A stretch of DNA of 64,000 nt from Siphonodentalium dalli (taxonomy: Eukaryota > Mollusca > Scaphopoda > Gadilida > Siphonodentaliidae): positions 4,016,976 through 4,080,975 of the forward strand of contig CP136069.1 of the NCBI GenBank assembly GCA_032622095.1, in the 5' to 3' direction. Positions 1 through 64,000 of this stretch are shown in pieces. Position 1 is the stretch's first letter. Every line of letters begins with the position of its first letter. The notes below the pieces were generated by a model that worked only from the letters and a program-made list of their open reading frames with translations, ran no database searches and was not told where the DNA came from. A program made the position numbers and the translations under genes.

Positions 1-124
1 AACCATCACAATGTGGTCAATGAACCGATTCCAATGATATCCATATTTGTATGGTGTTATTGAGACAGACCTAAGATATTTTAGGCTGTTGAAGCTTTAT
101 TTGGCCGTTTTGTTGGGTAAAGTG
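1..124. mobile_element. TTAA element, right end (cut by window edge)
   Basis: The sequence from the 'accatcacaatgtggtcaa' stretch to 'ttgttgggtaaagtg' matches the right halves of the elements ending at 45885 and 46893, and is followed by TTAA at 125-128. It is therefore the right end of a piggyBac/Kolobok-style TTAA element whose left part lies outside the window. Confidence 0.7.
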
Positions 125-128
125 TTAA

Positions 129-639
129 ACGGACATGGCTCGTTCGAACCTCCAAATTTTGTCTACATAATTTGAACCGACAGATATGATAGGTCGATAA
201 ATACCCGAAATATCGATATGCCGGCTTCATATGCTTTGAAAAACACTTGCCAAAGTCACAGCCAATTTCCAGCCATTTTCAATTTTTCGCCCGAAATCAG
301 ACAAACATTCTTTATTGCTACCATATCAGGAATAGAATAGCACGAAACACCCTTTTCTGTTGCATGTCATGCAAATGGCTGTTTTTTGTTTGGGACGTGG
401 TCATTTTCCAGCCTTTCCATGCAGTTTGGAACTTGTAGTATGTTAAATTTGTGAGTCGATTAGAAAAGAAAAGTCGTGTTTTCAACAACAATGCCAGAGT
501 TGAGCATTAATCAGTCACTGGAAATTTAAATTACGCATTGTGTTGCTTGCATGGTTTTAGTTCATTAACTTAGGTCAAAGAAACACAATCTGTTTCAATA
601 TGCTTTCTGTACGAAGCTTCAATGTTCATAATTCTTGTC
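129..639. other. No gene seen
   Basis: AT-rich single-copy-looking DNA, probably intron of the minus-strand DLGAP5-like gene if that gene continues past the left edge. I found no exon with a phase fitting the exon 11 donor, and no repeat shared with the rest of the window. Confidence 0.4.
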
Positions 640-1554
640 CAGGGTACCCACACATTTTTCAAAATCAAATTCAAGGACTATTTAAGCACTTTTCAAGGAC
701 CACATACATGTACTTGATTTTCAAGGACTTCTAACTTGTTCATATACACTTACCAAAAGTTCACAACAAGCAACAAGCCTCCTCTCATATTGAAATACCT
801 CTCTGATGCACACAATTTTATAACAAATGTTAATGTCTAATGTTGAAGCATGTCTTTGAAGAACAGGAACATGCTTTGTGCTCTTTTCATTGTCCTTCTT
901 AAGGAATAAATCAAGCGAGTTGCCCATATTTGAAAGTTTGTTGTGCTTATCACTTTTCGAATGTGATTTAAATGCACTCTCTCCCATTCCGCCGATGTCA
1001 AATTCCTTCCGACAAACATTGCATAAAGCTTTACTTTTATTTTATTTTACCGACGAATGCCACGCATAAGTCTTTACCCAGCAGGGATTAAAAACACATC
1101 GGCCGGAAGGCATGATTGATAACTTTTCAAACTATTAACTATTCGTAAACAATTTCCTCCTGAATAAACAAAGAACTGACTCTGCAGAAAACAAGCGCGC
1201 ATGCGGTTGACACAAGACGCAAGAGCGATGACGTACTACACATAAATCTATTATAAAGCGTTGACGTCAGGTGATTCCTGGAATTTCCCGCTTGAGTTAA
1301 TAATAGAGGTGAGGATATCTCACTGTGAGAATTTTGTTAGCGTTCTGATTGCGTTGTCCGTTGTCATCGTAAGATGACTTCGGGAAGCATTTGTGCACCT
1401 AATTTCATTAATAAGATCGTAAATGGGCCAAATTCAAGTACTTATCAAGGGTGGTAGTGAGAAATCAAGTACTTTTCAAGGAACAAACTGAATTTAAGCA
1501 CTTTTCAAGGAAGGGGTCGAAATTCAAGGACTTTTCATTTGCGTATGAACCCTG
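640..1554 (-). mobile_element. CAGGGT-ended DNA transposon, 5-bp TSD, with transposase N-terminal relic
   Basis: The ends are CAGGGTACCCACACA and ..GTATGAACCCTG. Both termini carry repeated 'TTCAAGGACTTTTCAAGG' subterminal motifs. The flanks share TTGTC (635-639 and 1555-1559). It is a close copy of 26778-27681. On the minus strand, 721-1065 keeps the remains of a BED-type zinc finger (C-x2-C ... SHSKSDKH) with an in-frame stop just before the first cysteine, so it is not functional. TIR and BED finger point to the hAT group, but the TSD is shorter than the usual 8 bp. Confidence 0.75.
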
Positions 1555-1722
1555 TTGTCTCAGGTGCAAGGAAATCAAAATTTTCTCCCAATGGGCGAAC
1601 ATGGCCATCCGTCGCATTGTGTATTTCCCAATACAAAGCTATAGCCCTCCTCAACTTTTACAGTTATGATTTTTTATACCTTAGTTACTACTGCCCTTAG
1701 TTTGTCTATTTTTGACATTTAA

Positions 1723-2285
1723 AGGGGTACTGTACGCCATTTTCATTAAATTTCTGGTGACAACAACGATCTAATATCGATAATATATAGAAACATAAGT
1801 AATTTGAGTCGAAGATGTATTCTGTAAACGCTCAGGTTAATAGGTTATCTTAAAATTTAATAATTTAAAAGTTAATAATTTGATATAAATTGAATTTATG
1901 ACTGGAGCCATAAAATGGCGTCAATTAAATTACGAATTTCCGTAATCAAACAAAGTAATTGAGGGATACTGGATTGTTAAACCGATCGCACACACGATCG
2001 CTTAAAATATTATGATGATACGGGGAGAACACTCAAGCCACTCACTGACTAGCGACGATACAATAACTTAAATGATTATATGGGACTAGTATGCCTATAA
2101 TATAACTTTTATTTGATTCATTTGGTTGAAAGCTGTACAAAAATTACTCGACAACGACAATTTGTATTTTTGCATTCCGGTAAATTTGTCATCCGTAACA
2201 CAACTTCGTACTCATAAATTGTTACCGTATTCTCCGACTCGGAGACTATAGAAACCAACAACAACATTTGGCGTACAGTACCCCT
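1723..2285. mobile_element. TTAA-flanked TIR element (563 bp)
   Basis: Perfect 17-bp terminal inverted repeats AGGGGTACTGTACGCCA / TGGCGTACAGTACCCCT are flanked by TTAA on both sides (1719-1722 and 2286-2289). The interior has no coding potential. TTAA duplication is characteristic of piggyBac and Kolobok elements, so this is a non-autonomous member. Confidence 0.8.
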
Positions 2286-2289
2286 TTAA

Positions 2290-2990
2290 CTTCATCTAAA
2301 TTAATTTTGTTATGTAGACAAAAAAAATGTTAAGAGTTGTGAATGTCAAATCCCCAACAGTATGGTATTGTGAATAATTAATTATGTTTTATATGTTATG
2401 ATAATTAAAATGAACCACAAACAAAACATAAGAGTGTTTGTACTCAACAATTTGTGAGTCGGTGTCCAACCCATGCAACGAATTTGGGTGAGTTTGTTGA
2501 TGTTTAAAGCATTTTCTACGTTGTGAAATGTTACATAGAATAGACAATCAAGTATCATATTAAATCCAGTATATGTACACTTGAATACAGTTACAAATGA
2601 CTGCTTAATTTGTCAAAGTAATCCATATTCCATCACCAATGACAAGACCGCTTTCGCAGATTGCTGCTTCCAGCGGTCAAGTCGCTCGGTATAGATTTAC
2701 TGGGTGTTTGCAATTGGGGATAATAGAGAATAGTTAATAATTGAATAACATTGTAAACAAGAATATTCACCACAGTGATTGATAACTTGGAGACATTAGC
2801 TCATTATATTAAGATTGTCAATCGAAGCGAGAAAATTATCATTTTAAATAGTGATATACAATTTTCTCTGATAGGAACCGGAAACGGAACAAAAGGTTGA
2901 ACTAAATCGAGACGGTGACATTTGGTTCTCACTATCAACAGTTATATGTTGCTTTTATCCAGTGAAATATATTGTAAGCTCAATCTTATG
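2290..2990. other. No gene seen
   Basis: AT-rich, no recognised repeat. A short minus-strand open stretch at about 2640-2700 (RLDRWKQQS in one frame) was inspected as a possible exon, but its phase does not fit the exon 11 donor. Confidence 0.3.
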
Positions 2991-3163
2991 AAGAAAATAA
3001 TTTATTTTGTCCTTAAAATGTGTGAGAATCAATCAAAAGATCCGATTTGTATATGAACAACCCACAAAAGAACAGAATTTCCAATTAAACAATCCAAACT
3101 TGAGTTATCATCCGGAAACCAAAGAAAAAACAAGAAAAATTTAATTTTCTAAGTCGAAAAAAT

Positions 3164-4214
3164 TAGAGCTGGGACGGTTATGCGGTTAACCGGTTAACCA
3201 CCAACTATGGCCGTGACCGGTCACGGATTTGCCGTGGTCGGTTAACCGTAACATCACTATTATAGTGTATGATCACTGTGATGGTCAGCTATAACTGGCT
3301 ATAAGAGGGTTAATCTGTCTCCGTCAATTAAAATGAATCCGAGATTGACGGAACAACATCAAGCGCGGTGTGTCGCCTCTTTGAAGGCTACATTTAACAG
3401 CCTGGCGACGTCAAAACGAAACATCAAAGGACAGCCGTCTTGTTCCCAAAGTGTATGCTTGGAGTCAGGAATGCCCTGGTTATTATGTAAGCAGCAATGT
3501 GGGTTATCTATAGTCTGACTATAGTTTATATCAATGTTCCGATTTAATCCGATTAGGACTGATTAGGAAAACAATAAGCCCGGCGCTTTATTCGTCATCC
3601 ATTGTCTACATACATGGCGACTAATTGCATGTTTAACAAAAGCCAGTGAGTGTAATTATTTAACAGCACTGACAAGGCAGTTGTATTTCTACTAAAACGG
3701 CATTCTGAACTCCTCGACCTGTGACCTCTGGGGGCAAACGGTGACGGAATCTGACGAGGTTTGCCGAATGCTAAAACGTATACAAAAGCACGTGTTTGAA
3801 TATTTTGGTTTCGAGTGAATAAAGTTGACGCAGTTTGGAAGACATTTTTGTTAATTGACAAGTTCCCCCTTCTGCTCCATTATGATACCCACTGTGTGTT
3901 TACATAACCAAGAGGCCAGTTCTTTGTGTTTGGCCACATGTAGGAACACATAGGTCTACGTTGTCACTGAACACGAAAAATATGTTTTTACAGTACCGGT
4001 ATGTGATTATGTGTGTCATGGGTGACAACTTCTTTGTATAATGGGCAGGAGCCGTTCTCAAACTTACCATGTCAGTGAGTATCACAATCATCGCCGTTCT
4101 GCATACTGGGCTTACCCACCCATAATAGTACCTATAATATGTGGTTAACCGGTTAATCGCGGTTTTTTGCCGTTCATAACCGGTCACGAAAAACCCATAA
4201 CCGTCCCAGCTCTA
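3164..4214. mobile_element. hAT-type non-autonomous transposon (1051 bp), TSD GAAAAAAT
   Basis: Termini TAGAGCTGGGACGGTTATG and CATAACCGTCCCAGCTCTA are inverted, and the 8-bp GAAAAAAT is duplicated at 3156-3163 and 4215-4222. Subterminal regions carry repeated GGTTAACCGG motifs on both sides. The interior has only short open frames and no recognisable transposase. It sits inside an older dispersed repeat (about 2990-3163 plus 4223-4560) whose halves rejoin when the element is removed. Confidence 0.88.
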
Positions 4215-4222
4215 GAAAAAAT

Positions 4223-4560
4223 AACTCTAGGAAAAATCATCGGATCAAATTCGAATTAAACCTCAGTATTTGCAATTGAAGGATCCAAACTTGAGATATC
4301 ATCCGAAAACCGAAAAAGTGAGAAATTTTAAAAGTAAAACAAAAGTTGAAAAAAGGAAAATAACTCCATAAAAGAACAACGGATCAAACACAGAATTACA
4401 GAGAACCTGTGTTCTTGGTTGAGACACCTACATACCAAGTTTCAATCAAATCGGATGATCATTACTGGAGTTATAACTCCGGACGGACGGACACAGATGG
4501 CTAGACGCACGCACGGACGAACAGAATTGCTTACAATTCTAACAATAGTCCTCCGAAAAT
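4223..4560. repeat. Older dispersed repeat, right part
   Basis: This is the 'ataactc..gatcaaat..cggacggacggaca' type of repeat also seen near 18110-18540, 20790-21060, 28960-29480, 33480-33600 and 38190-38370. Its left part (about 2990-3163) is separated from it by the hAT insertion. Confidence 0.5.
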
Positions 4561-4661
4561 TTCTGGGGACAATAATGGTCAACAGCTAGTGTGCTGAACT
4601 AGGTCCGTATGCAGTACAGACAGCATGATAATTTACGTCTGCACTCTAAATTAGGCTTTAC

Positions 4662-4787
4662 CTGATTTTTCTGGTGCAGTTGCATCATTGGATTTGTCTT
4701 CCAATGCATTCTCCAGATTGAGTGTTGGTAGATTCGATTCAAATACGTCATCAACATCATCAAAGCATAACGGCATTATAGGTTTAT
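4662..4787 (-). CDS. DLGAP5: DLGAP5/HURP-like protein, exon 11 (last found)
   Basis: The minus strand has acceptor 'ataatgctttcag' before 4787 and donor CAG|GTAAAG after 4662. The exon is 126 nt, entering in phase 1 and leaving in phase 1. The first two bases (AT) complete GAT with the G left by exon 10. The peptide includes KPIMPLCFDDVDDVFESN, LNLENALEDK and ends APEKS, acidic and probably disordered. No known domain. The acceptor and first 20 or so exon bases are copied in the array just upstream (4788-5722). The donor phase requires further exons to the left, not found in 1-4661. That it belongs to this gene is inferred from strand, phase and order. Confidence 0.6.
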
Positions 4788-4990
4788 CTGAAAGCATTAT
4801 CAATATCATCACTCAAAACATACCGGCATTAAGGTTTATCTGAAAGCATTATCAATATCATCACTCAAAACATACCAGCATTAAGGTTTATCTGAAAACA
4901 TTATCAATATTATCACTCAAAACATACCGGCATTAAGGTTTATCAATATCATCACTCAAAACATACCGGCATTAAGGTTTATCTGAAATT
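4788..4990 (-). repeat. Splice-acceptor minisatellite of exon 11, first block
   Basis: About 52-bp units. Each reads on the minus strand as exon-start sequence ATAAACCTTAATGCCGGT, then intron 'gagtgatgatattgataatg' and CTTTCAG or a decayed form. The array thus repeats the intron-exon border of the adjacent exon 11. Some units have lost the CTTTCAG part (around 4940). Confidence 0.8.
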
Positions 4991-5562
4991 GTAATTCAAT
5001 TGAATATTTGTCACTAAAAACAAGCATTCTGATTGGCCGAGTGCGGCTAAATTTAGTTTTCGATTCACCGACATCGGCCGCTTCAGCGTGCATCAAATCT
5101 GAATGTAGCACGGTAAAATTTCATCGGCACAGAATGGAGTAGCGAAACAAGCACACCCGCGCGTTGTTGTCGATAGATACCGTTCATCGGCCGCTTCAGC
5201 GTGCATCAAATCTGAATGTAACACGGTAAACTTTCATCGGCGCAAAACAGAGTAGCGAAACGAGCCAACCCGCCCCACAGGAAATTGATTACGGAGCACT
5301 GAGTAACGTAATGAACAAACCCAACGATTTGTGCACGGTGACAACGGCAAAATGAAAGTCTCGATTCATGTCATGAAATTGACTAAATGATACTTTTTAT
5401 ACAGTTTTTTTGAAAATTCCTTGCTAGATTGAATTACAAGGGAGATAAATGTACCCTGTTTCGTTGTACATTCTGGGATTCGAGCATGAAAACAGTTTGT
5501 GAACTCGCCGGCATGCCGGCTCGTTCACTAACTGTTTTCATGCTCGAATCCCAGAATGTATA
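4991..5562. mobile_element. Unclassified insertion with foldback end, splitting the array
   Basis: This block interrupts the exon 11 acceptor array. It contains two near copies of a stretch beginning 'catcggccgcttcagcgtgc' (about 5072 and 5187). Near its right end there is a long hairpin in which 'acattctgggattcgagcat' and its complement flank a GC-rich loop CGCCGGCATGCCGGC (about 5469-5561). No coding frame. The borders are approximate and no clear TSD was found. Confidence 0.5.
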
Positions 5563-5722
5563 ACTCAAAACATACCGGCCTTAAGGTTTATCTGAAAGCA
5601 TTATCAATATCATCACTCAAAACATACCGGCATTAAGGTTTATCTGAAAGCATTATCAATATCATCACTCAAAACATACCGGCATTAAGGTTTATCAATA
5701 TCATCACTCAAAACATACCGGT
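5563..5722 (-). repeat. Splice-acceptor minisatellite of exon 11, second block
   Basis: Three further units of the array at 4788-4990, two of them with the intact acceptor-like CTTTCAG on the minus strand. A last decayed unit, 'accagcattatagg', is seen at 7804 beyond the next insertion. Confidence 0.75.
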
Positions 5723-7803
5723 GTGCTACGACATCTCCCCCCTGCGCATCTTCCTCCCCCGATAAACTGGTTTTACCTAGTTTATCTCCCCCCCCCGATC
5801 ATCTTCCCCCCGCCTGAATTTTTCATACCTTAACATCTATTGGCGAGATAGTCTCATTTTATTACATGTCATCGTTAACATCCATGAAAAATTTGATGAC
5901 GATCAGACTAAAGGTACGACCTGTAGCCCATGCTAAAGAATTTAGTCATACAAAGAGTAAAATCCAAGATGGCTGCTGGCGGCCATGTTTTTTGGCCGAA
6001 TGACCCCAAAATGACTCGTTCCCATCTACATGTCATTATTAACATTCATGACAAATTTTATGATATCAGACTAAAGGTACGACCTGCAGCCCATGCTAAA
6101 TAATTTAGTCATACAAAGAGTAAAATCCAAGATGGCTGCTGGCGGCCATGATTTTTGGCCGAATGACCCCAAAATTACTCGTTCCCATCTACATGTCAAT
6201 ATTATCATCCATGACAAATTTCATGATGATCAAACGAACAGTACGACCTGTGGCCCGTGCTAATGGATTAAATTTTTAAATCCAAGATGGCCACTGGCGG
6301 CCATGTTTTTTGTCCAAATGACCCCAAAATGACTCGTTCCCATCTACATTCCAATTTCACCAGCCATGACAAATTTTATTATGATCAGACTAAAGGTACA
6401 ACCTGTAGCCCGTGTTAAAGGATTTAGTCATACAAAGAGTAAAATCCAAGATGGCTGCTGGTGGCCATGTTTTTTGGCCGAATGACCCCAAAATGACTCG
6501 TTCCGATTTACATGTCATTGTTAATATCCATGACAAATTTTATGATGATCAGACTAAAGGTACGACCTGCAGCCCGTGCTAAAGAATTTAGTCATACAAA
6601 GAGTAAAATCCAAGATGGCTGCTGGCGGCCATGTTTTTGGGCCGAATGACCCCAAAATTACTCGTTCCCATCTACATGTCAATATTATCATCCATGACAA
6701 ATTTCATGATGATAAGACGAAAAGTACAACCTGTGGCCCGTGCTAATAGATTAAATTTTGAAATCCAAGATGGCCGCTGGCGGCCATGTTTTTTGGCCGA
6801 ATGACCCCAAAATGAATCGTTCCCATCTACATGTCATTATTAACATTCATGACAAATTTTATGATGATCAGACTAAAGGTACAACCTGTAGCCCGTGTTA
6901 AAGGATTTAGTCATACAAAGAGTAAAATCCAAGATGGCTGCTGGTGGCCATGTTTTTTGGCCGAATGACCCCAAAATGAATCGTTCCCATCTACATGTCA
7001 TTATTAACATTCATGACAAATTTTATGATGATCAGACTAAAGGTACGACCTACAGCCCGTGCTAAAGAATTTAGTCATACAAAGAGTAAAATCCAAGATA
7101 ACTGCTGGCGGCCATGTTTTTTGGCCGAATGACCCCAAAATTACTCGTTCCCATCTACATGTCAATATTATCATCCATGACAAATTTCATGATGATCAGA
7201 CGAACACTCCGGCCTGTAGCCCGTGCTAATGGATTGAATTTTGAAATTCAAGATGGCCACTGGCGGCCATGTTTTTTTGCCGAATGACCCCAAAATGACT
7301 CGTTCCCATTTACATGTCAATGTCAACGCCCATGACAAATTTCATAATGATCCGTCCAAAGTTACGACCTGTAGCCCGTGCCAAAGGATTTAGTCATGCA
7401 AAGAGTAAAATCCAAGATGGCTTACCGCGGCCATGTTTTATGGCCGAACGAACCCAAAATGACTCGTTTCCCATCTATATGTCATTGTTAACATCCATGA
7501 CAAATTTCATAATGATTCGATCAAAGGTAGAACCTGTAGCCCGTGCCAAACAATTTAGTCATGCAAAGAGTAAATTCCAAAATAACTGCTGGCGGCCATG
7601 TTTTTTGGCAGAACGACCCCAAAATGACTCGTTCCCATCTACATGTCAATATTAACATCCATGACAAATTTCATGATGATCAGACGAACGGTAGGACCTG
7701 TAGCCCATGCTAATGGATTGAGGGGGGGGGGGAGTTGATCAGGGCGGGGGGGGGGGGGGGGGGGGGGGGGGGGGAAGTTGATCGGGGGGGGGGAGATAAA
7801 CTG
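5723..7803. mobile_element. Element with about 160-bp core tandem repeat and C-rich/G-rich inverted ends
   Basis: The left end 'agtttatctcccccc' and right end 'ggggggagataaact' are inverted, with G/C homopolymer runs (a very long G run near 7745-7800). Between them lie roughly a dozen tandem units of about 160 bp. Each has 'ccaagatggctgctggcggc', 'gaccccaaaatgactcgttc' and a 'gatgatcagactaaaggta' stretch, and units alternate between two subtypes. Open frames such as 7314-7655 are repeat translations, not genes. The same unit makes up most of 10.4-16.5 kb. Confidence 0.7.
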
Positions 7804-7865
7804 TACCAGCATTATAGGTTTTTTATCAACATAATTAGAGAATATATAACAGTAGAATAAGTCCG

Positions 7866-8585
7866 GATATAGTGTGTCTGACATTTGCAGATTGAGGTCA
7901 CCAGAGGGTGAATTTAATGACGCTATACCACTCAGCGGGCTAGCATTACCATATTCACCCTCTGGGGACCTCATTCTGCTATGTGAAACCTACTAGGGGT
8001 CAGAAAGGTGTTCCCCAGTTGAAGTTGGTGATGTTCACCCCTTAGTTACCTCGATTATGCCTTTTATCTTCTGATAATTAGGGGATATAGAAACAGAACA
8101 GAAAGGAAAATGTAACTAAAACAATGTTAATTTGAGACTATAGATACTTCCCAGAAGAATGATGTCCACAGAGGGTGAATTTAGTGATACTAGCCCACTG
8201 GTATAACAAAACTTAATTCACCCTCTGGGGGCCTCATTTCTGCAAATGACCGGCACCCTATTCTCAGACCTGATCCCATTTAGTTTGAAATAAGGTGCCT
8301 GTCATTTACAGAATGAGGTCCCAGAGGGTGAATTTATGCAATGTGTCGTCTGCCATTTTGGGGATATAGAGAATCTAAACTAAAAAAGAAATAGAATCTA
8401 TATGAAGAAGTTTCTGGAGAAATTTGATAATAAAGAAACTTTTCAGAGAACATGAGGCCAAAGCAGAATGAGATTCCAGAGGGTGAATTTGGTGATGCTA
8501 GCCCACTATGCGGGGTAGCATCACTAAATTCACCCTCTGGGGACCTCATTCTGAAAATGACAGACACACTATTTCAAGGCTTGTT
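7866..8585. mobile_element. Cluster of 'AGAGGGTGAATTTA' foldback elements
   Basis: Several inverted copies of the palindromic module 'aatgaggtccccagagggtg' / 'caccctctggggacctcatt', separated by about 150-200 bp of related filler. The module is the same as the clean 151-bp MITE at 42507-42657. Composite copies also occur at 17284-17711 and 18900-21195. Confidence 0.7.
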
Positions 8586-8926
8586 TAGAATTCAGAGTTA
8601 AAGGTACATTCAATGGTCCCCATATCATCAGATTTTATACAACATTTCTTGAAATGCCGCTTCAGTTGACAAAAAATAATGCTGACCAGCGTCAACAAAA
8701 GTATAAAATTACCCAATAAATTTTATATATCAAGATTTTGTTCAACGAAATTTTGTATCGAGAGTATGTCAGTTGGCCAGGTGGTGAAAAATAATAGATT
8801 TTTAAAATCGATATCTGATAACTGAGATTTGATGGGTGGGTTCCTCGACTCAATTAAAACATTTTTTTTACCCCAAAGCCAAAAAATAGTAATTTAGCAA
8901 GATCAATTCGGATTGTGCATATTTAA
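8586..8926. other. No gene seen
   Basis: AT-rich intronic sequence between the exon 10 donor array and the foldback cluster. No repeat or exon recognised. Confidence 0.4.
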
Positions 8927-9116
8927 GAATTAATTAACCTACCAGGTGTTTTTCTCGTTAAGAATTAATTAACCTACCAGGTGTTTCCTCTTTAAGAATT
9001 ACTTAATCAACCAGGTGTTTTCCTCTTTAAGAATTAATTAACCTACCAGGTGTTTTCCTCTTTAAGAATTAATTAACCTACCAGGTGTTTTCCTCGTTAA
9101 GAGTTAATTAACCTAC
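8927..9116 (-). repeat. Splice-donor minisatellite of exon 10 (35 bp x about 6)
   Basis: Each unit on the minus strand reads AAAGAGGAAAACACCTG|GTAGG followed by 'ttaattaattctt'. It therefore repeats the last 17 exon 10 bases and the donor. Thirty-five is not a multiple of three, and the extension meets a stop in the repeat, so use of downstream copies would truncate the protein. Confidence 0.85.
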
Positions 9117-9184
9117 CAGGTGTTTTCCTCTTTGGTGTCCGTCTCTCCATCTCTATCATAGGACTCTTCTTCAAGATTTTTACC
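9117..9184 (-). CDS. DLGAP5: DLGAP5/HURP-like protein, exon 10
   Basis: Acceptor 'caaatttttttccag' before 9184, donor CACCTG|GTAGGT after 9117. The exon is 68 nt, entering in phase 2 and leaving in phase 1. In that frame it reads VKILKKSPMIEMERRTPKRK then TP. This is a basic, proline-directed-kinase-like segment that suits a mitotic microtubule-binding protein. The phase-2 entry matches the exon 9 donor (TG+G makes W), and the exit matches exon 11. A second open frame (GKNLEEES..) does not join its neighbours. Confidence 0.65.
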
Positions 9185-9239
9185 CTGGAAAAAAATTTGT
9201 TTTGTTACATAATGAATTGGCGACGATGGCTAGTCACGC

Positions 9240-9361
9240 TGCAGCGATCATTAGCAGGGACTGATCTGGTCCATTTTCGGGCCCGTTGTAAGGGTTTGGG
9301 TGCAGCGATCATTAGCAGGGACTGATCTGGTCCATTTTCGGGCCCGTTGTAAGGGTTTGGG
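9240..9361. repeat. Two-copy 61-bp direct repeat
   Basis: Two almost identical 61-bp copies starting 'tgcagcgatcattagcaggg' and ending 'gtaagggtttggg', 55 bp upstream of the exon 10 acceptor. Function unknown. Confidence 0.85.
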
Positions 9362-9454
9362 CGCAAACTAAACAAACAAAGACCATCAATAATGACCTTC
9401 AGTCAGATTAATGTGTTACCGTAGATTGTACCTCTGTAACTAAATTTATTACAT

Positions 9455-10200
9455 AAATGGTCCTCCTATAGGAAAATATTCATATTCAGTCATCACATAA
9501 TGGTCCTCCTATAGGAAAATATTCATATTCAGTCATCACATAATGGTCCTCCTATAGGAAAATATTCATATTCAGTCATCAAATAATGGACCTCCCACAG
9601 GTATGAAAATATTCATCTTCAGTCATCAAATAATGGACCTCCCACAGGTATGAAAATATTCATCTCCAGTCATCACATAATGGACCTCCTGTATGAAAAT
9701 ATTCATCTCCAGTCATCACATAATGGTCCTCCTATAGGAAAATATTCATATTCAGTCATCAAATAATGGACCTCCCACAGGTATGAAAATATTCATCTCC
9801 AGTCATCACATAATGGACCTCCTGTATGAAAATATTCATCTCCAGTCATCACATAATGGTCCTCCTATAGGAAAATATTCATATTCAGTCATCAAATAAT
9901 GGACCTCCCACAGGTATGAAAATATTCATCTCCAGTCATCACATAATGGACCTCCTGTATGAAAATATTCATCTCCAGTCATCACATAATGGTCCTCCTA
10001 TAGGAAAATATTCATATTCAGTCATCAAATAATGGACCTCCCACAGGTATGAAAATATTCATCTCCAGTCATCACATAATGGACCTCCTGTATGAAAATA
10101 TTCATCTCCAGTCATCACATAATGGACCTCCTGTATGAAAATATTCATCTCCAGTCATCACATAATGGACCTCCTGTATGAAAATATTCATCTCCAGTCA
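9455..10200. repeat. Minisatellite, about 38-48 bp units, about 17 copies
   Basis: Units alternate between 'aatggtcctcctataggaaa' and 'aatggacctcccacaggtat' types, each with 'atattcat..tcagtcatca'. On the minus strand every unit carries an acceptor-like TTTTCCTATAG or TTTTCATACAG before GAGG. A further partial copy lies at 16788-16880, separated by the 6-kb repeat block. Confidence 0.85.
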
Positions 10201-10267
10201 GATCAATGTTGTCAGATTGTACCTCTCAAAGGCCAGTATAAATAAATCGTATCCTATCTTATATTTA

Positions 10268-13200
10268 TATGAAAGTGTCAATGACAATGTAGCTCAACTT
10301 AGGTAGGGGAATAATTTAATGGTTGACAGTAAATGGAGGAATTAGGAAAGGAGCTAATTGAAATATCTAAGTAAGACAAAATGTAAATGTGAAGAGAGAC
10401 CAATACCCCCAAAATGACTCATTCCCATCTACATGTCAATATCAACATTCATGACAAGTTTCATAATGATCGGATCAGGGATGTGGTCTGTAGGGTGTGC
10501 CAAAGGATTTAGTGATGCAAAGAGTAAATTCTAAAATGGCCACAGGCGGCCATGTTTTTTTGCTGAATGACCCCAAAATGACTCGTTCCCATCTACATGT
10601 CAATGTCAACATCCATGACAAATTTCATAAAGATCAAACAAACAGATCAGTCTATAACCCATGCTAATGGATTTTGTAGAAATATTTAGTCATACAAAAT
10701 GGCCATTGGTGACCATATATTTTTGCTGAATGACCCCAAAATGACTCGTTCCCATCAAGAGGTCACCCCGATGATCCATATGAAGTTTGGTGATGATCAG
10801 ATGAGGGATGTGGTATGTAGGGTGTGTCAAAGTATTTAGTGATGCAAAGAGTAAAATCAAATGAAAGTGTCAATGACACTGTAGCTCAACATGGAAAGGG
10901 AATAATTTAATATATTACAGTCAATGGAGCGATTAGGAATGTGGAAAGTTGAATGTCTAATACTAGTTTATAGACATGAAGAGAAAAGTAAAATCCAAGA
11001 TGGCTGCTGGCGGCCATGTTTTCAGCCGAATGACCCCAAAATGAGTCGTTCCCATCTACATGTCATCGTTAACATCAATGACAAATTTTATGACGATCAG
11101 ACTAAATGTACGACCTGTGGCCCGTGCTAATGGATTAAATTTTGAAATCCAAGATGGCCACTGGCGGCCATGTTTTTTGTCCGAATGACCCCGAAATCAG
11201 ACTAAAGGTACGACCTGTAGCCCGTGGTAAAGGATTTAGTCATACAAAGAGTAAAATCCAAGTTGGCTGCTGGCGGCCATGTTTTTTGACCAAATGACCC
11301 CAAAATGACTCGTTCCCATCTACATGTCATTATTAACATTCATGACAAATTTTATGATGATCAGACTAAAGGTACAACCTGTAGCCCGTGCTAAAGGATT
11401 TAGTCATACAAAGAGTAAAATCCAAGATGGCTGCTGGCGACCATGTTTTTTGGCCGATTGACCCCAAAATTACTCGTTCCCATCTACATGTCATTGTTAA
11501 GAACCATGACAAATTTTATGATGATCAGACTAAAGGTACGACCTGTAGCCCGTGCTAAAGAATTTAGTCATACAAAGAGTAAAATCCAAGATGGCTGCTG
11601 GCGGCCATGTTTTTGGCCAAATGACACCCAAAATTACTCGTTCCCATCTACATGTCAATATTAACATCCATGACAAATTTCATGATGATCAGACGAACAG
11701 TACGACCTGTGGCCCGTGCTAATGGATTAAATTTTGAAATCCAAGATGGCTGCTAGCGGCCATGTTTTTTGTCCAAATGACTCGTTCCCATTTACATTCC
11801 AATTTCAACAGCCATGAAATTTTTTATGATGATCAGACTAAAGGTACGACCTGTAGCCCGTGCTAAAGGATTTAGTCATACAAAGAGTAAAATCCAAGAT
11901 GGCTGCTGGCGGCCATGTTTTTTGGCCGAATGACCCCAAAATGACTCGTTCCCATCTACATGTCATTATTAACATTCATGACAAATTTTATGATGATCAG
12001 ACAAACAGTACGACCTGTGGCCCGTGCTAATGGATTAAATTTTGAAATCCAAGATGGCCGTTGGCAGCCATGTTTTTTGTCCGAATGACCCCAAAATGAC
12101 TCGTTCCCATCTACATTCCAATATCAACAGCCATGACAAATATTATGATGATCAGACTAAAGGTACGACCTGTAGCCCGTGCTAAAGGATTTAATCATAC
12201 AAAGAGTAAAATCCAAGATGGCTGCTGGCGGCCATGTTTTTTGGCCGAATGACCCCAAAATGACTCGTTCCCATCTACATGTGATTATTAACATTATTGA
12301 CAAATTTTATGATGATCAGACTAAAAGTAGGACTTGTAGCCCGTGCTAAAGGATTTAGTCATGCAAAGAGTAAAATCCAAGACGGCTGCTGGCGGCCATG
12401 TTTTTTGGCCGAATGACCCCAAAATGACTCGTTCCCATCTACATGTCATTGTTAACATCCATGACAAATTTTATGATGATCAGACTAAAGGTACGACCTG
12501 TAGCCCGTGCTAAAGGATTTAGTCATACAAAGAGTAAAATCCAAGATGGCTGCTGGCGGCCATGTTTTTGAGCCGAATGACCCCAAAATGACTCGTTCCC
12601 ATCTACATGTCATTATTAACATCCATGAAAAAATTTATGATGATCCGACTAAAGGGACGACCTGTAGGCCGTGCCAAAGAATTTAGTCATGTAAAGAGTA
12701 AAATCTAAGATGGCTGCCGGTGGCTATGTTTTTAAGCCGAACAACCCCAAAATTACTCGTTCCCATCTACATGTCAATATTAACATCCATGACAAATTTC
12801 ATGATGATCAGACAAACAGTACGACCTGTGGCCCATGCTAATGGATTAAATTTTGAAATCCATGATGGCCGCTGGCGGCCATGTTTTTTGTCCGAATGAC
12901 CCCAAAATAACTCGTTCCCATCTACATGTCAATATTAACATCCATGACAAATTTCATGATGATCAGACAAACCGTGCAACCTGTGGCCCGTGCTAATGGA
13001 TTGAATTTTGAAAACAAAGATGGCCACTGGTGGCCATGTTTTTTGTCCGAATGACCCCAAAATGACTCGTTCCCATCTACATTCCAATTTCAACAGCCAT
13101 GACAAATTTCATGATTATCAGACTAAAGGTACGACCTGTAGCCCGTGCTAAAGGATTTAGTCATACAAAGAGTAAAATCCAAGATGGCTGCTGGCGGCCA

Positions 13201-13724
13201 TGTTTTTTGCCCGAATAACCCAAAAATGACTCATTCCCATCTACATGTCATTGTTAACATCCATGACAAATTTTATGATGAACTGACTAAAGGTACGACC
13301 TGTAGCCCGTGCTAGAGGATTTAGTCATGCAAAGAGTAAAATCGAAGATGGCTGCTGGCGGCCATGTTTTTTGGCCGAATGACCCCAAAATTACTCGTTC
13401 CCATCTACATGTCAATATTAACATCCATGACAAATTTCATGACGATCAGACGAACAGTACGGCCTGTAGCCCGTGCTAATGGATTGAATTTTGAAATCTA
13501 AGATGGCCGCTGGCAGCCATGTTTTTTTTCCGAATGACCCCAAAATGAATCATTCCGGTACAAATGTTGATGTCAACAGCTATGACAAATTTCATAATGA
13601 TCCGATCAAAGGTACGACCTGTAGCCTCTATTGTTGACGCCTTACGTACACACGCACACACGGACGACGGACGACAAAGCCATGGCAATAGCTCAAACTT
13701 TACAAAGTAAAGTTGAGCTAATAA
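10268..13724. mobile_element. Element(s) with about 160-bp core tandem repeats, ended by TTGAGCTAA
   Basis: Two near-identical start regions (10268 and 10858: 'gtcaatgacaatgtagctca' or a close variant) lead into about 18 tandem units of the 160-bp repeat. The block ends with 'ggacgacggacgacaaagcc', then a hairpin (AGCTCAAACTTTACAAAG / complement) and GAGCTAA. The opening TAGCTCAAC and closing GTTGAGCTA are inverted. This organisation, core tandem repeats inside a non-autonomous element with a 3' hairpin and CTAA, resembles the Helitron-like satellite elements described in bivalves. The assignment is inference. Confidence 0.6.
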
Positions 13725-16556
13725 GGCTGCCAGTGGCCATATTTTTTGGCCAAATGCCCCCAAAATAACTCGTTCCCATCTAGAGGTCACCCCGATGATC
13801 CATCTGAAGTTTGGTGATGATCGGATCAGGGATGTGGTCTGTAGGATGTGTCAAAGGCAGGGTTCATACACCTAGCTGAGAGTAAAATTCCATAACTTTT
13901 CCATACTTTTTCAAGACTTTCGGACAAATTTTCCAAAAATTCCATAACTTTTCCATACCTCCTACCTAGCTAAATAATGAGGAAGATATATAAATTTCCA
14001 GGTTGTTTAAACAGAGCACACATATACGTTAGTTAAAATGAGCCCTTTATCTGCAAAGATGCATTTAACTAATTAAGCTGATATGAACAATAAATCATAA
14101 ATGGTTTGCATCTGCAACAATTATCGGCCTTGACACCCTGAGTCTATGATTTCTAAAATCATTGGGAAAAAAATTACGATTTTCCGGTTATGGATCACGA
14201 TTTATTTCGAACAAGGCAATACAACGATTAAAACTATATTTTCACACTATAAAATGGTGCTCTCGGATAATTTTGTCGCCAAATATATTCAGTAACATCA
14301 GGTAACATTGGTTAATTTAGAGAGAGTACGCATTGATAGAATTGTTTTAGGTCCGTTCGATTCGCGTTCTGTTATTGCGTATATAAATGAGTTCCGGTAA
14401 GGGAGACAATTTGTGTTTCGGCATACCGTAAAACGTGTAGTTCCAACTATAACTACGGAGATGGTATCGTAAGCTTATACGATAAGAACGGAAAGTAACA
14501 GCGTTAATTTACCTAAGAACACGGCCTTGGGATATTCCATGACTTTTCAAGACCTTGAATCTCAGGGTAGCTTATTTTCAAGACTTTTCCCATAGTAGGG
14601 TGAAAAAAGGTCCCATTTTCCAGACTTTTCAAGGGTATTGAATCGAAATTTTCGAATTCCATAACTTTTCCAGGATTCCAGACCCGCATACGAACCCTGA
14701 AAGGATTTAGTGATGCAAAGAGTAAAATCCAAGATGGCCACCAGACGCCATGTTTTTTGGCCGAATGATCCTAAAATGACTCGTTCCCATCTACATGTAA
14801 ATGTCAACATTCATGACAAATTTAATGATGATCACACAAACAGTACGGCTTGTAGCCCGCGCCAATGGATTTAATTTTGAAATCCAAGATGGCCACCAGG
14901 CACCAGACGCCATGTTTTTTGGCCGAATGACCCCAAAATGACTCGTTCCCATCTACATGTCAATGTCAACATTCATGACAAATTTCTTAAAGATCATACA
15001 AAAGATACGACCTGTAGCCCGCGCCAAAGTATTCAGTGATGCAAAGAGTAAAATCCAAGATGGCTGATGGCGGCCATGTTTTTTGGCCAAAGGACCCCAA
15101 AATGACTCGTTCCCATCTAGAGGTCGCTCCGATGATCCATATGAAGTTTGGTGATGATCGGATCAGAGATGTGGTCTGTAGGATGTGTCAAAGGATTTAG
15201 TGATGCAAAGAGTAAAATCCAAGATGGCCACCAGCGGCCATGTTTTTTGGCCGAATGATCCTAAAATGACTCGTTCCCATCTACATGTAAATGTCAACAT
15301 TCATGACAAATTTAATGATGATCACACAAACAGTACGGCTTGTAGCCCGCGCCAATGGATTTAATTTTGAAATCCAAGATGGCCACCAGGCACCAGACGC
15401 CATGTTTTTAGGCCGAATGACCCCAAAATGACTCGTTCCCATCTACATGTCAATGTCAACAATCATGACAAATTTCTTAAAGATCATACAAAAGATACGA
15501 CCTGTAGCCCGCGCCAAAGTATTCAGTGAGGCAAAGAGTAAAATCCAAGATGGCTGATGGCGGCCATGTTTTTTGGCCAAAGGACCCCAAAATGACTCGT
15601 TCCCATCTAGAGGTCGCTCCGATGATCCATATGAAGTTTGGTGATGATCGGATCAGAGATGTGGTCTGTAGGATGTGTCAAAGGATTTAGTGATGCAAAG
15701 AGTAAAATCCAAGATGGCCACCAGCGGCCATGTTTTTTGGCCGAATGATCCTAAAATGACTCGTTCCCATCTACATGTAAATGTCAACATTCATGACAAA
15801 TTTAAAGATGATCACACAAACAGTACGGCTTGTAGCCCGCGCCAATGGATTTAATTTTAAAATCAAAGATGGCCACCAGGCACCAGACGCCATGTTTTTT
15901 GGCCGAATGACCCCAAAATGACTCGTTCCCATCTACATGTCAATGTCAACATTCATGACAAATTTCTTAAAGATCATACAAAAGATACGACCTGTAGCCC
16001 GCGCCAAAGTATTCAGTGATGCAAAGAGTAAAATCCAAGATGGCGGCCATGTTTTTTGGCCAAAGGACCCCAAAATGACTCGTTCCCATCTAGAGGTCGC
16101 TCCGATGATCCATATGAAGTTTGGTGATGATCGGATCAGAGATGTGGTCTGTAGGATGTGTCAAAGGATTTAGTGATGCAAAGAGTAAAATCCAAGATGG
16201 CCACCAGCGGCCATGTGTTTTTTGGCCGAATGATCCTAAATTTACTCTTTCCCATCTACATGTAAATGTCAACATTCATGACAAATTTTATGATGATCAC
16301 ACAAACAGTACGGCCTGTAGTCCGCGCCAATGGATTTAATTTTGAAATCCAAGATGGCCACCAGCGGCCATGTTTTTTGGCCGAATGACCCCAAAATGAC
16401 TCGTTCCCATCTACATGTCAATGTCAACATTCATGACAATTTTCATAAAGATCAGACCAAAGATACGACCTGTAGCCCGCGCCAAAGGAAATTGTTGACG
16501 GACGACAGATGCCAAGCCATGGCAATAGCTCAAACTTACAAAGTAAGTTGAGCTAA
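13725..16556. mobile_element. Second tandem-repeat element, interrupted by a transposon
   Basis: Further 160-bp-type units, here organised as a higher-order repeat of about 490 bp (starts near 14700, 15190 and 15670). The block ends with 'gacggacgacagatgccaag' and the same hairpin plus GAGCTAA. The higher-order copies differ by only a few bases, so this expansion is recent. It is interrupted by the insertion at 13858-14699. Confidence 0.65.
13858..14699. mobile_element. CAGGGTTC-ended transposon (842 bp), TSD AAAGG
   Basis: Ends CAGGGTTCATACAC and ..CATACGAACCCTG, flanked by a perfect 5-bp AAAGG duplication (13853-13857 and 14700-14704). Removing the element and one AAAGG restores 'gtgtcaaaggatttagtgat', which is present intact in neighbouring repeat units (for example near 15187), so the window holds filled and empty sites. 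Subterminal 'ttccataacttttcca' repeats resemble those of 640-1554. No transposase remains. Confidence 0.9.
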
Positions 16557-16955
16557 CAAGGTGATTTACATTGTCCAGTTTGATCAAAATCGACTGATTA
16601 ATGGGTCATTGTAATGTAATTTGATGGTTAAGGCAGGTTAAGGCATGAGAAAAAGTTTACATAAAAGATATCCAAAAAAAATAAAAAATTGTGGAGAATA
16701 AAAATAGGGTCGGGAGGCGATGTAAATAGGGTCGGAAGGGGATGTAAATCAAGCATTTATTTTAATATTGGCCTAACTATATCACATAATGGACCTCCTA
16801 TATGAAAATATTTATATTCAGTCAGATCAATGTGTCACATTGTTACCTCTGTAACAAAAGTTATCACATAATGGTCCTCCTATGGGGGATAGCGTCACTA
16901 AATTCACCCTCTGGGAACCTCATTCTGCAAATGACAGGCACCTTATTCTCATGTT
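16557..16955. repeat. Stray minisatellite copy and foldback half-copy
   Basis: A low-complexity stretch is followed by one and a half units of the 9.4-10.2 kb minisatellite (16788-16880) and half of the 'caccctctggg' foldback module (about 16895-16945). No gene. Confidence 0.5.
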
Positions 16956-17283
16956 GGACGGGAGAACCCACCAAATTATCAGCCAGGAATCACTTGTTTT
17001 CAAACAGAAACATCCGGCACATATTTAGTTCATAATGATAAGTAAATTATCTAATTTGTCATGAAATTATTGCTCTGCCTGATAGTGACGTCCAAATTTT
17101 AATTTCTCCCATGAATGCATGTGCAAGCCTGCAAATAGCGTGTCTGAACCCATAGAGAGCCCCACATAGACTGGAGCAGACGACACTCTGTAGTGCATGC
17201 TTCCATCTGTGTGAGGCTCCCTGTGGGTTAAACATTAAAGTTTATTAGTGAGGTTTGAGATGGATGTCTTATAGATTACTGAC

Positions 17284-17711
17284 CAAGCCTGCAAATAGCG
17301 TGTCTGTCATTTGCAAAATGAGGTCCCCAGAGGGTGAATTGGTGACGCTATCCCCCATAGTGGGCTAGCGTCACAAAATTCACCTTCTGGGGACATCATT
17401 CTGCTAAGGCCCTCAACTGCTATGGCAGACCTAGGATCAGATTGAAGTTCCCCAGTTGAAGTTGGTGATGTTCACCCATTTGGCACCTCAATTATGAATT
17501 TTAACTTCTGTAAATTACGGGATATAGAAACTTCCTAGAAGGGAAATGTAACTAAAAACAATGTTAATGTGATACTATAGTTACTTCCCAGAAGATGAGG
17601 CCATGCAGAATGAGGTCCCCAGAGGGTGAATTTAGTGATGCTAGCCCGCTATGCGGGATAGCGTCACTAAATTCACCCTCTGGGGACCTCATTCTGCAAA
17701 TGACAGGCTTG
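17284..17711. mobile_element. Composite foldback element (428 bp)
   Basis: Starts CAAGCCTGCAAATAG and ends GACAGGCTTG. It holds two copies of the palindromic 'aggtccccagagggtgaatt' module joined by about 200 bp that includes 'gttccccagttgaagttggt'. Same architecture as 7866-8585 and the interrupted copy at 18900-21195. Confidence 0.75.
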
Positions 17712-17774
17712 TGGCGAGTCTTGATCAGTGATTTGTCAAAGTGAAAGGGATTTAAGCGAAATGAAACTAATTAA

Positions 17775-17929
17775 CCCTTTCAGTGCCAAGTCCGATTTTT
17801 GTATCAACCAATATTTCTTTGATCTAAGAGCTCTTTCCATCAATGTATCACATTATTATAATCAATAAATTTGAAAAATAATCAAGGAAATATGGGTTGA
17901 TACAAAAATCGGACTTGGCACTGAAAGGG
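17775..17929. mobile_element. TTAA MITE, CCCTTTCAGTGCCA type (155 bp)
   Basis: Long inverted repeats CCCTTTCAGTGCCAAGTCCG / complement with 'tttttgtatcaacc', flanked by TTAA at 17771-17774 and 17930-17933. Non-coding. Shares its ends with 24810-25259 and 41005-41278. Confidence 0.85.
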
Positions 17930-18099
17930 TTAAAGAAATATCATAAAACATTGGACCATGGTTTGCCCTATTGGATTTGTGAGCAGGACGCCCGGTACTA
18001 TTTTCGGAATTGGCACAACACTGTTAATACAAGAGATGGACTGTCGTCCGGTGCATACCGCCTAGTGTGGGCATATCTATAACCTATGACCAGTTGATA

Positions 18100-18540
18100 T
18101 ACTCAGACAGATGGACCCAAAAATCAGCATTTTCATACAAACAAAAATGAATAACTATAGAACGAAAAACCAAAACAAAATGTTAGAACACGCCATTAAA
18201 TGTCCTCAAAGTGGTGAACATCCATATCATATTTCATTGATATCCAAGATTACTGTTCAAGTTATGGCCTGAACAGACATAGGACGGACCAAAAAGCCAA
18301 CATTTCCAGATAAACAAATATGAATTTATAACTCTAGAATGGAAAACCCAAACAAAACGATTAAATCCTCTATTGAATGTCCCCATAGTAGTGAACATCC
18401 ATACAAAATTTCATTGAGATCTCAGCACAACTGTTGGAAGTTATGACAGACGGACCAAAAAGCCAACATTTCCAAATAAACAAGGATGAATAACTCTAGA
18501 ATGGAAAATCCGAACAAAACGATGGAATTGTATTCCCGCT
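18100..18540. repeat. Tandem dispersed repeat, about 180 bp units
   Basis: Two to three degraded copies of a unit with 'agccaacatttccaaataaa', 'gaataactctagaatggaaa' and 'cagacggaccaaaa'. No coding potential. Confidence 0.5.
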
Positions 18541-18899
18541 TTAAAAAAAAATTATATGTTTATTACCTGTGATTCTTGCACCTATAGATAATCTTGCGCT
18601 TGTTGTGTGGCCAATTGAAATTTCAATAATGTACATATGTGCGCTGAAAATTTGTATAGGAACACTCATTTGGTTTTGATTACACGCAACAACTCGATAA
18701 GGTTAATTTTAGCAGCTTGCCTTGTCCCGACTCCAGTCTATTCATCATGTAATAATAAGCGAAAATGAGGAACTGATATATCAAAATGGGAAATTTCCAA
18801 TCTTTTCACAGATATAAGACAAATTTATACAGCTTTGACTTTCATTATCCATAAAATAATTTATTTCCGACCATACATTCTGTGACAAAATGACTGGCA

Positions 18900-21195
18900 C
18901 AAGCCTGCAAATAGCGTGTCTGTCATTTGCAGAATGAGGTCCCCAGAGGGTGAATTTAGTGATGCTATCCCGCACAGCGGGCTAGCATCACCAAATTCAC
19001 CCTCTGGGAACCTCATTATGCTTAGGCCCTCAACTTCTATGGTAGATCTAGGATCAGATTGAAGTTCCCCAGTTAAAGTTGATGATGTTCACCCATTGGG
19101 CACCTCGATTATGCATTTTATCTTCTGCAAATTAGGGGGATATAGAAACTTCCCAGAAGGGAAAACGTAACTAAAAACGAGAGGCCGATCATGATCCCTT
19201 GGCGATAGTAAATTACTATGATCGGAATCATAAATGAGAATTTTGGTGTTGAATTATCGAGTATACTGTTATATACTATTATAGACAAATGCACATAACA
19301 CAAATTATTGGAATTTATGGGTCACTCGCATTTATATAAGAGAATGCATTGGTACAGGATATGTAATGATGCACCACCACAGCCTTGGGTTAAATGTGAA
19401 AGGTGACCTATAGATCAAGATAAGCCACCTCACTGCTGACCCATTAATATCAATTATATAGCAGAGCTGTCAACAAATCACAGGAATTGTTTATGTAGAG
19501 CGATATCTTCAGCTGTGCAAGGCAGCAAAGATGTTCAAGTATTGTTGAATCTTTATTTTAAATTAGATACCATAGCTTTCTCTATCAGATTATCTGCACA
19601 TTGGCATAAGAGACATCAGAAAATAATATAGCCTTATCAATAGCTAAGTAGTCTAAAGGCATGGGTTGGAATTGGTGAATTGGATTTAATGTCGCTCCAA
19701 ACAAAATTTACCAGTACATAACACAAGATTTTGGACCGATTTAAACAAATTTGGTGTGGTGACTCGGGGTACCCTTGGCAGAGTTATAATGGTGTTAGTT
19801 TTTCAAATTATGTTAATTTAAAAAAAAAAAATTGGTTTTAATTATTTAAAAAAAATATATTTTATTATATATTTTTTTTCATTTATTTATTTTTATTACA
19901 CACTTAGACGTGATTAATAAGGATTTATTGGTGAATTAAAAGTGATAATGTCACACCTGTGAATTACGTCACCGGTGAGAGCACGCGATTTTTGACAGTT
20001 CCGCTCTAAGCCGGAACTATTTTCACTTTCTGCGGCTCAAACATGGTTGAAGTTGAACAGAAACGAACTGCTAACGATGATGCAGAAGCAGTTAATAAAC
20101 TGGTAAAATGAAGAAGAATCTTACCTATTATCGACTCCGATGATTCGGACGATGTCATATTCCAGTTAAATGAACTATGAACAATTCCATGTGAACAATA
20201 AATTTATCCAGTTCCGAGCTGAATTTCCACGTGTTGCTCTTCGAGAGTTTGTTTACGTCGATGATTAAAATATCGTCACTTCGAAACTTAGCTTCCTACT
20301 TTTAGCACGATTTCCAAACATGTCCTGTATGAACCAACATTATTTACACACACCATCAGAATCTTCACAATATCCCGTTCCAAGTGCCATGCTTGTTCGG
20401 TCAGAATAAACACAATTTTGACAGAAAATTTCCGAAACTTTAAAAAATGAATCGCACCAAATTGAATCAAATTATGAGGTCAATCGGTATCGTTACGTCA
20501 CAATTATTTAAATTATGTGTCCATCCGCGTATACTGCACGTGCAACTGTACGTTGGGGTTCAAAATGGGAGAATCAGCTGATCTGGGCTTATTTTGTCAC
20601 ATCTTCTCTTTAGAATTAGCAACTTTTAGTGGTTGAAAGTGTGTAATAAACAGAATAATCAATTGGTTTCGATGATTACGTGACATAATTCACTCGGGTA
20701 GCCGGTCCTACCAGGCCCGGCTCCCCTCGTGAATTATGTCACGTAATCATCGAAACCAATTGATTACTCTCTATATATTTATAAATTGAGCAAGGAATTC
20801 AATCTAAATTTTTTTTTTTTAAGAGTGAATATTTTTTCGAAAAAGGGCCATAACTCAGACTAAAAGGCCATAAAAATAGTCGGATCAAACCCATATTCGA
20901 ACTCGATCTGTCTTTTGTGCTGAGTAATTCATATACAAAATTTGGTTCCGATCAAATAGAAAATATTTGAGTTATCGCACCATGCGTAACGTGTCTACGG
21001 ACAGACAGACAGACGCACGCACGACGAGTGGTCAATCAGGACAATGACACTATGTTTACCATACTATGCTATGGGTAAACATAACGATGTTAATTTGATA
21101 CTGTAGATACTTCCCAGAAGATGAGGCCTAAGCAGAATGAGGTCTCCAGAGGGGACCTCATTCTGCAAATGACAGACATGCTATTTACAGGCTTG
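18900..21195. mobile_element. Composite foldback element split by a 1.9-kb insertion
   Basis: The left part (18900-19180) and right part (21083-21195) together make the same kind of element as 17284-17711, from CAAGCCTGCAAATAG to ..TTTACAGGCTTG. The break lies where intact copies read 'aactaaaaacaatgttaat'. Confidence 0.75.
19181..21082. mobile_element. 1.9-kb insertion inside the foldback element, flanked by AACGA
   Basis: Flanked by AACGA on both sides (19176-19180 and 21083-21087). Its content is mixed. There is a region bounded by 'ttattacacactt' (about 19895) and 'aagtgtgtaataa' (about 20637). There is a long hairpin at 20651-20766 with 'caattggtttcgatgattac' and its complement around a GC-rich loop. 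A 'cggacagacagacag' repeat lies near 21000. It ends in a hairpin ATGTTTACC..GGTAAACAT. A plus-strand fragment from ATG 20043, stopped at 20111 and then open with an IIDSDDSDD stretch, may be a decayed transposon N-terminus. Confidence 0.55.
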
Positions 21196-21580
21196 CACTG
21201 GCACATTGCAAACTGGGCATTCATTCCTGCATCCTATACATTATACGAGTGATATCTCCACATATGCTGCTTGGGCTATTTCCGTGAAGAACGCCCCGTT
21301 ATTTGCAACCAGAATTTTTGCTGCTGTTTATACATTTCAAATAATAAATATCGTTACGTAATTACTTGCATCTATTATTTAGTTCGTGGTCACGAATTCT
21401 AATGAATTAATTACTAGAAAATGTATCTAGATCTTCCCAGGTGCAAGGAAATGAGGGTTACTGGACATTAAATTCGATCCCAATGTTTTTACCCTAGCGG
21501 AAACCCTGTAAGCACATGCCACATTATGTTTCGGCTCGTTACCTGCGATAGGGGTAGTTCAAAGAAAGTAATGACAGTCA
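21196..21580. other. Intron, no gene seen
   Basis: Unrepeated sequence just downstream (minus strand) of exon 9. No exon with fitting splice sites recognised. Confidence 0.4.
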
Positions 21581-21593
21581 AATAAAATAATAC

Positions 21594-21650
21594 CATTCTT
21601 CAGGTGAATATAATAAAATAATACCATTCTTCAGGACTCTTCAACTCAGA
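21594..21650 (-). repeat. Duplicated exon 9 donor (31 bp x 2)
   Basis: The minus-strand segment CCTGAAGAATG|GTATTATTT occurs twice, 31 bp apart, giving two identical potential donors (exon end 21625 or 21594). Reading on from the first meets an in-frame TGA at 21600-21602 before the second donor. Confidence 0.75.
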
Positions 21651-21917
21651 AGGTTGACACATATCGGTCTTCCGTCTTTTTTTGGAGCTTCGTTTCGTCG
21701 ATGATGGTGCCATATCTGAGGAAGGAACAATGAAATCATCCATTGCTGAAATGGTCTTCCTCGACGGAGCTGATTTAGGGGTCTTTGATTTACGACTAGC
21801 ATCATGGGAGGCGACACTAGGAGTCACATCGACATTTGGAGATGGTTTATATGTAGGTGTCCTTACATCTTCTATGATGAGATCAGCAGTCTTATTCACA
21901 AGTGAGTCATTGCTGTC
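21625..21917 (-). CDS. DLGAP5: DLGAP5/HURP-like protein, exon 9
   Basis: Acceptor 'tcttatattttag' before 21917. The exon is 293 nt, phase 0 to phase 2. It begins DSNDSLVNKTADLIIED, continues SRKSKTPKSAPSRKTI and 'STKRSSKKRRKTDMCQPSEL', and ends SPEE with TG of the next codon. It is basic, rich in S/T-P, R-K and K-x-S sites and predicted disordered. The donor AATG|GTATTA is weak but is supported by its tandem duplication and by phase agreement with exon 10. If it is not used, translation stops at 21600 after 'YYFIIFT' and this would be the last exon. Confidence 0.7.
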
Positions 21918-22084
21918 CTAAAATATAAGATATAACAATTAACGACCAATTGATCTAAGAAGAATTACTAGATCAAAGACATTATCCAGTCATTAAACAG
22001 AGATTGCTAGAATAGCTGGGAGACCCATCAGTGTAGTTTCATTGAAAAATAATAAACCGGTTAAACATAAATAAAATAAAGTCA

Positions 22085-23660
22085 GGATTTTAGTTACATA
22101 AGGCATTCTAAGCTGGATTTTAGTTATCTAAAGGCATTCTAAGCTGGATTTTAGTTATATAAAGGCATTCTAAGCTGGATTTTAGTTATCTAAGGGCATT
22201 CTAAGCTGGATTTTAGTTATATAAAGGCATTCTAAGCTGGATTTTAGTTATATAAAGTAGTGATGAGCCGATAATCGGGAACGACAATCGGAATCGGCCG
22301 ATTGTGGCCCATCGGATGACAATCGGTACTCGGGTTTGAACATCGGGATTTCCGATTGTCTAAATAATAAATGAGTGCTTGTTTTTCTTCAATAAACTGT
22401 TTTAAATATGACGATGTTTTGTTGAATAAATGACCAGTAAACATGGGGAAAGTGATACCAAGCACAAACTTGATATAGATACATGTCTTCTGCAATACCC
22501 CGGCCGTACCTGTGTCTATGTTTGAACAATATATTAGTGGGGATCGCCGGGAAGCACGTGACACTTTGGGTTAGAGTGAGGCAGCGAGCATGACGCTGTG
22601 ATTGCGCATAATAATTCATTAATTATTGGCATACCGAACAGTCGTTTCAGTGGATTGATTTCTTTAGCATTGTGATGTACACAAGTAACACAACGTACAT
22701 ATCATGGGACTCATGTACGCCCATAGGTAACTTTATGGTTCGTCAACATGTAGACATTTTGATTTATGTATGTCAAACTATCAAAAATCAAAATGTATGC
22801 ATACGCAGTACAACAAAGCTATCTATATAGTACATACAGCGTAACAGGTATAAACACTACTATAGAAATCGAAAGTGCATGTCACGTGACTTTAAATAGT
22901 TGAAGACAATGTCATTCCATCCAGTCATCATCGTGTGACGTCACGTATATGTCACCACAAATGATTATTATGATGACCACGCCGAAATCGAATCGTGTCT
23001 GTGAAATTGACATGAACATGGTGTAACTTGCAACTAGTTCAGTCGGCTCATTCCTTTGATGTGATGTCTTTGAATTGGGATCAAAGAAAAATGCCGTTTG
23101 ATGAATTGTTATCAAAAACGGACCATGGACATGTCGTCATGCACGTGGCTACATCAAACTTTCAAAAAATTTGTTGTGGAATAGCCTAGAATACATGGGT
23201 ATGTTGCCTGTATTCGATCACTAGTCTGCCCATACCATGCACCTATCTACTTACCCAAACATATACTTTATATGTATACAGTGTACTGGCATATTACTAC
23301 GTTTGTTGCTTGGTTCTAATTCTAAGTATTATATAACACATATAACATATTCTGCTATAATTATTGAAATAATCGGAATCGGCCGATTGTGATCTCAAAT
23401 AATCGGCAATCGGCGCATGGCTCTATTTGACAATCGGCTCATCACTAATATAAAGGCATTCTAAGCTGGATTTTAGTTATATAAAGGCACGCTAAGCTGG
23501 ATTTTAGTTACATAAGGCATTCTAAGCTGGATTTTAGTTATCTAAAGGCATTCTAAGCTGGATTTTAGTTATATAAAGGCATTCTAAGCTGGATTTTAGT
23601 TACATAAGGCATTCTAAGCTGGATTTTAGTTATATAAAGGCATTCTACGCTGGATTTTAG
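22085..23660. repeat. 31-bp minisatellite, split by a hAT insertion
   Basis: Units read 'ggcattctaagctggatttt' then 'agttatataaa'. About six copies lie at 22085-22257 and seven at 23448-23660. It lies in the intron between exons 8 and 9. Confidence 0.9.
22258..23447. mobile_element. hAT-type transposon (1190 bp), TSD ATATAAAG
   Basis: Ends TAGTGATGAGCCGAT and ATCGGCTCATCACTA, with several inverted 'aatcggaatcggccgattgt' motifs near both ends. It is flanked by the 8-bp ATATAAAG (22250-22257 and 23448-23455), which is part of the minisatellite unit it entered. No transposase frame, so non-autonomous. Confidence 0.9.
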
Positions 23661-24020
23661 ACATTCTGAGGCAACAATTTAATTAGTTGGTTTTCGATTC
23701 TGCAAACAATTTTTTTCACCAACATTGAAAAAAAACACAAGAGCTTCGCTAGGGCATGGCAAAATAATATTAGCCATTTTGAAATGTACGGACGCAAAAT
23801 ACAAAAACAAATTGAGCTTACAAAGGTTATCTGATATACCCCTAATTTCAATACCGGGTATAAAAATGCGGTCAAATTCTACGTCGAAAAAAGGTAAAAA
23901 TAATTGGATGGTACCCATAGAAACCAAAAATGTTAACGGATGGATAGACGGACAAACTGATCATGTAATACGACAGTTTTGTCAAACAGGAGTAAAAAAA
24001 ATATTAAAAATATATCTCAC

Positions 24021-24757
24021 CTGATGAACCTCCTCAGATTCAACAACGCTCTCCATGGCAACAGACTTTCTCTTCGACCTCGGCGTCTTCTTATTGTCAA
24101 GCTTTTCGTCACCTGCTTGAGAACGCCTTCTAGTACTGCGTCTCAATTTCGCTGGACTTTCCTCATCAACAAGTTCTGTTTTCACAGACGATAAACGTCT
24201 GCTTTTTCTCGTCTTTGGTGTGTTAACTATTGGTGTAGCAATTTGATCTGACGCATCATCGCAGTCTGATAGCAAGAGATCTACACGAGACTCCTTCACA
24301 GCTTCATCATTAAACATAGAAGATTTGTCTTCTTCTGAATTAGCATCAAGAGTCAGCGGTGAAGGTTTACTACTAGCTACCATACAATTACTAACTGTCG
24401 ATTCGAAGAAACTTTCAATATTTGATTGAGAACTTTCCATTGGCACACATGAAGTTTCGTTTGGCACGTTAGCCTGTAGAGTAACATCTGATGCCGCTTC
24501 GTCCGTCGGAGAGCTAGCTGAATCTGGCTGGCTGTTGTCACTGACGTTGTGAACTGACTTCGATGGGACGTTAGAAGACTCAACAGGATTTTGTGGCGAC
24601 ACCACTGGATCATGACACGACTCACCAAACACAGTCTTGTCGATGTCTTGGTTGGTTGAGTTGGACTCAATGCCGTCTGTCGTGCTGTCGGCTTCAGAGA
24701 CTAGAACGGATTTGGGAAACTTGACGAAGTTTGATTTGGAGCCATCAGCCGAGTTTT
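24021..24757 (-). CDS. DLGAP5: DLGAP5/HURP-like protein, exon 8 (large)
   Basis: Acceptor 'ttcttcacatttgttgacag' before 24757 and a strong donor CATCAG|GTGAGA after 24021. The exon is 737 nt, phase 1 to phase 0, open throughout (about 246 codons). The N-terminal half is acidic and S/T/N-rich (ENSADGSKSNFVKFPKS at the start). The C-terminal end is strongly basic: TPKTRKSRRLSSVKTELVDE, AKLRRSTRRRSQAG, KKTPRSKRKSVAME. Such R/K-S/T clusters suit microtubule binding and Aurora- or CDK-type phosphorylation, and may include nuclear localisation signals. No folded domain is visible. The codon pattern and long open frame make this the most secure exon. Assignment to DLGAP5 rests on its position between motif-bearing exons. 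Confidence 0.85.
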
Positions 24758-24809
24758 CTGTCAACAAATGTGAAGAAAGATGCATCAGAATTTGTATTGC
24801 AACAATTAA

Positions 24810-25259
24810 CCCTTTCAGTGCCAGGGGCCGATCTCATCGGCCCTAATTTACGGTCTGTAAAATCGGCCCTAAATTTTTATTATTTTTTTATAGATTTTTT
24901 TGGGTTGAATTTTTGTTGGGTATGCTTAAGCATGCTATAGCGAATTTAAAAACAAACTGGATTAAACCTTAGGGGCATGTTATAACTCAAAACTATCACC
25001 AAGTATTCATAGTAATAATTTTGATGCCCATGCAAAAACGTAAGATTCCCTGGCACTAAACCTACAAAATAAGTCTGTTAAAGAATATAAGAACAAATTA
25101 TTAAAATTGTAAAAAATAATAACAAATGATGAAAAATTGTTAGGCCAATGCATTCTCTTATATATGCGAGGCGACCTATGGTCGACTCGCATATATAAGA
25201 GAATGCATTGGCACAGGGTATATGGGTTGATACAAAAATCGGACCTGGCACTGAAAGGG
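24810..25259. mobile_element. TTAA element with palindromic core (450 bp)
   Basis: CCCTTTCAGTGCCAGG / complement ends, flanked by TTAA at 24806-24809 and 25260-25263. It contains the 'ccaatgcattctcttatata' palindrome (about 25144-25218). It lies 49 bp from the first intronic base of the exon 8 acceptor. Confidence 0.85.
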
Positions 25260-25885
25260 TTAAGCAACAGGCTCAGTCGCAGATTGGTCGAAAATATCTG
25301 CTAATGATGATTTGATTGACAGCTGTGGAAAGATCAATTATGGTGAGATCCACATATCCTAGCACTCTACAGCTTAATAGAACTGGTGTAACAAAATCCC
25401 CACTAATAAACAGAAGCATGCAGAATTGACCAATTCAGACATGCATTGTAACCGGGGAGGTTTTTGTACATATCCGTACTAAGGCACACCGCAGACATTG
25501 TGTGCACATGCAATATGTGCTTTATATAGTGCGTTATCTGTCGATTTGAATCATAATATTGATAAAAACAAAATTTCGATATCGACTAATGGTTAGTTAA
25601 TCAACGAAAAGGTTACAGATTTTTCTGTGCGATTGACTAATGTGGTACAGTCGAGTTCATCCTAAAACATCGATTATCTGAACCACAATTTATTTCTACG
25701 TGTTCCAACCGACTTTTCTACACAAGACTAATGTTCCCACAATGGAATGTACTCACATTGTGCAGCATGAATTTAAAGGGGCTTCCCAAGATCACATTTT
25801 ATACTCCGGTGGGATAAATTTGCCAACTAAATGAGGAATATCTTTGCAACATTATTACAAATGCCCAATTTTGTTGCATATATAC

Positions 25886-25920
25886 CTTCAGTCATCAATC
25901 TAGATATTGGCATGGAAAAT
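25886..25920 (-). CDS. DLGAP5: DLGAP5/HURP-like protein, candidate microexon 7b (35 nt)
   Basis: Strong acceptor 'aatattttcttgcag' before 25920, donor CTGAAG|GTATATAT after 25886. The exon is 35 nt, phase 2 to phase 1, encoding FSMPISRLMTE. GG of exon 6 plus A gives G, and its last G plus AA of exon 8 gives E, so it repairs the phase gap between exons 6 and 8. It cannot be combined with exon 7a without a frameshift and a stop. Found by phase and splice logic only. Confidence 0.45.
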
Positions 25921-26777
25921 CTGCAAGAAAATATTCTAATTTAGTGTGTGAAAAGCACAAAAGGTACCGCAGTCTCCCAAGAAAGACAAATCCTCGAGAA
26001 CAGGCTTACACAATGTGATGTGTGTAGACCCAAAATTAGGGCCCTGCGAACCTTAAATTTTAGGTCGAACCGAACCTTGAAACCGAATCATCGTCTCAGT
26101 TTCGAATCGAACCGAACCTCGAACCCAAACACCGACCTTGTTGTCGAAGACTCACGATAGAGTGGACAATCAGAACTGTTAGTGGACATTATTATAGTAA
26201 AATCAACGGTTATTTAAGTATTGCCCATCTACACTATAAGATAATTACATAACAAAGAATTATTTTATATTGGAGATGGGTAGTCTGTTTATTCGTTTGC
26301 GACTTTGGTTTCAAATCTATGCATTTTGTGTTCTGATAATTTCTGTTTTTGCAAGTGACTTACGATATTTTTATCGGAAAAGTAACACACGTAGGGTCCC
26401 AACTAAGCACTGTGCAGGGGGAATTTTCTCTTGTAAATAAATTAATTACCCACACGGCATATTATTATTGTAATGTCGACACTCGGTAACTGTTAACAGA
26501 CAGCTAAATTGTAGCAAGAAATAAAGCACTCGACCGTCAATCTATAACTGCAACAACACACGACAAAGATCAAAGTGTGCTGACGTCATGTTGTAGCAAT
26601 TAAGTGTCACAGTCACAAGACAAAGCACATCAGGTTACATATTCATGTCAATCATTTATACTGATAAACAATGACCACACCCTCTCCTCACTGTGATTGG
26701 TTGAATCCAATTGTTGACAAAGAAGTGCTACCCGGAAATACCTATTCAGTTTCAGTCAGTTTACGGAATTCAAAAAA

Positions 26778-27681
26778 CAGGGTTCACACACATTTTTCAA
26801 AATCAAATTCAAGGACTATTTAAGCACTTTTCAAGGACCAAATACTTGATTTTCAAGGACTTCTAACTTGTTCATATACACTTACCAAAAGTTGACAAGC
26901 CTCCTCTCACATTGAAATACCTCTCTGATGCACACAATTTTATAACAAATGTTAATGTCTAATGTTGAAGCATGTCTTTGAAAAACAGAATTTTTAAACT
27001 AAGTCCAGTGCAGGAACATGCTTTGTGCTCTTTTCATTGTCCTTCTTGAGGAATAAATCAAGCGAGTTGCCTATTTTTGAAAGTTTGTTGTGCTTATCAC
27101 TTTTCGAATGTGATTTAACTGCACTCTCTCCCATTCCGCCGATGTCAAATTCCTTCCGACAAACATTGCAATGAGCTTTACTTTTATTTTCTTTTACGGA
27201 CGAAAGCCACGCATAAGTCTTTACCCAGCAGGGATTAAAAACACATGATTGATAACTTTTCAAACTATTAACTATTCGTAAACAATTTCCTCCTGAATAA
27301 ACAAAGAACTGACTCCGGAGAAAACACGCGCGCAGGTGGTTGGCACAAGACGCAAGAGCGATGACGTACTACACATAAATCTTATTATAAAGCGATGACA
27401 TCAGGTGATTCCTGGAATTTCCCGCTTGAGTTAATAATAGAGGCGAGGATATCTCACTGTGAGAATTTTGTTAGCGTTCTGATTGAGTTGTCATCGTAAG
27501 ATAACTTCGGGAAGCATTTGTGCACCTAATTTCATTAATAAGATTGTAAATGGGACAAATTCAAGTACTTATCAAGGGTGGTAGTGAGAAATCAAGTACT
27601 TTTCAAGGAACAAACTGAATTTAAGCACTTTTCAAGGAAGGGGTCGAAATTCAAGGACTTTTCATTTGCGTACGAACCCTG
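26778..27681 (-). mobile_element. CAGGGTTC-ended transposon nested in the hAT, 5-bp flank AAAAA
   Basis: Near copy of 640-1554. Ends CAGGGTTCACACAC and ..GCGTACGAACCCTG. AAAAA on both sides fits a 5-bp duplication, but the flank is low-complexity so this alone is weak. Carries the better-preserved zinc-finger relic annotated separately. Confidence 0.8.
26994..27263 (-). pseudogene. BED-type zinc finger, N-terminus of a hAT-like transposase (truncated)
   Basis: The open frame reads WVKTYAWLSSVKENKSKAHC, then NVCRKEFDIGGMGES and SHSKSDKHNKL. The aromatic residues, C-x2-C and the H-x4-H of SHSKSDKH are the pattern of BED/TTF zinc fingers at the start of hAT transposases. The rest of a transposase (RNase H-like catalytic domain and dimerisation domain) is missing; after about 88 codons the frame ends near the element's other terminal region. 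It is a relic in a non-autonomous element, and may also be a first exon only. Confidence 0.7.
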
Positions 27682-27843
27682 AAAAAGCTTGTTCGATCTG
27701 CATTCATCAATAATCACAACTTATTGTCTCGTTAGTTAGGTATAATTATGTATATTAGTAAAATTATATGGAGAACAAGGGGTACGCATCTAAGATGCTT
27801 TTGTCGATTATTTTGGCAGTCGAACCAAACTTCTGCCAATAAG

Positions 27844-28640
27844 GTGCACAACTCCGGGAAAAAAACTTGGACATTGGTTGGTATATTATTGCAATAGACC
27901 TATATACCAAATATCAATTGAATCCGTTACTATTTCATTGAGTTATCGCACTAGTAACGGTGATAAAATTGTGATTAAAATAGACAAACTAAGACCCATA
28001 ACTCCTGAATTTTTTTTCGGACAAACCAGGTTTTCGAACTCGTCCGAGATATTGTTGCAATAGACACATACACCAAATATTGTTGAAATCGGTTAATATT
28101 TTATCGAGTTATCACGCTAACGGTGATAAAATTGCTAAAAATAGACAAACTAAGACCCATAACTCCGCGAAAAAAATCGGACAAACCTGATTTTCGAACT
28201 CGTCCGAGATATTGTTGCAGAAGACTCATATACCAAATATTGTTGAAATTGGTTAATATTTCTGCGAGTTATCGCGCTAACGGTGATAAATTTGCTAAAA
28301 ATAGACAAACTAAGACCCATAACTCCGGAAAAAAAATCAGACAAACTTGGTTTTCGAACTTGTCCGAGATATTGTTGCAAGAGTCTCATATACCAAATAT
28401 TGTTGAAATTGGTTAATATTTGCGTGAGTTATCGCGCTATCGGTGAAAAACTTAACTAAAAACCATCTAAGATGGATAACTCTTGTAAAAAAGTTCGGAC
28501 GTGACCCATTTTCTACAGGCAGTAAATAGTCATTGGGAGCAACTGCCATTCCAAAATATTTTTGAATCCGTTCACAAATGTCAAAGTTATAAGGCATTCT
28601 TTAGGTCCGCCCGCCCGCCCGCCAACCGTCCCTCGCCAAA
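27844..28640. repeat. Tandem repeat of about 170 bp, 4-5 copies
   Basis: Units with 'cataactccggaaaaaaaat', 'gagatattgttgcaatagac' and 'agttatcgcgctaacggtga', ending in 'ccgcccgcccgccaaccg'. Inside the 26037-30319 hAT. Open frames here are repeat translations. Confidence 0.75.
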
Positions 28641-28959
28641 CCATAAGTCGAGTTTTTGAAAAACTTGACAAATAAAACAAACTTTGACGAGGTAGAACTT
28701 TGACTGAGATAGAACTCCAGAAATGTTATTGTTTTACTAATTAATTATCACGAATTTGACATGTCCGACCGGACCGTTTAGCGGGAAAGGAACAAAGTTA
28801 TGCCAAAAGACCTCATCAATGAAATACAAGTGCACCGCTGGGCGGAGGTAACGCTCCCGACTGTACAATCAGAGAAACTTTCTGGTTAAGCGCTATAAAA
28901 ATGCCACATGTTGTTCTATATTAGCTTCAAATTTGGTCTGGTGCCACAAAAATAGAAGG

Positions 28960-29480
28960 AAAACTTAATTTTCTTTAAAAAAAACTTAATTTTTTAAGTC
29001 GAAAAAGGGTCATAACTCTCACAAAAATTATCCGATTGAACCGAAATTTTACCTTGACCTGTATTGCGGTTTTGCAAATAAATAATCCAAAATCAAGTTA
29101 TCATCTGGAAACCAAAAAAACCTGAATTTTCTAAGTCCAAAAAGGGGCGTAACTCTGGAAAAAATGGGTGGACGAAACCACGGCTATGAGGAAATCTTGT
29201 CCCCCCGGCTGGTCTATTAGCATACCAAAGATCAACTGAATTGAGTTAGCGAAACCAAAGTTATGAGTTGAAACGTTCGTATGCCACAGAAAAGTTAATT
29301 TTCTAAGTCCAAAAAGGGGCGTAACTCTGGAAAAAATGGGCGGACGAAACCGCAGTTATGGGGAAATCTTGTCCCCCCGGCTGGTCTATTAGCATACCAA
29401 AGATCATCTGAATTGAGTTAGCGAAACCAAAGTTATGAGTTGAAATGTTCGTACGGATGGAAGGACGGACGGACGGACGT
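28960..29480. repeat. Tandem repeat of about 185 bp, 2-3 copies
   Basis: Units with 'aagtccaaaaaggggcgtaa', 'gaccaaaccac'-like stretches and 'gagttagcgaaaccaaagtt', ending in a 'ggacggacggacggacg' run. Same dispersed family as 4223-4560. Confidence 0.6.
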
Positions 29481-30363
29481 ACCAACAAATGGGTAGATAT
29501 GTGGCTTCGACCTATGTGGCTAGAAATGGTAATGTGGCTTTAGTTTTTATGTGGCTTCTCAAGTAGCCATAAAATTTTAAGTGGCTATCAAGTAGTAGAT
29601 AGTGATAAAACTCCAGATTATGGATTCATAACATGTTGGAATTATAGCAGAAGAAGCTGATTAAAACTAAAAAACTTGCTCACAGCAACTGGGACAGTGG
29701 AATAGGAGAAACTGACAGGTCCGTGATTGGGTGGCTAGCCACATAAATGTCTTGTCAGTGTCCGACATCTCCTATTGACGGGTCATGGATGTCTAAATCG
29801 ATGGACTTTTTTTTCTCCAAATTTTGAGTGACTACAAAATTAAATAAGCTGATTAGGCCAAATAGATCATTTTAGAACGTCCATCTGAAAGCTGTTACGT
29901 GGCTAGCCACGCAACGGAAGTTATGCACATAAATATCCATTTTACACAATCTTAGCCACATAAGTAGTCATTAGTAAACACGGACGGAAGGACGGACGGA
30001 CGGACGGAGGGCTCCACTATATACCCCCAAATCTCCATCGGAGATCGGGGGCATAATAACCCAGTTACCCCACCCGAGTAATGATCAAATTAATTATGTC
30101 CAATGTAAACATAAAATCATAGTATCACACAGTTGTGTGTAAACTAATTAATATACTGTATATAATCAATAAACTATTCCTAGTACGCAAAATTTGCTCA
30201 TTTTGCGGGACTAAAGAAAAGGTTCGATATAAACGAATCCAGTCAAAGGTTTCGTCCCGGACCGAATCATCACGGCGGTTTCGAATCGAACCGAACCTCG
30301 AACAGTTCGCAGGGGACTACCCAAAATATATTCTTTTCCTGCTTAGTGTTAGCAGGCAAATCA

Positions 30364-30740
30364 AATTATTATTTACTAGCTGATGTGCCTGACTTCGTCC
30401 GGGCTATTTGGGGAACAACGTTCAAAATTGTTAGGAGAAAGAAAAAAACTATTTGAGTCGGATCGGTCGATATACAGAAACATGCCTATATGGGCGAGGT
30501 CAAGGACACGGTCGTGCGTGCAATTGGACCCGCCCATATTGTTTCCGGGATCAAAGAAGTCATACATACCAAATTTAATTCGGATCGGTCGAGGTCCAGA
30601 AACATGCCTATATGACCATATGAGTGAGGTCAAGGTCACACGTGAAATTGGACCCGCCCATATTGTTCCTGGGATCAAAGTAGGCCTACATACCAAATTT
30701 GAGTTGGATCGGTCAAGCAGTTTTTGAGTCTATACCACAC
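30364..30740. repeat. Dispersed repeat, two about 110-bp units
   Basis: Begins 'actagctgatgtgcctgact' and has twice 'ggacccgcccatattgttcc' / 'gatcaaagaagtcatacata' with 'cggatcggtcgag'. No coding potential. Confidence 0.5.
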
Positions 30741-30779
30741 TCATACATACAGACAGAAGTTCCGAAATATATAGAAGAT

Positions 30780-32010
30780 TACTCCCTGTTAATAGTGACA
30801 GATACACATGTTTACAGGCATTGATCTGTGGATCGGGTAGGAGAAAAATCAGAATATGTCTGAGGGGAACTTTAGGCGAGGGGAATGGGACCCTAAAAGG
30901 GAACTGCTGCCCTGTAGCGGAAACCTTGCATTATATCTATTTATCCTCTGTTCAACAGTCCCACCAATGTTTTTATTATTTTTATGAGAATCCAATTCTG
31001 TAAGCAGGTCAAAAGGTCAACTTAAACACCTACAAACAGCCCCAATGCATGCTGTTAATCTGTAAAATATGAAAACTGTTTACAAAATACTGGTAAAATT
31101 TACACCATGTGCCTCAGTTGTTGACATTTTACTCCAAAAGTTCGCTTAAGACATATCATGAACTTGTTTAAGTTTGTAAAACTGATAAGTTAGTATTCAG
31201 ACGATATACATACCTGGGGAATATATATAGCATTCTACTAACTAAATTTTTAAGAAATCGACCATACCACTCCATAGAAAACTTTGTCTGAACTATGCTC
31301 AATTGTAAATATTTACATCTTGAATCGGGACGCAACTATCGGTGATAAAGAAACACCAATGATTTTGTCATCGAGAGTCATTGCATTTAATTACTATAAA
31401 ATAATGGCGGTGTGTGTTGTCAATTTGGATTAATATTCATAAAAAATGACAATGTTGAGCAAGATTATTCGCCATTTCTATTTGATCACCCTACCGGAGT
31501 GTTTCACATCACTTTAATATGACAATAAAACACTAATATTCTGAAGTGGGTTCGTGATACTGGTAGCACAATTAGAATTAAAGATACTGGCGGCCTATAG
31601 GTTTTAAAATAGTCACATCAATTAAAACTGCAATAAACAGAAAGAATATTATATAATAAGACAGATGTTGTTCTTATACAAATAATAAATATCGCGTGCA
31701 TTGCTTGTTATTGTCACGTTTGTACCATTTGTTATGTAAACAAAAATCAAAAACGTTACCTTACGATTGTTTATAGACAAATACTTGGAACTACTGTATC
31801 ATCCAATGAAAATGTGCTGTGGAATGCATAGATAAAATTATTGGCGCAATCAACAATCGCATTCAAATCACACCAAATTTTATTTTAATCTGTCAGTTCA
31901 AAATGAAGTCAGTGCATTCTCTAATATACAATGTATGCCAACTCGCATATGTAATAGAATGCACTGGCACAGTATCTTTAATGCTGCACCAGTGCAGCTC
32001 CCATCATGAA
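30780..32010. other. Intron, no gene seen; decayed TTAA-type palindrome at its left end
   Basis: AT-rich intron. At 31911-31975 there is a degraded copy of the 'gcattctcttatatatgcga' palindrome, followed by 'gaaagggttaac' at 32005-32017. This looks like a TTAA element that entered a GTTAAC of the exon 7a array. Confidence 0.45.
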
Positions 32011-32016
32011 AGGGTT

Positions 32017-32716
32017 AACTTACCTGGATTAACACTGAGCGATGCTGTTAACTTACCTGGATTGACACTGAGCGATGGTGTTAAGAGTGATGCCGTTAAC
32101 TTACATGTACTTGGATTGACACTGAGCGATGCTGTTAACTTACTTGTACTTGGATTGACACTGAGCGATGCCGTTAACTTACATGTACTTGGATTGACAC
32201 TGAGATATGCTGCTAACTTACCTGGATTGACACTGAGCGATGGTGTTAACTTACCTGGATTGACACTGAGATATGCTGCTAACTTACCTGGATTGACACT
32301 GAGCGATGGTGTTAACTTACCTGGATTGACACTAAGAGATGCTGTTAACTTACCAGGATAGACACTGAGATATGCTGCTAACTTACCAGGATAGACACTG
32401 AGATATGCTGCTAACTTACCAGGATAGACACTGAGATATGCTGCTAACTTACCAGGATAGACACTGAGATATGCTGCTAACTTACCAGGATAGACACTGA
32501 GATATGCTGCTAACTTACCAGGATAGACACTGAGATATGCTGCTAACTTACCTGGATTGACACTGAGCGATGGTGTTAACTTACCAGGATAGACACTGAG
32601 ATATGCTGCTAACTTACCTGGATTGACACTGAGCGATGGTGTTAACTTACCAGGATAGACACTGAGATATGCTGCTAACTTACCAGGATAGACACTGAGA
32701 TATGCTGCTAACTTAC
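32017..32716 (-). repeat. Splice-donor minisatellite of exon 7a (33 bp x about 21)
   Basis: Each unit on the minus strand reads 'tcgctcagtgtcaatccag' or a variant, then GTAAGTTA, repeating the last exon 7a bases plus its donor. Unit lengths are 33 bp, a few 39 bp and one 15-bp remnant, all multiples of three. The exon 7a frame stays open through the whole array as an 11-residue repeat (GKLAAYLSVYP, GKLTPSLSVNP). By my count all 21 copies keep the hexamer GTAAGT. Confidence 0.9.
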
Positions 32717-32772
32717 CAGGATTGACACTGAGCGATGCTGTTGCATGTCTGGAGACAATTGGAGTGGAGCTT
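32717..32772 (-). CDS. DLGAP5: DLGAP5/HURP-like protein, candidate exon 7a (56 nt)
   Basis: Acceptor 'atgctctgattattacag' before 32772, donor AATCCTG|GTAAGTTA after 32717. The exon is 56 nt, phase 2 to phase 1. It reads SSTPIVSRHATASLSVNP, with GG+A making G at the start and G+AA making E into exon 8. S/T-rich like its neighbours. Followed at once by the donor array, the same arrangement as exons 5, 9 and 10, which supports it being a true exon. Incompatible in frame with microexon 7b. Confidence 0.55.
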
Positions 32773-32965
32773 CTGTAATAATCAGAGCATATTTTGTAAA
32801 AGAACATTTTTCGTGGTGATCCAATTTTTGTCGTGCTCAACTTGGAATTTAAAATCTACTCGAAATATGTTCATCAACAACATATTGGCTGACATGAAAC
32901 TACTCCATGCGGTTGTCTGACATGAAACTACTCCATGAGGTTGTCAATTTTGGATAATATTCAAG

Positions 32966-33100
32966 CCTTGAAATAGTGTGTCTGTCATTAGCAGAATTGG
33001 GTCACCAGAGGGTGAATTTAGTGATGCTATCCCACATGGTGGGCTAGCATCACCAATTCACCCTCTGGGAATCTTTCTGCGGAGGCCTCAACTGCTATGG
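32966..33100. mobile_element. Foldback element copy
   Basis: 'aatagtgtgtctgtcatt' then 'ccagagggtgaatttagtga' and its complement, followed by the 'gaagttggtgatgttcaccc' filler seen in the composite copies. Right half missing. Confidence 0.65.
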
Positions 33101-34215
33101 GAGACCTAGGATCAGATTGATGTTACTCAGTTGAAGTTGGTGATGTTCACCCTTTAGTCACCTCAATTATTAATTTTATCTTCTGCAAATTAGGGGATAT
33201 AAGAAACTGTATAAAAGCGAAAAAAGTAATTAAAGCTATTAATGGGTTGCAAATTCAAAATTCTTAAGATTTGGTAACTGAGATAATAAAATAAAATATT
33301 GTCTGAAATAGTCACCATATCTAACAATGCCAACAGTATATTTAATTTCCCAATTGTAACCCCAGATACACTCTCACAGCATTGATTTTTAATATATTTC
33401 CTGCGGGAAACATATATTTAATTTTGAAGGTACTCAATCCGTTCATACGGTCCCCATATCATCAAGATACAACAACAACAACATTTCTTCAAAATACGCT
33501 TTAGTTATCAGAATCGAATAACTCAGGACAAATTTGTGTCCACGGACCGACGGATGACGGACGGACAAGCTGACTCCAGTATACCCCCCCCTAACTTCGT
33601 TGCGGGGGGTATAATTAAATCCTCCCTCCCACACTAATCTGAAATCAAGAGCATCGCATAGGCATGCCAAATAGTGTTGAAACGATTAATCGACTAATCA
33701 AAATCGACGCGATTATTAAATTAGTCGAGTCCGAAATCAGCTAGTCGACTAGTCGGAACACACCCACCACCATTATGCCATCGCGAAAGCAGTGCCATTG
33801 CTGCCGTTACCGAATTACTGGACAATTTAAACAATCAGGCTATCGAAATTATACACAATCACAATTAGCTTGTTAAAGCCTTCTTTGTTGTCACTTTGAT
33901 GCGATAACTGCTTTCAGTACTTGGTGGTCATGCACGAGCGCGAAACCCAATGACCTCAACTCAATGTATTCGTCGGCGCCGCGGCGGCTTACTCTTTGAA
34001 GTTGAGATGGCCGGCTTTGATAATCAACTTCAAAGAATCAGCACCTATCGCAACCGTGTCTATTTCGGCGTGACGGAATTGATCTGAGTGATAACTGGTC
34101 AACGTGTTTGCAGGTGTGCAGGACTAAACTTCAATCAAGTTAGTTGCGAGGTGACATTATTAAGTTTTAAGTTTAATAACAAGTCCAATATATTATAGTT
34201 TATTGAAGCACTATA

Positions 34216-34342
34216 CCCCGCTGGACAAAACAAGTGTCCACTTAACCGCGGTGCGGTTTGCGTTGTCACCGCAGCCGAACTGCAACAACACCGCGGCTCC
34301 ACCGGCTGACTGCCGTTCAGCCGCGGTGTACTTGCCGTTCTT
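34216..34342. mobile_element. Left piece of a GC-rich TA-flanked MITE
   Basis: Begins TA|CCCCGCTGGACAAAACAAG and matches the left end of 45007-45381 and 47537-47911. Breaks off after 'gtgtacttgccgttc'. Inside the 33672-38167 hAT. Confidence 0.75.
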
Positions 34343-36599
34343 GGAATGATGTTGAAAAACACAAAGAGGGCACCATAACTGAGGCTTGATTGAGGCCATT
34401 GTCTAAATACCGTCCGTCAGACGATCTATTATATGTTTGAGGGTTAATCTGTCTGGTGACAAGGTGTGATAATCTTTTAAGTAGTCAACGTCCCACCAGT
34501 AAACTGTCATAAAATCAAGGTGTCATAATCCATCCTGATTAGAAAAGGCTCCCGCTGATAATTATTAGGCGACACGGAAGTGTGATGTTGCCGACAACAG
34601 ACTTCATCTAGATTTGGCAGCACGTGTCTTTTTGAGAAATAAGCATTGGAATGTCGTGCACACGTGGCAGCCTCATCATGAGAGAATTGAATCACTATGC
34701 TGTCATTTAAGACTGATTATAAAATAAGGATTGTCGCATCCTACTTTGAACTGTTTGTTTGCCCATGTTGAAATATTTGTTATTGTGATGTTGTTTTCTC
34801 TTGTTAAAATATATATTTTTTTACATTAATTTAAACTATTATTTGGTTTTAATTATATACTGACAACATCCACCCATGTGGACCTCCTTTTGGAATTCAC
34901 TGCCGTCCATTGAATGTATAAAAAACTGTGCCAGAATTGTCTTCAGAATGAACAATAAAGAGCGTTTGTGTGTAATCAGGTATTTTTCTCCCGCGAAGAT
35001 TATATGAACCTAAATATTCAAATCCTTTCAATACCGTGGTTACTTTAAAGACAAAACTGCGACAGCATGCCAATTGACCTTTGATAAAACTTGAAAGGGA
35101 ATATCGAGGAGAAAGTGACATGTCACAATCATGTTAATTCAAACAGTTACGATCATACGATGTAGCAAACAATGTCATTGCTACATTCCTCGCGCCCAGT
35201 TTCTGAATAATGCTGACGTAATAAATTGTAATTCGCGTGCACCTGGCATTTGAGATGTACAGATGTGCGCAAAATTAACGGCGGTTATCAACCTCCCAAT
35301 CGAATGAGGCATGCATGGTTTATACATCCATTGAATAAAAGTGACCACGTGGTTCGTTTTTGTGAATTTGCAATAGATCGGATATGGGAGGGAGATCATG
35401 GGATCATTAGAATTGTGCTAAATTAATCGGCTTTCTGGGAAACACGGCACCAGAGCGCATCGCTTCAACAAAACGGGAATATCTGAGAATGTACTGCCGT
35501 TGCGAAAACAAAAGAATCGTGGGTCTCCGTTTTTTTATTGGCGTATACGGCGCCGCTGTGTATTCCAATGTTTATTTATTTATGAAACTCTATTACAGTA
35601 AGCATGTTTGTTGAGATACTATACTTGTCAATATATGTCATATCTGTCTGGTTTTTAAAATCCAGATTCCTACATAAATTATACCAGTAATAAACGCATG
35701 CATGACGCATTGACCGCGTGGTTGTTTGTGCACGCGAGGTTTTCCCCGAATTATCTGCATTTTCTGATCAGGGCTAGTGGTTTTCAAAACTTGTCAACAT
35801 GAAATTTTTTATTTGAATATGATGACTAAATTCTTATATTTAGGAATGTTGGTAGAGAATACAATAAATGGTGTATTTTCAATAGCTTGTTAATGCATAA
35901 TAAAACGGAAAACATTAAATGAATTGAAAAGCTTACCGTGTGCATTATTCCTTTTGACCTTATACACGTGTCCCATCACAATTCTAAATTTTTTTTCAAC
36001 ACACATTGTTTGTGTAATCTTTATTCAGTCCATCCTCTGGTGGCAAATACCGTGGACTTATAGATCGAGCAAAGTGTAAAATGTCGCGTATTTTCAGTTT
36101 CTGGCAGTTAATTTTTACTTGGCAATGGATTTGCCACATATATGGATCGATAATATTACACTTTTATTTAATATGCTCATTTGATCATATTTTTTTTCAA
36201 AAATAATAGCAACTCTAATAAAAACATGGGAATCATTTTATTTACCAAATCTCGGTTATGGTGTCAAAGCATACCACATTAGAACAAAATATCGGTAAGC
36301 TCCTCCCACAGCCAACCAATTAAAGCAGAGAATAAAATCTCACAAACTAATCCTGGATGATTGACAGGTGTATGTCGACGTGCTAGCATGCACAGGATCG
36401 ACGCATGAAGTTTTTTATATTTGACAACAAAGTTCCATTAAAATCTACCGGTACGTTAGATCGTTGAAACAGTTGAGTTAAATATAAATGTGATTTGCAT
36501 AATGACCTTAAAGCCGATATTATGTACGGATTTAAATTTCCTGTAATTAAAAATACTAACCTTCGTATATTTCTACTAATAAAACATGTTTTAAACTCG

Positions 36600-36834
36600 A
36601 GAAAAAAAGACGATACAAACCAGGAATCTAACCCCGGTGTACTTGCCGTTCGGCCGCGGTGTACTTGCCGTTCGGCCCCGGTGTACTTGCCGTTCGGCCG
36701 CGGTGTACTTTCCGTTCGACCGCGGTGTACTTGCCGTTCGGCCGCGGTGCTCAGCCGCGGTTCCACAATGTGACACCGCGGCCGAACGGCAAGTACACCG
36801 CGGTGGCATTGGACACTTGTTTTGTCCAGCGGGG
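36600..36834. mobile_element. Right piece of a GC-rich TA-flanked MITE
   Basis: Contains five tandem copies of the 22-bp unit 'cggtgtacttgccgttcggc' and ends 'cttgttttgtccagcgggg' + TA. Starts at 'aaaaaaagacgatacaaacc', the point where intact copies continue. Together with 34216-34342 it makes one element with a 2.26-kb gap. Confidence 0.75.
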
Positions 36835-38369
36835 TATGTCAGTATACCTTTAAAGTTTATTTGTAAAATTGTGTGATATTTTGTACAACCACCACATGCA
36901 TCAACTGACGCATGGGTGAGCGTATACGATCGCACGTTCTAGATATATTGTATTATAGATATAAATATAAAGCCAACCAGCGGTCGGCCATGCTATGCAT
37001 CGAATAGCGTCGCGTATTTCTAACTAAACTGGCGAGTCACTTCAGAAATCCCACGTCGTTTATGGGCTGTGTTTGTGAAAAATTACAATGTATTTTAGCA
37101 CCTCAAACTTAAATCCTTCGAGGAATTGGGCGGTGACAAAGCTGTTCCCAGAAACGTAATCTGGATGACGCAAATTCCTGGAATCGGGCTAAATATAGAA
37201 CTTACGACATCGCATTGAAATGTACTATTAACATCGCCGGTCTGCGCAGTTTTATTTCTGAAACTGACACGATCGATTGTGTATTCGGGGACTCGCGAGT
37301 AAAATCGTATATATTGCATATATATTTACAATGTACCATGCACGAGAGACAATTATGTACGCGATCAAATCAAACAGTGAAAACACGTGCGTTTTGGCGG
37401 GAAAATGACTGTCCGTGATTAAGCTATGTCATATCGTGACCTTGCAATGAATACAAGGAACAACATTATGTACGCAATGCATGGCCCATTTTTAATATAT
37501 GCGGACTCTATATATACAGGGAACTTTACCACATTCAGTGTCCGATATATGTACATGACATCTGCGAGCATAAAAGGCTTGTACGCACTACAGCTGTTAT
37601 AACATTTATTTTGTAACTTCATGTACGCCCGTTTGTGAAGTCAATCGGTGACAAACACACTGGGCAAGTTCGAAAACAACGATGTTCGATTGTATGTAAG
37701 AACCGGTACGGCCTCGGTAGACCATACCATATCAATTTTAAAGGAACATTTTTACACAAAACATATAGAATAATGCACCTGTTTCTGATTGTTGCACGCG
37801 CTTGGAACCACTCCGTAATCTGTAGCGTTTCCGCGATTGATCAGGTGTTTGTCACCACCGTTTAGATACATACATCAACTGGATGGTAATTTGATTGTCA
37901 TAAAACATCATATACCTGAGACAAATTAATAACCTATTAACCTTCAGTGATATTAAGCTAAATAATCACGGCAAATAGTGTTAAATCACGTCTTGCTTCG
38001 CGTTCGAATATGCAAAGTTGGTTACTGGTACTCAAAACAAACGGCAAATTATATACGTATATGAGCACAAAACGGTAAGTTTCGGAAGGGTTCCGACTAG
38101 TCGACTAGTAGTCGATTCCCTCTGGCAACTAGTCGATTCCTCAAAACCACTAATCGTTTCAACACTAATGCCAAAATATGCCAATAGTAATTTCAACAAA
38201 GGGCCATAAAATTGAAAGCGGAACCAAAATTCGAACTTGTATTTTGGACAAGTAAACCCATATACCAAATTTCATTCCATTCAGTTTAAACTTATTAAAT
38301 TCATCATTCGGAAATAAAAAATCAAATGGACTGACAGATGGACCAAAAACATATGTCAAAATAACTCAC

Positions 38370-38577
38370 CCTCTCGATGGTTGAGACCCAAAAATAGATG
38401 ACTGGTCCAAGAAATGTTCCGCGCTGCTGGGACTGAGAGGATTGAAGGCAAACGACTGGATGTTTGACGGAGCGGTGAATGTGAAGTCGGCCGGAGCAAA
38501 CGATTCTCCCCTCTTCTTCGTTATTCTTGATGAATCAAACTGTTTCTTCTTTGATGCCGTTTCTGTTGTTTTTGCTT
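38370..38577 (-). CDS. DLGAP5: DLGAP5/HURP-like protein, exon 6 with SFAP motif
   Basis: Acceptor 'acattttaaatgtttcag' before 38577, strong donor CGAGAGG|GTGAGT after 38370. The exon is 208 nt, phase 1 to phase 2. It reads KKKQFDSSRITKKRG, then ESFAPADFTFTAPSNIQ, then FNPLSPSSAEHFLDQSSIF. From memory, HURP proteins carry a matching SFAPKDF-x-F motif followed by a P-[LM]-[ST]-P segment and a final hydrophobic F-L stretch. DLGAP1-4 do not have this. This is the best identity clue for the gene. HURP binds microtubules at kinetochore fibres near chromosomes under RanGTP/importin-beta control and is an Aurora A substrate. Those roles are known for the family, not shown here. Confidence 0.88.
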
Positions 38578-38741
38578 CTGAAACATTTAAAATGTAAAAT
38601 ATTTAGTGACGGAACAGATTAACTAATTATTCAGCCAATATTTGGGGAATTGGAGTCGTCAAATAAAACCGTATATCAGTGATGGTAATAGAGTAATAAT
38701 GATTATCATCATGAAATGCCAGATGTCAGACACTCTACAGT

Positions 38742-38885
38742 AATGCTCTAAATAATTGACTCCTTAACCACAGCAGAATTATGGGTAACTTTTCAAGATT
38801 TAGTCGGATTTATGGCTTGTTGCCATTCATCGGAAAGTTCTCACCGAGAGATGAATGGCAACAAGCCATATTTCCGACATCAAAG
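38742..38885. mobile_element. TACAGTAATG foldback MITE, partial
   Basis: Starts 'tacagtaatgctctaaataa', includes 'ccttaaccacagcagaatta' and the arm 'ggcttgttgccattcatc' with its complement 'gatgaatggcaacaagcc'. The far end is lost. Same family as 40882-40983, 47083-47278 and 48010-48115. Confidence 0.7.
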
Positions 38886-39199
38886 ATTGCCGCATGTCTG
38901 CCGCGTTGGCAAAAGACACATTGTCACACTGTCTAGCAGTAACAGGTGTTACGTAATGAGATGAGCACATGCTATACACATGTTCTGCATACTGCTTTCT
39001 TTGTATTTTGTTCACAGCACCGATCAAAACTATTTGTTGTAAAATCAAAAGCCATTCCTCAGACGAAGATGACCTCATGCTGGATTCGAATAATGGATAA
39101 TTTTGTATGCATTGGATAGGGAATAAATACACTGATAATAACTATTAATAATTCAACTGTTTTATTTTTAATTAAACATTTCTTTGATCTTGTTTTGGG

Positions 39200-39830
39200 G
39201 AAAAGGTTCTGCACTGTTCGTCGCAGCTACTGCCAAAACTCACCTGTGTTCATGGTTGTAGCTCAGAACCCCCCCCCCCCCCAATGACATACCGATGTAT
39301 ATTTCACATTTTGAGGGGAAATATAGTTGATGAGAAAGTTGGGACTTATTGACATAAATCTACGGTAAATTAAAATGCGAGAGGCTGATTACTACTAAAT
39401 ATTCGCCTGACAAAGCGTTACCCAAGATGGTGTATACAACTGTGCACGTGGTCCGTGCTACTGATCATGTCTTATTCAGGCACTAAGTGTAGGATTCCTT
39501 GCAATCTGTTAATCGTCAGTGTCTGTGATTGCTCGTCCTGTGTAAAAAGAAGACTGAGCTAGGTCTGTGGATATATTTTGTGACCAATATAAGTCAAGTT
39601 TGGGGAGGGGAATGAGGACGCTGGACGGCCGGCCTAACGCAGTAGCGGAAACCCTGCGTTACAACCACGTTGCGTTAACAGGAGGTCCGTGTTGATGGTA
39701 AATTCTCAACACGGTTCCAACGCGGTCGAGAGGGACACTTATTATGGGAGGATCTGTACTACAGATCTTGACCATTGTAGTTCTGTTACCTGGTCAGACA
39801 CCAACGTAACTATAATGGTTATATAGAACA
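39200..39830. other. Intron, no gene seen
   Basis: Non-repetitive intronic DNA apart from a short C run near 39270. No exon-like structure on either strand. Confidence 0.35.
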
Positions 39831-39845
39831 GAATGCTGAGCCTAC

Positions 39846-40052
39846 CTTTCATTGATTGATTTCTTGTTCGTCGACCCACTTGTGACGGTGGTGTAGACTT
39901 TATACTAAGCCTACCTTACATTGATTGATTTCTTGTTCGTCGACCCACTCATGACGGTAATGGAGACTTTATACTAAGACTACCTTTTGTTGACTGTTCT
40001 CTTGATTGTCGACCCACTCTTGACGGTGGTGTAGACTTTATACTAAGCCTAC
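39846..40052 (-). repeat. Splice-donor duplication of exon 5 (69 bp, 3 extra copies)
   Basis: Exon 5's end and donor recur at exact 69-bp steps (potential exon ends 40053, 39984, 39915, 39846), each ..AAG|GTAG or a close variant. Using the second donor adds 23 codons in frame (RLSIKSTPPSRVGRQSREQS..). The third would include a TGA. The copies look like duplicated exon sequence now left in the intron. Confidence 0.88.
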
Positions 40053-40188
40053 CTTTCGTCGATTGATTTCTTGTTCGTCGTGACGGCGGTGGAGACTGTG
40101 GTTTTAGTGGTTGTCTGGCCTTACGTGACGGTGGTGGAGGCTGTGGTTTTACTGGCTGTCTGGTCTTACTCGAACCAGGTTTTGACGC
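40053..40188 (-). CDS. DLGAP5: DLGAP5/HURP-like protein, exon 5
   Basis: Acceptor 'tgtctttttcag' before 40188, donor GACGAAAG|GTAGGC after 40053. The exon is 136 nt, phase 0 to phase 1. It reads ASKPGSSKTRQPVKPQPPPP and SRKARQPLKPQSPPPSRRTR, then NQSTK. It consists of two copies of a proline/basic repeat (TRQPVKPQPPPPSR / ARQPLKPQSPPPSR), so it has itself grown by tandem duplication. Proline-rich basic stretches like this are typical of microtubule-binding disordered regions. Confidence 0.8.
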
Positions 40189-40217
40189 CTGAAAAAGACA
40201 GATTACTAATTTAATAG

Positions 40218-40243
40218 CAAAAGGGGGGGGGGGGGGGGGGGGG
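40218..40243. repeat. Poly-G run
   Basis: Homopolymer G tract about 28 bp upstream (minus strand) of the exon 5 acceptor; its length is probably unstable and assembly-dependent. Confidence 0.8.
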
Positions 40244-40881
40244 TATTATAAAAGATGTCTTTTTAAATATTTATTCATGGTTCCAGACTATTATTCACAA
40301 ACATGAAACCTTTCTTTACAAAATACTCTTTATTTTTCAAATAATTCACTTAGGAAATGTTCAGATAAAAAGTTTGAAAAACAAGCGACCATAATATCTG
40401 AACATTTCCCACAAATGAATATTAATTGTCTGTACCTCATATTTAATACATCTTTGGCTGGCTGTCGCCTGGTTTTATTTCCTGAACAGCCTCCAAATAA
40501 ATAATGGAAGATTCCAATATATACCTTTATTACTGAGTGGGAGATTCCATTTAGTATAAAAAGGGTTAACATTATTGTTCTGTTCTGTCAGGTAAAAAAA
40601 AAACCTTGTTTCTGATTTTCCTACTTAATACCTGGAAAAATATTGCATATCTACAAAAACTAAATACAGAAATACAGCTGTGCATACACTAAATGTCTGA
40701 TAATTTGGTGTCACTAAATTCACCCTCTGAGGACCTCATTCTGCAAATGACAGACACAAACAGTGTTGGCACTGGGCCACCAAATCATTGGGCAAAAACT
40801 TGGGCCATTCGCAATATTTTTCGGGCCATTTTCAAAAGTCTTGGGCCATTGGAAATTTCATCAAAGATAAATACCGATGTA

Positions 40882-40983
40882 CAGTAATGCCCTAAATAAT
40901 CGACTCCTTAACCACAGCAGAAGTATGGGAAATTACCCATAATTCTACTGTGGTTAAGGAGTCGATTATTTGGGAAATTACTG
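40882..40983. mobile_element. TA-flanked palindromic MITE (102 bp)
   Basis: TA|CAGTAATGCCCTAAATAA ... complement ..ATTACTG|TA, nearly a perfect palindrome. TA target and CAGT ends fit a Tc1/mariner-type MITE. Confidence 0.8.
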
Positions 40984-41004
40984 TATATGGTAAAACAAAC
41001 TTAA

Positions 41005-41278
41005 CCCTTTGAGTGCCAGGTCCGATTTTTGTATCAACCTATATACCCTGTGCCAATGCATTCTCTTATATATGCGAGTCGACCATAGGTCGCCTCGCAT
41101 ATATAAGAGAATGCATTGGCCTAACAATTTTTCATCATTTGTTATTAATTTTTTTTTACAATTTTAATAATTTTTTTAAAATCTAAAAAAAAAAAGTTTT
41201 TTATTTTTTAATTTTTTAGGGCCGATTTTACAGACCGTAAATTAGGGCCGATGACATCGGCCCCTGGCACTGAAAGGG
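41005..41278. mobile_element. TTAA element with palindromic core (274 bp)
   Basis: CCCTTTGAGTGCCAGG / complement ends, TTAA at 41001-41004 and 41279-41282. Contains the 'ccaatgcattctcttatata' palindrome (41053-41120). Inverted relative to 24810-25259. Confidence 0.85.
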
Positions 41279-41643
41279 TTAAATAATTATCCACTATTGA
41301 AGAAATGCTTCCTTCGAACGACAGCCAACGTCTCATACATTATTATATTTCCTTGAACTTTTTAACTCTATCTAACACGACTATATGTTTTGGCGAATGA
41401 CTGAAGTATGTGCACACTGAATTGTGAATATGATCTGCGAAATACAATGCACTGATAACACTTGCAGTAACTCGTCTTCCACACGTGTAGCCACACCACT
41501 GTTCCTTCTGGTCATAACAGATGCTATCTTTTGTTTCCTAATGGACAAAGTCGATGGCTTAAAAATTGTGAAATCCTAAACACACAGTATCCAAGTCTGC
41601 AGCAAACGAGGTGCAAGTTCTTTATTGCCAGATTTAATCTGGA

Positions 41644-42096
41644 TATTATGTTTAATTAGAATGTCGACTATTATGTTTAATTAGAATGTCGACTATTATG
41701 TTTAATTAGAATGTCGACTATTATGTTTATTTAGAATGTCGACTATTGTTTAATTAGAATGTCGACTATTATGTTTAATTAGAATGTCGACTATTATGTT
41801 TAATTAGAATGTCGACTATTATGTTTAATTAGAATGTCGACTATTATGTTTAATTAGAATGTCGACTATTATGTTTATTTAGAATGTTGACTATTGTTTA
41901 ATTAGAATGTCGACTATTATGTTTAATTAGAATGTCGACTATTATGTTTAATTAGAATGTCGACTATTATTTTTAATTAGAATGTCGACTATTATGTTTA
42001 ATTAGAATGTCGACTATTATGTTTAATTTGAATGTAGACTATTATGTTTAATTAGAATGTCGACTATTATGTTTAATAAGAATGTCGACTATTGGC
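41644..42096. repeat. 25-bp minisatellite, 18 copies
   Basis: Unit 'attatgtttaattagaatgt' + 'cgact', occasionally shortened to 23 bp. Lies in the intron between exons 4 and 5. On the minus strand each unit has a branch-point-like TTCTAAT. Confidence 0.92.
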
Positions 42097-42262
42097 TGTG
42101 CTGTCTCAACAGCATAATCAGAGCTGTTATACAAATTTCCTTGGGCCATTTTTTGGGCCACAGGCACTATTATTCGGGCCATATTGTTTTTTTCGGGCAT
42201 TTGGCCCCAATGGACCCCCCGACAACGTGAACACTGGACACACAAATTGACACAATACTTAC

Positions 42263-42384
42263 AGACGCCTGTGTCACACGAGCTGCTCTCACACCAGATT
42301 CAGTGACCTTTGCTGATTTACTGCTCACATCTGACCTTTCAGTGACCTTTGCCGATTTATTGCTCACATCTGAACGTTGGTCTC
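42263..42384 (-). CDS. DLGAP5: DLGAP5/HURP-like protein, exon 4
   Basis: Acceptor 'ttctgaatcttttcag' before 42384, strong donor GCGTCT|GTAAGT after 42263. The exon is 122 nt, phase 1 to phase 0 (G+GA gives G). It reads DQRSDVSNKSAKVTE, RSDVSSKSAKVTE, SGVRAARVTQAS. The 13-residue RSDVS(N/S)KSAKVTE is an exact tandem duplication of 39 bp, another sign of in-exon repeat growth. The R-V-T-Q/R-S/A pattern recalls the repeated R-[IM]-T-R-S motifs of HURP. Confidence 0.8.
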
Positions 42385-42506
42385 CTGAAAAGATTCAGAA
42401 ATAAATGCACATCATTGTTCAAATTCACTCAAAGCAGGTAAATCCAATTTCAGTAATGCTGATTGGTCAGTTGCACAAGGGAGAACAGGTGTAGCTGGCA
42501 TAAAAT

Positions 42507-42657
42507 CAAGCCTTGAAATAGTGTGTCTGTCATTTGCAGAATGAGGTCCCCAGAGGGTGAATTTAGTGATGCTACCCCGCATAGCGGGCTAGCTTCACCA
42601 AATTCACCCTCTGGGGACCTCATTCTGCAAATGACAGGCACACTATTTCAAGGCTTG
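42507..42657. mobile_element. Palindromic foldback MITE (151 bp), TSD CATAAAAT
   Basis: The complete, clean copy of the 'agagggtgaatt' family. Ends CAAGCCTTGAAATAGTGTG and its complement, nearly perfect palindrome, flanked by 8-bp CATAAAAT at 42499-42506 and 42658-42665. The 8-bp TSD suggests mobilisation by a hAT transposase. Confidence 0.88.
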
Positions 42658-43081
42658 CATAAAATCATATGATTTTACGCTAGCTAGAGGCCTGCTCACC
42701 AATGAAAACATCTTAACCATTACGCGGTTCTGATCGGAAGTACATGTACATTCGTCCCCAGGGACAATGATATAAACAGCAGGAAATTCAAAGTAGACTT
42801 TAATACGATTGAATCGCACAACCGCTTGATTCAATTAATGTCAGGAAAATTCAAATTATTCAGACAAACCATATTAATTGAAAAAAGTATTTCGAAGCAC
42901 GTCGGTATAATGACACAATTGACAGCAAACATGACGTCGTAATGAGCAACGAGTAGTCTGTGTGAAATAGAATGGGATAAACATGCTGCCTGGTGTGACG
43001 TTTATTAGTGGGTTTTCCCTGATTAAAAATATCTGTTTTGCTGGTAATAATGCATTTTCCATCTTAAAACCCACTGATTAA

Positions 43082-43469
43082 CCCTTTACCCAACAAACCG
43101 GCCAAATAAAGCTGCAACAGCCTAAAATATCTTCGGTCTGTCTCAATAAAACCATACAAATATGGATATCATTGGAACCGGCTCATTGAACACATTGTGA
43201 TGGTTACAGTTATGCCCTGTGCCAATGCATTCTCTTATATATGCGAGTCGACCATAGGTCGCCTCGCATATATAAGAGAATGCATTGGCCTAAAAAAATC
43301 TGTTTTTAACACTTTTTACCATTTTTTCTTAAATTCTTTATTTTTTAACAATTTTATAATTTTTAATGTGTTAAGCCAATGCATTCTCTTATATATGCAA
43401 GGCGACCTATGGTCGACTCGCATATATAAGAGAATGCATTGACACAGGGCCCTTCTGTTGGGTAAAGGG
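43082..43469. mobile_element. TTAA element, CCCTTTACCCAACA type
   Basis: TTAA at 43078-43081 and 43470-43473. The left end 'ccctttacccaacaaaccgg' and right end 'cttctgttgggtaaaggg' are inverted. Carries two copies of the 70-bp 'ccaatgcattctcttatata' palindrome in opposite positions around a T-rich spacer. Confidence 0.85.
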
Positions 43470-43977
43470 TTAACATTCCAAAATCACATTTCCAACGGCA
43501 TTGCTTATTGATGACTGCTCATACAGCTACATGTATATATAAAGTAATTGACCACGTCTAACGTGGTGTCACCCCGGTAATAATATGGTATTATACCGCA
43601 TTAACCTCCAACACCGTGGTAAGGTTATCACTTCAGCACTGCAGTTACACCACAATGCATGCGATACCAGATTGATTTTTACGGACAATATACAATATAC
43701 TAAGCAGGCCTGGCGTTTGTTATCACTCCGCATACTCATTTTTCTGCCTGCCTATGACTAAGTCAAGACCTGTTCCATGTGTATATAGGCCGATTGGTTA
43801 AATGTAGCATGCCATGAACGTTACACAACTTTGAAGTTGCCGACATTGTTTCGGCTTAAATTTATAAACTCAACCCATCGCTTGGTGTCAGGCTGCATTG
43901 ATTGGCATTACACATACAGGCGCCTATGCAGTGATTCACCATACATGTATATCTATGGAACTTTTAACCCTTTACCC

Positions 43978-44349
43978 AACAAACCGGCCAAATAAAGCTT
44001 CAACAGCCTAAATTATCTTCGGTCTGTCTCAATAGAACCATACAAATATGGATATCATTGGAACCGGCTCCTTGACCACATTGTGATAGTTAGTTATGCC
44101 CTGTGCCAATGCATACTCTTATATATGCGAGTCGACCATAGGTCGCCTCGCATATATAAGAGAATGCATTGGCCTAAAAAAAAATCTGTTTTTAACACTT
44201 TTTACCATTTTTTTCTTACATTCTTTAACAATTTTATAATTTTTAATGTGTTAAGCCAATGCATTCTCTTATATATGCGAGGCGACCTATGGTCGACTCG
44301 CATATATAAGAGAATGCATTGGCACAGGGCCGTTCTGTTGGGTAAAGGG
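43978..44349. mobile_element. TTAA element, CCCTTTACCCAACA type
   Basis: Near copy of 43082-43469, same orientation, TTAA at 43974-43977 and 44350-44353, two palindromic cores. Confidence 0.85.
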
Positions 44350-44858
44350 TTAACGAGATCCTTGTGGATGTATTATTTTTACAACTTTTGGTGTTAAAAC
44401 CACTAATAGACAGTGGTTTCAAAACCACACAATATGGTAGCTCCACCGCAGTGACCGTCGCGATACCATGGTGGAAAACATATATTACTGTGGTATTACC
44501 ACGTTTTTCAGGTCAATTACAATAAGGGTAGTGGTATACATAATTCATAACTTTGAATATATACTTATCATATCATATTGTTAATGGCGTGAGATATTTT
44601 ATTGAATGCCACATCAATAATCAATTGATGTTATAAGAATTAAACGTAACAAACAAAAAAATAGTAAAATTAAGTGTTTTAGCTAATATTTCATTTGAGA
44701 CAATAACTTGGTGACCCATTAACCCAATGAAATTAATTTTATATTAGCAAACATAATATTGCCTAGGCAAACTGATTTTGCGTCTGTATTTACCTAGGCA
44801 TTGCCGAATACCAAGGCTAATTCACATGACTGACTGTCTGACATTCAAACATTCTCAC

Positions 44859-44970
44859 CTTTCCTGTTAAGGCTGGTACTAACAGCTGACCTGGTTACCC
44901 GTGACGATTTCATCTTTGGAGACTTCGGTTTTGGAGCCTCTCTGATTGGTTTAGCAACTGGTTTAACAGG
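44859..44970 (-). CDS. DLGAP5: DLGAP5/HURP-like protein, exon 3
   Basis: Acceptor 'aatttttcatttcatag' before 44970, donor AGGAAAG|GTGAGA after 44859. The exon is 112 nt, phase 0 to phase 1. It reads PVKPVAKPIREAPKPKSPKM then KSSRVTRSAVSTSLNRK. Basic, with an S-R-V-T-R-S-A motif that matches the R-[IM]-T-R-S-A elements I recall in vertebrate HURP N-terminal regions. Confidence 0.8.
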
Positions 44971-45006
44971 CTATGAAATGAAAAATTTATCATATCAGGA
45001 CAACTA

Positions 45007-45381
45007 CCCTGCTGGACAAAACAAGTGTCCACTTAACCGCGGTGCAGTTAGCGTTGCCACCGCGGCCGAAATGCAACTACATTGCGGCTCCACCGGCTAA
45101 CTACAGTTGGGCTGCGGTGTACTTGCCATTCGGCCATGGTGTAGTTGCCGCGGTGTACGTTCATTAAACTGAAAAAAGATGATACAAACCCGAAATCTAA
45201 CCACGATGTACATGCCATTCGGCCGCGTTGTAGTTGCCTTTCGGCCATGGTGTACTTGCCGCTCGGCTGCAGTGTACTTGCCGTTCGGCCGCGGTGCTCA
45301 ACTGCAGTTACAAATTCTGACACCGCGACCGAACGGCAAATACACCACGGTGCCAATGGACACTTGTTTTGTCCAGCGGGG
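45007..45381. mobile_element. GC-rich TA-flanked MITE (375 bp)
   Basis: TA|CCCTGCTGGACAAAACAAG ... CTTGTTTTGTCCAGCGGGG|TA. Interior is tandem and inverted 22-bp 'gccgcggtgtacttgccgtt' units. Open frames on both strands are repeat translations. Tc1/mariner-type target. Confidence 0.82.
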
Positions 45382-45493
45382 TACTAATACAGCCCTTGAA
45401 ATTGTTTTTTTTTCGGCATTGCTGTAGAATGCCACGAAATTCCATATTGGCTCCTACAGCTTTTTCTACAGCATTGCCTTTTGCAGTAATTAA

Positions 45494-45885
45494 CCCTTTA
45501 CCCAACAGAAGGGCCCTGTGCCAATGCATTCTCTTATATATGCGAGTCGACCATAGGTCGCCTCGCATATATAAGAGAATGCATTGGCTTAACACATTAA
45601 AAATTATAAAATTGTTAAAGAATGTAAGAAAAAATGGTAAAAAGTGTTAAAAAAAGATTTTTTTTAGGCCAATGCATTCTCTTATATATGCGAGGCGACC
45701 TATGGTCGACTCGCATATATAAGAGAATGCATTGGCACAGGGCATAACTGTAACTATCACAATGTGGTCAAGGAGCCGATTCCAATGATATCCATATTTG
45801 TATGGTTCTATTGAGACAGACCGAAGATAGTTTAGGCTGTTGAAGCTTTATTTGGCCGGTTTTGGCCGGTTTGTTGGGTAAAGGG
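45494..45885. mobile_element. TTAA element, inverted copy of the CCCTTTACCCAACA type
   Basis: TTAA at 45490-45493 and 45886-45889, two palindromic cores, and the 'cacaatgtggtcaaggagcc' segment on the right. Opposite orientation to 43082-43469. Confidence 0.85.
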
Positions 45886-46447
45886 TTAATGTTGAGGACT
45901 GCTATTCAGACCTTCACGATGTGATGCGAATCATGATTTTACTATCATGATGTGATGTGCATCACGATGCAAATTCTTGGCAACTGACCAAGGCTGAAAA
46001 TAAGTGGCCTTTACGGTCATTGTTCCACGAAAAATAGCTTACATGTATGTCCAGTGCACTACTGTATCTGTCGGACATTTTGTCCAACGCAAATTTTAAA
46101 ACAATCTGTTTGGGTACGTCCAAGGAGCCACTACTGGCCAAATCAGACATTGAAAGTAAAAATAGTTCGTTTTTAAATAACAGATCAATTCAGAGTGAAT
46201 ATAATTATGTCATTTGTATATTGCAAGTGTATTTATTATTAATGAACATAAAAATTTTGAACTTTTGAAAACAAAAATAACATGGGTTTTTTCCAGGGTG
46301 GAGATTGGACGCTCACTAAAATGTGCATCTCATTCACAAATAATACTAGTAAGTAAAATAGAAATTTAAATACTGTCTCATACAGTAGTACGAGTACGTC
46401 TGAATTTTGACAGGCACCATTTTGAAATGACCAACACCATCCATTAA

Positions 46448-46893
46448 CCCTTTACCCAACAGAACGGCCCTGTGCCAATGCATTCTCTTATATATGCGAG
46501 TCGACCATAGGTCGCCTCGCATATATAAGAGAATGCATTGGCTTAACACATTAAAAATTATAAAATTGTCAAAGAATGTAAAAAAATATTATAAAAATTG
46601 TTAAAAAATGTAAAAAAAAATTTATAAAATTGTTAAAGAATGTAAGAAAAAATGGTAAAAAAAGATTTTTTTTAGGCCAATGCATTCTCTTATATATGCG
46701 AGGCGACCTATGGTCGACTCGCATATATAAGAGAATGCATTGGCACAGGGCATAACTGTAACCATCACAATGTGGTCAATGAGCCGGTTCCAATGATATC
46801 CATATTTGTATGGTTTTATTGAGACAGACCCAAGATATTTTAGGCTGTTGCAGCTTTATTTGGCCGTTTTTGGCCGGTTTGTTGGGTAAAGGG
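46448..46893. mobile_element. TTAA element, inverted copy, longer spacer
   Basis: TTAA at 46444-46447 and 46894-46897. Same as 45494-45885 with a partly duplicated 'ttaaaaattataaaattg' spacer between its two palindromic cores. Confidence 0.85.
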
Positions 46894-47082
46894 TTAAGGG
46901 CCTGTCATTTTGACAGTGAGTACAATATTTTTTATTTTGAGCCTTGCAACTGATGGCTGTGAAAATTAGATGAACCACTTTATCATCTTTAGTATACATG
47001 TACATTGTATATTCTCACTGATCAGTCCATCTTATTATATTCATTGAAGTATAATAAGACTACAAGACCCACAGTGTACAGT

Positions 47083-47278
47083 AATGACCAAAGTATCACA
47101 GCAGAATTATTGGAAATTTTTCAGGATTTAGTTGGAAATGTGGCTTGCTGCCATTCATCGGAAAGCTCTCACTGAGAGCTTTCTGATCAATGGCAACAGG
47201 CCATATTTCTGACTAAATCATGAAAAATTTCCCATAATTATGCTGTGGTTTAGCGGTGATTATTCAGGACATTACTGC
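47083..47278. mobile_element. TACAGTAATG foldback MITE (about 196 bp)
   Basis: 'cagtaatgaccaaagtatca' ... 'tgattattcaggacattact', with long inverted arms around 'gaaagctctcactgagagct'. The fullest copy of its family. Diverged. Confidence 0.75.
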
Positions 47279-47536
47279 AGCCTTCATAATTGGCTACGGC
47301 AATCAGCATTGCCGAAGCTATTTGCTGAAGCAAACTGGGCCATGGCATACTGTTGCCGTAGCGGATTGCCGAAGCCAAACAATCTGAATTAAGAGGGCTG
47401 TTACTGTAACTAAAATGAAAATGCATGTCCATGTATTAGAAGTAGACTATAATAGTTAATATAGTCCCTAGATCTGCCCAGATTGGAAGTTTTAAGTGAA
47501 AAAGTTTGGATATCTGACTATTGATAACTCTGCATA

Positions 47537-47911
47537 CCCTGCTTGACAAAACAAGTGTCCACCTAACCGCGGTGCAGTTAGCGTTGCCACCGTGGCTGAA
47601 ATGCAACTACACCGCGGCTCCACCGGCTAACTACAGTTGGGCCGCGGTGTACTTGCCGTTCGGCCATGGTGTAATTGCCGCGGTGTACGTTCATTAAACT
47701 GAAAAAAGACGATACAAACCAGAAATCTAACCACGGTGTACATGCCGTTCGGCTGCGGTGTAGTTGCCTTTCGGCCGCAGTGTACTTGCTGTTGGGCCAC
47801 AGTGTACTTGCCGTTCGGCCGCGGTGCTCAACTGCAGTTACAAACTCTGACACCGCGGCCGAACGGCAAATACACCGCGGTGCCAATGGACACTTGTTTT
47901 GTCCAGCGGGG
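47537..47911. mobile_element. GC-rich TA-flanked MITE (375 bp)
   Basis: Near copy of 45007-45381 (TA|CCCTGCTTGACAAAACAAG ... GTCCAGCGGGG|TA), same orientation and length. Confidence 0.82.
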
Positions 47912-48009
47912 TACATGAATTGTTTTTGCATCGCAAAACGAGGTTGCACCTCCAGTCAACCAGTCAAGTGGTACATGTATCACTGGGAATGCTTTCTGGT
48001 TGCCCAAAG

Positions 48010-48115
48010 CTCACTGAGAGCTTTCCGAAGAATGGCAACAAGTCATATTTCCGACTAAATCCTGAAAAGTTACCCATAATTCTATTGTGGTTAAGGAGTC
48101 GATTATTTAGGGCTG
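48010..48115. mobile_element. TACAGTAATG-family MITE half abutting the exon 2 donor
   Basis: Right arm of the 47083-47278 type: 'gagagctttccgaagaatgg' through 'aaggagtcgattatttaggg', ending CTG|TA at 48116-48117. Only six bases separate that TA from the exon 2 boundary. Confidence 0.75.
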
Positions 48116-48123
48116 TAGATCAC

Positions 48124-48293
48124 CTGTTTTGTGGTTCCTTTTTTAAACCATTTGAGGTCATCGTCGTGCTTTTTCAAACCAGCTTGGAATGGCTTCTTGT
48201 TTTTTCTCTTCTCCTCCTCCCTTTGCACATCTCGCTGCTGCTTCCATTTTGCAAGCTTCTCCATCCGATCTTTTACTTTATCAGCCATACGAT
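48124..48293 (-). CDS. DLGAP5: DLGAP5/HURP-like protein, exon 2 (basic KWKQQ segment)
   Basis: Acceptor 'taacttttttgtgtcag' before 48293, donor AAACAG|GTGATC after 48124. The exon is 170 nt, phase 1 to phase 0. G of exon 1 plus AT gives D, then RMADKVKDRMEKLAKWKQQR, DVQREEEKRKNKKPFQAGLK, KHDDDLKWFKKGTTKQ. A highly charged helix or coiled coil followed by K-x-x-F-x-x-G. Vertebrate HURP has at the same place a Q-K-x-K-E-E-K..KRGIFKVG helix within its microtubule-binding N-terminus. The resemblance is from memory and needs alignment. Confidence 0.85.
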
Positions 48294-48319
48294 CTGACAC
48301 AAAAAAGTTACGGTAAGTA

Positions 48320-49100
48320 TATCATGCTAACAAAGAATTTAGTGTCATTTGCATTTACATGTACATGTAGCTATACCTGAGAACATACATGTACCGTACA
48401 TGAAGGAGAAGATCTTTTCGACCATCCTGGATTACTATTACTCATACATTCTGTACGCCTTGAATTGTGAAAATTATGACTAAGTGTCATGAAAAAACAG
48501 CATTATACATGTAACTACCCGGTATGGATAAATTTCCAACATCATGGCGCAAATAGAAATTTCAGTACATTTTGATTTGAAACAATAAAGTTTGTTTGAA
48601 TATAGCCAATTTAACACTGTAATGTGAAGAAAGAATTTACAATGCAGCCAAAGACCTGCACAATCACTGGTTGATCAAAAATATCGGCTAATAATTATAT
48701 GTAATTGATTGACACTGACAACTGTGGAAAGGTCTATTGTGGGAATTGCTTGCAATGATCATTTTTGCAAATCCCACCATCCCAGCTTGCATTTCCAATG
48801 AAACCTAATCAAATGACACAGGCAGCTGATACCGGTACATGTACAATGTATTTATGACCAGAGAACGCATGCATTGAACAAAATCCATATTTTATTGTAG
48901 ATTCCTACAACATTTCTTCAAAAGACGCTTGGACAAGAAACGAGCGGCAACATGGCAAATGGGTCCAGTATAAAGAGTTTCAGTTGACTACAGTGTATGC
49001 TTGTCTATAGTATAATAGAGGTACAGACATTTATTTTTTCATGGTTTTTGACACAAATTACCAACAACTGTGCAGTCTGCAGATGCATTGCAATAACATT
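48320..49100. other. Intron 1, no gene seen
   Basis: AT-rich, several tacatgtac motifs, no repeat family recognised and no exon. Confidence 0.4.
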
Positions 49101-49105
49101 CCGTA

Positions 49106-49478
49106 AGGCCAAAAAAAAATACTTGTGTTTAGGGTTTCCCTACCTACTCTAAAAAAAGGTGCCTGCCCAAAACTTTTTATTGGACTGTAGACACAGATAA
49201 ATTTTATTTTTCAGCGGGAACGGTATCGATAGGTATCTTAGTAACCCATTCTCAGACCTCTCCTATAATTTTTTTTAGAAGTTTTATGGTCTAGTACTCT
49301 GACTAATTCAAGATATTAACAATATTTAGTATTGAACCTTTCAATTGATCTGAATTGTGAAGCTTTCAAGATTGAATTGCCAATGACCCAATGGAATTCA
49401 GAATAAAAAAAAATCCCTACCTACCCTAATTATTTTAGACCATGTAACCCTAAACACAGGTATTAATTTTTTTTGGCC
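49106..49478. mobile_element. TIR element, GGCCAAAAAAAAATAC type
   Basis: GGCCAAAAAAAAATACTTGTG + 'tttagggt' on the left and 'accctaaacacaggtatta' + TTTTTTTTGGCC on the right, inverted. 'tccctacctac' repeats occur inside at both ends. No convincing TSD found. Confidence 0.55.
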
Positions 49479-49561
49479 CAAGTAAACCCGGAAGTAATTT
49501 TTGTTGATCTTGTTGGTTTTGTCAAAGTAATCGGACAATTTTCAAAAGGTGATAGTCAGAT

Positions 49562-50047
49562 CACAGGCCTTCCAAACAGTGAGTGATAAATATTAATTAA
49601 AATAATTTTTTTATTAATATTTACCTTTTAGATGACATACCGGTAGGTACGGTATGAATCAAGCAGCCATATTCCTCTCCCTGCTACTGCATACTAGTCA
49701 TTTTACAGTGTATAACTAATACTATAAGTCCTGTGTCCATTTCAACTCTTAACAGGAAATAGCTAACTGACCACAGGAAGTGATCACTGACCACTGGGCA
49801 TGACAATTGTCAACAATTTTAAATTCTTTACTGGCCAGTACATTATGTCCACTCACCACTTCCTGTCAACACTCAACAATGGGAAGTGTTCAAATGGACA
49901 CCGGACTTATACACTGTAAAATGACTAGTATGCAGTAGCAGGGAAAGGAATATGGCTGCTTGATTCATACATGTGTCTTCTTATAGGTAAATATTAATAA
50001 AAAAAATTATTTTAATTATTTATCACTCACTGTTTGAAAGGCCTGTG
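49562..50047. mobile_element. Palindromic hAT-type element (486 bp), TSD AGTCAGAT
   Basis: Almost the whole element is a long imperfect inverted repeat. Ends CACAGGCCTTCCAAACAGTG / complement, arms of about 230 bp including 'atggctgcttgattcata'. Perfect 8-bp AGTCAGAT at 49554-49561 and 50048-50055. Confidence 0.88.
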
Positions 50048-50337
50048 AGTCAGATGTACATGTACATCTACTAGTAGACTCATAGTCAATACTAATAGGT
50101 TGAATAGATTATACATTCCGTACTGGTATACAGTACTAGTAGCTATATTTGGGAATTTCCAGACTTGTTGAAGTTGTTCTGTGTTTGATATGTATGCCCG
50201 GCCATTTGGTTAAGCTTTCATAACTTGTGATTCTATATTAGGATACCGATTTATAAATTTGATTAAAACCTTATTTTTGGGACTTTATGTCCAGTAACTG
50301 CGGTTCAAGATCAACATAACTGAGTGATTACAACAAA

Positions 50338-52033
50338 CAGGTCGGGCATACATCAAAAACGGTCTAAGCACTGTAGCTCGTTTTGTCTACTGTAGCCCGA
50401 TTGAGCTACGTTTTTAATGTGATTTACACACCTCCAATCCTCCATCGATTACAGCCATAACACGAAAAAAGCGCATTCCGAATTTTCTTTCATTTATAGT
50501 TGTGTACCACTATCACGCATACAAAGAAGCAAAAAACTCAACGACTCACCACGGCTTTAATAACTTTTGAGCGATTCAAAATCAATTGGTTTTGGTTAAT
50601 TCACCATTAAAAACGGTACAAAATTAACATCAAAATCTGTTGATCGAAATGAAAATCTTCATCAAATCTGAGGAACTTCCGTTCGCAATTGTGTTCGCAA
50701 ACACCGTTTGTTGCTATAATCCAGAGTTTCCGCTATAGTGGCAGGGGATCCCTTTTTGGGCCCAATTCCCCCAGCCAATTTCCCCCCTTCTGTCATACCA
50801 CAGGACATATTTCCAGATGTATACAGGACTACAGTCTACAGGTATAAAGATGTTTACTTCTCAATTTTGTTGGGACAGTACTACCGGTAAGAAATTTAAA
50901 TACAATGTAGTTGACAACTTTATTTGATTTCTAGCGAGAATCCACACTCGGACCGATCTAACACGAACTGAGGAAGTGATCAAACCCGACATCGCTAGAA
51001 CACATGCTTTGGAGTCCGCTGGTTACGTTGCTGTGGTTACATGTAGGTTATGAAAAATGACCGCCGATAATTTTAATCATGTTATATTCCGGTACGTTAT
51101 GCATCCGAACTTTCTGCTGAGTCTTGAACAGTGGTCGTTTAACTTCAACGGGCGTGTTTCCGTATATAGCAATTATTTTTTATCTAATATTTTTTCTATG
51201 TTTTAAAGTTATTGCGGTTGATAGCATAGTAACTTACTGTAGGTAGAAAATGGATGCAAAACGATCAGCAAATCAACTCTCTGTTTCTTCTATTGGCCGA
51301 TACAACAAAAGTAGGTCCACTAGTGTTTCCACGACACTGAAAACATTGACTGCATTTTCCCCTCGGCGGATACAGGACACGTTCCCCAAAACCTAGCAGA
51401 AAGCCTGTATAATCTGATTGGTTGCATTTTGCCGGGGATTAATGGTACGCTGTTAATGGGATTTCAATGTAAAATCTATCTGTTGGAATGTACGGAACGA
51501 CAAATGGACAACCATATTTGTAATACTGTTATGCGAGGTGCTTCCATATTTCAAAGTAGGGTTGTGAATCGTGTTTCCGTACTTGTCTTCTCTGAATGGC
51601 GTTCGCAAAACATTTAACAAATAGTCGTCTCCGAGTAAAGCTGTTCGCTTTATCCAACCAGGTAAGCCACATAAACTGGATGTTCTTCAAACTTCTTGGC
51701 CTTCTAAAAGAAATAACCTGCAAAAACAAATGGATCTTTCCCTACTTTCTATGGCAAAATCTTATATTTTCAGGAAAGTCACTACCAAATGCTAACAGGT
51801 CTTAATTAAAACATCGTTAATTGCGCTTAAGCCGTGGTGAGTCGTTGAGTTTTTTGCTCCTTTGTAGACGTGATAGTGGTACACAACTAATGAAAGAAAA
51901 TTCAAAATGCGCTATTTTCGTGGTATGGCGGTAATCGATGTGTGTATTTGAAATCACATTAAAAACATAGCTCAATCGGGCTACAGTAGACAAAACGAGC
52001 TATGTAGACCATTTTTTATGTGTGCCCGACCTG
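50338..52033. mobile_element. CAGGTCGGGC-ended transposon (1696 bp), about 210-bp TIRs, TSD ACAAA
   Basis: Ends CAGGTCGGGCATACAT and ATGTGTGCCCGACCTG. The TIRs extend about 210 bp (to 'actcaccacggctttaa' on the left, 'aagccgtggtgagt' on the right). 5-bp ACAAA at 50333-50337 and 52034-52038. The interior has no recognisable transposase. Confidence 0.85.
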
Positions 52034-52165
52034 ACAAATGACTGAAATGTCAAAGTTTCAAATCATCGAGTCGATGATCGACAACAAAATAAAAATCCAA
52101 CAGGCAACACCTACAAACTGTAACACTAACAGTAACAAACTTACAAGTTACATTTACAAAGGCTA

Positions 52166-53134
52166 CTCTCGTGTCTGGAATAAACGTGCATGCACGTTTA
52201 TTAAATTTCGGGAGATTTTCCACCCTGCACGAAGCTTATTCCAGTCTGCACGTTTATTTAATTTTGTGTATTGTGTCTATTGTGATTTTGGAAGACAGGT
52301 CTTGACAGGCGATTTTGTTTTCCCCCACAACAAATCTTGATCGAGTGTTGTTTATAAAATCTCTGCATGGTACTAGGAAGTGTCAACAGAATAGTATCAA
52401 ATATTGTTGACAGGGAGCCGATTGAATGAGTCGAAGTTCTGCGGGACTCCCGAAACACCGGTGCCGGTGGGAACATGGATTTAAAACATGCAGAGCGCGA
52501 TTGATGCTCTGGATTACAAATACATTTGCAGTATTTTTGAAGATAAATCACGCAGCAATTCAGAGCTTGCTATGAATTACCACGGGGATTAAATTCCGAT
52601 CCTAATCGGTATGTTTAATCTGCAGCCATGCCCATGTGCCGTTTGAAGAACCAAAACAAATCAATATGCAGGAACCGCGATTCCGCTATAAATTAACCAA
52701 TGGAAGTATGCATTTGTACCGCGCGCACATACGTCATACAGAAAAATCGATAACCACGTGCCGGAATCCCGTGAGCCACGTGACACTACGTCATTATGTA
52801 GATACGACCTTAGCAATGCAATCCAGGGGGGTAATCCAAATTGTGCTATTAAATCTGCTAATACCGACCGGCTATCGGTGTATTGCTAATGAACATATGA
52901 TTGTTGTTCGCAGTACCGGGATTTTGTATCGCATATTGCTATGTGAAACCGGCCAATTTGCTAATTAAATTATATTAACACAATTTAGAAACACAATTTT
53001 GATATCCTGTATTTCCATAAAAATTTCCACCCTGCACTTATATTCCAGTCTGCACTTATATTAATTCTGGTCGGTTTTTCCACCGTCACCGTGCACTTAT
53101 ATTCCAGACTGCACTTTTATTCCAGACACGAGAG
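52166..53134. mobile_element. TA-flanked TIR element (about 969 bp)
   Basis: TA|CTCTCGTGTCTGGAATAAA ... TTTATTCCAGACACGAGAG|TA. Subterminal 'ttattccagtctgcac' repeats on both sides. No transposase; the 110-codon frame at 52636 has no recognisable features. Confidence 0.8.
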
Positions 53135-53857
53135 TACAGTCGTTCAGGTAGTAACGGGTCACAGGCAGTAACGGGTCAGTTGCTGTTTATCGTCGTGGCA
53201 AAAGTCACAGATGCACTTGATCTCCCAAAATCCTGTTGATTCTTGAGAATGAATATGTGTTGGAGATCATGTGCAATTTGTGGCGAGTTCTGACGGTAAT
53301 TTCCGATTTAATTCAATTTTTCTGACGGACAGTGGAAACGCATCGGAGGAAAGTAGGTCAACAAAATATGTCAAGTTGCAGATCGGCTGCTGCCAATAAA
53401 AAACAGAATAAAGTACACCCAAACTAAGCACTGTAAAATATTAACAAATTATTTATTTTTCAAATCCCAGACCCCCACAAAAGTTAAATTTGTCTTATTG
53501 TGTAAACATTTAATTTGTTTCGACCTACTTCCGTTGTCAATAGCGGGTCACATGCTTTTGTTGACAGTCGATCACACGCGTGCTATCACGGAATGGATAA
53601 AAACATGTCAATTGAATTCTAATGATTAGCATACGTTGGAAATAATAAAACATAGTAACATTTCATAATTTTTCATGCCTTCATTGGCAAGTTAAGACAT
53701 AATATATATAGGTTGAAATTGTTCTCATAGTTTAATTTTCCAACCAGAATTGAATGAAGAGTGAATGTTTTTTTTAGACCAACAGTCAAATATTTTCCAA
53801 TGGTCGGTAAAATAATTAGATTGGAATGGCTATCATTTGGAACATTTCTAACTTACC

Positions 53858-54236
53858 CAGGGGCGCCGGAAGCATCCAAGGGCAGGGGGGGGGGCAGAGC
53901 CTACAAAAAGGGCACTTTTCAGCAAAAAAGGGCATTTTCTTCGCAAACTCGGGAAAATAGCCATAAATTCATTGTGACAAAAATCCCTATTTTAATGGTA
54001 TTTGTCGGTTTTTATGGCCGTTTTGTGATAAAATTGACAAAAAATTAATGTTCCTTGTGAAATTGGTGGTATTTGGACCAAAAAAGTCACATTTTGCTAT
54101 AAAAACATGAGATTAAACACACAAAAAGCATTTTCTGTCTCCAGAAAAAGGGCAAGTCCTGCCCCTGTTCGCCCCCTATTCAAGGGCAGGGGGGTCAGCT
54201 GCCCCCTCTGCCCCCCCCCCTCTTCCGGCGCCCCTG
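53858..54236. mobile_element. hAT-type MITE (379 bp), CAGGGGCGCC ends, TSD AACTTACC
   Basis: CAGGGGCGCCGGAAG / CTTCCGGCGCCCCTG ends, typical of hAT elements. 8-bp AACTTACC at 53850-53857 and 54237-54244. Interior has 'aaaaagggca' repeats and G/C-rich ends. Confidence 0.9.
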
Positions 54237-54293
54237 AACTTACCAGGGTGCCAGGTTGAAAAATTATAGCAGTTGGAATTCTTGAGGGACCTG

Positions 54294-54296
<3 letters not shown>

Positions 54297-54330
<34 letters not shown>
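54297..54330. repeat. Poly-G run
   Basis: Homopolymer G tract of about 34 bases, likely variable. Confidence 0.85.
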
Positions 54331-54331
<1 letters not shown>

Positions 54332-54388
54332 ATCGAAGCCAAATTATTAACCCACCCGCTAGGGGTGTGGGAGGGACAGGGACGTGGC

Positions 54389-54491
54389 TAGATCATGCCA
54401 TGAACCTCTACTAATGCTAACGCCCGTTTTGAACTGATGGAGTATGACCTCTACGGGCGTTAGCATTAGTAGAGGTTCATGGCATGATCTA
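54389..54491. mobile_element. Perfect hairpin element (103 bp), TSD GGACGTGGC
   Basis: Arms TAGATCATGCCATGAACCTC... and complement, about 38 bp each and essentially perfect, around a 27-base loop. 9-bp GGACGTGGC at 54380-54388 and 54492-54500. A 9-bp duplication suggests MuDR/Merlin-type mobilisation. Confidence 0.8.
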
Positions 54492-54509
54492 GGACGTGGC
54501 CAGAGGGTC

Positions 54510-56540
54510 TCCGTTGGAATTTCCAATTCAGGAAGTTGGGTCTTGCCCAAGGGATGACCAGTGCACATATAAATATGCTAAGGTGCATCCACCAAATGAA
54601 GTGCCCAAGCCATATAATCCTCCCCGAGAAAACCACAAAATAATAAGAATATATAAACACCAAATGATAATTTTGCGATTTCAATTGTTCCGTTATAAAT
54701 TGATCTATTAGTACATTGCATTCTGTGTACAAACGGATAGTGTGCCATGTAACTGCTGTGATAATAACCTGACAGGGTCCACGGATGAATCCAGCAGACA
54801 CTTCATGCAGTGCTACATGTAGCTGGCAGCCAGTGGCAGGTCAATTATATTGGGAGGGGGCTGCACAAATTTAAAATTAACACACAACTGAGGGTGGGTT
54901 GGGTGCTTGGTGAAAATGGGTATCATGTCAGTGGCGACACACACCCAACACTCACTGTCGTTCGCGACGTCCTTGTTGTAACATTTACCTTTGTTTTTCT
55001 GGATCGGAGCAAAAGGAAAGTAATTGCAAGTCCCAGTTTTGTCGTTGCTTCTTTCTTGATGTATATGTTGAATACAAATGTAATCTAAATTGAATCATGA
55101 TCCACAAATAAAGCGATAAGTGGACTAGCTCACAAACCAATGATATTAATTGGATACATGTATATGTCAATCAGATTTGGCACTGGTAAGTGCTGCACAT
55201 GCATTGCAATGAAATGAGTACACCACATTTGGTATTCATGGTCATATAAACATGTACCGGGTAGGCCAAATGAATATGTTGTCAGTTTTGTGTGTGTGTT
55301 TGTGTCATTAATTAATTAATTTAGAAACTACAAAACATATAATTATGTACTGTCCGAAAATAAATATGGAGCTTTGATAAAATCATTGACAATTAAATGT
55401 GAGTAAAAAATGTGAGTTAAAGATATATATGTAATTAAATAAGTTATAGGCAATAACAACAAATTTGCCACTCGAGGTGACTCAAGACAGTACAATCCGC
55501 AATGAATTATAACTGATCCACTTGGGATTTGGGATGCAAGCGCCGAAGATGCTCGAAATGATCAAATGATCTTGTCCGCCACCTTCTGTTCTGGTAAATT
55601 TCCATTTTCCAGTGTTTTATATCAGTTTGTTGCCTTTACCCCTGTTTATCCCATAGAAAGAGTGGAGCTGTCCTATCCTGACTGCCAACCATCCACACCA
55701 ACTGCTGCCACCTCTGCTCTGATTATATACCGGTACTAGTATATGTTTGTATTTGTATTTGAACACAAAATATTCAATCACACACTGTAACACTACTACA
55801 TATGATTTGTGAGTGAATGCTATTAACTGTACAGATCGAGGGCCATATTATGTTGGGAACAAATGTAATTGGAGTTTGTATCTCCACTATAAAAAAATAA
55901 TAAAAACATATTTCTCAACTACTAATTTTTCTACAAATTAGTTCTTGATTGTGATTCTAAAAGCGCTAATTATCATCATCAAAAACAAAGAATTAATTTC
56001 CCCGATGATGATCATGACGTACACGTGTATCGTCTAAGCTGTGCCTTGGTAATTGTTTTGAACATTGTTTTGTTTACATTCCGATGATGCTGAAATGGAG
56101 TTTAATCAGTTTATAGTAAACAAGTTTGTGTTAGATAAAAAACTTTTAATTGGAATAATTACATCTTGCACATGTTATTTGTGGTTTAATAACACACGAA
56201 CAGCCATCAATTGTGATATATACAGTTCAAACGAAAGGTGACCCTTTACTGCCTGAATTGACCCCTTATTGCCTGGATTTCGTGCTATCTTTGATCGCGT
56301 ATTTTAAACAGAAAGAGCAATATTTGTGAACATCACATAAGATGTATGATAGAGCTAGGATTTATGAACAAAATGACATATAAATTTTTATCCATTGTAC
56401 TTGCATACAGACAGGTGCAGCACAAACATAAAAAGTGACCCTTTACTGCCTGAATGACTGTACATGTAATAATACTAATAATATTAATAATCTATTCCGC
56501 AGTTGCTCAAAATCGATTCAATAATGCAACAGGTATATTA
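54510..56540. other. Intron 1, no gene seen
   Basis: Mostly unique AT-rich DNA between exons 1 and 2. 'ccctttactgcctgaat' occurs twice near 56240 and 56437. No exon or complete element recognised. Confidence 0.4.
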
Positions 56541-56550
56541 CTAAGATTAC

Positions 56551-56773
56551 CTGTTATGTGCGGTGTATCAGAATCGCAGTGTTTACTGTGTTGAACATTG
56601 CTGTCATGTTCTTGGAGAGGGGATAATTTGTCGAGGTTTCTCTTTTGATTTACAAAATCTGTCCGATTGGATTTCCAATCCGATGACTTTCTCCTAACTC
56701 GATCGCTAGAATCTTTGGGACGAACTGTTTTGATCTTGTGGAAGTCAGAATACTTCGAATCCACGGAAGACAT
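56551..56773 (-). CDS. DLGAP5: DLGAP5/HURP-like protein, exon 1 with start codon
   Basis: ATG at 56773-56771, donor ATAACAG|GTAATC after 56551. 223 coding nt, leaving in phase 1. It reads MSSVDSKYSDFHKIKTVRPK, DSSDRVRRKSSDWKSNRTDF, VNQKRNLDKLSPLQ, ending DTPHIT. Short, basic and hydrophilic, like the N-terminus of HURP (which also starts MSS and is rich in K/R/S). This start is chosen because it is the first ATG of the frame and promoter-like motifs lie just upstream. In-frame joining to exon 2 supports it. Confidence 0.75.
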
Positions 56774-56895
56774 TACTAAATCGACAGTGCGGACGGCGAA
56801 GTATCAAATATGTCCACCCTCTTCGAAAAATTCTCGCGGTCTGTTTTTCAAAATGAGCTTCCGGTTTGATGGGCTGGCGATATGATTGGCCAACA
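56774..56895 (-). promoter_or_regulatory. Candidate cell-cycle promoter of the DLGAP5-like gene
   Basis: Upstream of the ATG on the minus strand there are a CCAAT box (56885-56889), an ETS-like CCGGAAG (about 56859-56865), a CHR-like TTTGAA (56847-56852) and TTCGAA (about 56822-56827). CCAAT boxes about 30-40 bp from a CHR element are typical of G2/M genes controlled by NF-Y and DREAM/MMB, which include human DLGAP5. No TATA box seen. Short motifs, so suggestive only. Confidence 0.4.
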
Positions 56896-56899
56896 GTCT

Positions 56900-58340
56900 G
56901 GTCTCGGAGATCAGCACTTAATCACGATCGTTGAGAGAAGACACAGTCGACAAATTTAATTACATGATCATCAGCAACTCAATCAGAGCGCACCGGTCTC
57001 TTTATCTTAGATAATCAATAACATTGATATACATGTACATATATTAGACCTGTATGCTTATAAATTTTTGGAAAATTTGCTTATTTATTAAAAAACTGGG
57101 ATTGTCTGATCATTGTCAGGCAGCTAGTTTACACTGCAGCCGGATGCCGGATGCCAGGGGAGGGGGGTCGTCACCCTCATTTTACACTGCAGCCCGCCCA
57201 GAATTGCTGGATCCTTTACTCAGATAAGGAAAAGATAGTACCGGTACATATATGCTGTTATATATATGTTGCTGGAAGTATGTAATACAGTTTAAATATT
57301 ATCTAATAATGGTAGGCCTATGTAATATCATTTCAGTAAAATTCATTTTATCACATTAAATCAGGGGGGGGGGGGGGTCTGCAATTTTTTTCCGAACACT
57401 AGGCGGGGGTGGGTGGATCGTTCAGCAGCCCGACTTAAACAATTTTTTTTCCTGGCCCTGTAATTTTTTTTTCCTAGAGTCATTGTTCTTCAAAATAATG
57501 GGACAAAAGGTTTTAAGATTGCTTCTATTATGTACTAGGTATGCACACCACTTTATAGGCTATCCTCTCGAACAATTGATCCATTTATTCTGAATCACGG
57601 GATGCATGCCTAAATTAAAATTACCTAAGGGGCGGAATCACACATCGCGTCATTCACAGTTTATGTTTGCCTTTAACAATGACTACCGGGCATAAAATGA
57701 TAGTAATCCTTTTTCCATAGCATAACTGATTTGGTATACTATGGCCTTGTATGTCTTCTCTGTGTAAAGTTAAACGCCAGTTATAATATGTCTCTTAATC
57801 CACGCATAGGCCTACAAATGCATGATCTAGGCCTATACAAATGTCAGATGGGTCGATGTTATGAACTTAATTATATCATATGTATTTATAGTTATATATG
57901 TTTCATATTACATGCCTATTTGCAATGCGGCGTTGATCTATATAAGAGGCCATACCTTCAGGTGAGAAAACAAGCTAATTATAACAGCGCGCTCTATATA
58001 TAGTGGCCGGCTATAGTATAGAGAGGTAATAAAATGCACTAATTACGCCGTCGGGTGTATACTAATGTACACATTCTAGATACCTATGGTTCGCTGGGCG
58101 TTTTATTAATAGATTATGGGTTTTTTTTGGGGACGCATTAAAAGTTGTAGTGCTACCCGAGTCCGGTTGTTTTGGGACGCATTAAAAGTTATATAGTGCG
58201 ACCCCGAATCGGTAAAAGTTGGAATTTCAATTTCGTTATTGTCGTTGATTTTGGTTTGTGATAAGCTATGTCAATTACAAACAGAAGAAATGAAAAAGAT
58301 AATTTGTAAAATGCGTATATATATGTCAATTGATACGTAT
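56900..58340. other. Intergenic, no gene seen
   Basis: 5' flank of the gene. Two 'tttacactgcagcc' copies (57128, 57180), a short G run at 57364 and AT-rich DNA. No plus-strand gene recognised. Confidence 0.4.
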
Positions 58341-58347
58341 TTTAAAG

Positions 58348-58663
58348 AGTGTAGGCCTATAGTCGGAGACAGCCGAGTCAGCCACGGGTTCGTTAATTAT
58401 AGGTGCTGAACGGTGTGACAATTTTCAGTATATATGTCCCTATATATAATAAGTCTATGTATATTCATCTTGTTCTCCCTGATGAAGTTCTTTCTAATAG
58501 CTCACAAGCATTGATATTGTAATGACCATTCAACAGTACTCGATTATATCCTCTAAATCTTCGATATTTTAAAGAGGTTAGTCGGATACAGCCGAGTCAG
58601 CCACCGGTTCGTTAATTAGGTGCTGATCGGTGTGACAATTTTCAGTAGGTCCCTATTTGCGGA
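58348..58663. repeat. Duplicated segment of retroelement origin
   Basis: 'cagccgagtcagccac' to 'gtgtgacaattttcagta' occurs twice (about 58368-58430 and 58590-58650). Between them lies 'ctttctaatagctcacaagc..aatcttcgatattttaaaga', which recurs at 59571-59705 next to the retroelement fragment. Confidence 0.65.
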
Positions 58664-58810
58664 GATCCATTTGCGGAAATACCCGAATTCGCGGAGTTCC
58701 CTAAAATGGTCGAAATAGGTTGATTTTAATGAGGGAACGTGTCAATTGATACGTATTTTAAACAATTAACGACACGATCATCATAATAATGGTTTGTTCT
58801 ATCAATTATA

Positions 58811-58817
58811 TCACCAC

Positions 58818-58849
<32 letters not shown>

Positions 58850-58883
58850 CCACCACCACCATCATCATCATCACCATCATCAT

Positions 58884-58978
<95 letters not shown>

Positions 58979-59034
58979 CCATCATCACCACCATCATCAT
59001 CACCATCATCACCATCATCATCATCATCATCATC

Positions 59035-59068
<34 letters not shown>

Positions 59069-59088
59069 CCACCATCATCATCATCATC

Positions 59089-59122
<34 letters not shown>

Positions 59123-59163
59123 TCACCACCATCATCATCATCATCACCACCATCATCATCATC

Positions 59164-59197
<34 letters not shown>

Positions 59198-59231
59198 TCA
59201 TCACCACCATCATCATCATCATCACCACCAC

Positions 59232-59267
<36 letters not shown>
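58811..59267. repeat. CAT/CAC trinucleotide microsatellite (about 457 bp)
   Basis: Uninterrupted CAT/CAC triplets in alternating blocks, ATG/GTG on the minus strand. Predicted poly-His, poly-Asp/Gly, poly-Met/Val and poly-Ile/Thr frames on the two strands are its translations, not proteins. Confidence 0.95.
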
Positions 59268-59387
59268 AATACACGGAACAAGTCTTAATATAATTGCGAC
59301 TTTTCGTCCCAATACATTTTTTTGCAATGTTTGTTTACAAATATATGTATCGTCATTCGATATTTTCTTGTGAGTCACTTGAAAATA

Positions 59388-59545
59388 TTACTTGTCGTCG
59401 AACTCATATTTTATATAATAGAATATGTATATTTTGAATTGATCGGGTGTTGGAGCCTTAACATTGAAGTCAACTGGCATAAAGTTCCAGTTATTTACCA
59501 CCCTCTGCGTGAAGAAATATTGTCCTATATGTCCTTGTTAACAGT
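59388..59545 (-). pseudogene. Non-LTR retrotransposon, C-terminal fragment
   Basis: Minus-strand frame with GQYFFTQRVVNNWNFMPVDF then NVKAPTPDQFK and a stop at 59388. This is the [KQ]-Y-F-F-x-x-R-V-V-x-x-W-N-x-[LM]-P motif that closes many CR1/L2/Jockey-like ORF2 proteins. Upstream sequence is out of frame or lost. About 120 bp of 3' UTR runs directly into the ATG microsatellite. Confidence 0.75.
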
Positions 59546-60306
59546 GCGCATCTGTAGCTTTGTATTATGTCATCTTGTTCTTCTTGATAAATTTCTTTCT
59601 AATAGCTCACAGACATTGCTATTGTAATGACCATTCAACAGTATAGTTTATATATATTTACCTCGATTAGATCTCCTCTAAATCTTCGATATTTTAAAGA
59701 CATCATGCAGATTGAGTCTTACCATTCGGTCTCGCGGTATCATTCGGTCTCGCGGTATAGCATATAGTTTTGATTTGACGAACTAGTTTCGTTGCTTTTC
59801 TTTGTATTTTCTAACACAATGCTTTAATATGTGTGATATGGGCTCGATGCACAGCTACATTATTGGTGTAAACAATATTTATTCCCAATACAAAACAAGA
59901 TGAATATTTTACAAAAATGCTAATGGATGAGTATGGGTGATTGGAAAGGGATGAGACAACAAGCCTATTGTGGCTTTTTTTGTAAGTCCTCTCCCAGATC
60001 GCTTAAATTTTCCGAACTACATAAGGCCGTTCGGGCGTGTCAGACGGGAATTTTTCTGGTTTGTACTTTAAATAACTTATTGGTGATTTTGATATAGATC
60101 GCACTCAACAAAAGATAACAAGAGATAAGATAAGAACTGGAGTGGGGTGTGATTAGGGAATTAAAGGTAACCAATGGGACGAAAGGAGAGTAGTTAGGTT
60201 TAAGAAAGGTCAGAAAGATAGGATGGTCAATGGGGGCGGGGTAGTTTAACATTCGGCTGTAGAATTATATGTCAAGTGTGTATAACTTGGCGTACAGAGA
60301 CTATAT

Positions 60307-62169
60307 ACAAGATAAGATAAGATAAGTTTAATAGGCAAAACATCCTTATAAGGACAGTATGCAAACATATTAATATATAGTTGTACATTGAACAATACAA
60401 TAAATGATATAATAATAGATGGTAATATATAACCATTTAAGTACAGCTGAATGTGCATAGGGTCGTCTCGTCTTCATTTATTCATTGCTTATGAGGCGAA
60501 GCTCATCGCGTGCGGAAAATAATTTTCGGATTATATGACATATTGAAGTGCATGAATTTGAAATATTGTTGGATAGGATTTTGACAAGCTGTTCAGTTTG
60601 TGTCATGTTTTCAAAGTCTGGGAACTGTGTCTTCATAAGAGTTATTAGTTCGAGCCGCGGTGTGCGGTAAGCACTACATTCCAAAAGAAAGTGTTTTTCA
60701 TCTTCAATAGCATCATCGGAACAAAATATACATAGTCTTTGTTCCAATGCCGTCGGTGGTTGGGTGTGGCGTCCCTTTTCAATAGCCAGTTTATGATTAC
60801 TTATACGCAGTCTAGTAAAAACGATTCTATTTTCTATTGATGGTGTGTGAAGAAGATAAGGTTCTATTTCGTACTTAAGTTTGAAAAGTCGGTATGTTCG
60901 TAATTTATTACTTCCCGTTTTTGAGCATTCATCAGTGAGACTCTGTCTGAAATATATATAATAATCTTCAATAAGATTTCTTTTGAATTGACTCAGAACT
61001 GGACCCGGATTGTTTAGGTCTGCAATATTCCACCCCAGTGATTCTGCCGTTTTGAAGATTGATTTCTTAACCGATGCCACTTGTTGTTCCAACGCAGCAT
61101 TACGGAGCAGATTACAGTCCGACCGTGAAATTATCTTAATTACATAAGATGAAAGTCTGCATGCCACGTCAATAAATAATGGATGGCTCCCTAACTCGGC
61201 GCGAACCGCGTTGTTCGAAGAAAATCTGCCGACTCCGAGTAACCGCTTACAATATTTTATGTGTACCTTCTCACATGGAAGGCGGTCGTGATTTTTAGTG
61301 GTTATTTCCACACCCCATATTTCGCTACCATATAACAATATCGGCTTAATTAATCTATCGAAGAGTTTTACAGAAGTCACTAGTGGAATCGGTGCGTCGT
61401 TTGTACATGCGTTAAATAAAGAATGCATTGCTTTGAGTCCTTTAGCACTCAATTCTTCCATTGCATGTGAGAATCTACCCGTATTACTAAATTTAATTCC
61501 AAGATAATTGTATTCATTAACAATTTCCAACTTTTGATTTCCAATGTGAAAGTCTGGTAAAGTTTTTGTTTTCCTACTTCTAAACACCACACATTTAGTT
61601 TTATCAGTGTTCACGGTGAGTTTATTGTTCTCAGTGTATCTATTTAGTCTGTTTAGACAGCACTGTAGCCCACTTGGAGTATCAGAAAGTAAAACCAGGT
61701 CGTCAGCGAATAAAATGTGATTAAGTGTATCATTGCCTAAATGGACAGCCTCGCAAGGACTGTCAAACTCTTTTTTAATGTCGTCAATAAAGATTTTGAA
61801 CAGGTTTGGGGACAATATACATCCCTGCCTAACACCTATCGTGGATAAGCATGGAGGCCCCAACCCTTTGTTTGTTTTGGTGATATAGTAGCTATTGTCA
61901 TATAGTGACTGTATTAACCGTAGTATGAGTCCCTTAATGCCCGCGCATTTTAATTTTTTAAAAAGTAATTGTCTGTTTACTGTATCGAACGCTTTTCTGA
62001 AATCTATGAATGCAGCATATAGGGGCTTTCCCAATCGTTTGTATTTTTGAATGGCCGCGTGCAGAACAAATGCTCCATCAATGGTGCTCTTCCCTTTCGA
62101 AAAACCAAATTGGTTTTCGCTGATAATATTGTTTACATGTAAGAAATCGATTAACCGACGATTAATGAG
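60307..62169 (-). mobile_element. Non-LTR retrotransposon, 5'-truncated, reverse transcriptase open frame
   Basis: Open from 62169 to the stop at 60478 (564 codons), no internal stop. Motifs in order: ENQFGFSKGKSTIDG, AAFIDFRKAFDTV, VRQGCILSPNLF, the catalytic FADDLVLLSD, then KPILLYGSEIWG and a C-terminal C-x2-C-x9-H-x4-C (CIFC...HFLLEC). No endonuclease or ORF1 remains: the 5' end is cut about 45 codons before AAFIDF at a TAA. The 3' end carries CTTATCTTATCTTATC, a short-repeat tail instead of poly(A). It is a dead-on-arrival copy, but an apparently young one given the intact frame. CR1/RTE/Jockey assignment uncertain. Confidence 0.9.
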
Positions 62170-62260
62170 TTAGCTGGGCAGTCAGGCTTTCCGAATTATG
62201 ACATTATGTATGACTTTATATATGACTCAATGACAGAAGACATGTGACATAGTATTACGT

Positions 62261-62551
62261 TTAGAATCGTTTTGTACTAATTATGTATCTTTGTGCGGCC
62301 TCGAAAATACTATGATTTTCCCTAATGGAACTTTCGGGTGAACCCTCGAGTAGGGTTCTTTCTGATAATATTATGTTTGGTAGAGATGATAGCAATTCCA
62401 ATCTTGATGCCTGGTATAAATGGCATTCTATAACAGGTAATGGTGGGCTGTTTCAACAGCACCGCATGCACAATATGGGTCGGGCCTAACAAAATTGGTC
62501 ATGAGGTCGAAGTTCAAATTACTACATTTCAGTCTCAATCGTGTGTGGTAT
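62261..62551 (-). pseudogene. Second non-LTR retrotransposon C-terminus, with stop and frameshift
   Basis: Minus-strand frame HTRLRLKCSNLNFDLMTNFV then RPDPYCACGAVETAHHYLL and a TAG. The C-x-C-G-x2-E-x2-H-x-Y-L-L motif is the C-terminal zinc-binding region of another retroelement family. The expected continuation (LELLSSLPNIILSERTLLEG..) lies in another frame, ending at 62261. At least one nonsense and one frameshift mutation. Confidence 0.75.
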
Positions 62552-62975
62552 ACTTGGGATTTGCGACTATGGCAATGATAGGTCTGACAATGCTTATATA
62601 TATGTAGAGCGATCGGAAAGGGGTGTGACTATAATTACCGCCCGGGCGCCCCCATGGGCCCGTGACAACATACCACCTGAGGGCAACCTAGAGGATTTTA
62701 CTCGCTCGCTCGTCTCCGATCGGTGTTATTAACCCCGCAAATGCCGATATTAATTGGATAAGAGAGCACGGGTGATCCCGTGTCTTCGTGTGTTTTCGGA
62801 CAGTATATTTTGGTGATGCGTGGTAGTGCAATACACCTGAGTGTTACTTCCAAATATTGACTGGTTGATACGTCCATGCACGGCCGATGTTATTAACCCC
62901 TGAAAATCTGGTAAAATACCATATAAACAAAAAGAGCCCGGGACCGCCCGGGAGCCACTTAGGTCCGTGGACGTA

Positions 62976-63057
62976 ACAACATATATATACCCCACGAGGT
63001 CAACATATATATACCCCCACGAGGTCAACATATATATACCCCACGAGGTCAACATAC
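62976..63057. repeat. About 24-bp tandem repeat, 3.5 copies
   Basis: 'ccacgaggtcaacatatata' + 'tacc' units, part of a longer unexplained minus-strand frame (62750-63193) that is only repeat translation. Confidence 0.85.
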
Positions 63058-63199
63058 ACTGTAAAAAGGACTGTGTGGCAGCTTCCACACAATGACTGTG
63101 TGGAGGCATTATCTGAACATAAATGTGTACACAATACACACATATGTGTGTATCACCCAATATCCACACATATATGTGTACATCACCACACATATTTGT

Positions 63200-64000
63200 A
63201 TGTGACGTCGGTTTTTTTAAATTTCACGTGGTGGTCACGCGCGCGTCGTTGTTTCGTACAGGCTCACAGGCTGCCGTAAAGTGTACACATGGAGTCTTGT
63301 TGATTGTGGTGGATCTCGAAATTCGATATATTGGTCGGTCTCTTCGATTATTTCTATAGTTAAGGTAAGATTATATTTAAATTGGCAAGATATTCACCTT
63401 TGTGAGAATTTCCGTATCTATTTTGTATAAAACATGATTGAACGAAATAATAAACTTGATTTGGATTTTATGATTCAACAATTCCCTGTCGCATAGTCAT
63501 ATATTTACATTTTAGAGTTGTGCGTTTATCTGGGTTTATCTGTTGTTTCTGTAGTCTATATGATACACATCTTTCCGAAGCACAAAACCTGCTCGAAAAT
63601 TGTCTTTATGTAAATTGACAAATTCAACTGTGTGGTGAAGACATTTACTGAACAAATGTGTGTTCATCACATACACACTATATATTATACAGCGTGCTTT
63701 AAACCAGAACCACAATTTTATTATTTTGCACGGTAAGGTTCTCATGTTGATAAAGTAACGACGTTTTTTGTGTTTATATGGAATGCAGATGAGAGTAAAT
63801 ATATACTGAGACCAGTGACGTGGCGACAGGGCGGATATTGGGAATGGTGTGTCTATAACCCTATCCCAAACCTCGGTAAAATTTACTAAAAATTCCAACA
63901 GTTGGAAATTTCATGCCTGACGCAAAGTTACAAGTTTTACACCACATGCATTATAATAGGTTGAAATTGTTCTCTTTGTTTGATTTTTCAACCAGTAATT
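63200..64000. other. Intergenic, no gene seen
   Basis: Unique AT-rich DNA. The segment 'aggttgaaattgttctc' at 63958 also occurs near 53711. No gene or complete element recognised. Confidence 0.4.

Follow-up and report, generated by a model that had tools for sequence, protein, structure and literature searches.

Tandem arrays at eight splice junctions of a DLGAP5-like gene in Siphonodentalium dalli

Results

Border arrays in the DLGAP5-like gene

A DLGAP5-like gene of S. dalli carries tandem arrays at 8 of its 31 exon–intron borders (donors, 6/16; acceptors, 2/15), and at each of these borders the repeat unit contains the splice site and overlaps the exon border. The gene was found in a 64,000-nucleotide stretch of contig CP136069.1 (the window); the locus (C9:4005367-4073748) is 4 Mb away from one end of its chromosome, which measures 215 Mb, and the gene extends beyond the window's left edge. 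Its features within the window are listed in Table 1. An initial annotation of the window had reported arrays at the donors of exons 5, 7a, 9, and 10 and at the acceptor of exon 11, with every unit made of exon-edge bases plus the splice signal, together with internal tandem duplications in exons 4 and 5. All five arrays are present and three more were found; the described unit composition and both internal duplications were confirmed.

Table 1. Exons, border arrays, and an inserted element of the DLGAP5-like gene (window coordinates)
Feature	Position	Strand	Remarks
Exon 1 (MSSVDSKYSDFHK...)	56551..56773	-	phase 0 to 1; ATG, donor CAG|GTAATC
Exon 2, basic stretch RMEKLAKWKQQRDVQREEEKRKNKKPFQAGL	48124..48293	-	phase 1 to 0
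Exon 3	44859..44970	-	phase 0 to 1; sole candidate above cut-offs in phase-requiring scan
Exon 4	42263..42384	-	phase 1 to 0; 39-bp internal tandem duplication 42299-42373
Exon 5	40053..40188	-	phase 0 to 1; 45-bp internal duplication 40079-40169
Exon 5 donor array, 69-bp units	39839..40080	-	TRF; donors 40052, 39983, 39914, 39845
Exon 6 (FAPADFTFTAP..FNPLSPSSAEHFL)	38370..38577	-	phase 1 to 2
Exon 7a	32717..32772	-	phase 2 to 1; required for frame continuity from exon 6 to exon 8
Exon 7a donor array	32014..32742	-	20 units between 21 GTAAGTT donors (32716 to 32023)
Exon 8	24021..24757	-	phase 1 to 0; without border array
Exon 9	21625..21917	-	phase 0 to 2
Exon 9 donor duplication, 31-bp period	21581..21635	-	two donors ATG|GTATTA; absent from TRF listing
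Exon 10	9117..9184	-	phase 2 to 1
Exon 10 donor array, 35-bp units	8922..9133	-	about 6 copies; donor CTG|GTAGGT
Exon 11	4662..4787	-	phase 1 to 1
Exon 11 acceptor array (TTTCAG|AT), 52-bp units, proximal block	4755..4983	-	TRF and reading
Exon 11 acceptor array, 52-bp units, distal block	5563..5696	-	TRF and reading
Dispersed element with about 124-bp terminal inverted repeats, inserted in exon 11 array	4985..5562	.	splits array

The donors of the exon 5 array read GTAGGC three times and GTAGTC once; use of donor 2 would add 23 aa in frame, and the third copy contains a stop. The exon 7a array was split at GTAAGTT, so the presence of this word in every unit is by construction. Its units (16 of 33 bp, 3 of 39 bp, and 1 of 48 bp) are all multiples of 3 in length, and the reading frame of the gene stays open through all 20 of them. 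The 48-bp unit looks like two fused copies from which one donor was lost. Across the sixteen units of 33 bp, invariance of the donor columns was not significant (P=0.08). At exon 9, the junction is spanned by a 24-bp exact repeat comprising 11 exon and 13 intron bases. The GT is kept in 5/6 copies of the exon 10 array, the sixth being TTGATTAAG, and readthrough past the first donor runs into a stop. The three additional arrays lie to the left of the window, at the exon 13 acceptor (79 bp), the exon 14 donor (61 bp, 7 donors), and the exon 15 donor (75 bp, 5 donors); the last repeats the FDAGLFMVVSPVK motif in frame.

Unit lengths are a multiple of three at exons 5, 7a, and 15, where later donors could extend the protein by 23 aa (exon 5), mostly by steps of 11 aa (exon 7a), and by steps of 25 aa (exon 15). 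A switch of copy shifts the frame in the other five arrays. By reading, the intron part of donor units is scattered, with a length of about 3 to 42 bases. Genome searches with six of the eight units showed these to be mutually unrelated and locus-specific, with one exception: the exon 7a unit forms a second array at C5:206045520-206046223. The view that these arrays do not reflect one spreading satellite is therefore sustained by the six searched units and qualified by the second array on C5.

Gene model and identity

The rebuilt gene, on the minus strand, has 16 coding exons that encode 1071 aa in a single open frame. The spliced protein contains a GKAP domain (PF03359) at residues 732-902 (81.1 bits, cut-off 27, E=1.4e-22), and a search of the genome with this family also picks up exon 13 (29.9 bits). 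The conserved GKAP stretch is encoded by exons 13 and 14, both of which have border arrays. In tblastn, a human DLGAP5 segment matched more strongly (1.7e-13) than a DLGAP1 segment (7.6e-7). The locus, close to a chromosome end, is designated DLGAP5/HURP-like, its closeness to DLGAP5 rather than to DLGAP1-4 being tentative. By eye, the basic stretch of exon 2 resembles HURP and may correspond to the N-terminal microtubule-binding basic helix. A PDB search with exons 1-2 gave no match to solved structures. Pfam searches with exons 1-2 and exons 4-11 separately gave none above family cut-off and one chance-level match (E=0.18), and in a protein database search with an early 712-aa model, 8000 candidates were scored, with 0 at E<=0.001.

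Exons 1, 2, and 4-14 were read without the phase-requiring scan, and all fit one frame. Exons 3, 15, and 16 were sought with phase agreement required, so their phase is not independent evidence. The reality of the exons proposed initially is borne out by the one frame that runs through all of them and by the GKAP domain in the spliced protein. A candidate exon beyond exon 16, ending ...SDLICFSPM (C9:3994926-3994754), was rejected for a phase mismatch with exon 16, and the C-terminus of the model is provisional.

Border arrays in CCT and kinesin genes

The same border-array structure is present, in milder form, in other genes of the genome. The controls were 80 chaperonin (CCT) and kinesin exons hand-picked among the matches listed (40/53 CCT, 40/123 kinesin), and their denominators are domain-match edges, some of which are domain ends rather than exon borders. 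Among the 40 CCT exons, donors are duplicated at L044, L047, and L054 and acceptors at L034, L045, and L057; among the 40 kinesin exons, donors are duplicated at L078, L094, and L109 and the acceptor at L109. In one CCT gene, located on C2, three borders are affected (L034, L047, and L054) among 7 exons retrieved, and in one on C4 there are two (L044 and L045) among 4. The emphasis placed initially on so many cases in one gene is thus justified by the 8/31 borders, but the DLGAP5-like gene is not unique, these two CCT genes also being multiply affected.

By reading, L059 (whose copy ends before the donor) and the L112 acceptor (where the repeat lies upstream of the AG) were excluded. L113 was kept out of the counts as a paralogue of L109; it carries the two arrays of L109 (30-bp and 32-bp units) in a different order, and these related yet reordered arrays indicate turnover. 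The two-copy cases L045 and L057 escaped TRF and were shown by a rescan; L034 is also real. A splice matrix performed poorly in selecting control borders: 43/80 donors passed the cut-off, and L044, L078, L094, and L109 were lost.

Position of the arrays relative to junctions and exons

As repeats, the arrays far exceed chance expectation. When arrays were shifted within the gene, the observed border overlap (7/31 by TRF) was 2.2-2.8x that expected (P = 0.049, 0.042, and 0.028 at three score cut-offs), and minisatellites covered 29% of sequence within 300 bp of a border versus 7.2% elsewhere (P=0.004, range 0.0015-0.0085); all tests on this gene are post hoc, as it was chosen for the pattern. 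With one criterion applied throughout, arrays were scored at 9/31 junctions, the ninth being the exon 4 acceptor, counted through the exon's internal duplication. This compares with 50/155 intron positions 60-220 bp away (P=0.83), where positions inside one array are not independent, and with 14/240 deep intron positions >1 kb from exons (border versus deep intron, P=0.0003). The same criterion in the 80 CCT and kinesin exons scored 9/160 edges versus 47/800 flank positions (odds ratio 0.95, P=1.0), an edge count that misses L078 and L057 and includes L059.

By this criterion, tandem growth shows no preference for the junctions themselves over nearby intron. Given the clustering near exons, an exon-linked process is possible. 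Plain random placement does not predict the concentration of arrays in both flank and border positions relative to deep intron, except in the case that deep introns are diluted by young transposons. The initial proposal of recurrent growth at exon–intron borders accordingly survives in part: separate arrays do lie on many junctions and cluster around exons, and their overlap with borders exceeds chance when judged by shifted arrays, but not when judged against neighboring intron.

An excess of donors over acceptors was obtained with TRF (P=0.03). This claim was withdrawn because the rescan added acceptor copies missed by TRF, with which the counts became 13/98 versus 6/97 (P=0.15). A donor excess would have suited a reading of the extra copies as decoys.

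Chromosome ends

The gene's stretch is several-fold richer in minisatellites than 12 interior windows taken at round positions. Kinesin exons about 2 Mb from ends (L109, L111, and L112) have 3/6 edges in arrays versus 8/158 by reading in the other 79 exons (P=0.004), L111 and L112 having been selected by position once L109 was known. Border-duplicated exons are closer to chromosome ends, whether tested by exon (P=0.002) or by gene (P=0.015); this association amounts to three loci and, with the near-end exons removed, is lost at gene level (P=0.12).

Discussion

The gene with its exons, arrays, and frames, and the similar cases elsewhere, are direct observations. They are probably best accounted for by a duplication-prone genome, most so near chromosome ends, in which intron-side copies are tolerated as the exon-proximal copy still works. 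Tandem duplication of 20-80 bp pieces would be frequent, at a rate that we infer to be high. Some duplications cross an exon border, giving every copy an exon edge and a splice signal, and the extra copies are on the intron side. Under exon definition, the copy closest to the body of the exon, which is the most upstream among donors and the most downstream among acceptors, would presumably be the one joined, and the normal mRNA would thereby be preserved. The remaining copies would be decoys, probably under weak selection, that multiply by slippage or unequal exchange.

A reading in which the exon neighborhoods of this lineage, with their junctions, are genuine hotspots of tandem growth through a splicing- or transcription-coupled lesion appears unlikely, and growth aimed at exons or borders by a process of this kind, such as breakage at R-loops or at a donor bound by U1, is rather improbable. 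Such growth would fit the near-exon clustering and the excess of border overlap over shifted arrays. It would also fit the triple tandem AGGTAAGT clusters, of which there are at least 16 on C1 to 250.6 Mb versus at least 2 for the dinucleotide-matched AAGTAGGT. However, junctions are no richer than intron 60-220 bp off, in this gene or in the controls, and the intron share of the donor units is scattered. The word comparison is also confounded: single words were counted in 264 kb only (17 versus 6), satellites dominate the raw counts, and AGGTAAGT shows no excess over its reversed word (at least 2268 versus at least 2417; for AAGTAGGT, at least 367 versus at least 1308). Selection that maintains rows of in-frame donors at exons 5, 7a, and 15 as a ladder of protein lengths is a distinctly doubtful alternative. 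The open frame and multiple-of-3 units of exon 7a and the in-frame motif of exon 15 speak for it, but the frame is broken by 5/8 arrays, most differences among the main unit variants of 7a change the amino acid (by reading), and the invariance of the 7a donor columns is not significant.

Inflation of the copy number by the assembly is very improbable: although a single assembly was used, the copies differ in an ordered manner (the 7a variants and the 39- and 48-bp units), the exon 11 array is interrupted by a dispersed element, and the arrays of the paralogous kinesin exons L109 and L113 are related but different. The least credible reading, and one already contradicted, takes the exon model to be mistaken and the arrays to be common minisatellites of introns that happen to include splice-like words. 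The 0 homologous proteins in the database search and the phase imposed on exons 3, 15, and 16 could be cited in its favor; against it stand the single frame of the remaining exons, the GKAP score of 81 bits, the encoding of the conserved GKAP stretch by the array-bearing exons 13 and 14, and the occurrence of arrays on CCT and kinesin exons.

Earlier descriptions are of a single splice-site minisatellite (1995) and of a human set (2009). In human 6-16/IFI6, a minisatellite supplies multiple splice donors (Turri, Cuin and Porter 1995, NAR 23:1854, as cited in PMC4526556, PMC3618361, and PMC2572611), and downstream repeat units serve as donors to yield three mRNA species (PMC4526556). The likeness lies in a minisatellite carrying multiple donors; that case concerns one junction in one gene and is RNA-backed, whereas eight junctions, both donors and acceptors, are described here from DNA sequence. 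In human duplicated genes, minisatellites averaging 30-bp units and 4 copies include some at exon–intron boundaries that alter splicing (De Grassi and Ciccarelli 2009, PMC2812944). That set comprises primate-specific duplicated genes and was found by comparing copies, whereas the present cases are in one DLGAP5-like gene and in CCT and kinesin genes, many of them falling in a single gene. Tandem duplication that leads to intron gain (the Rogers AGGT model and the potato RdRp case, PMC4974935) likewise crosses an exon–intron border and carries along existing splice signals. Its product is a new intron, whereas the copies here are apparently decoys within an intron that was already present, and the gene model does not require a new intron between duplicated copies. 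In human subtelomeres, GC-rich minisatellites cluster (PMC3486850), a similar richness toward chromosome ends; here, in contrast, the units are 23-47% GC and the loci lie 2-4 Mb from ends, with some affected exons at 20-88 Mb.

With exon edges and their signals tandemly copied, one of them about twenty times, splicing must choose one site among near-identical decoys. The eight junctions of the DLGAP5-like gene thus form a natural test of choice among near-identical neighboring splice sites, and about 5% of interior CCT and kinesin edges (8/158 by reading) are likewise affected. If exon neighborhoods were true hotspots, donors and acceptors across the genome would in large part have rows of copies and the spliceosome would be under genome-wide decoy pressure. 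Within one gene, the arrays offer series of tandem donors already in place (2 to 21 copies, periods of 31 to 75 bp, in and out of frame) and a system for asking whether border duplication feeds protein-length change or intron gain.

The DLGAP5-like gene and its border arrays

The window (C9:4016976-4080975) lies ~4 Mb from the end of C9 in a 2.23-Gb assembly of nine chromosome-size contigs. The DLGAP5-like gene is on the minus strand and is cut by the left edge of the window; a further 60 kb to the left was added to complete it. Exons were picked by eye, with exons 4–11 giving a single frame. A GKAP domain found left of the window on the same strand (E=1.7e-13; the query was a human DLGAP5 segment) led to exons 12–14, and exons 3, 15, and 16 came from a scan that weighed splice signals and codon use and accepted only candidates of the right phase. 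The resulting model has 16 coding exons in one frame and encodes 1071 amino acids, the C-terminus beyond exon 16 being provisional; as the scan made phase a condition for exons 3, 15, and 16, a matching phase counts as independent support for the remaining exons only. Pfam identified GKAP in the spliced protein (81.1 bits, E=1.4e-22), and the PF03359 profile matched the whole genome at exon 13 of this gene and at one C7 site. The C7 match is adjoined by a 165-bp repeat similar to the 164-bp repeat of introns 9 and 10.

The initial annotation described tandem repeats whose units hold an exon edge plus its splice signal at the donors of exons 5, 7a, 9, and 10 and the acceptor of exon 11, and all five were present. 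With those left of the window, such arrays occupy 8 of the 31 borders of the gene (7 counting TRF alone), and 11 to 72 bases of each donor unit are exonic. The element inserted in the exon 11 array has at least 40 near full-length copies elsewhere in the genome, at 92-94% identity (40 scored of 2529 candidates).

Border arrays and other repeats in and around the DLGAP5-like gene (positions without a contig name are window positions)
Feature	Unit or length	Structure	Position
Exon 5 donor array	69 bp	four donors	in window, minus strand
Exon 7a donor array	33, 39, 48 bp	21 GTAAGTT donors	in window, minus strand
Exon 9 donor duplication	31 bp	two donors	in window, minus strand
Exon 10 donor array	35 bp	GT kept in 5/6 copies	in window, minus strand
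Exon 11 acceptor array	52 bp	two blocks, inverted-repeat element between	minus strand
Element inserted in exon 11 array	~577 bp	~124-bp terminal inverted repeats	4985-5562
Exon 13 acceptor array	79 bp		C9:4014090-4014526, left of window
Exon 14 donor array	61 bp	seven donors	C9:4012370-4012794, left of window
Exon 15 donor array	75 bp	five donors	C9:4009516-4009956, left of window
Second array of exon 7a unit	33 bp	8 matches, 84-90% identity	C5:206045520-206046223
Intron 9 and 10 repeat	164 bp; also 483-490 bp periods	long arrays	5863-7719, 10407-10855, 11196-13626, 14700-16489
Intron 8 arrays	31 bp	one unit, ~1.2 kb apart, as if insertion-split	22085-22257, 23448-23660
Array near exon 10	43 bp	acceptor-like words (TTTTCATACAG/GAGG); tied to no recognised exon	9451-10200
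Open frame upstream of exon 1		large; resembles LINE reverse transcriptase by eye	60478-62169, minus strand

At every array, it is the shortest version of the exon that keeps the frame of the model. Beyond the first donor, a stop follows within seven codons in exons 9, 10, and 14; one more unit is open in exon 5, and the inter-donor units of exons 7a and 15 are open. Use of earlier acceptors at exons 11 and 13 would shift the frame because of their periods.

Six of the array units (exons 9 and 15 left out) were joined into a single genome query, which returned 8 candidates, all scored, and 44 matches. Thirty-six fell at the DLGAP5-like locus; the other 8 were all to the exon 7a unit and form a second array on another chromosome, where the whole-genome PF03359 search found no GKAP match. 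The proposal that the units are not one satellite holds for the six searched, all confined to the gene except the 7a unit.

In the DLGAP5-like gene, repeats gather around exons, not on junctions

Minisatellites with periods of 20-100 make up 10.1% of the gene span versus 2.7% of 12 interior 10-kb windows taken at round positions, and repeats in this gene exceed chance. Shifting the arrays round the gene gave 3.1 expected border overlaps against 7 observed (P=0.049; stricter scores 0.042 and 0.028), and minisatellites took up 29% of the sequence lying 300 bp or less from a border but 7.2% elsewhere (P=0.004; at 600 bp P=0.002). All P values given here for this gene, those of the next test included, are flattering because the gene was chosen for showing the pattern. 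A uniform test, which asked whether any 24-base window recurred within 130 bp, was positive at 9/31 borders, at 50/155 intron positions 60-220 bp in, and at 14/240 positions more than 1 kb from exons. Borders and near flank each differed from deep intron (borders P=0.0003) but not from each other (P=0.83). Repeats therefore gather around the exons of this gene rather than on the junction itself. Part of the clustering could come from young transposons filling deep introns.

Border duplications in other genes

Control exons were taken from Pfam matches in the same genome (chaperonin CCT, 40 of 53; kinesin, 40 of 123) with 300-bp flanks. Donor arrays of like make occurred in three CCT exons (L044, L047, L054) and three kinesin exons (L078, L094, L109), L109 also having an acceptor array, and a more sensitive rescan found two-copy duplications over the acceptors of CCT exons L034, L045, and L057. 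In L057, ~47 bp of exon start and acceptor recur 155 bp upstream as a spaced, not tandem, copy. By reading, with near-end exons omitted, duplicated edges numbered 5/79 on the donor side and 3/79 on the acceptor side. Junctions showed no excess over flanks in the 80 control exons (9/160 edges versus 47/800 flank positions; uniform test, P=1.0), and TRF alone concurred (edges 3.75% in each family, flank coverage 2.3-5.1%). The CCT gene at C2:20.44-20.48 Mb has three duplicated borders (L034, L047, L054) among 7 fetched exons and that at C4:24.38-24.40 Mb has two (L044, L045) among 4; several affected borders in one gene are thus not peculiar to DLGAP5.

Genome-wide, three tandem AGGTAAGT words occurred 2268 times (reversed word, 2417) and the dinucleotide-matched AAGTAGGT 367 times (reversed, 1308), counts dominated by large satellites. 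Among the matches listed on C1 up to 250.6 Mb, distinct clusters numbered 16 for AGGTAAGT and 2 for AAGTAGGT, a difference that depends for its meaning on single-word frequencies and is suggestive only.

Chromosome-end position was also considered. L109 lies 2.3 Mb from the C7 end, and two kinesin exons ~2.1 Mb from the C6 start were chosen for position: the donor of L112 carries an array of 47-bp units, and no border array was found in L111. Among near-end kinesin exons, 3/6 edges were duplicated. Border-duplicated exons were closer to chromosome ends, with P=0.002 when exons are counted and 0.015 when genes are (without near-end exons, 0.014 and 0.12). L109 and L113 are kinesin paralogues near the C7 end, each with one exon arrayed at both borders by 30- and 32-bp units whose order differs between them.

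Possible origin of the arrays

Later papers credit Turri (1995) with a minisatellite in human 6-16/IFI6 that supplies several splice donors in use. Other studies describe minisatellites at the boundaries of human duplicated genes (PMC2812944), intron creation by tandem duplication across an exon border (PMC4974935), and subtelomeric clustering of human GC-rich minisatellites (PMC3486850). A literature search, with most subscription papers outside its reach, found no account of many junctions in one gene so arrayed.

An exon-linked process behind the tandem growth is possible, if rather unlikely; near-neutral growth is the likelier reading. Under exon definition, the nearest two sites across an exon would pair up, and exon-edge copies landing in the intron would leave the original product available. 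Border duplications would then be almost neutral and grow as any intronic minisatellite would; that borders are duplicated as often as adjoining intron fits this near-neutral reading. The high density in the DLGAP5-like gene is best ascribed to its position near a chromosome end, together with frequent duplication in this genome.
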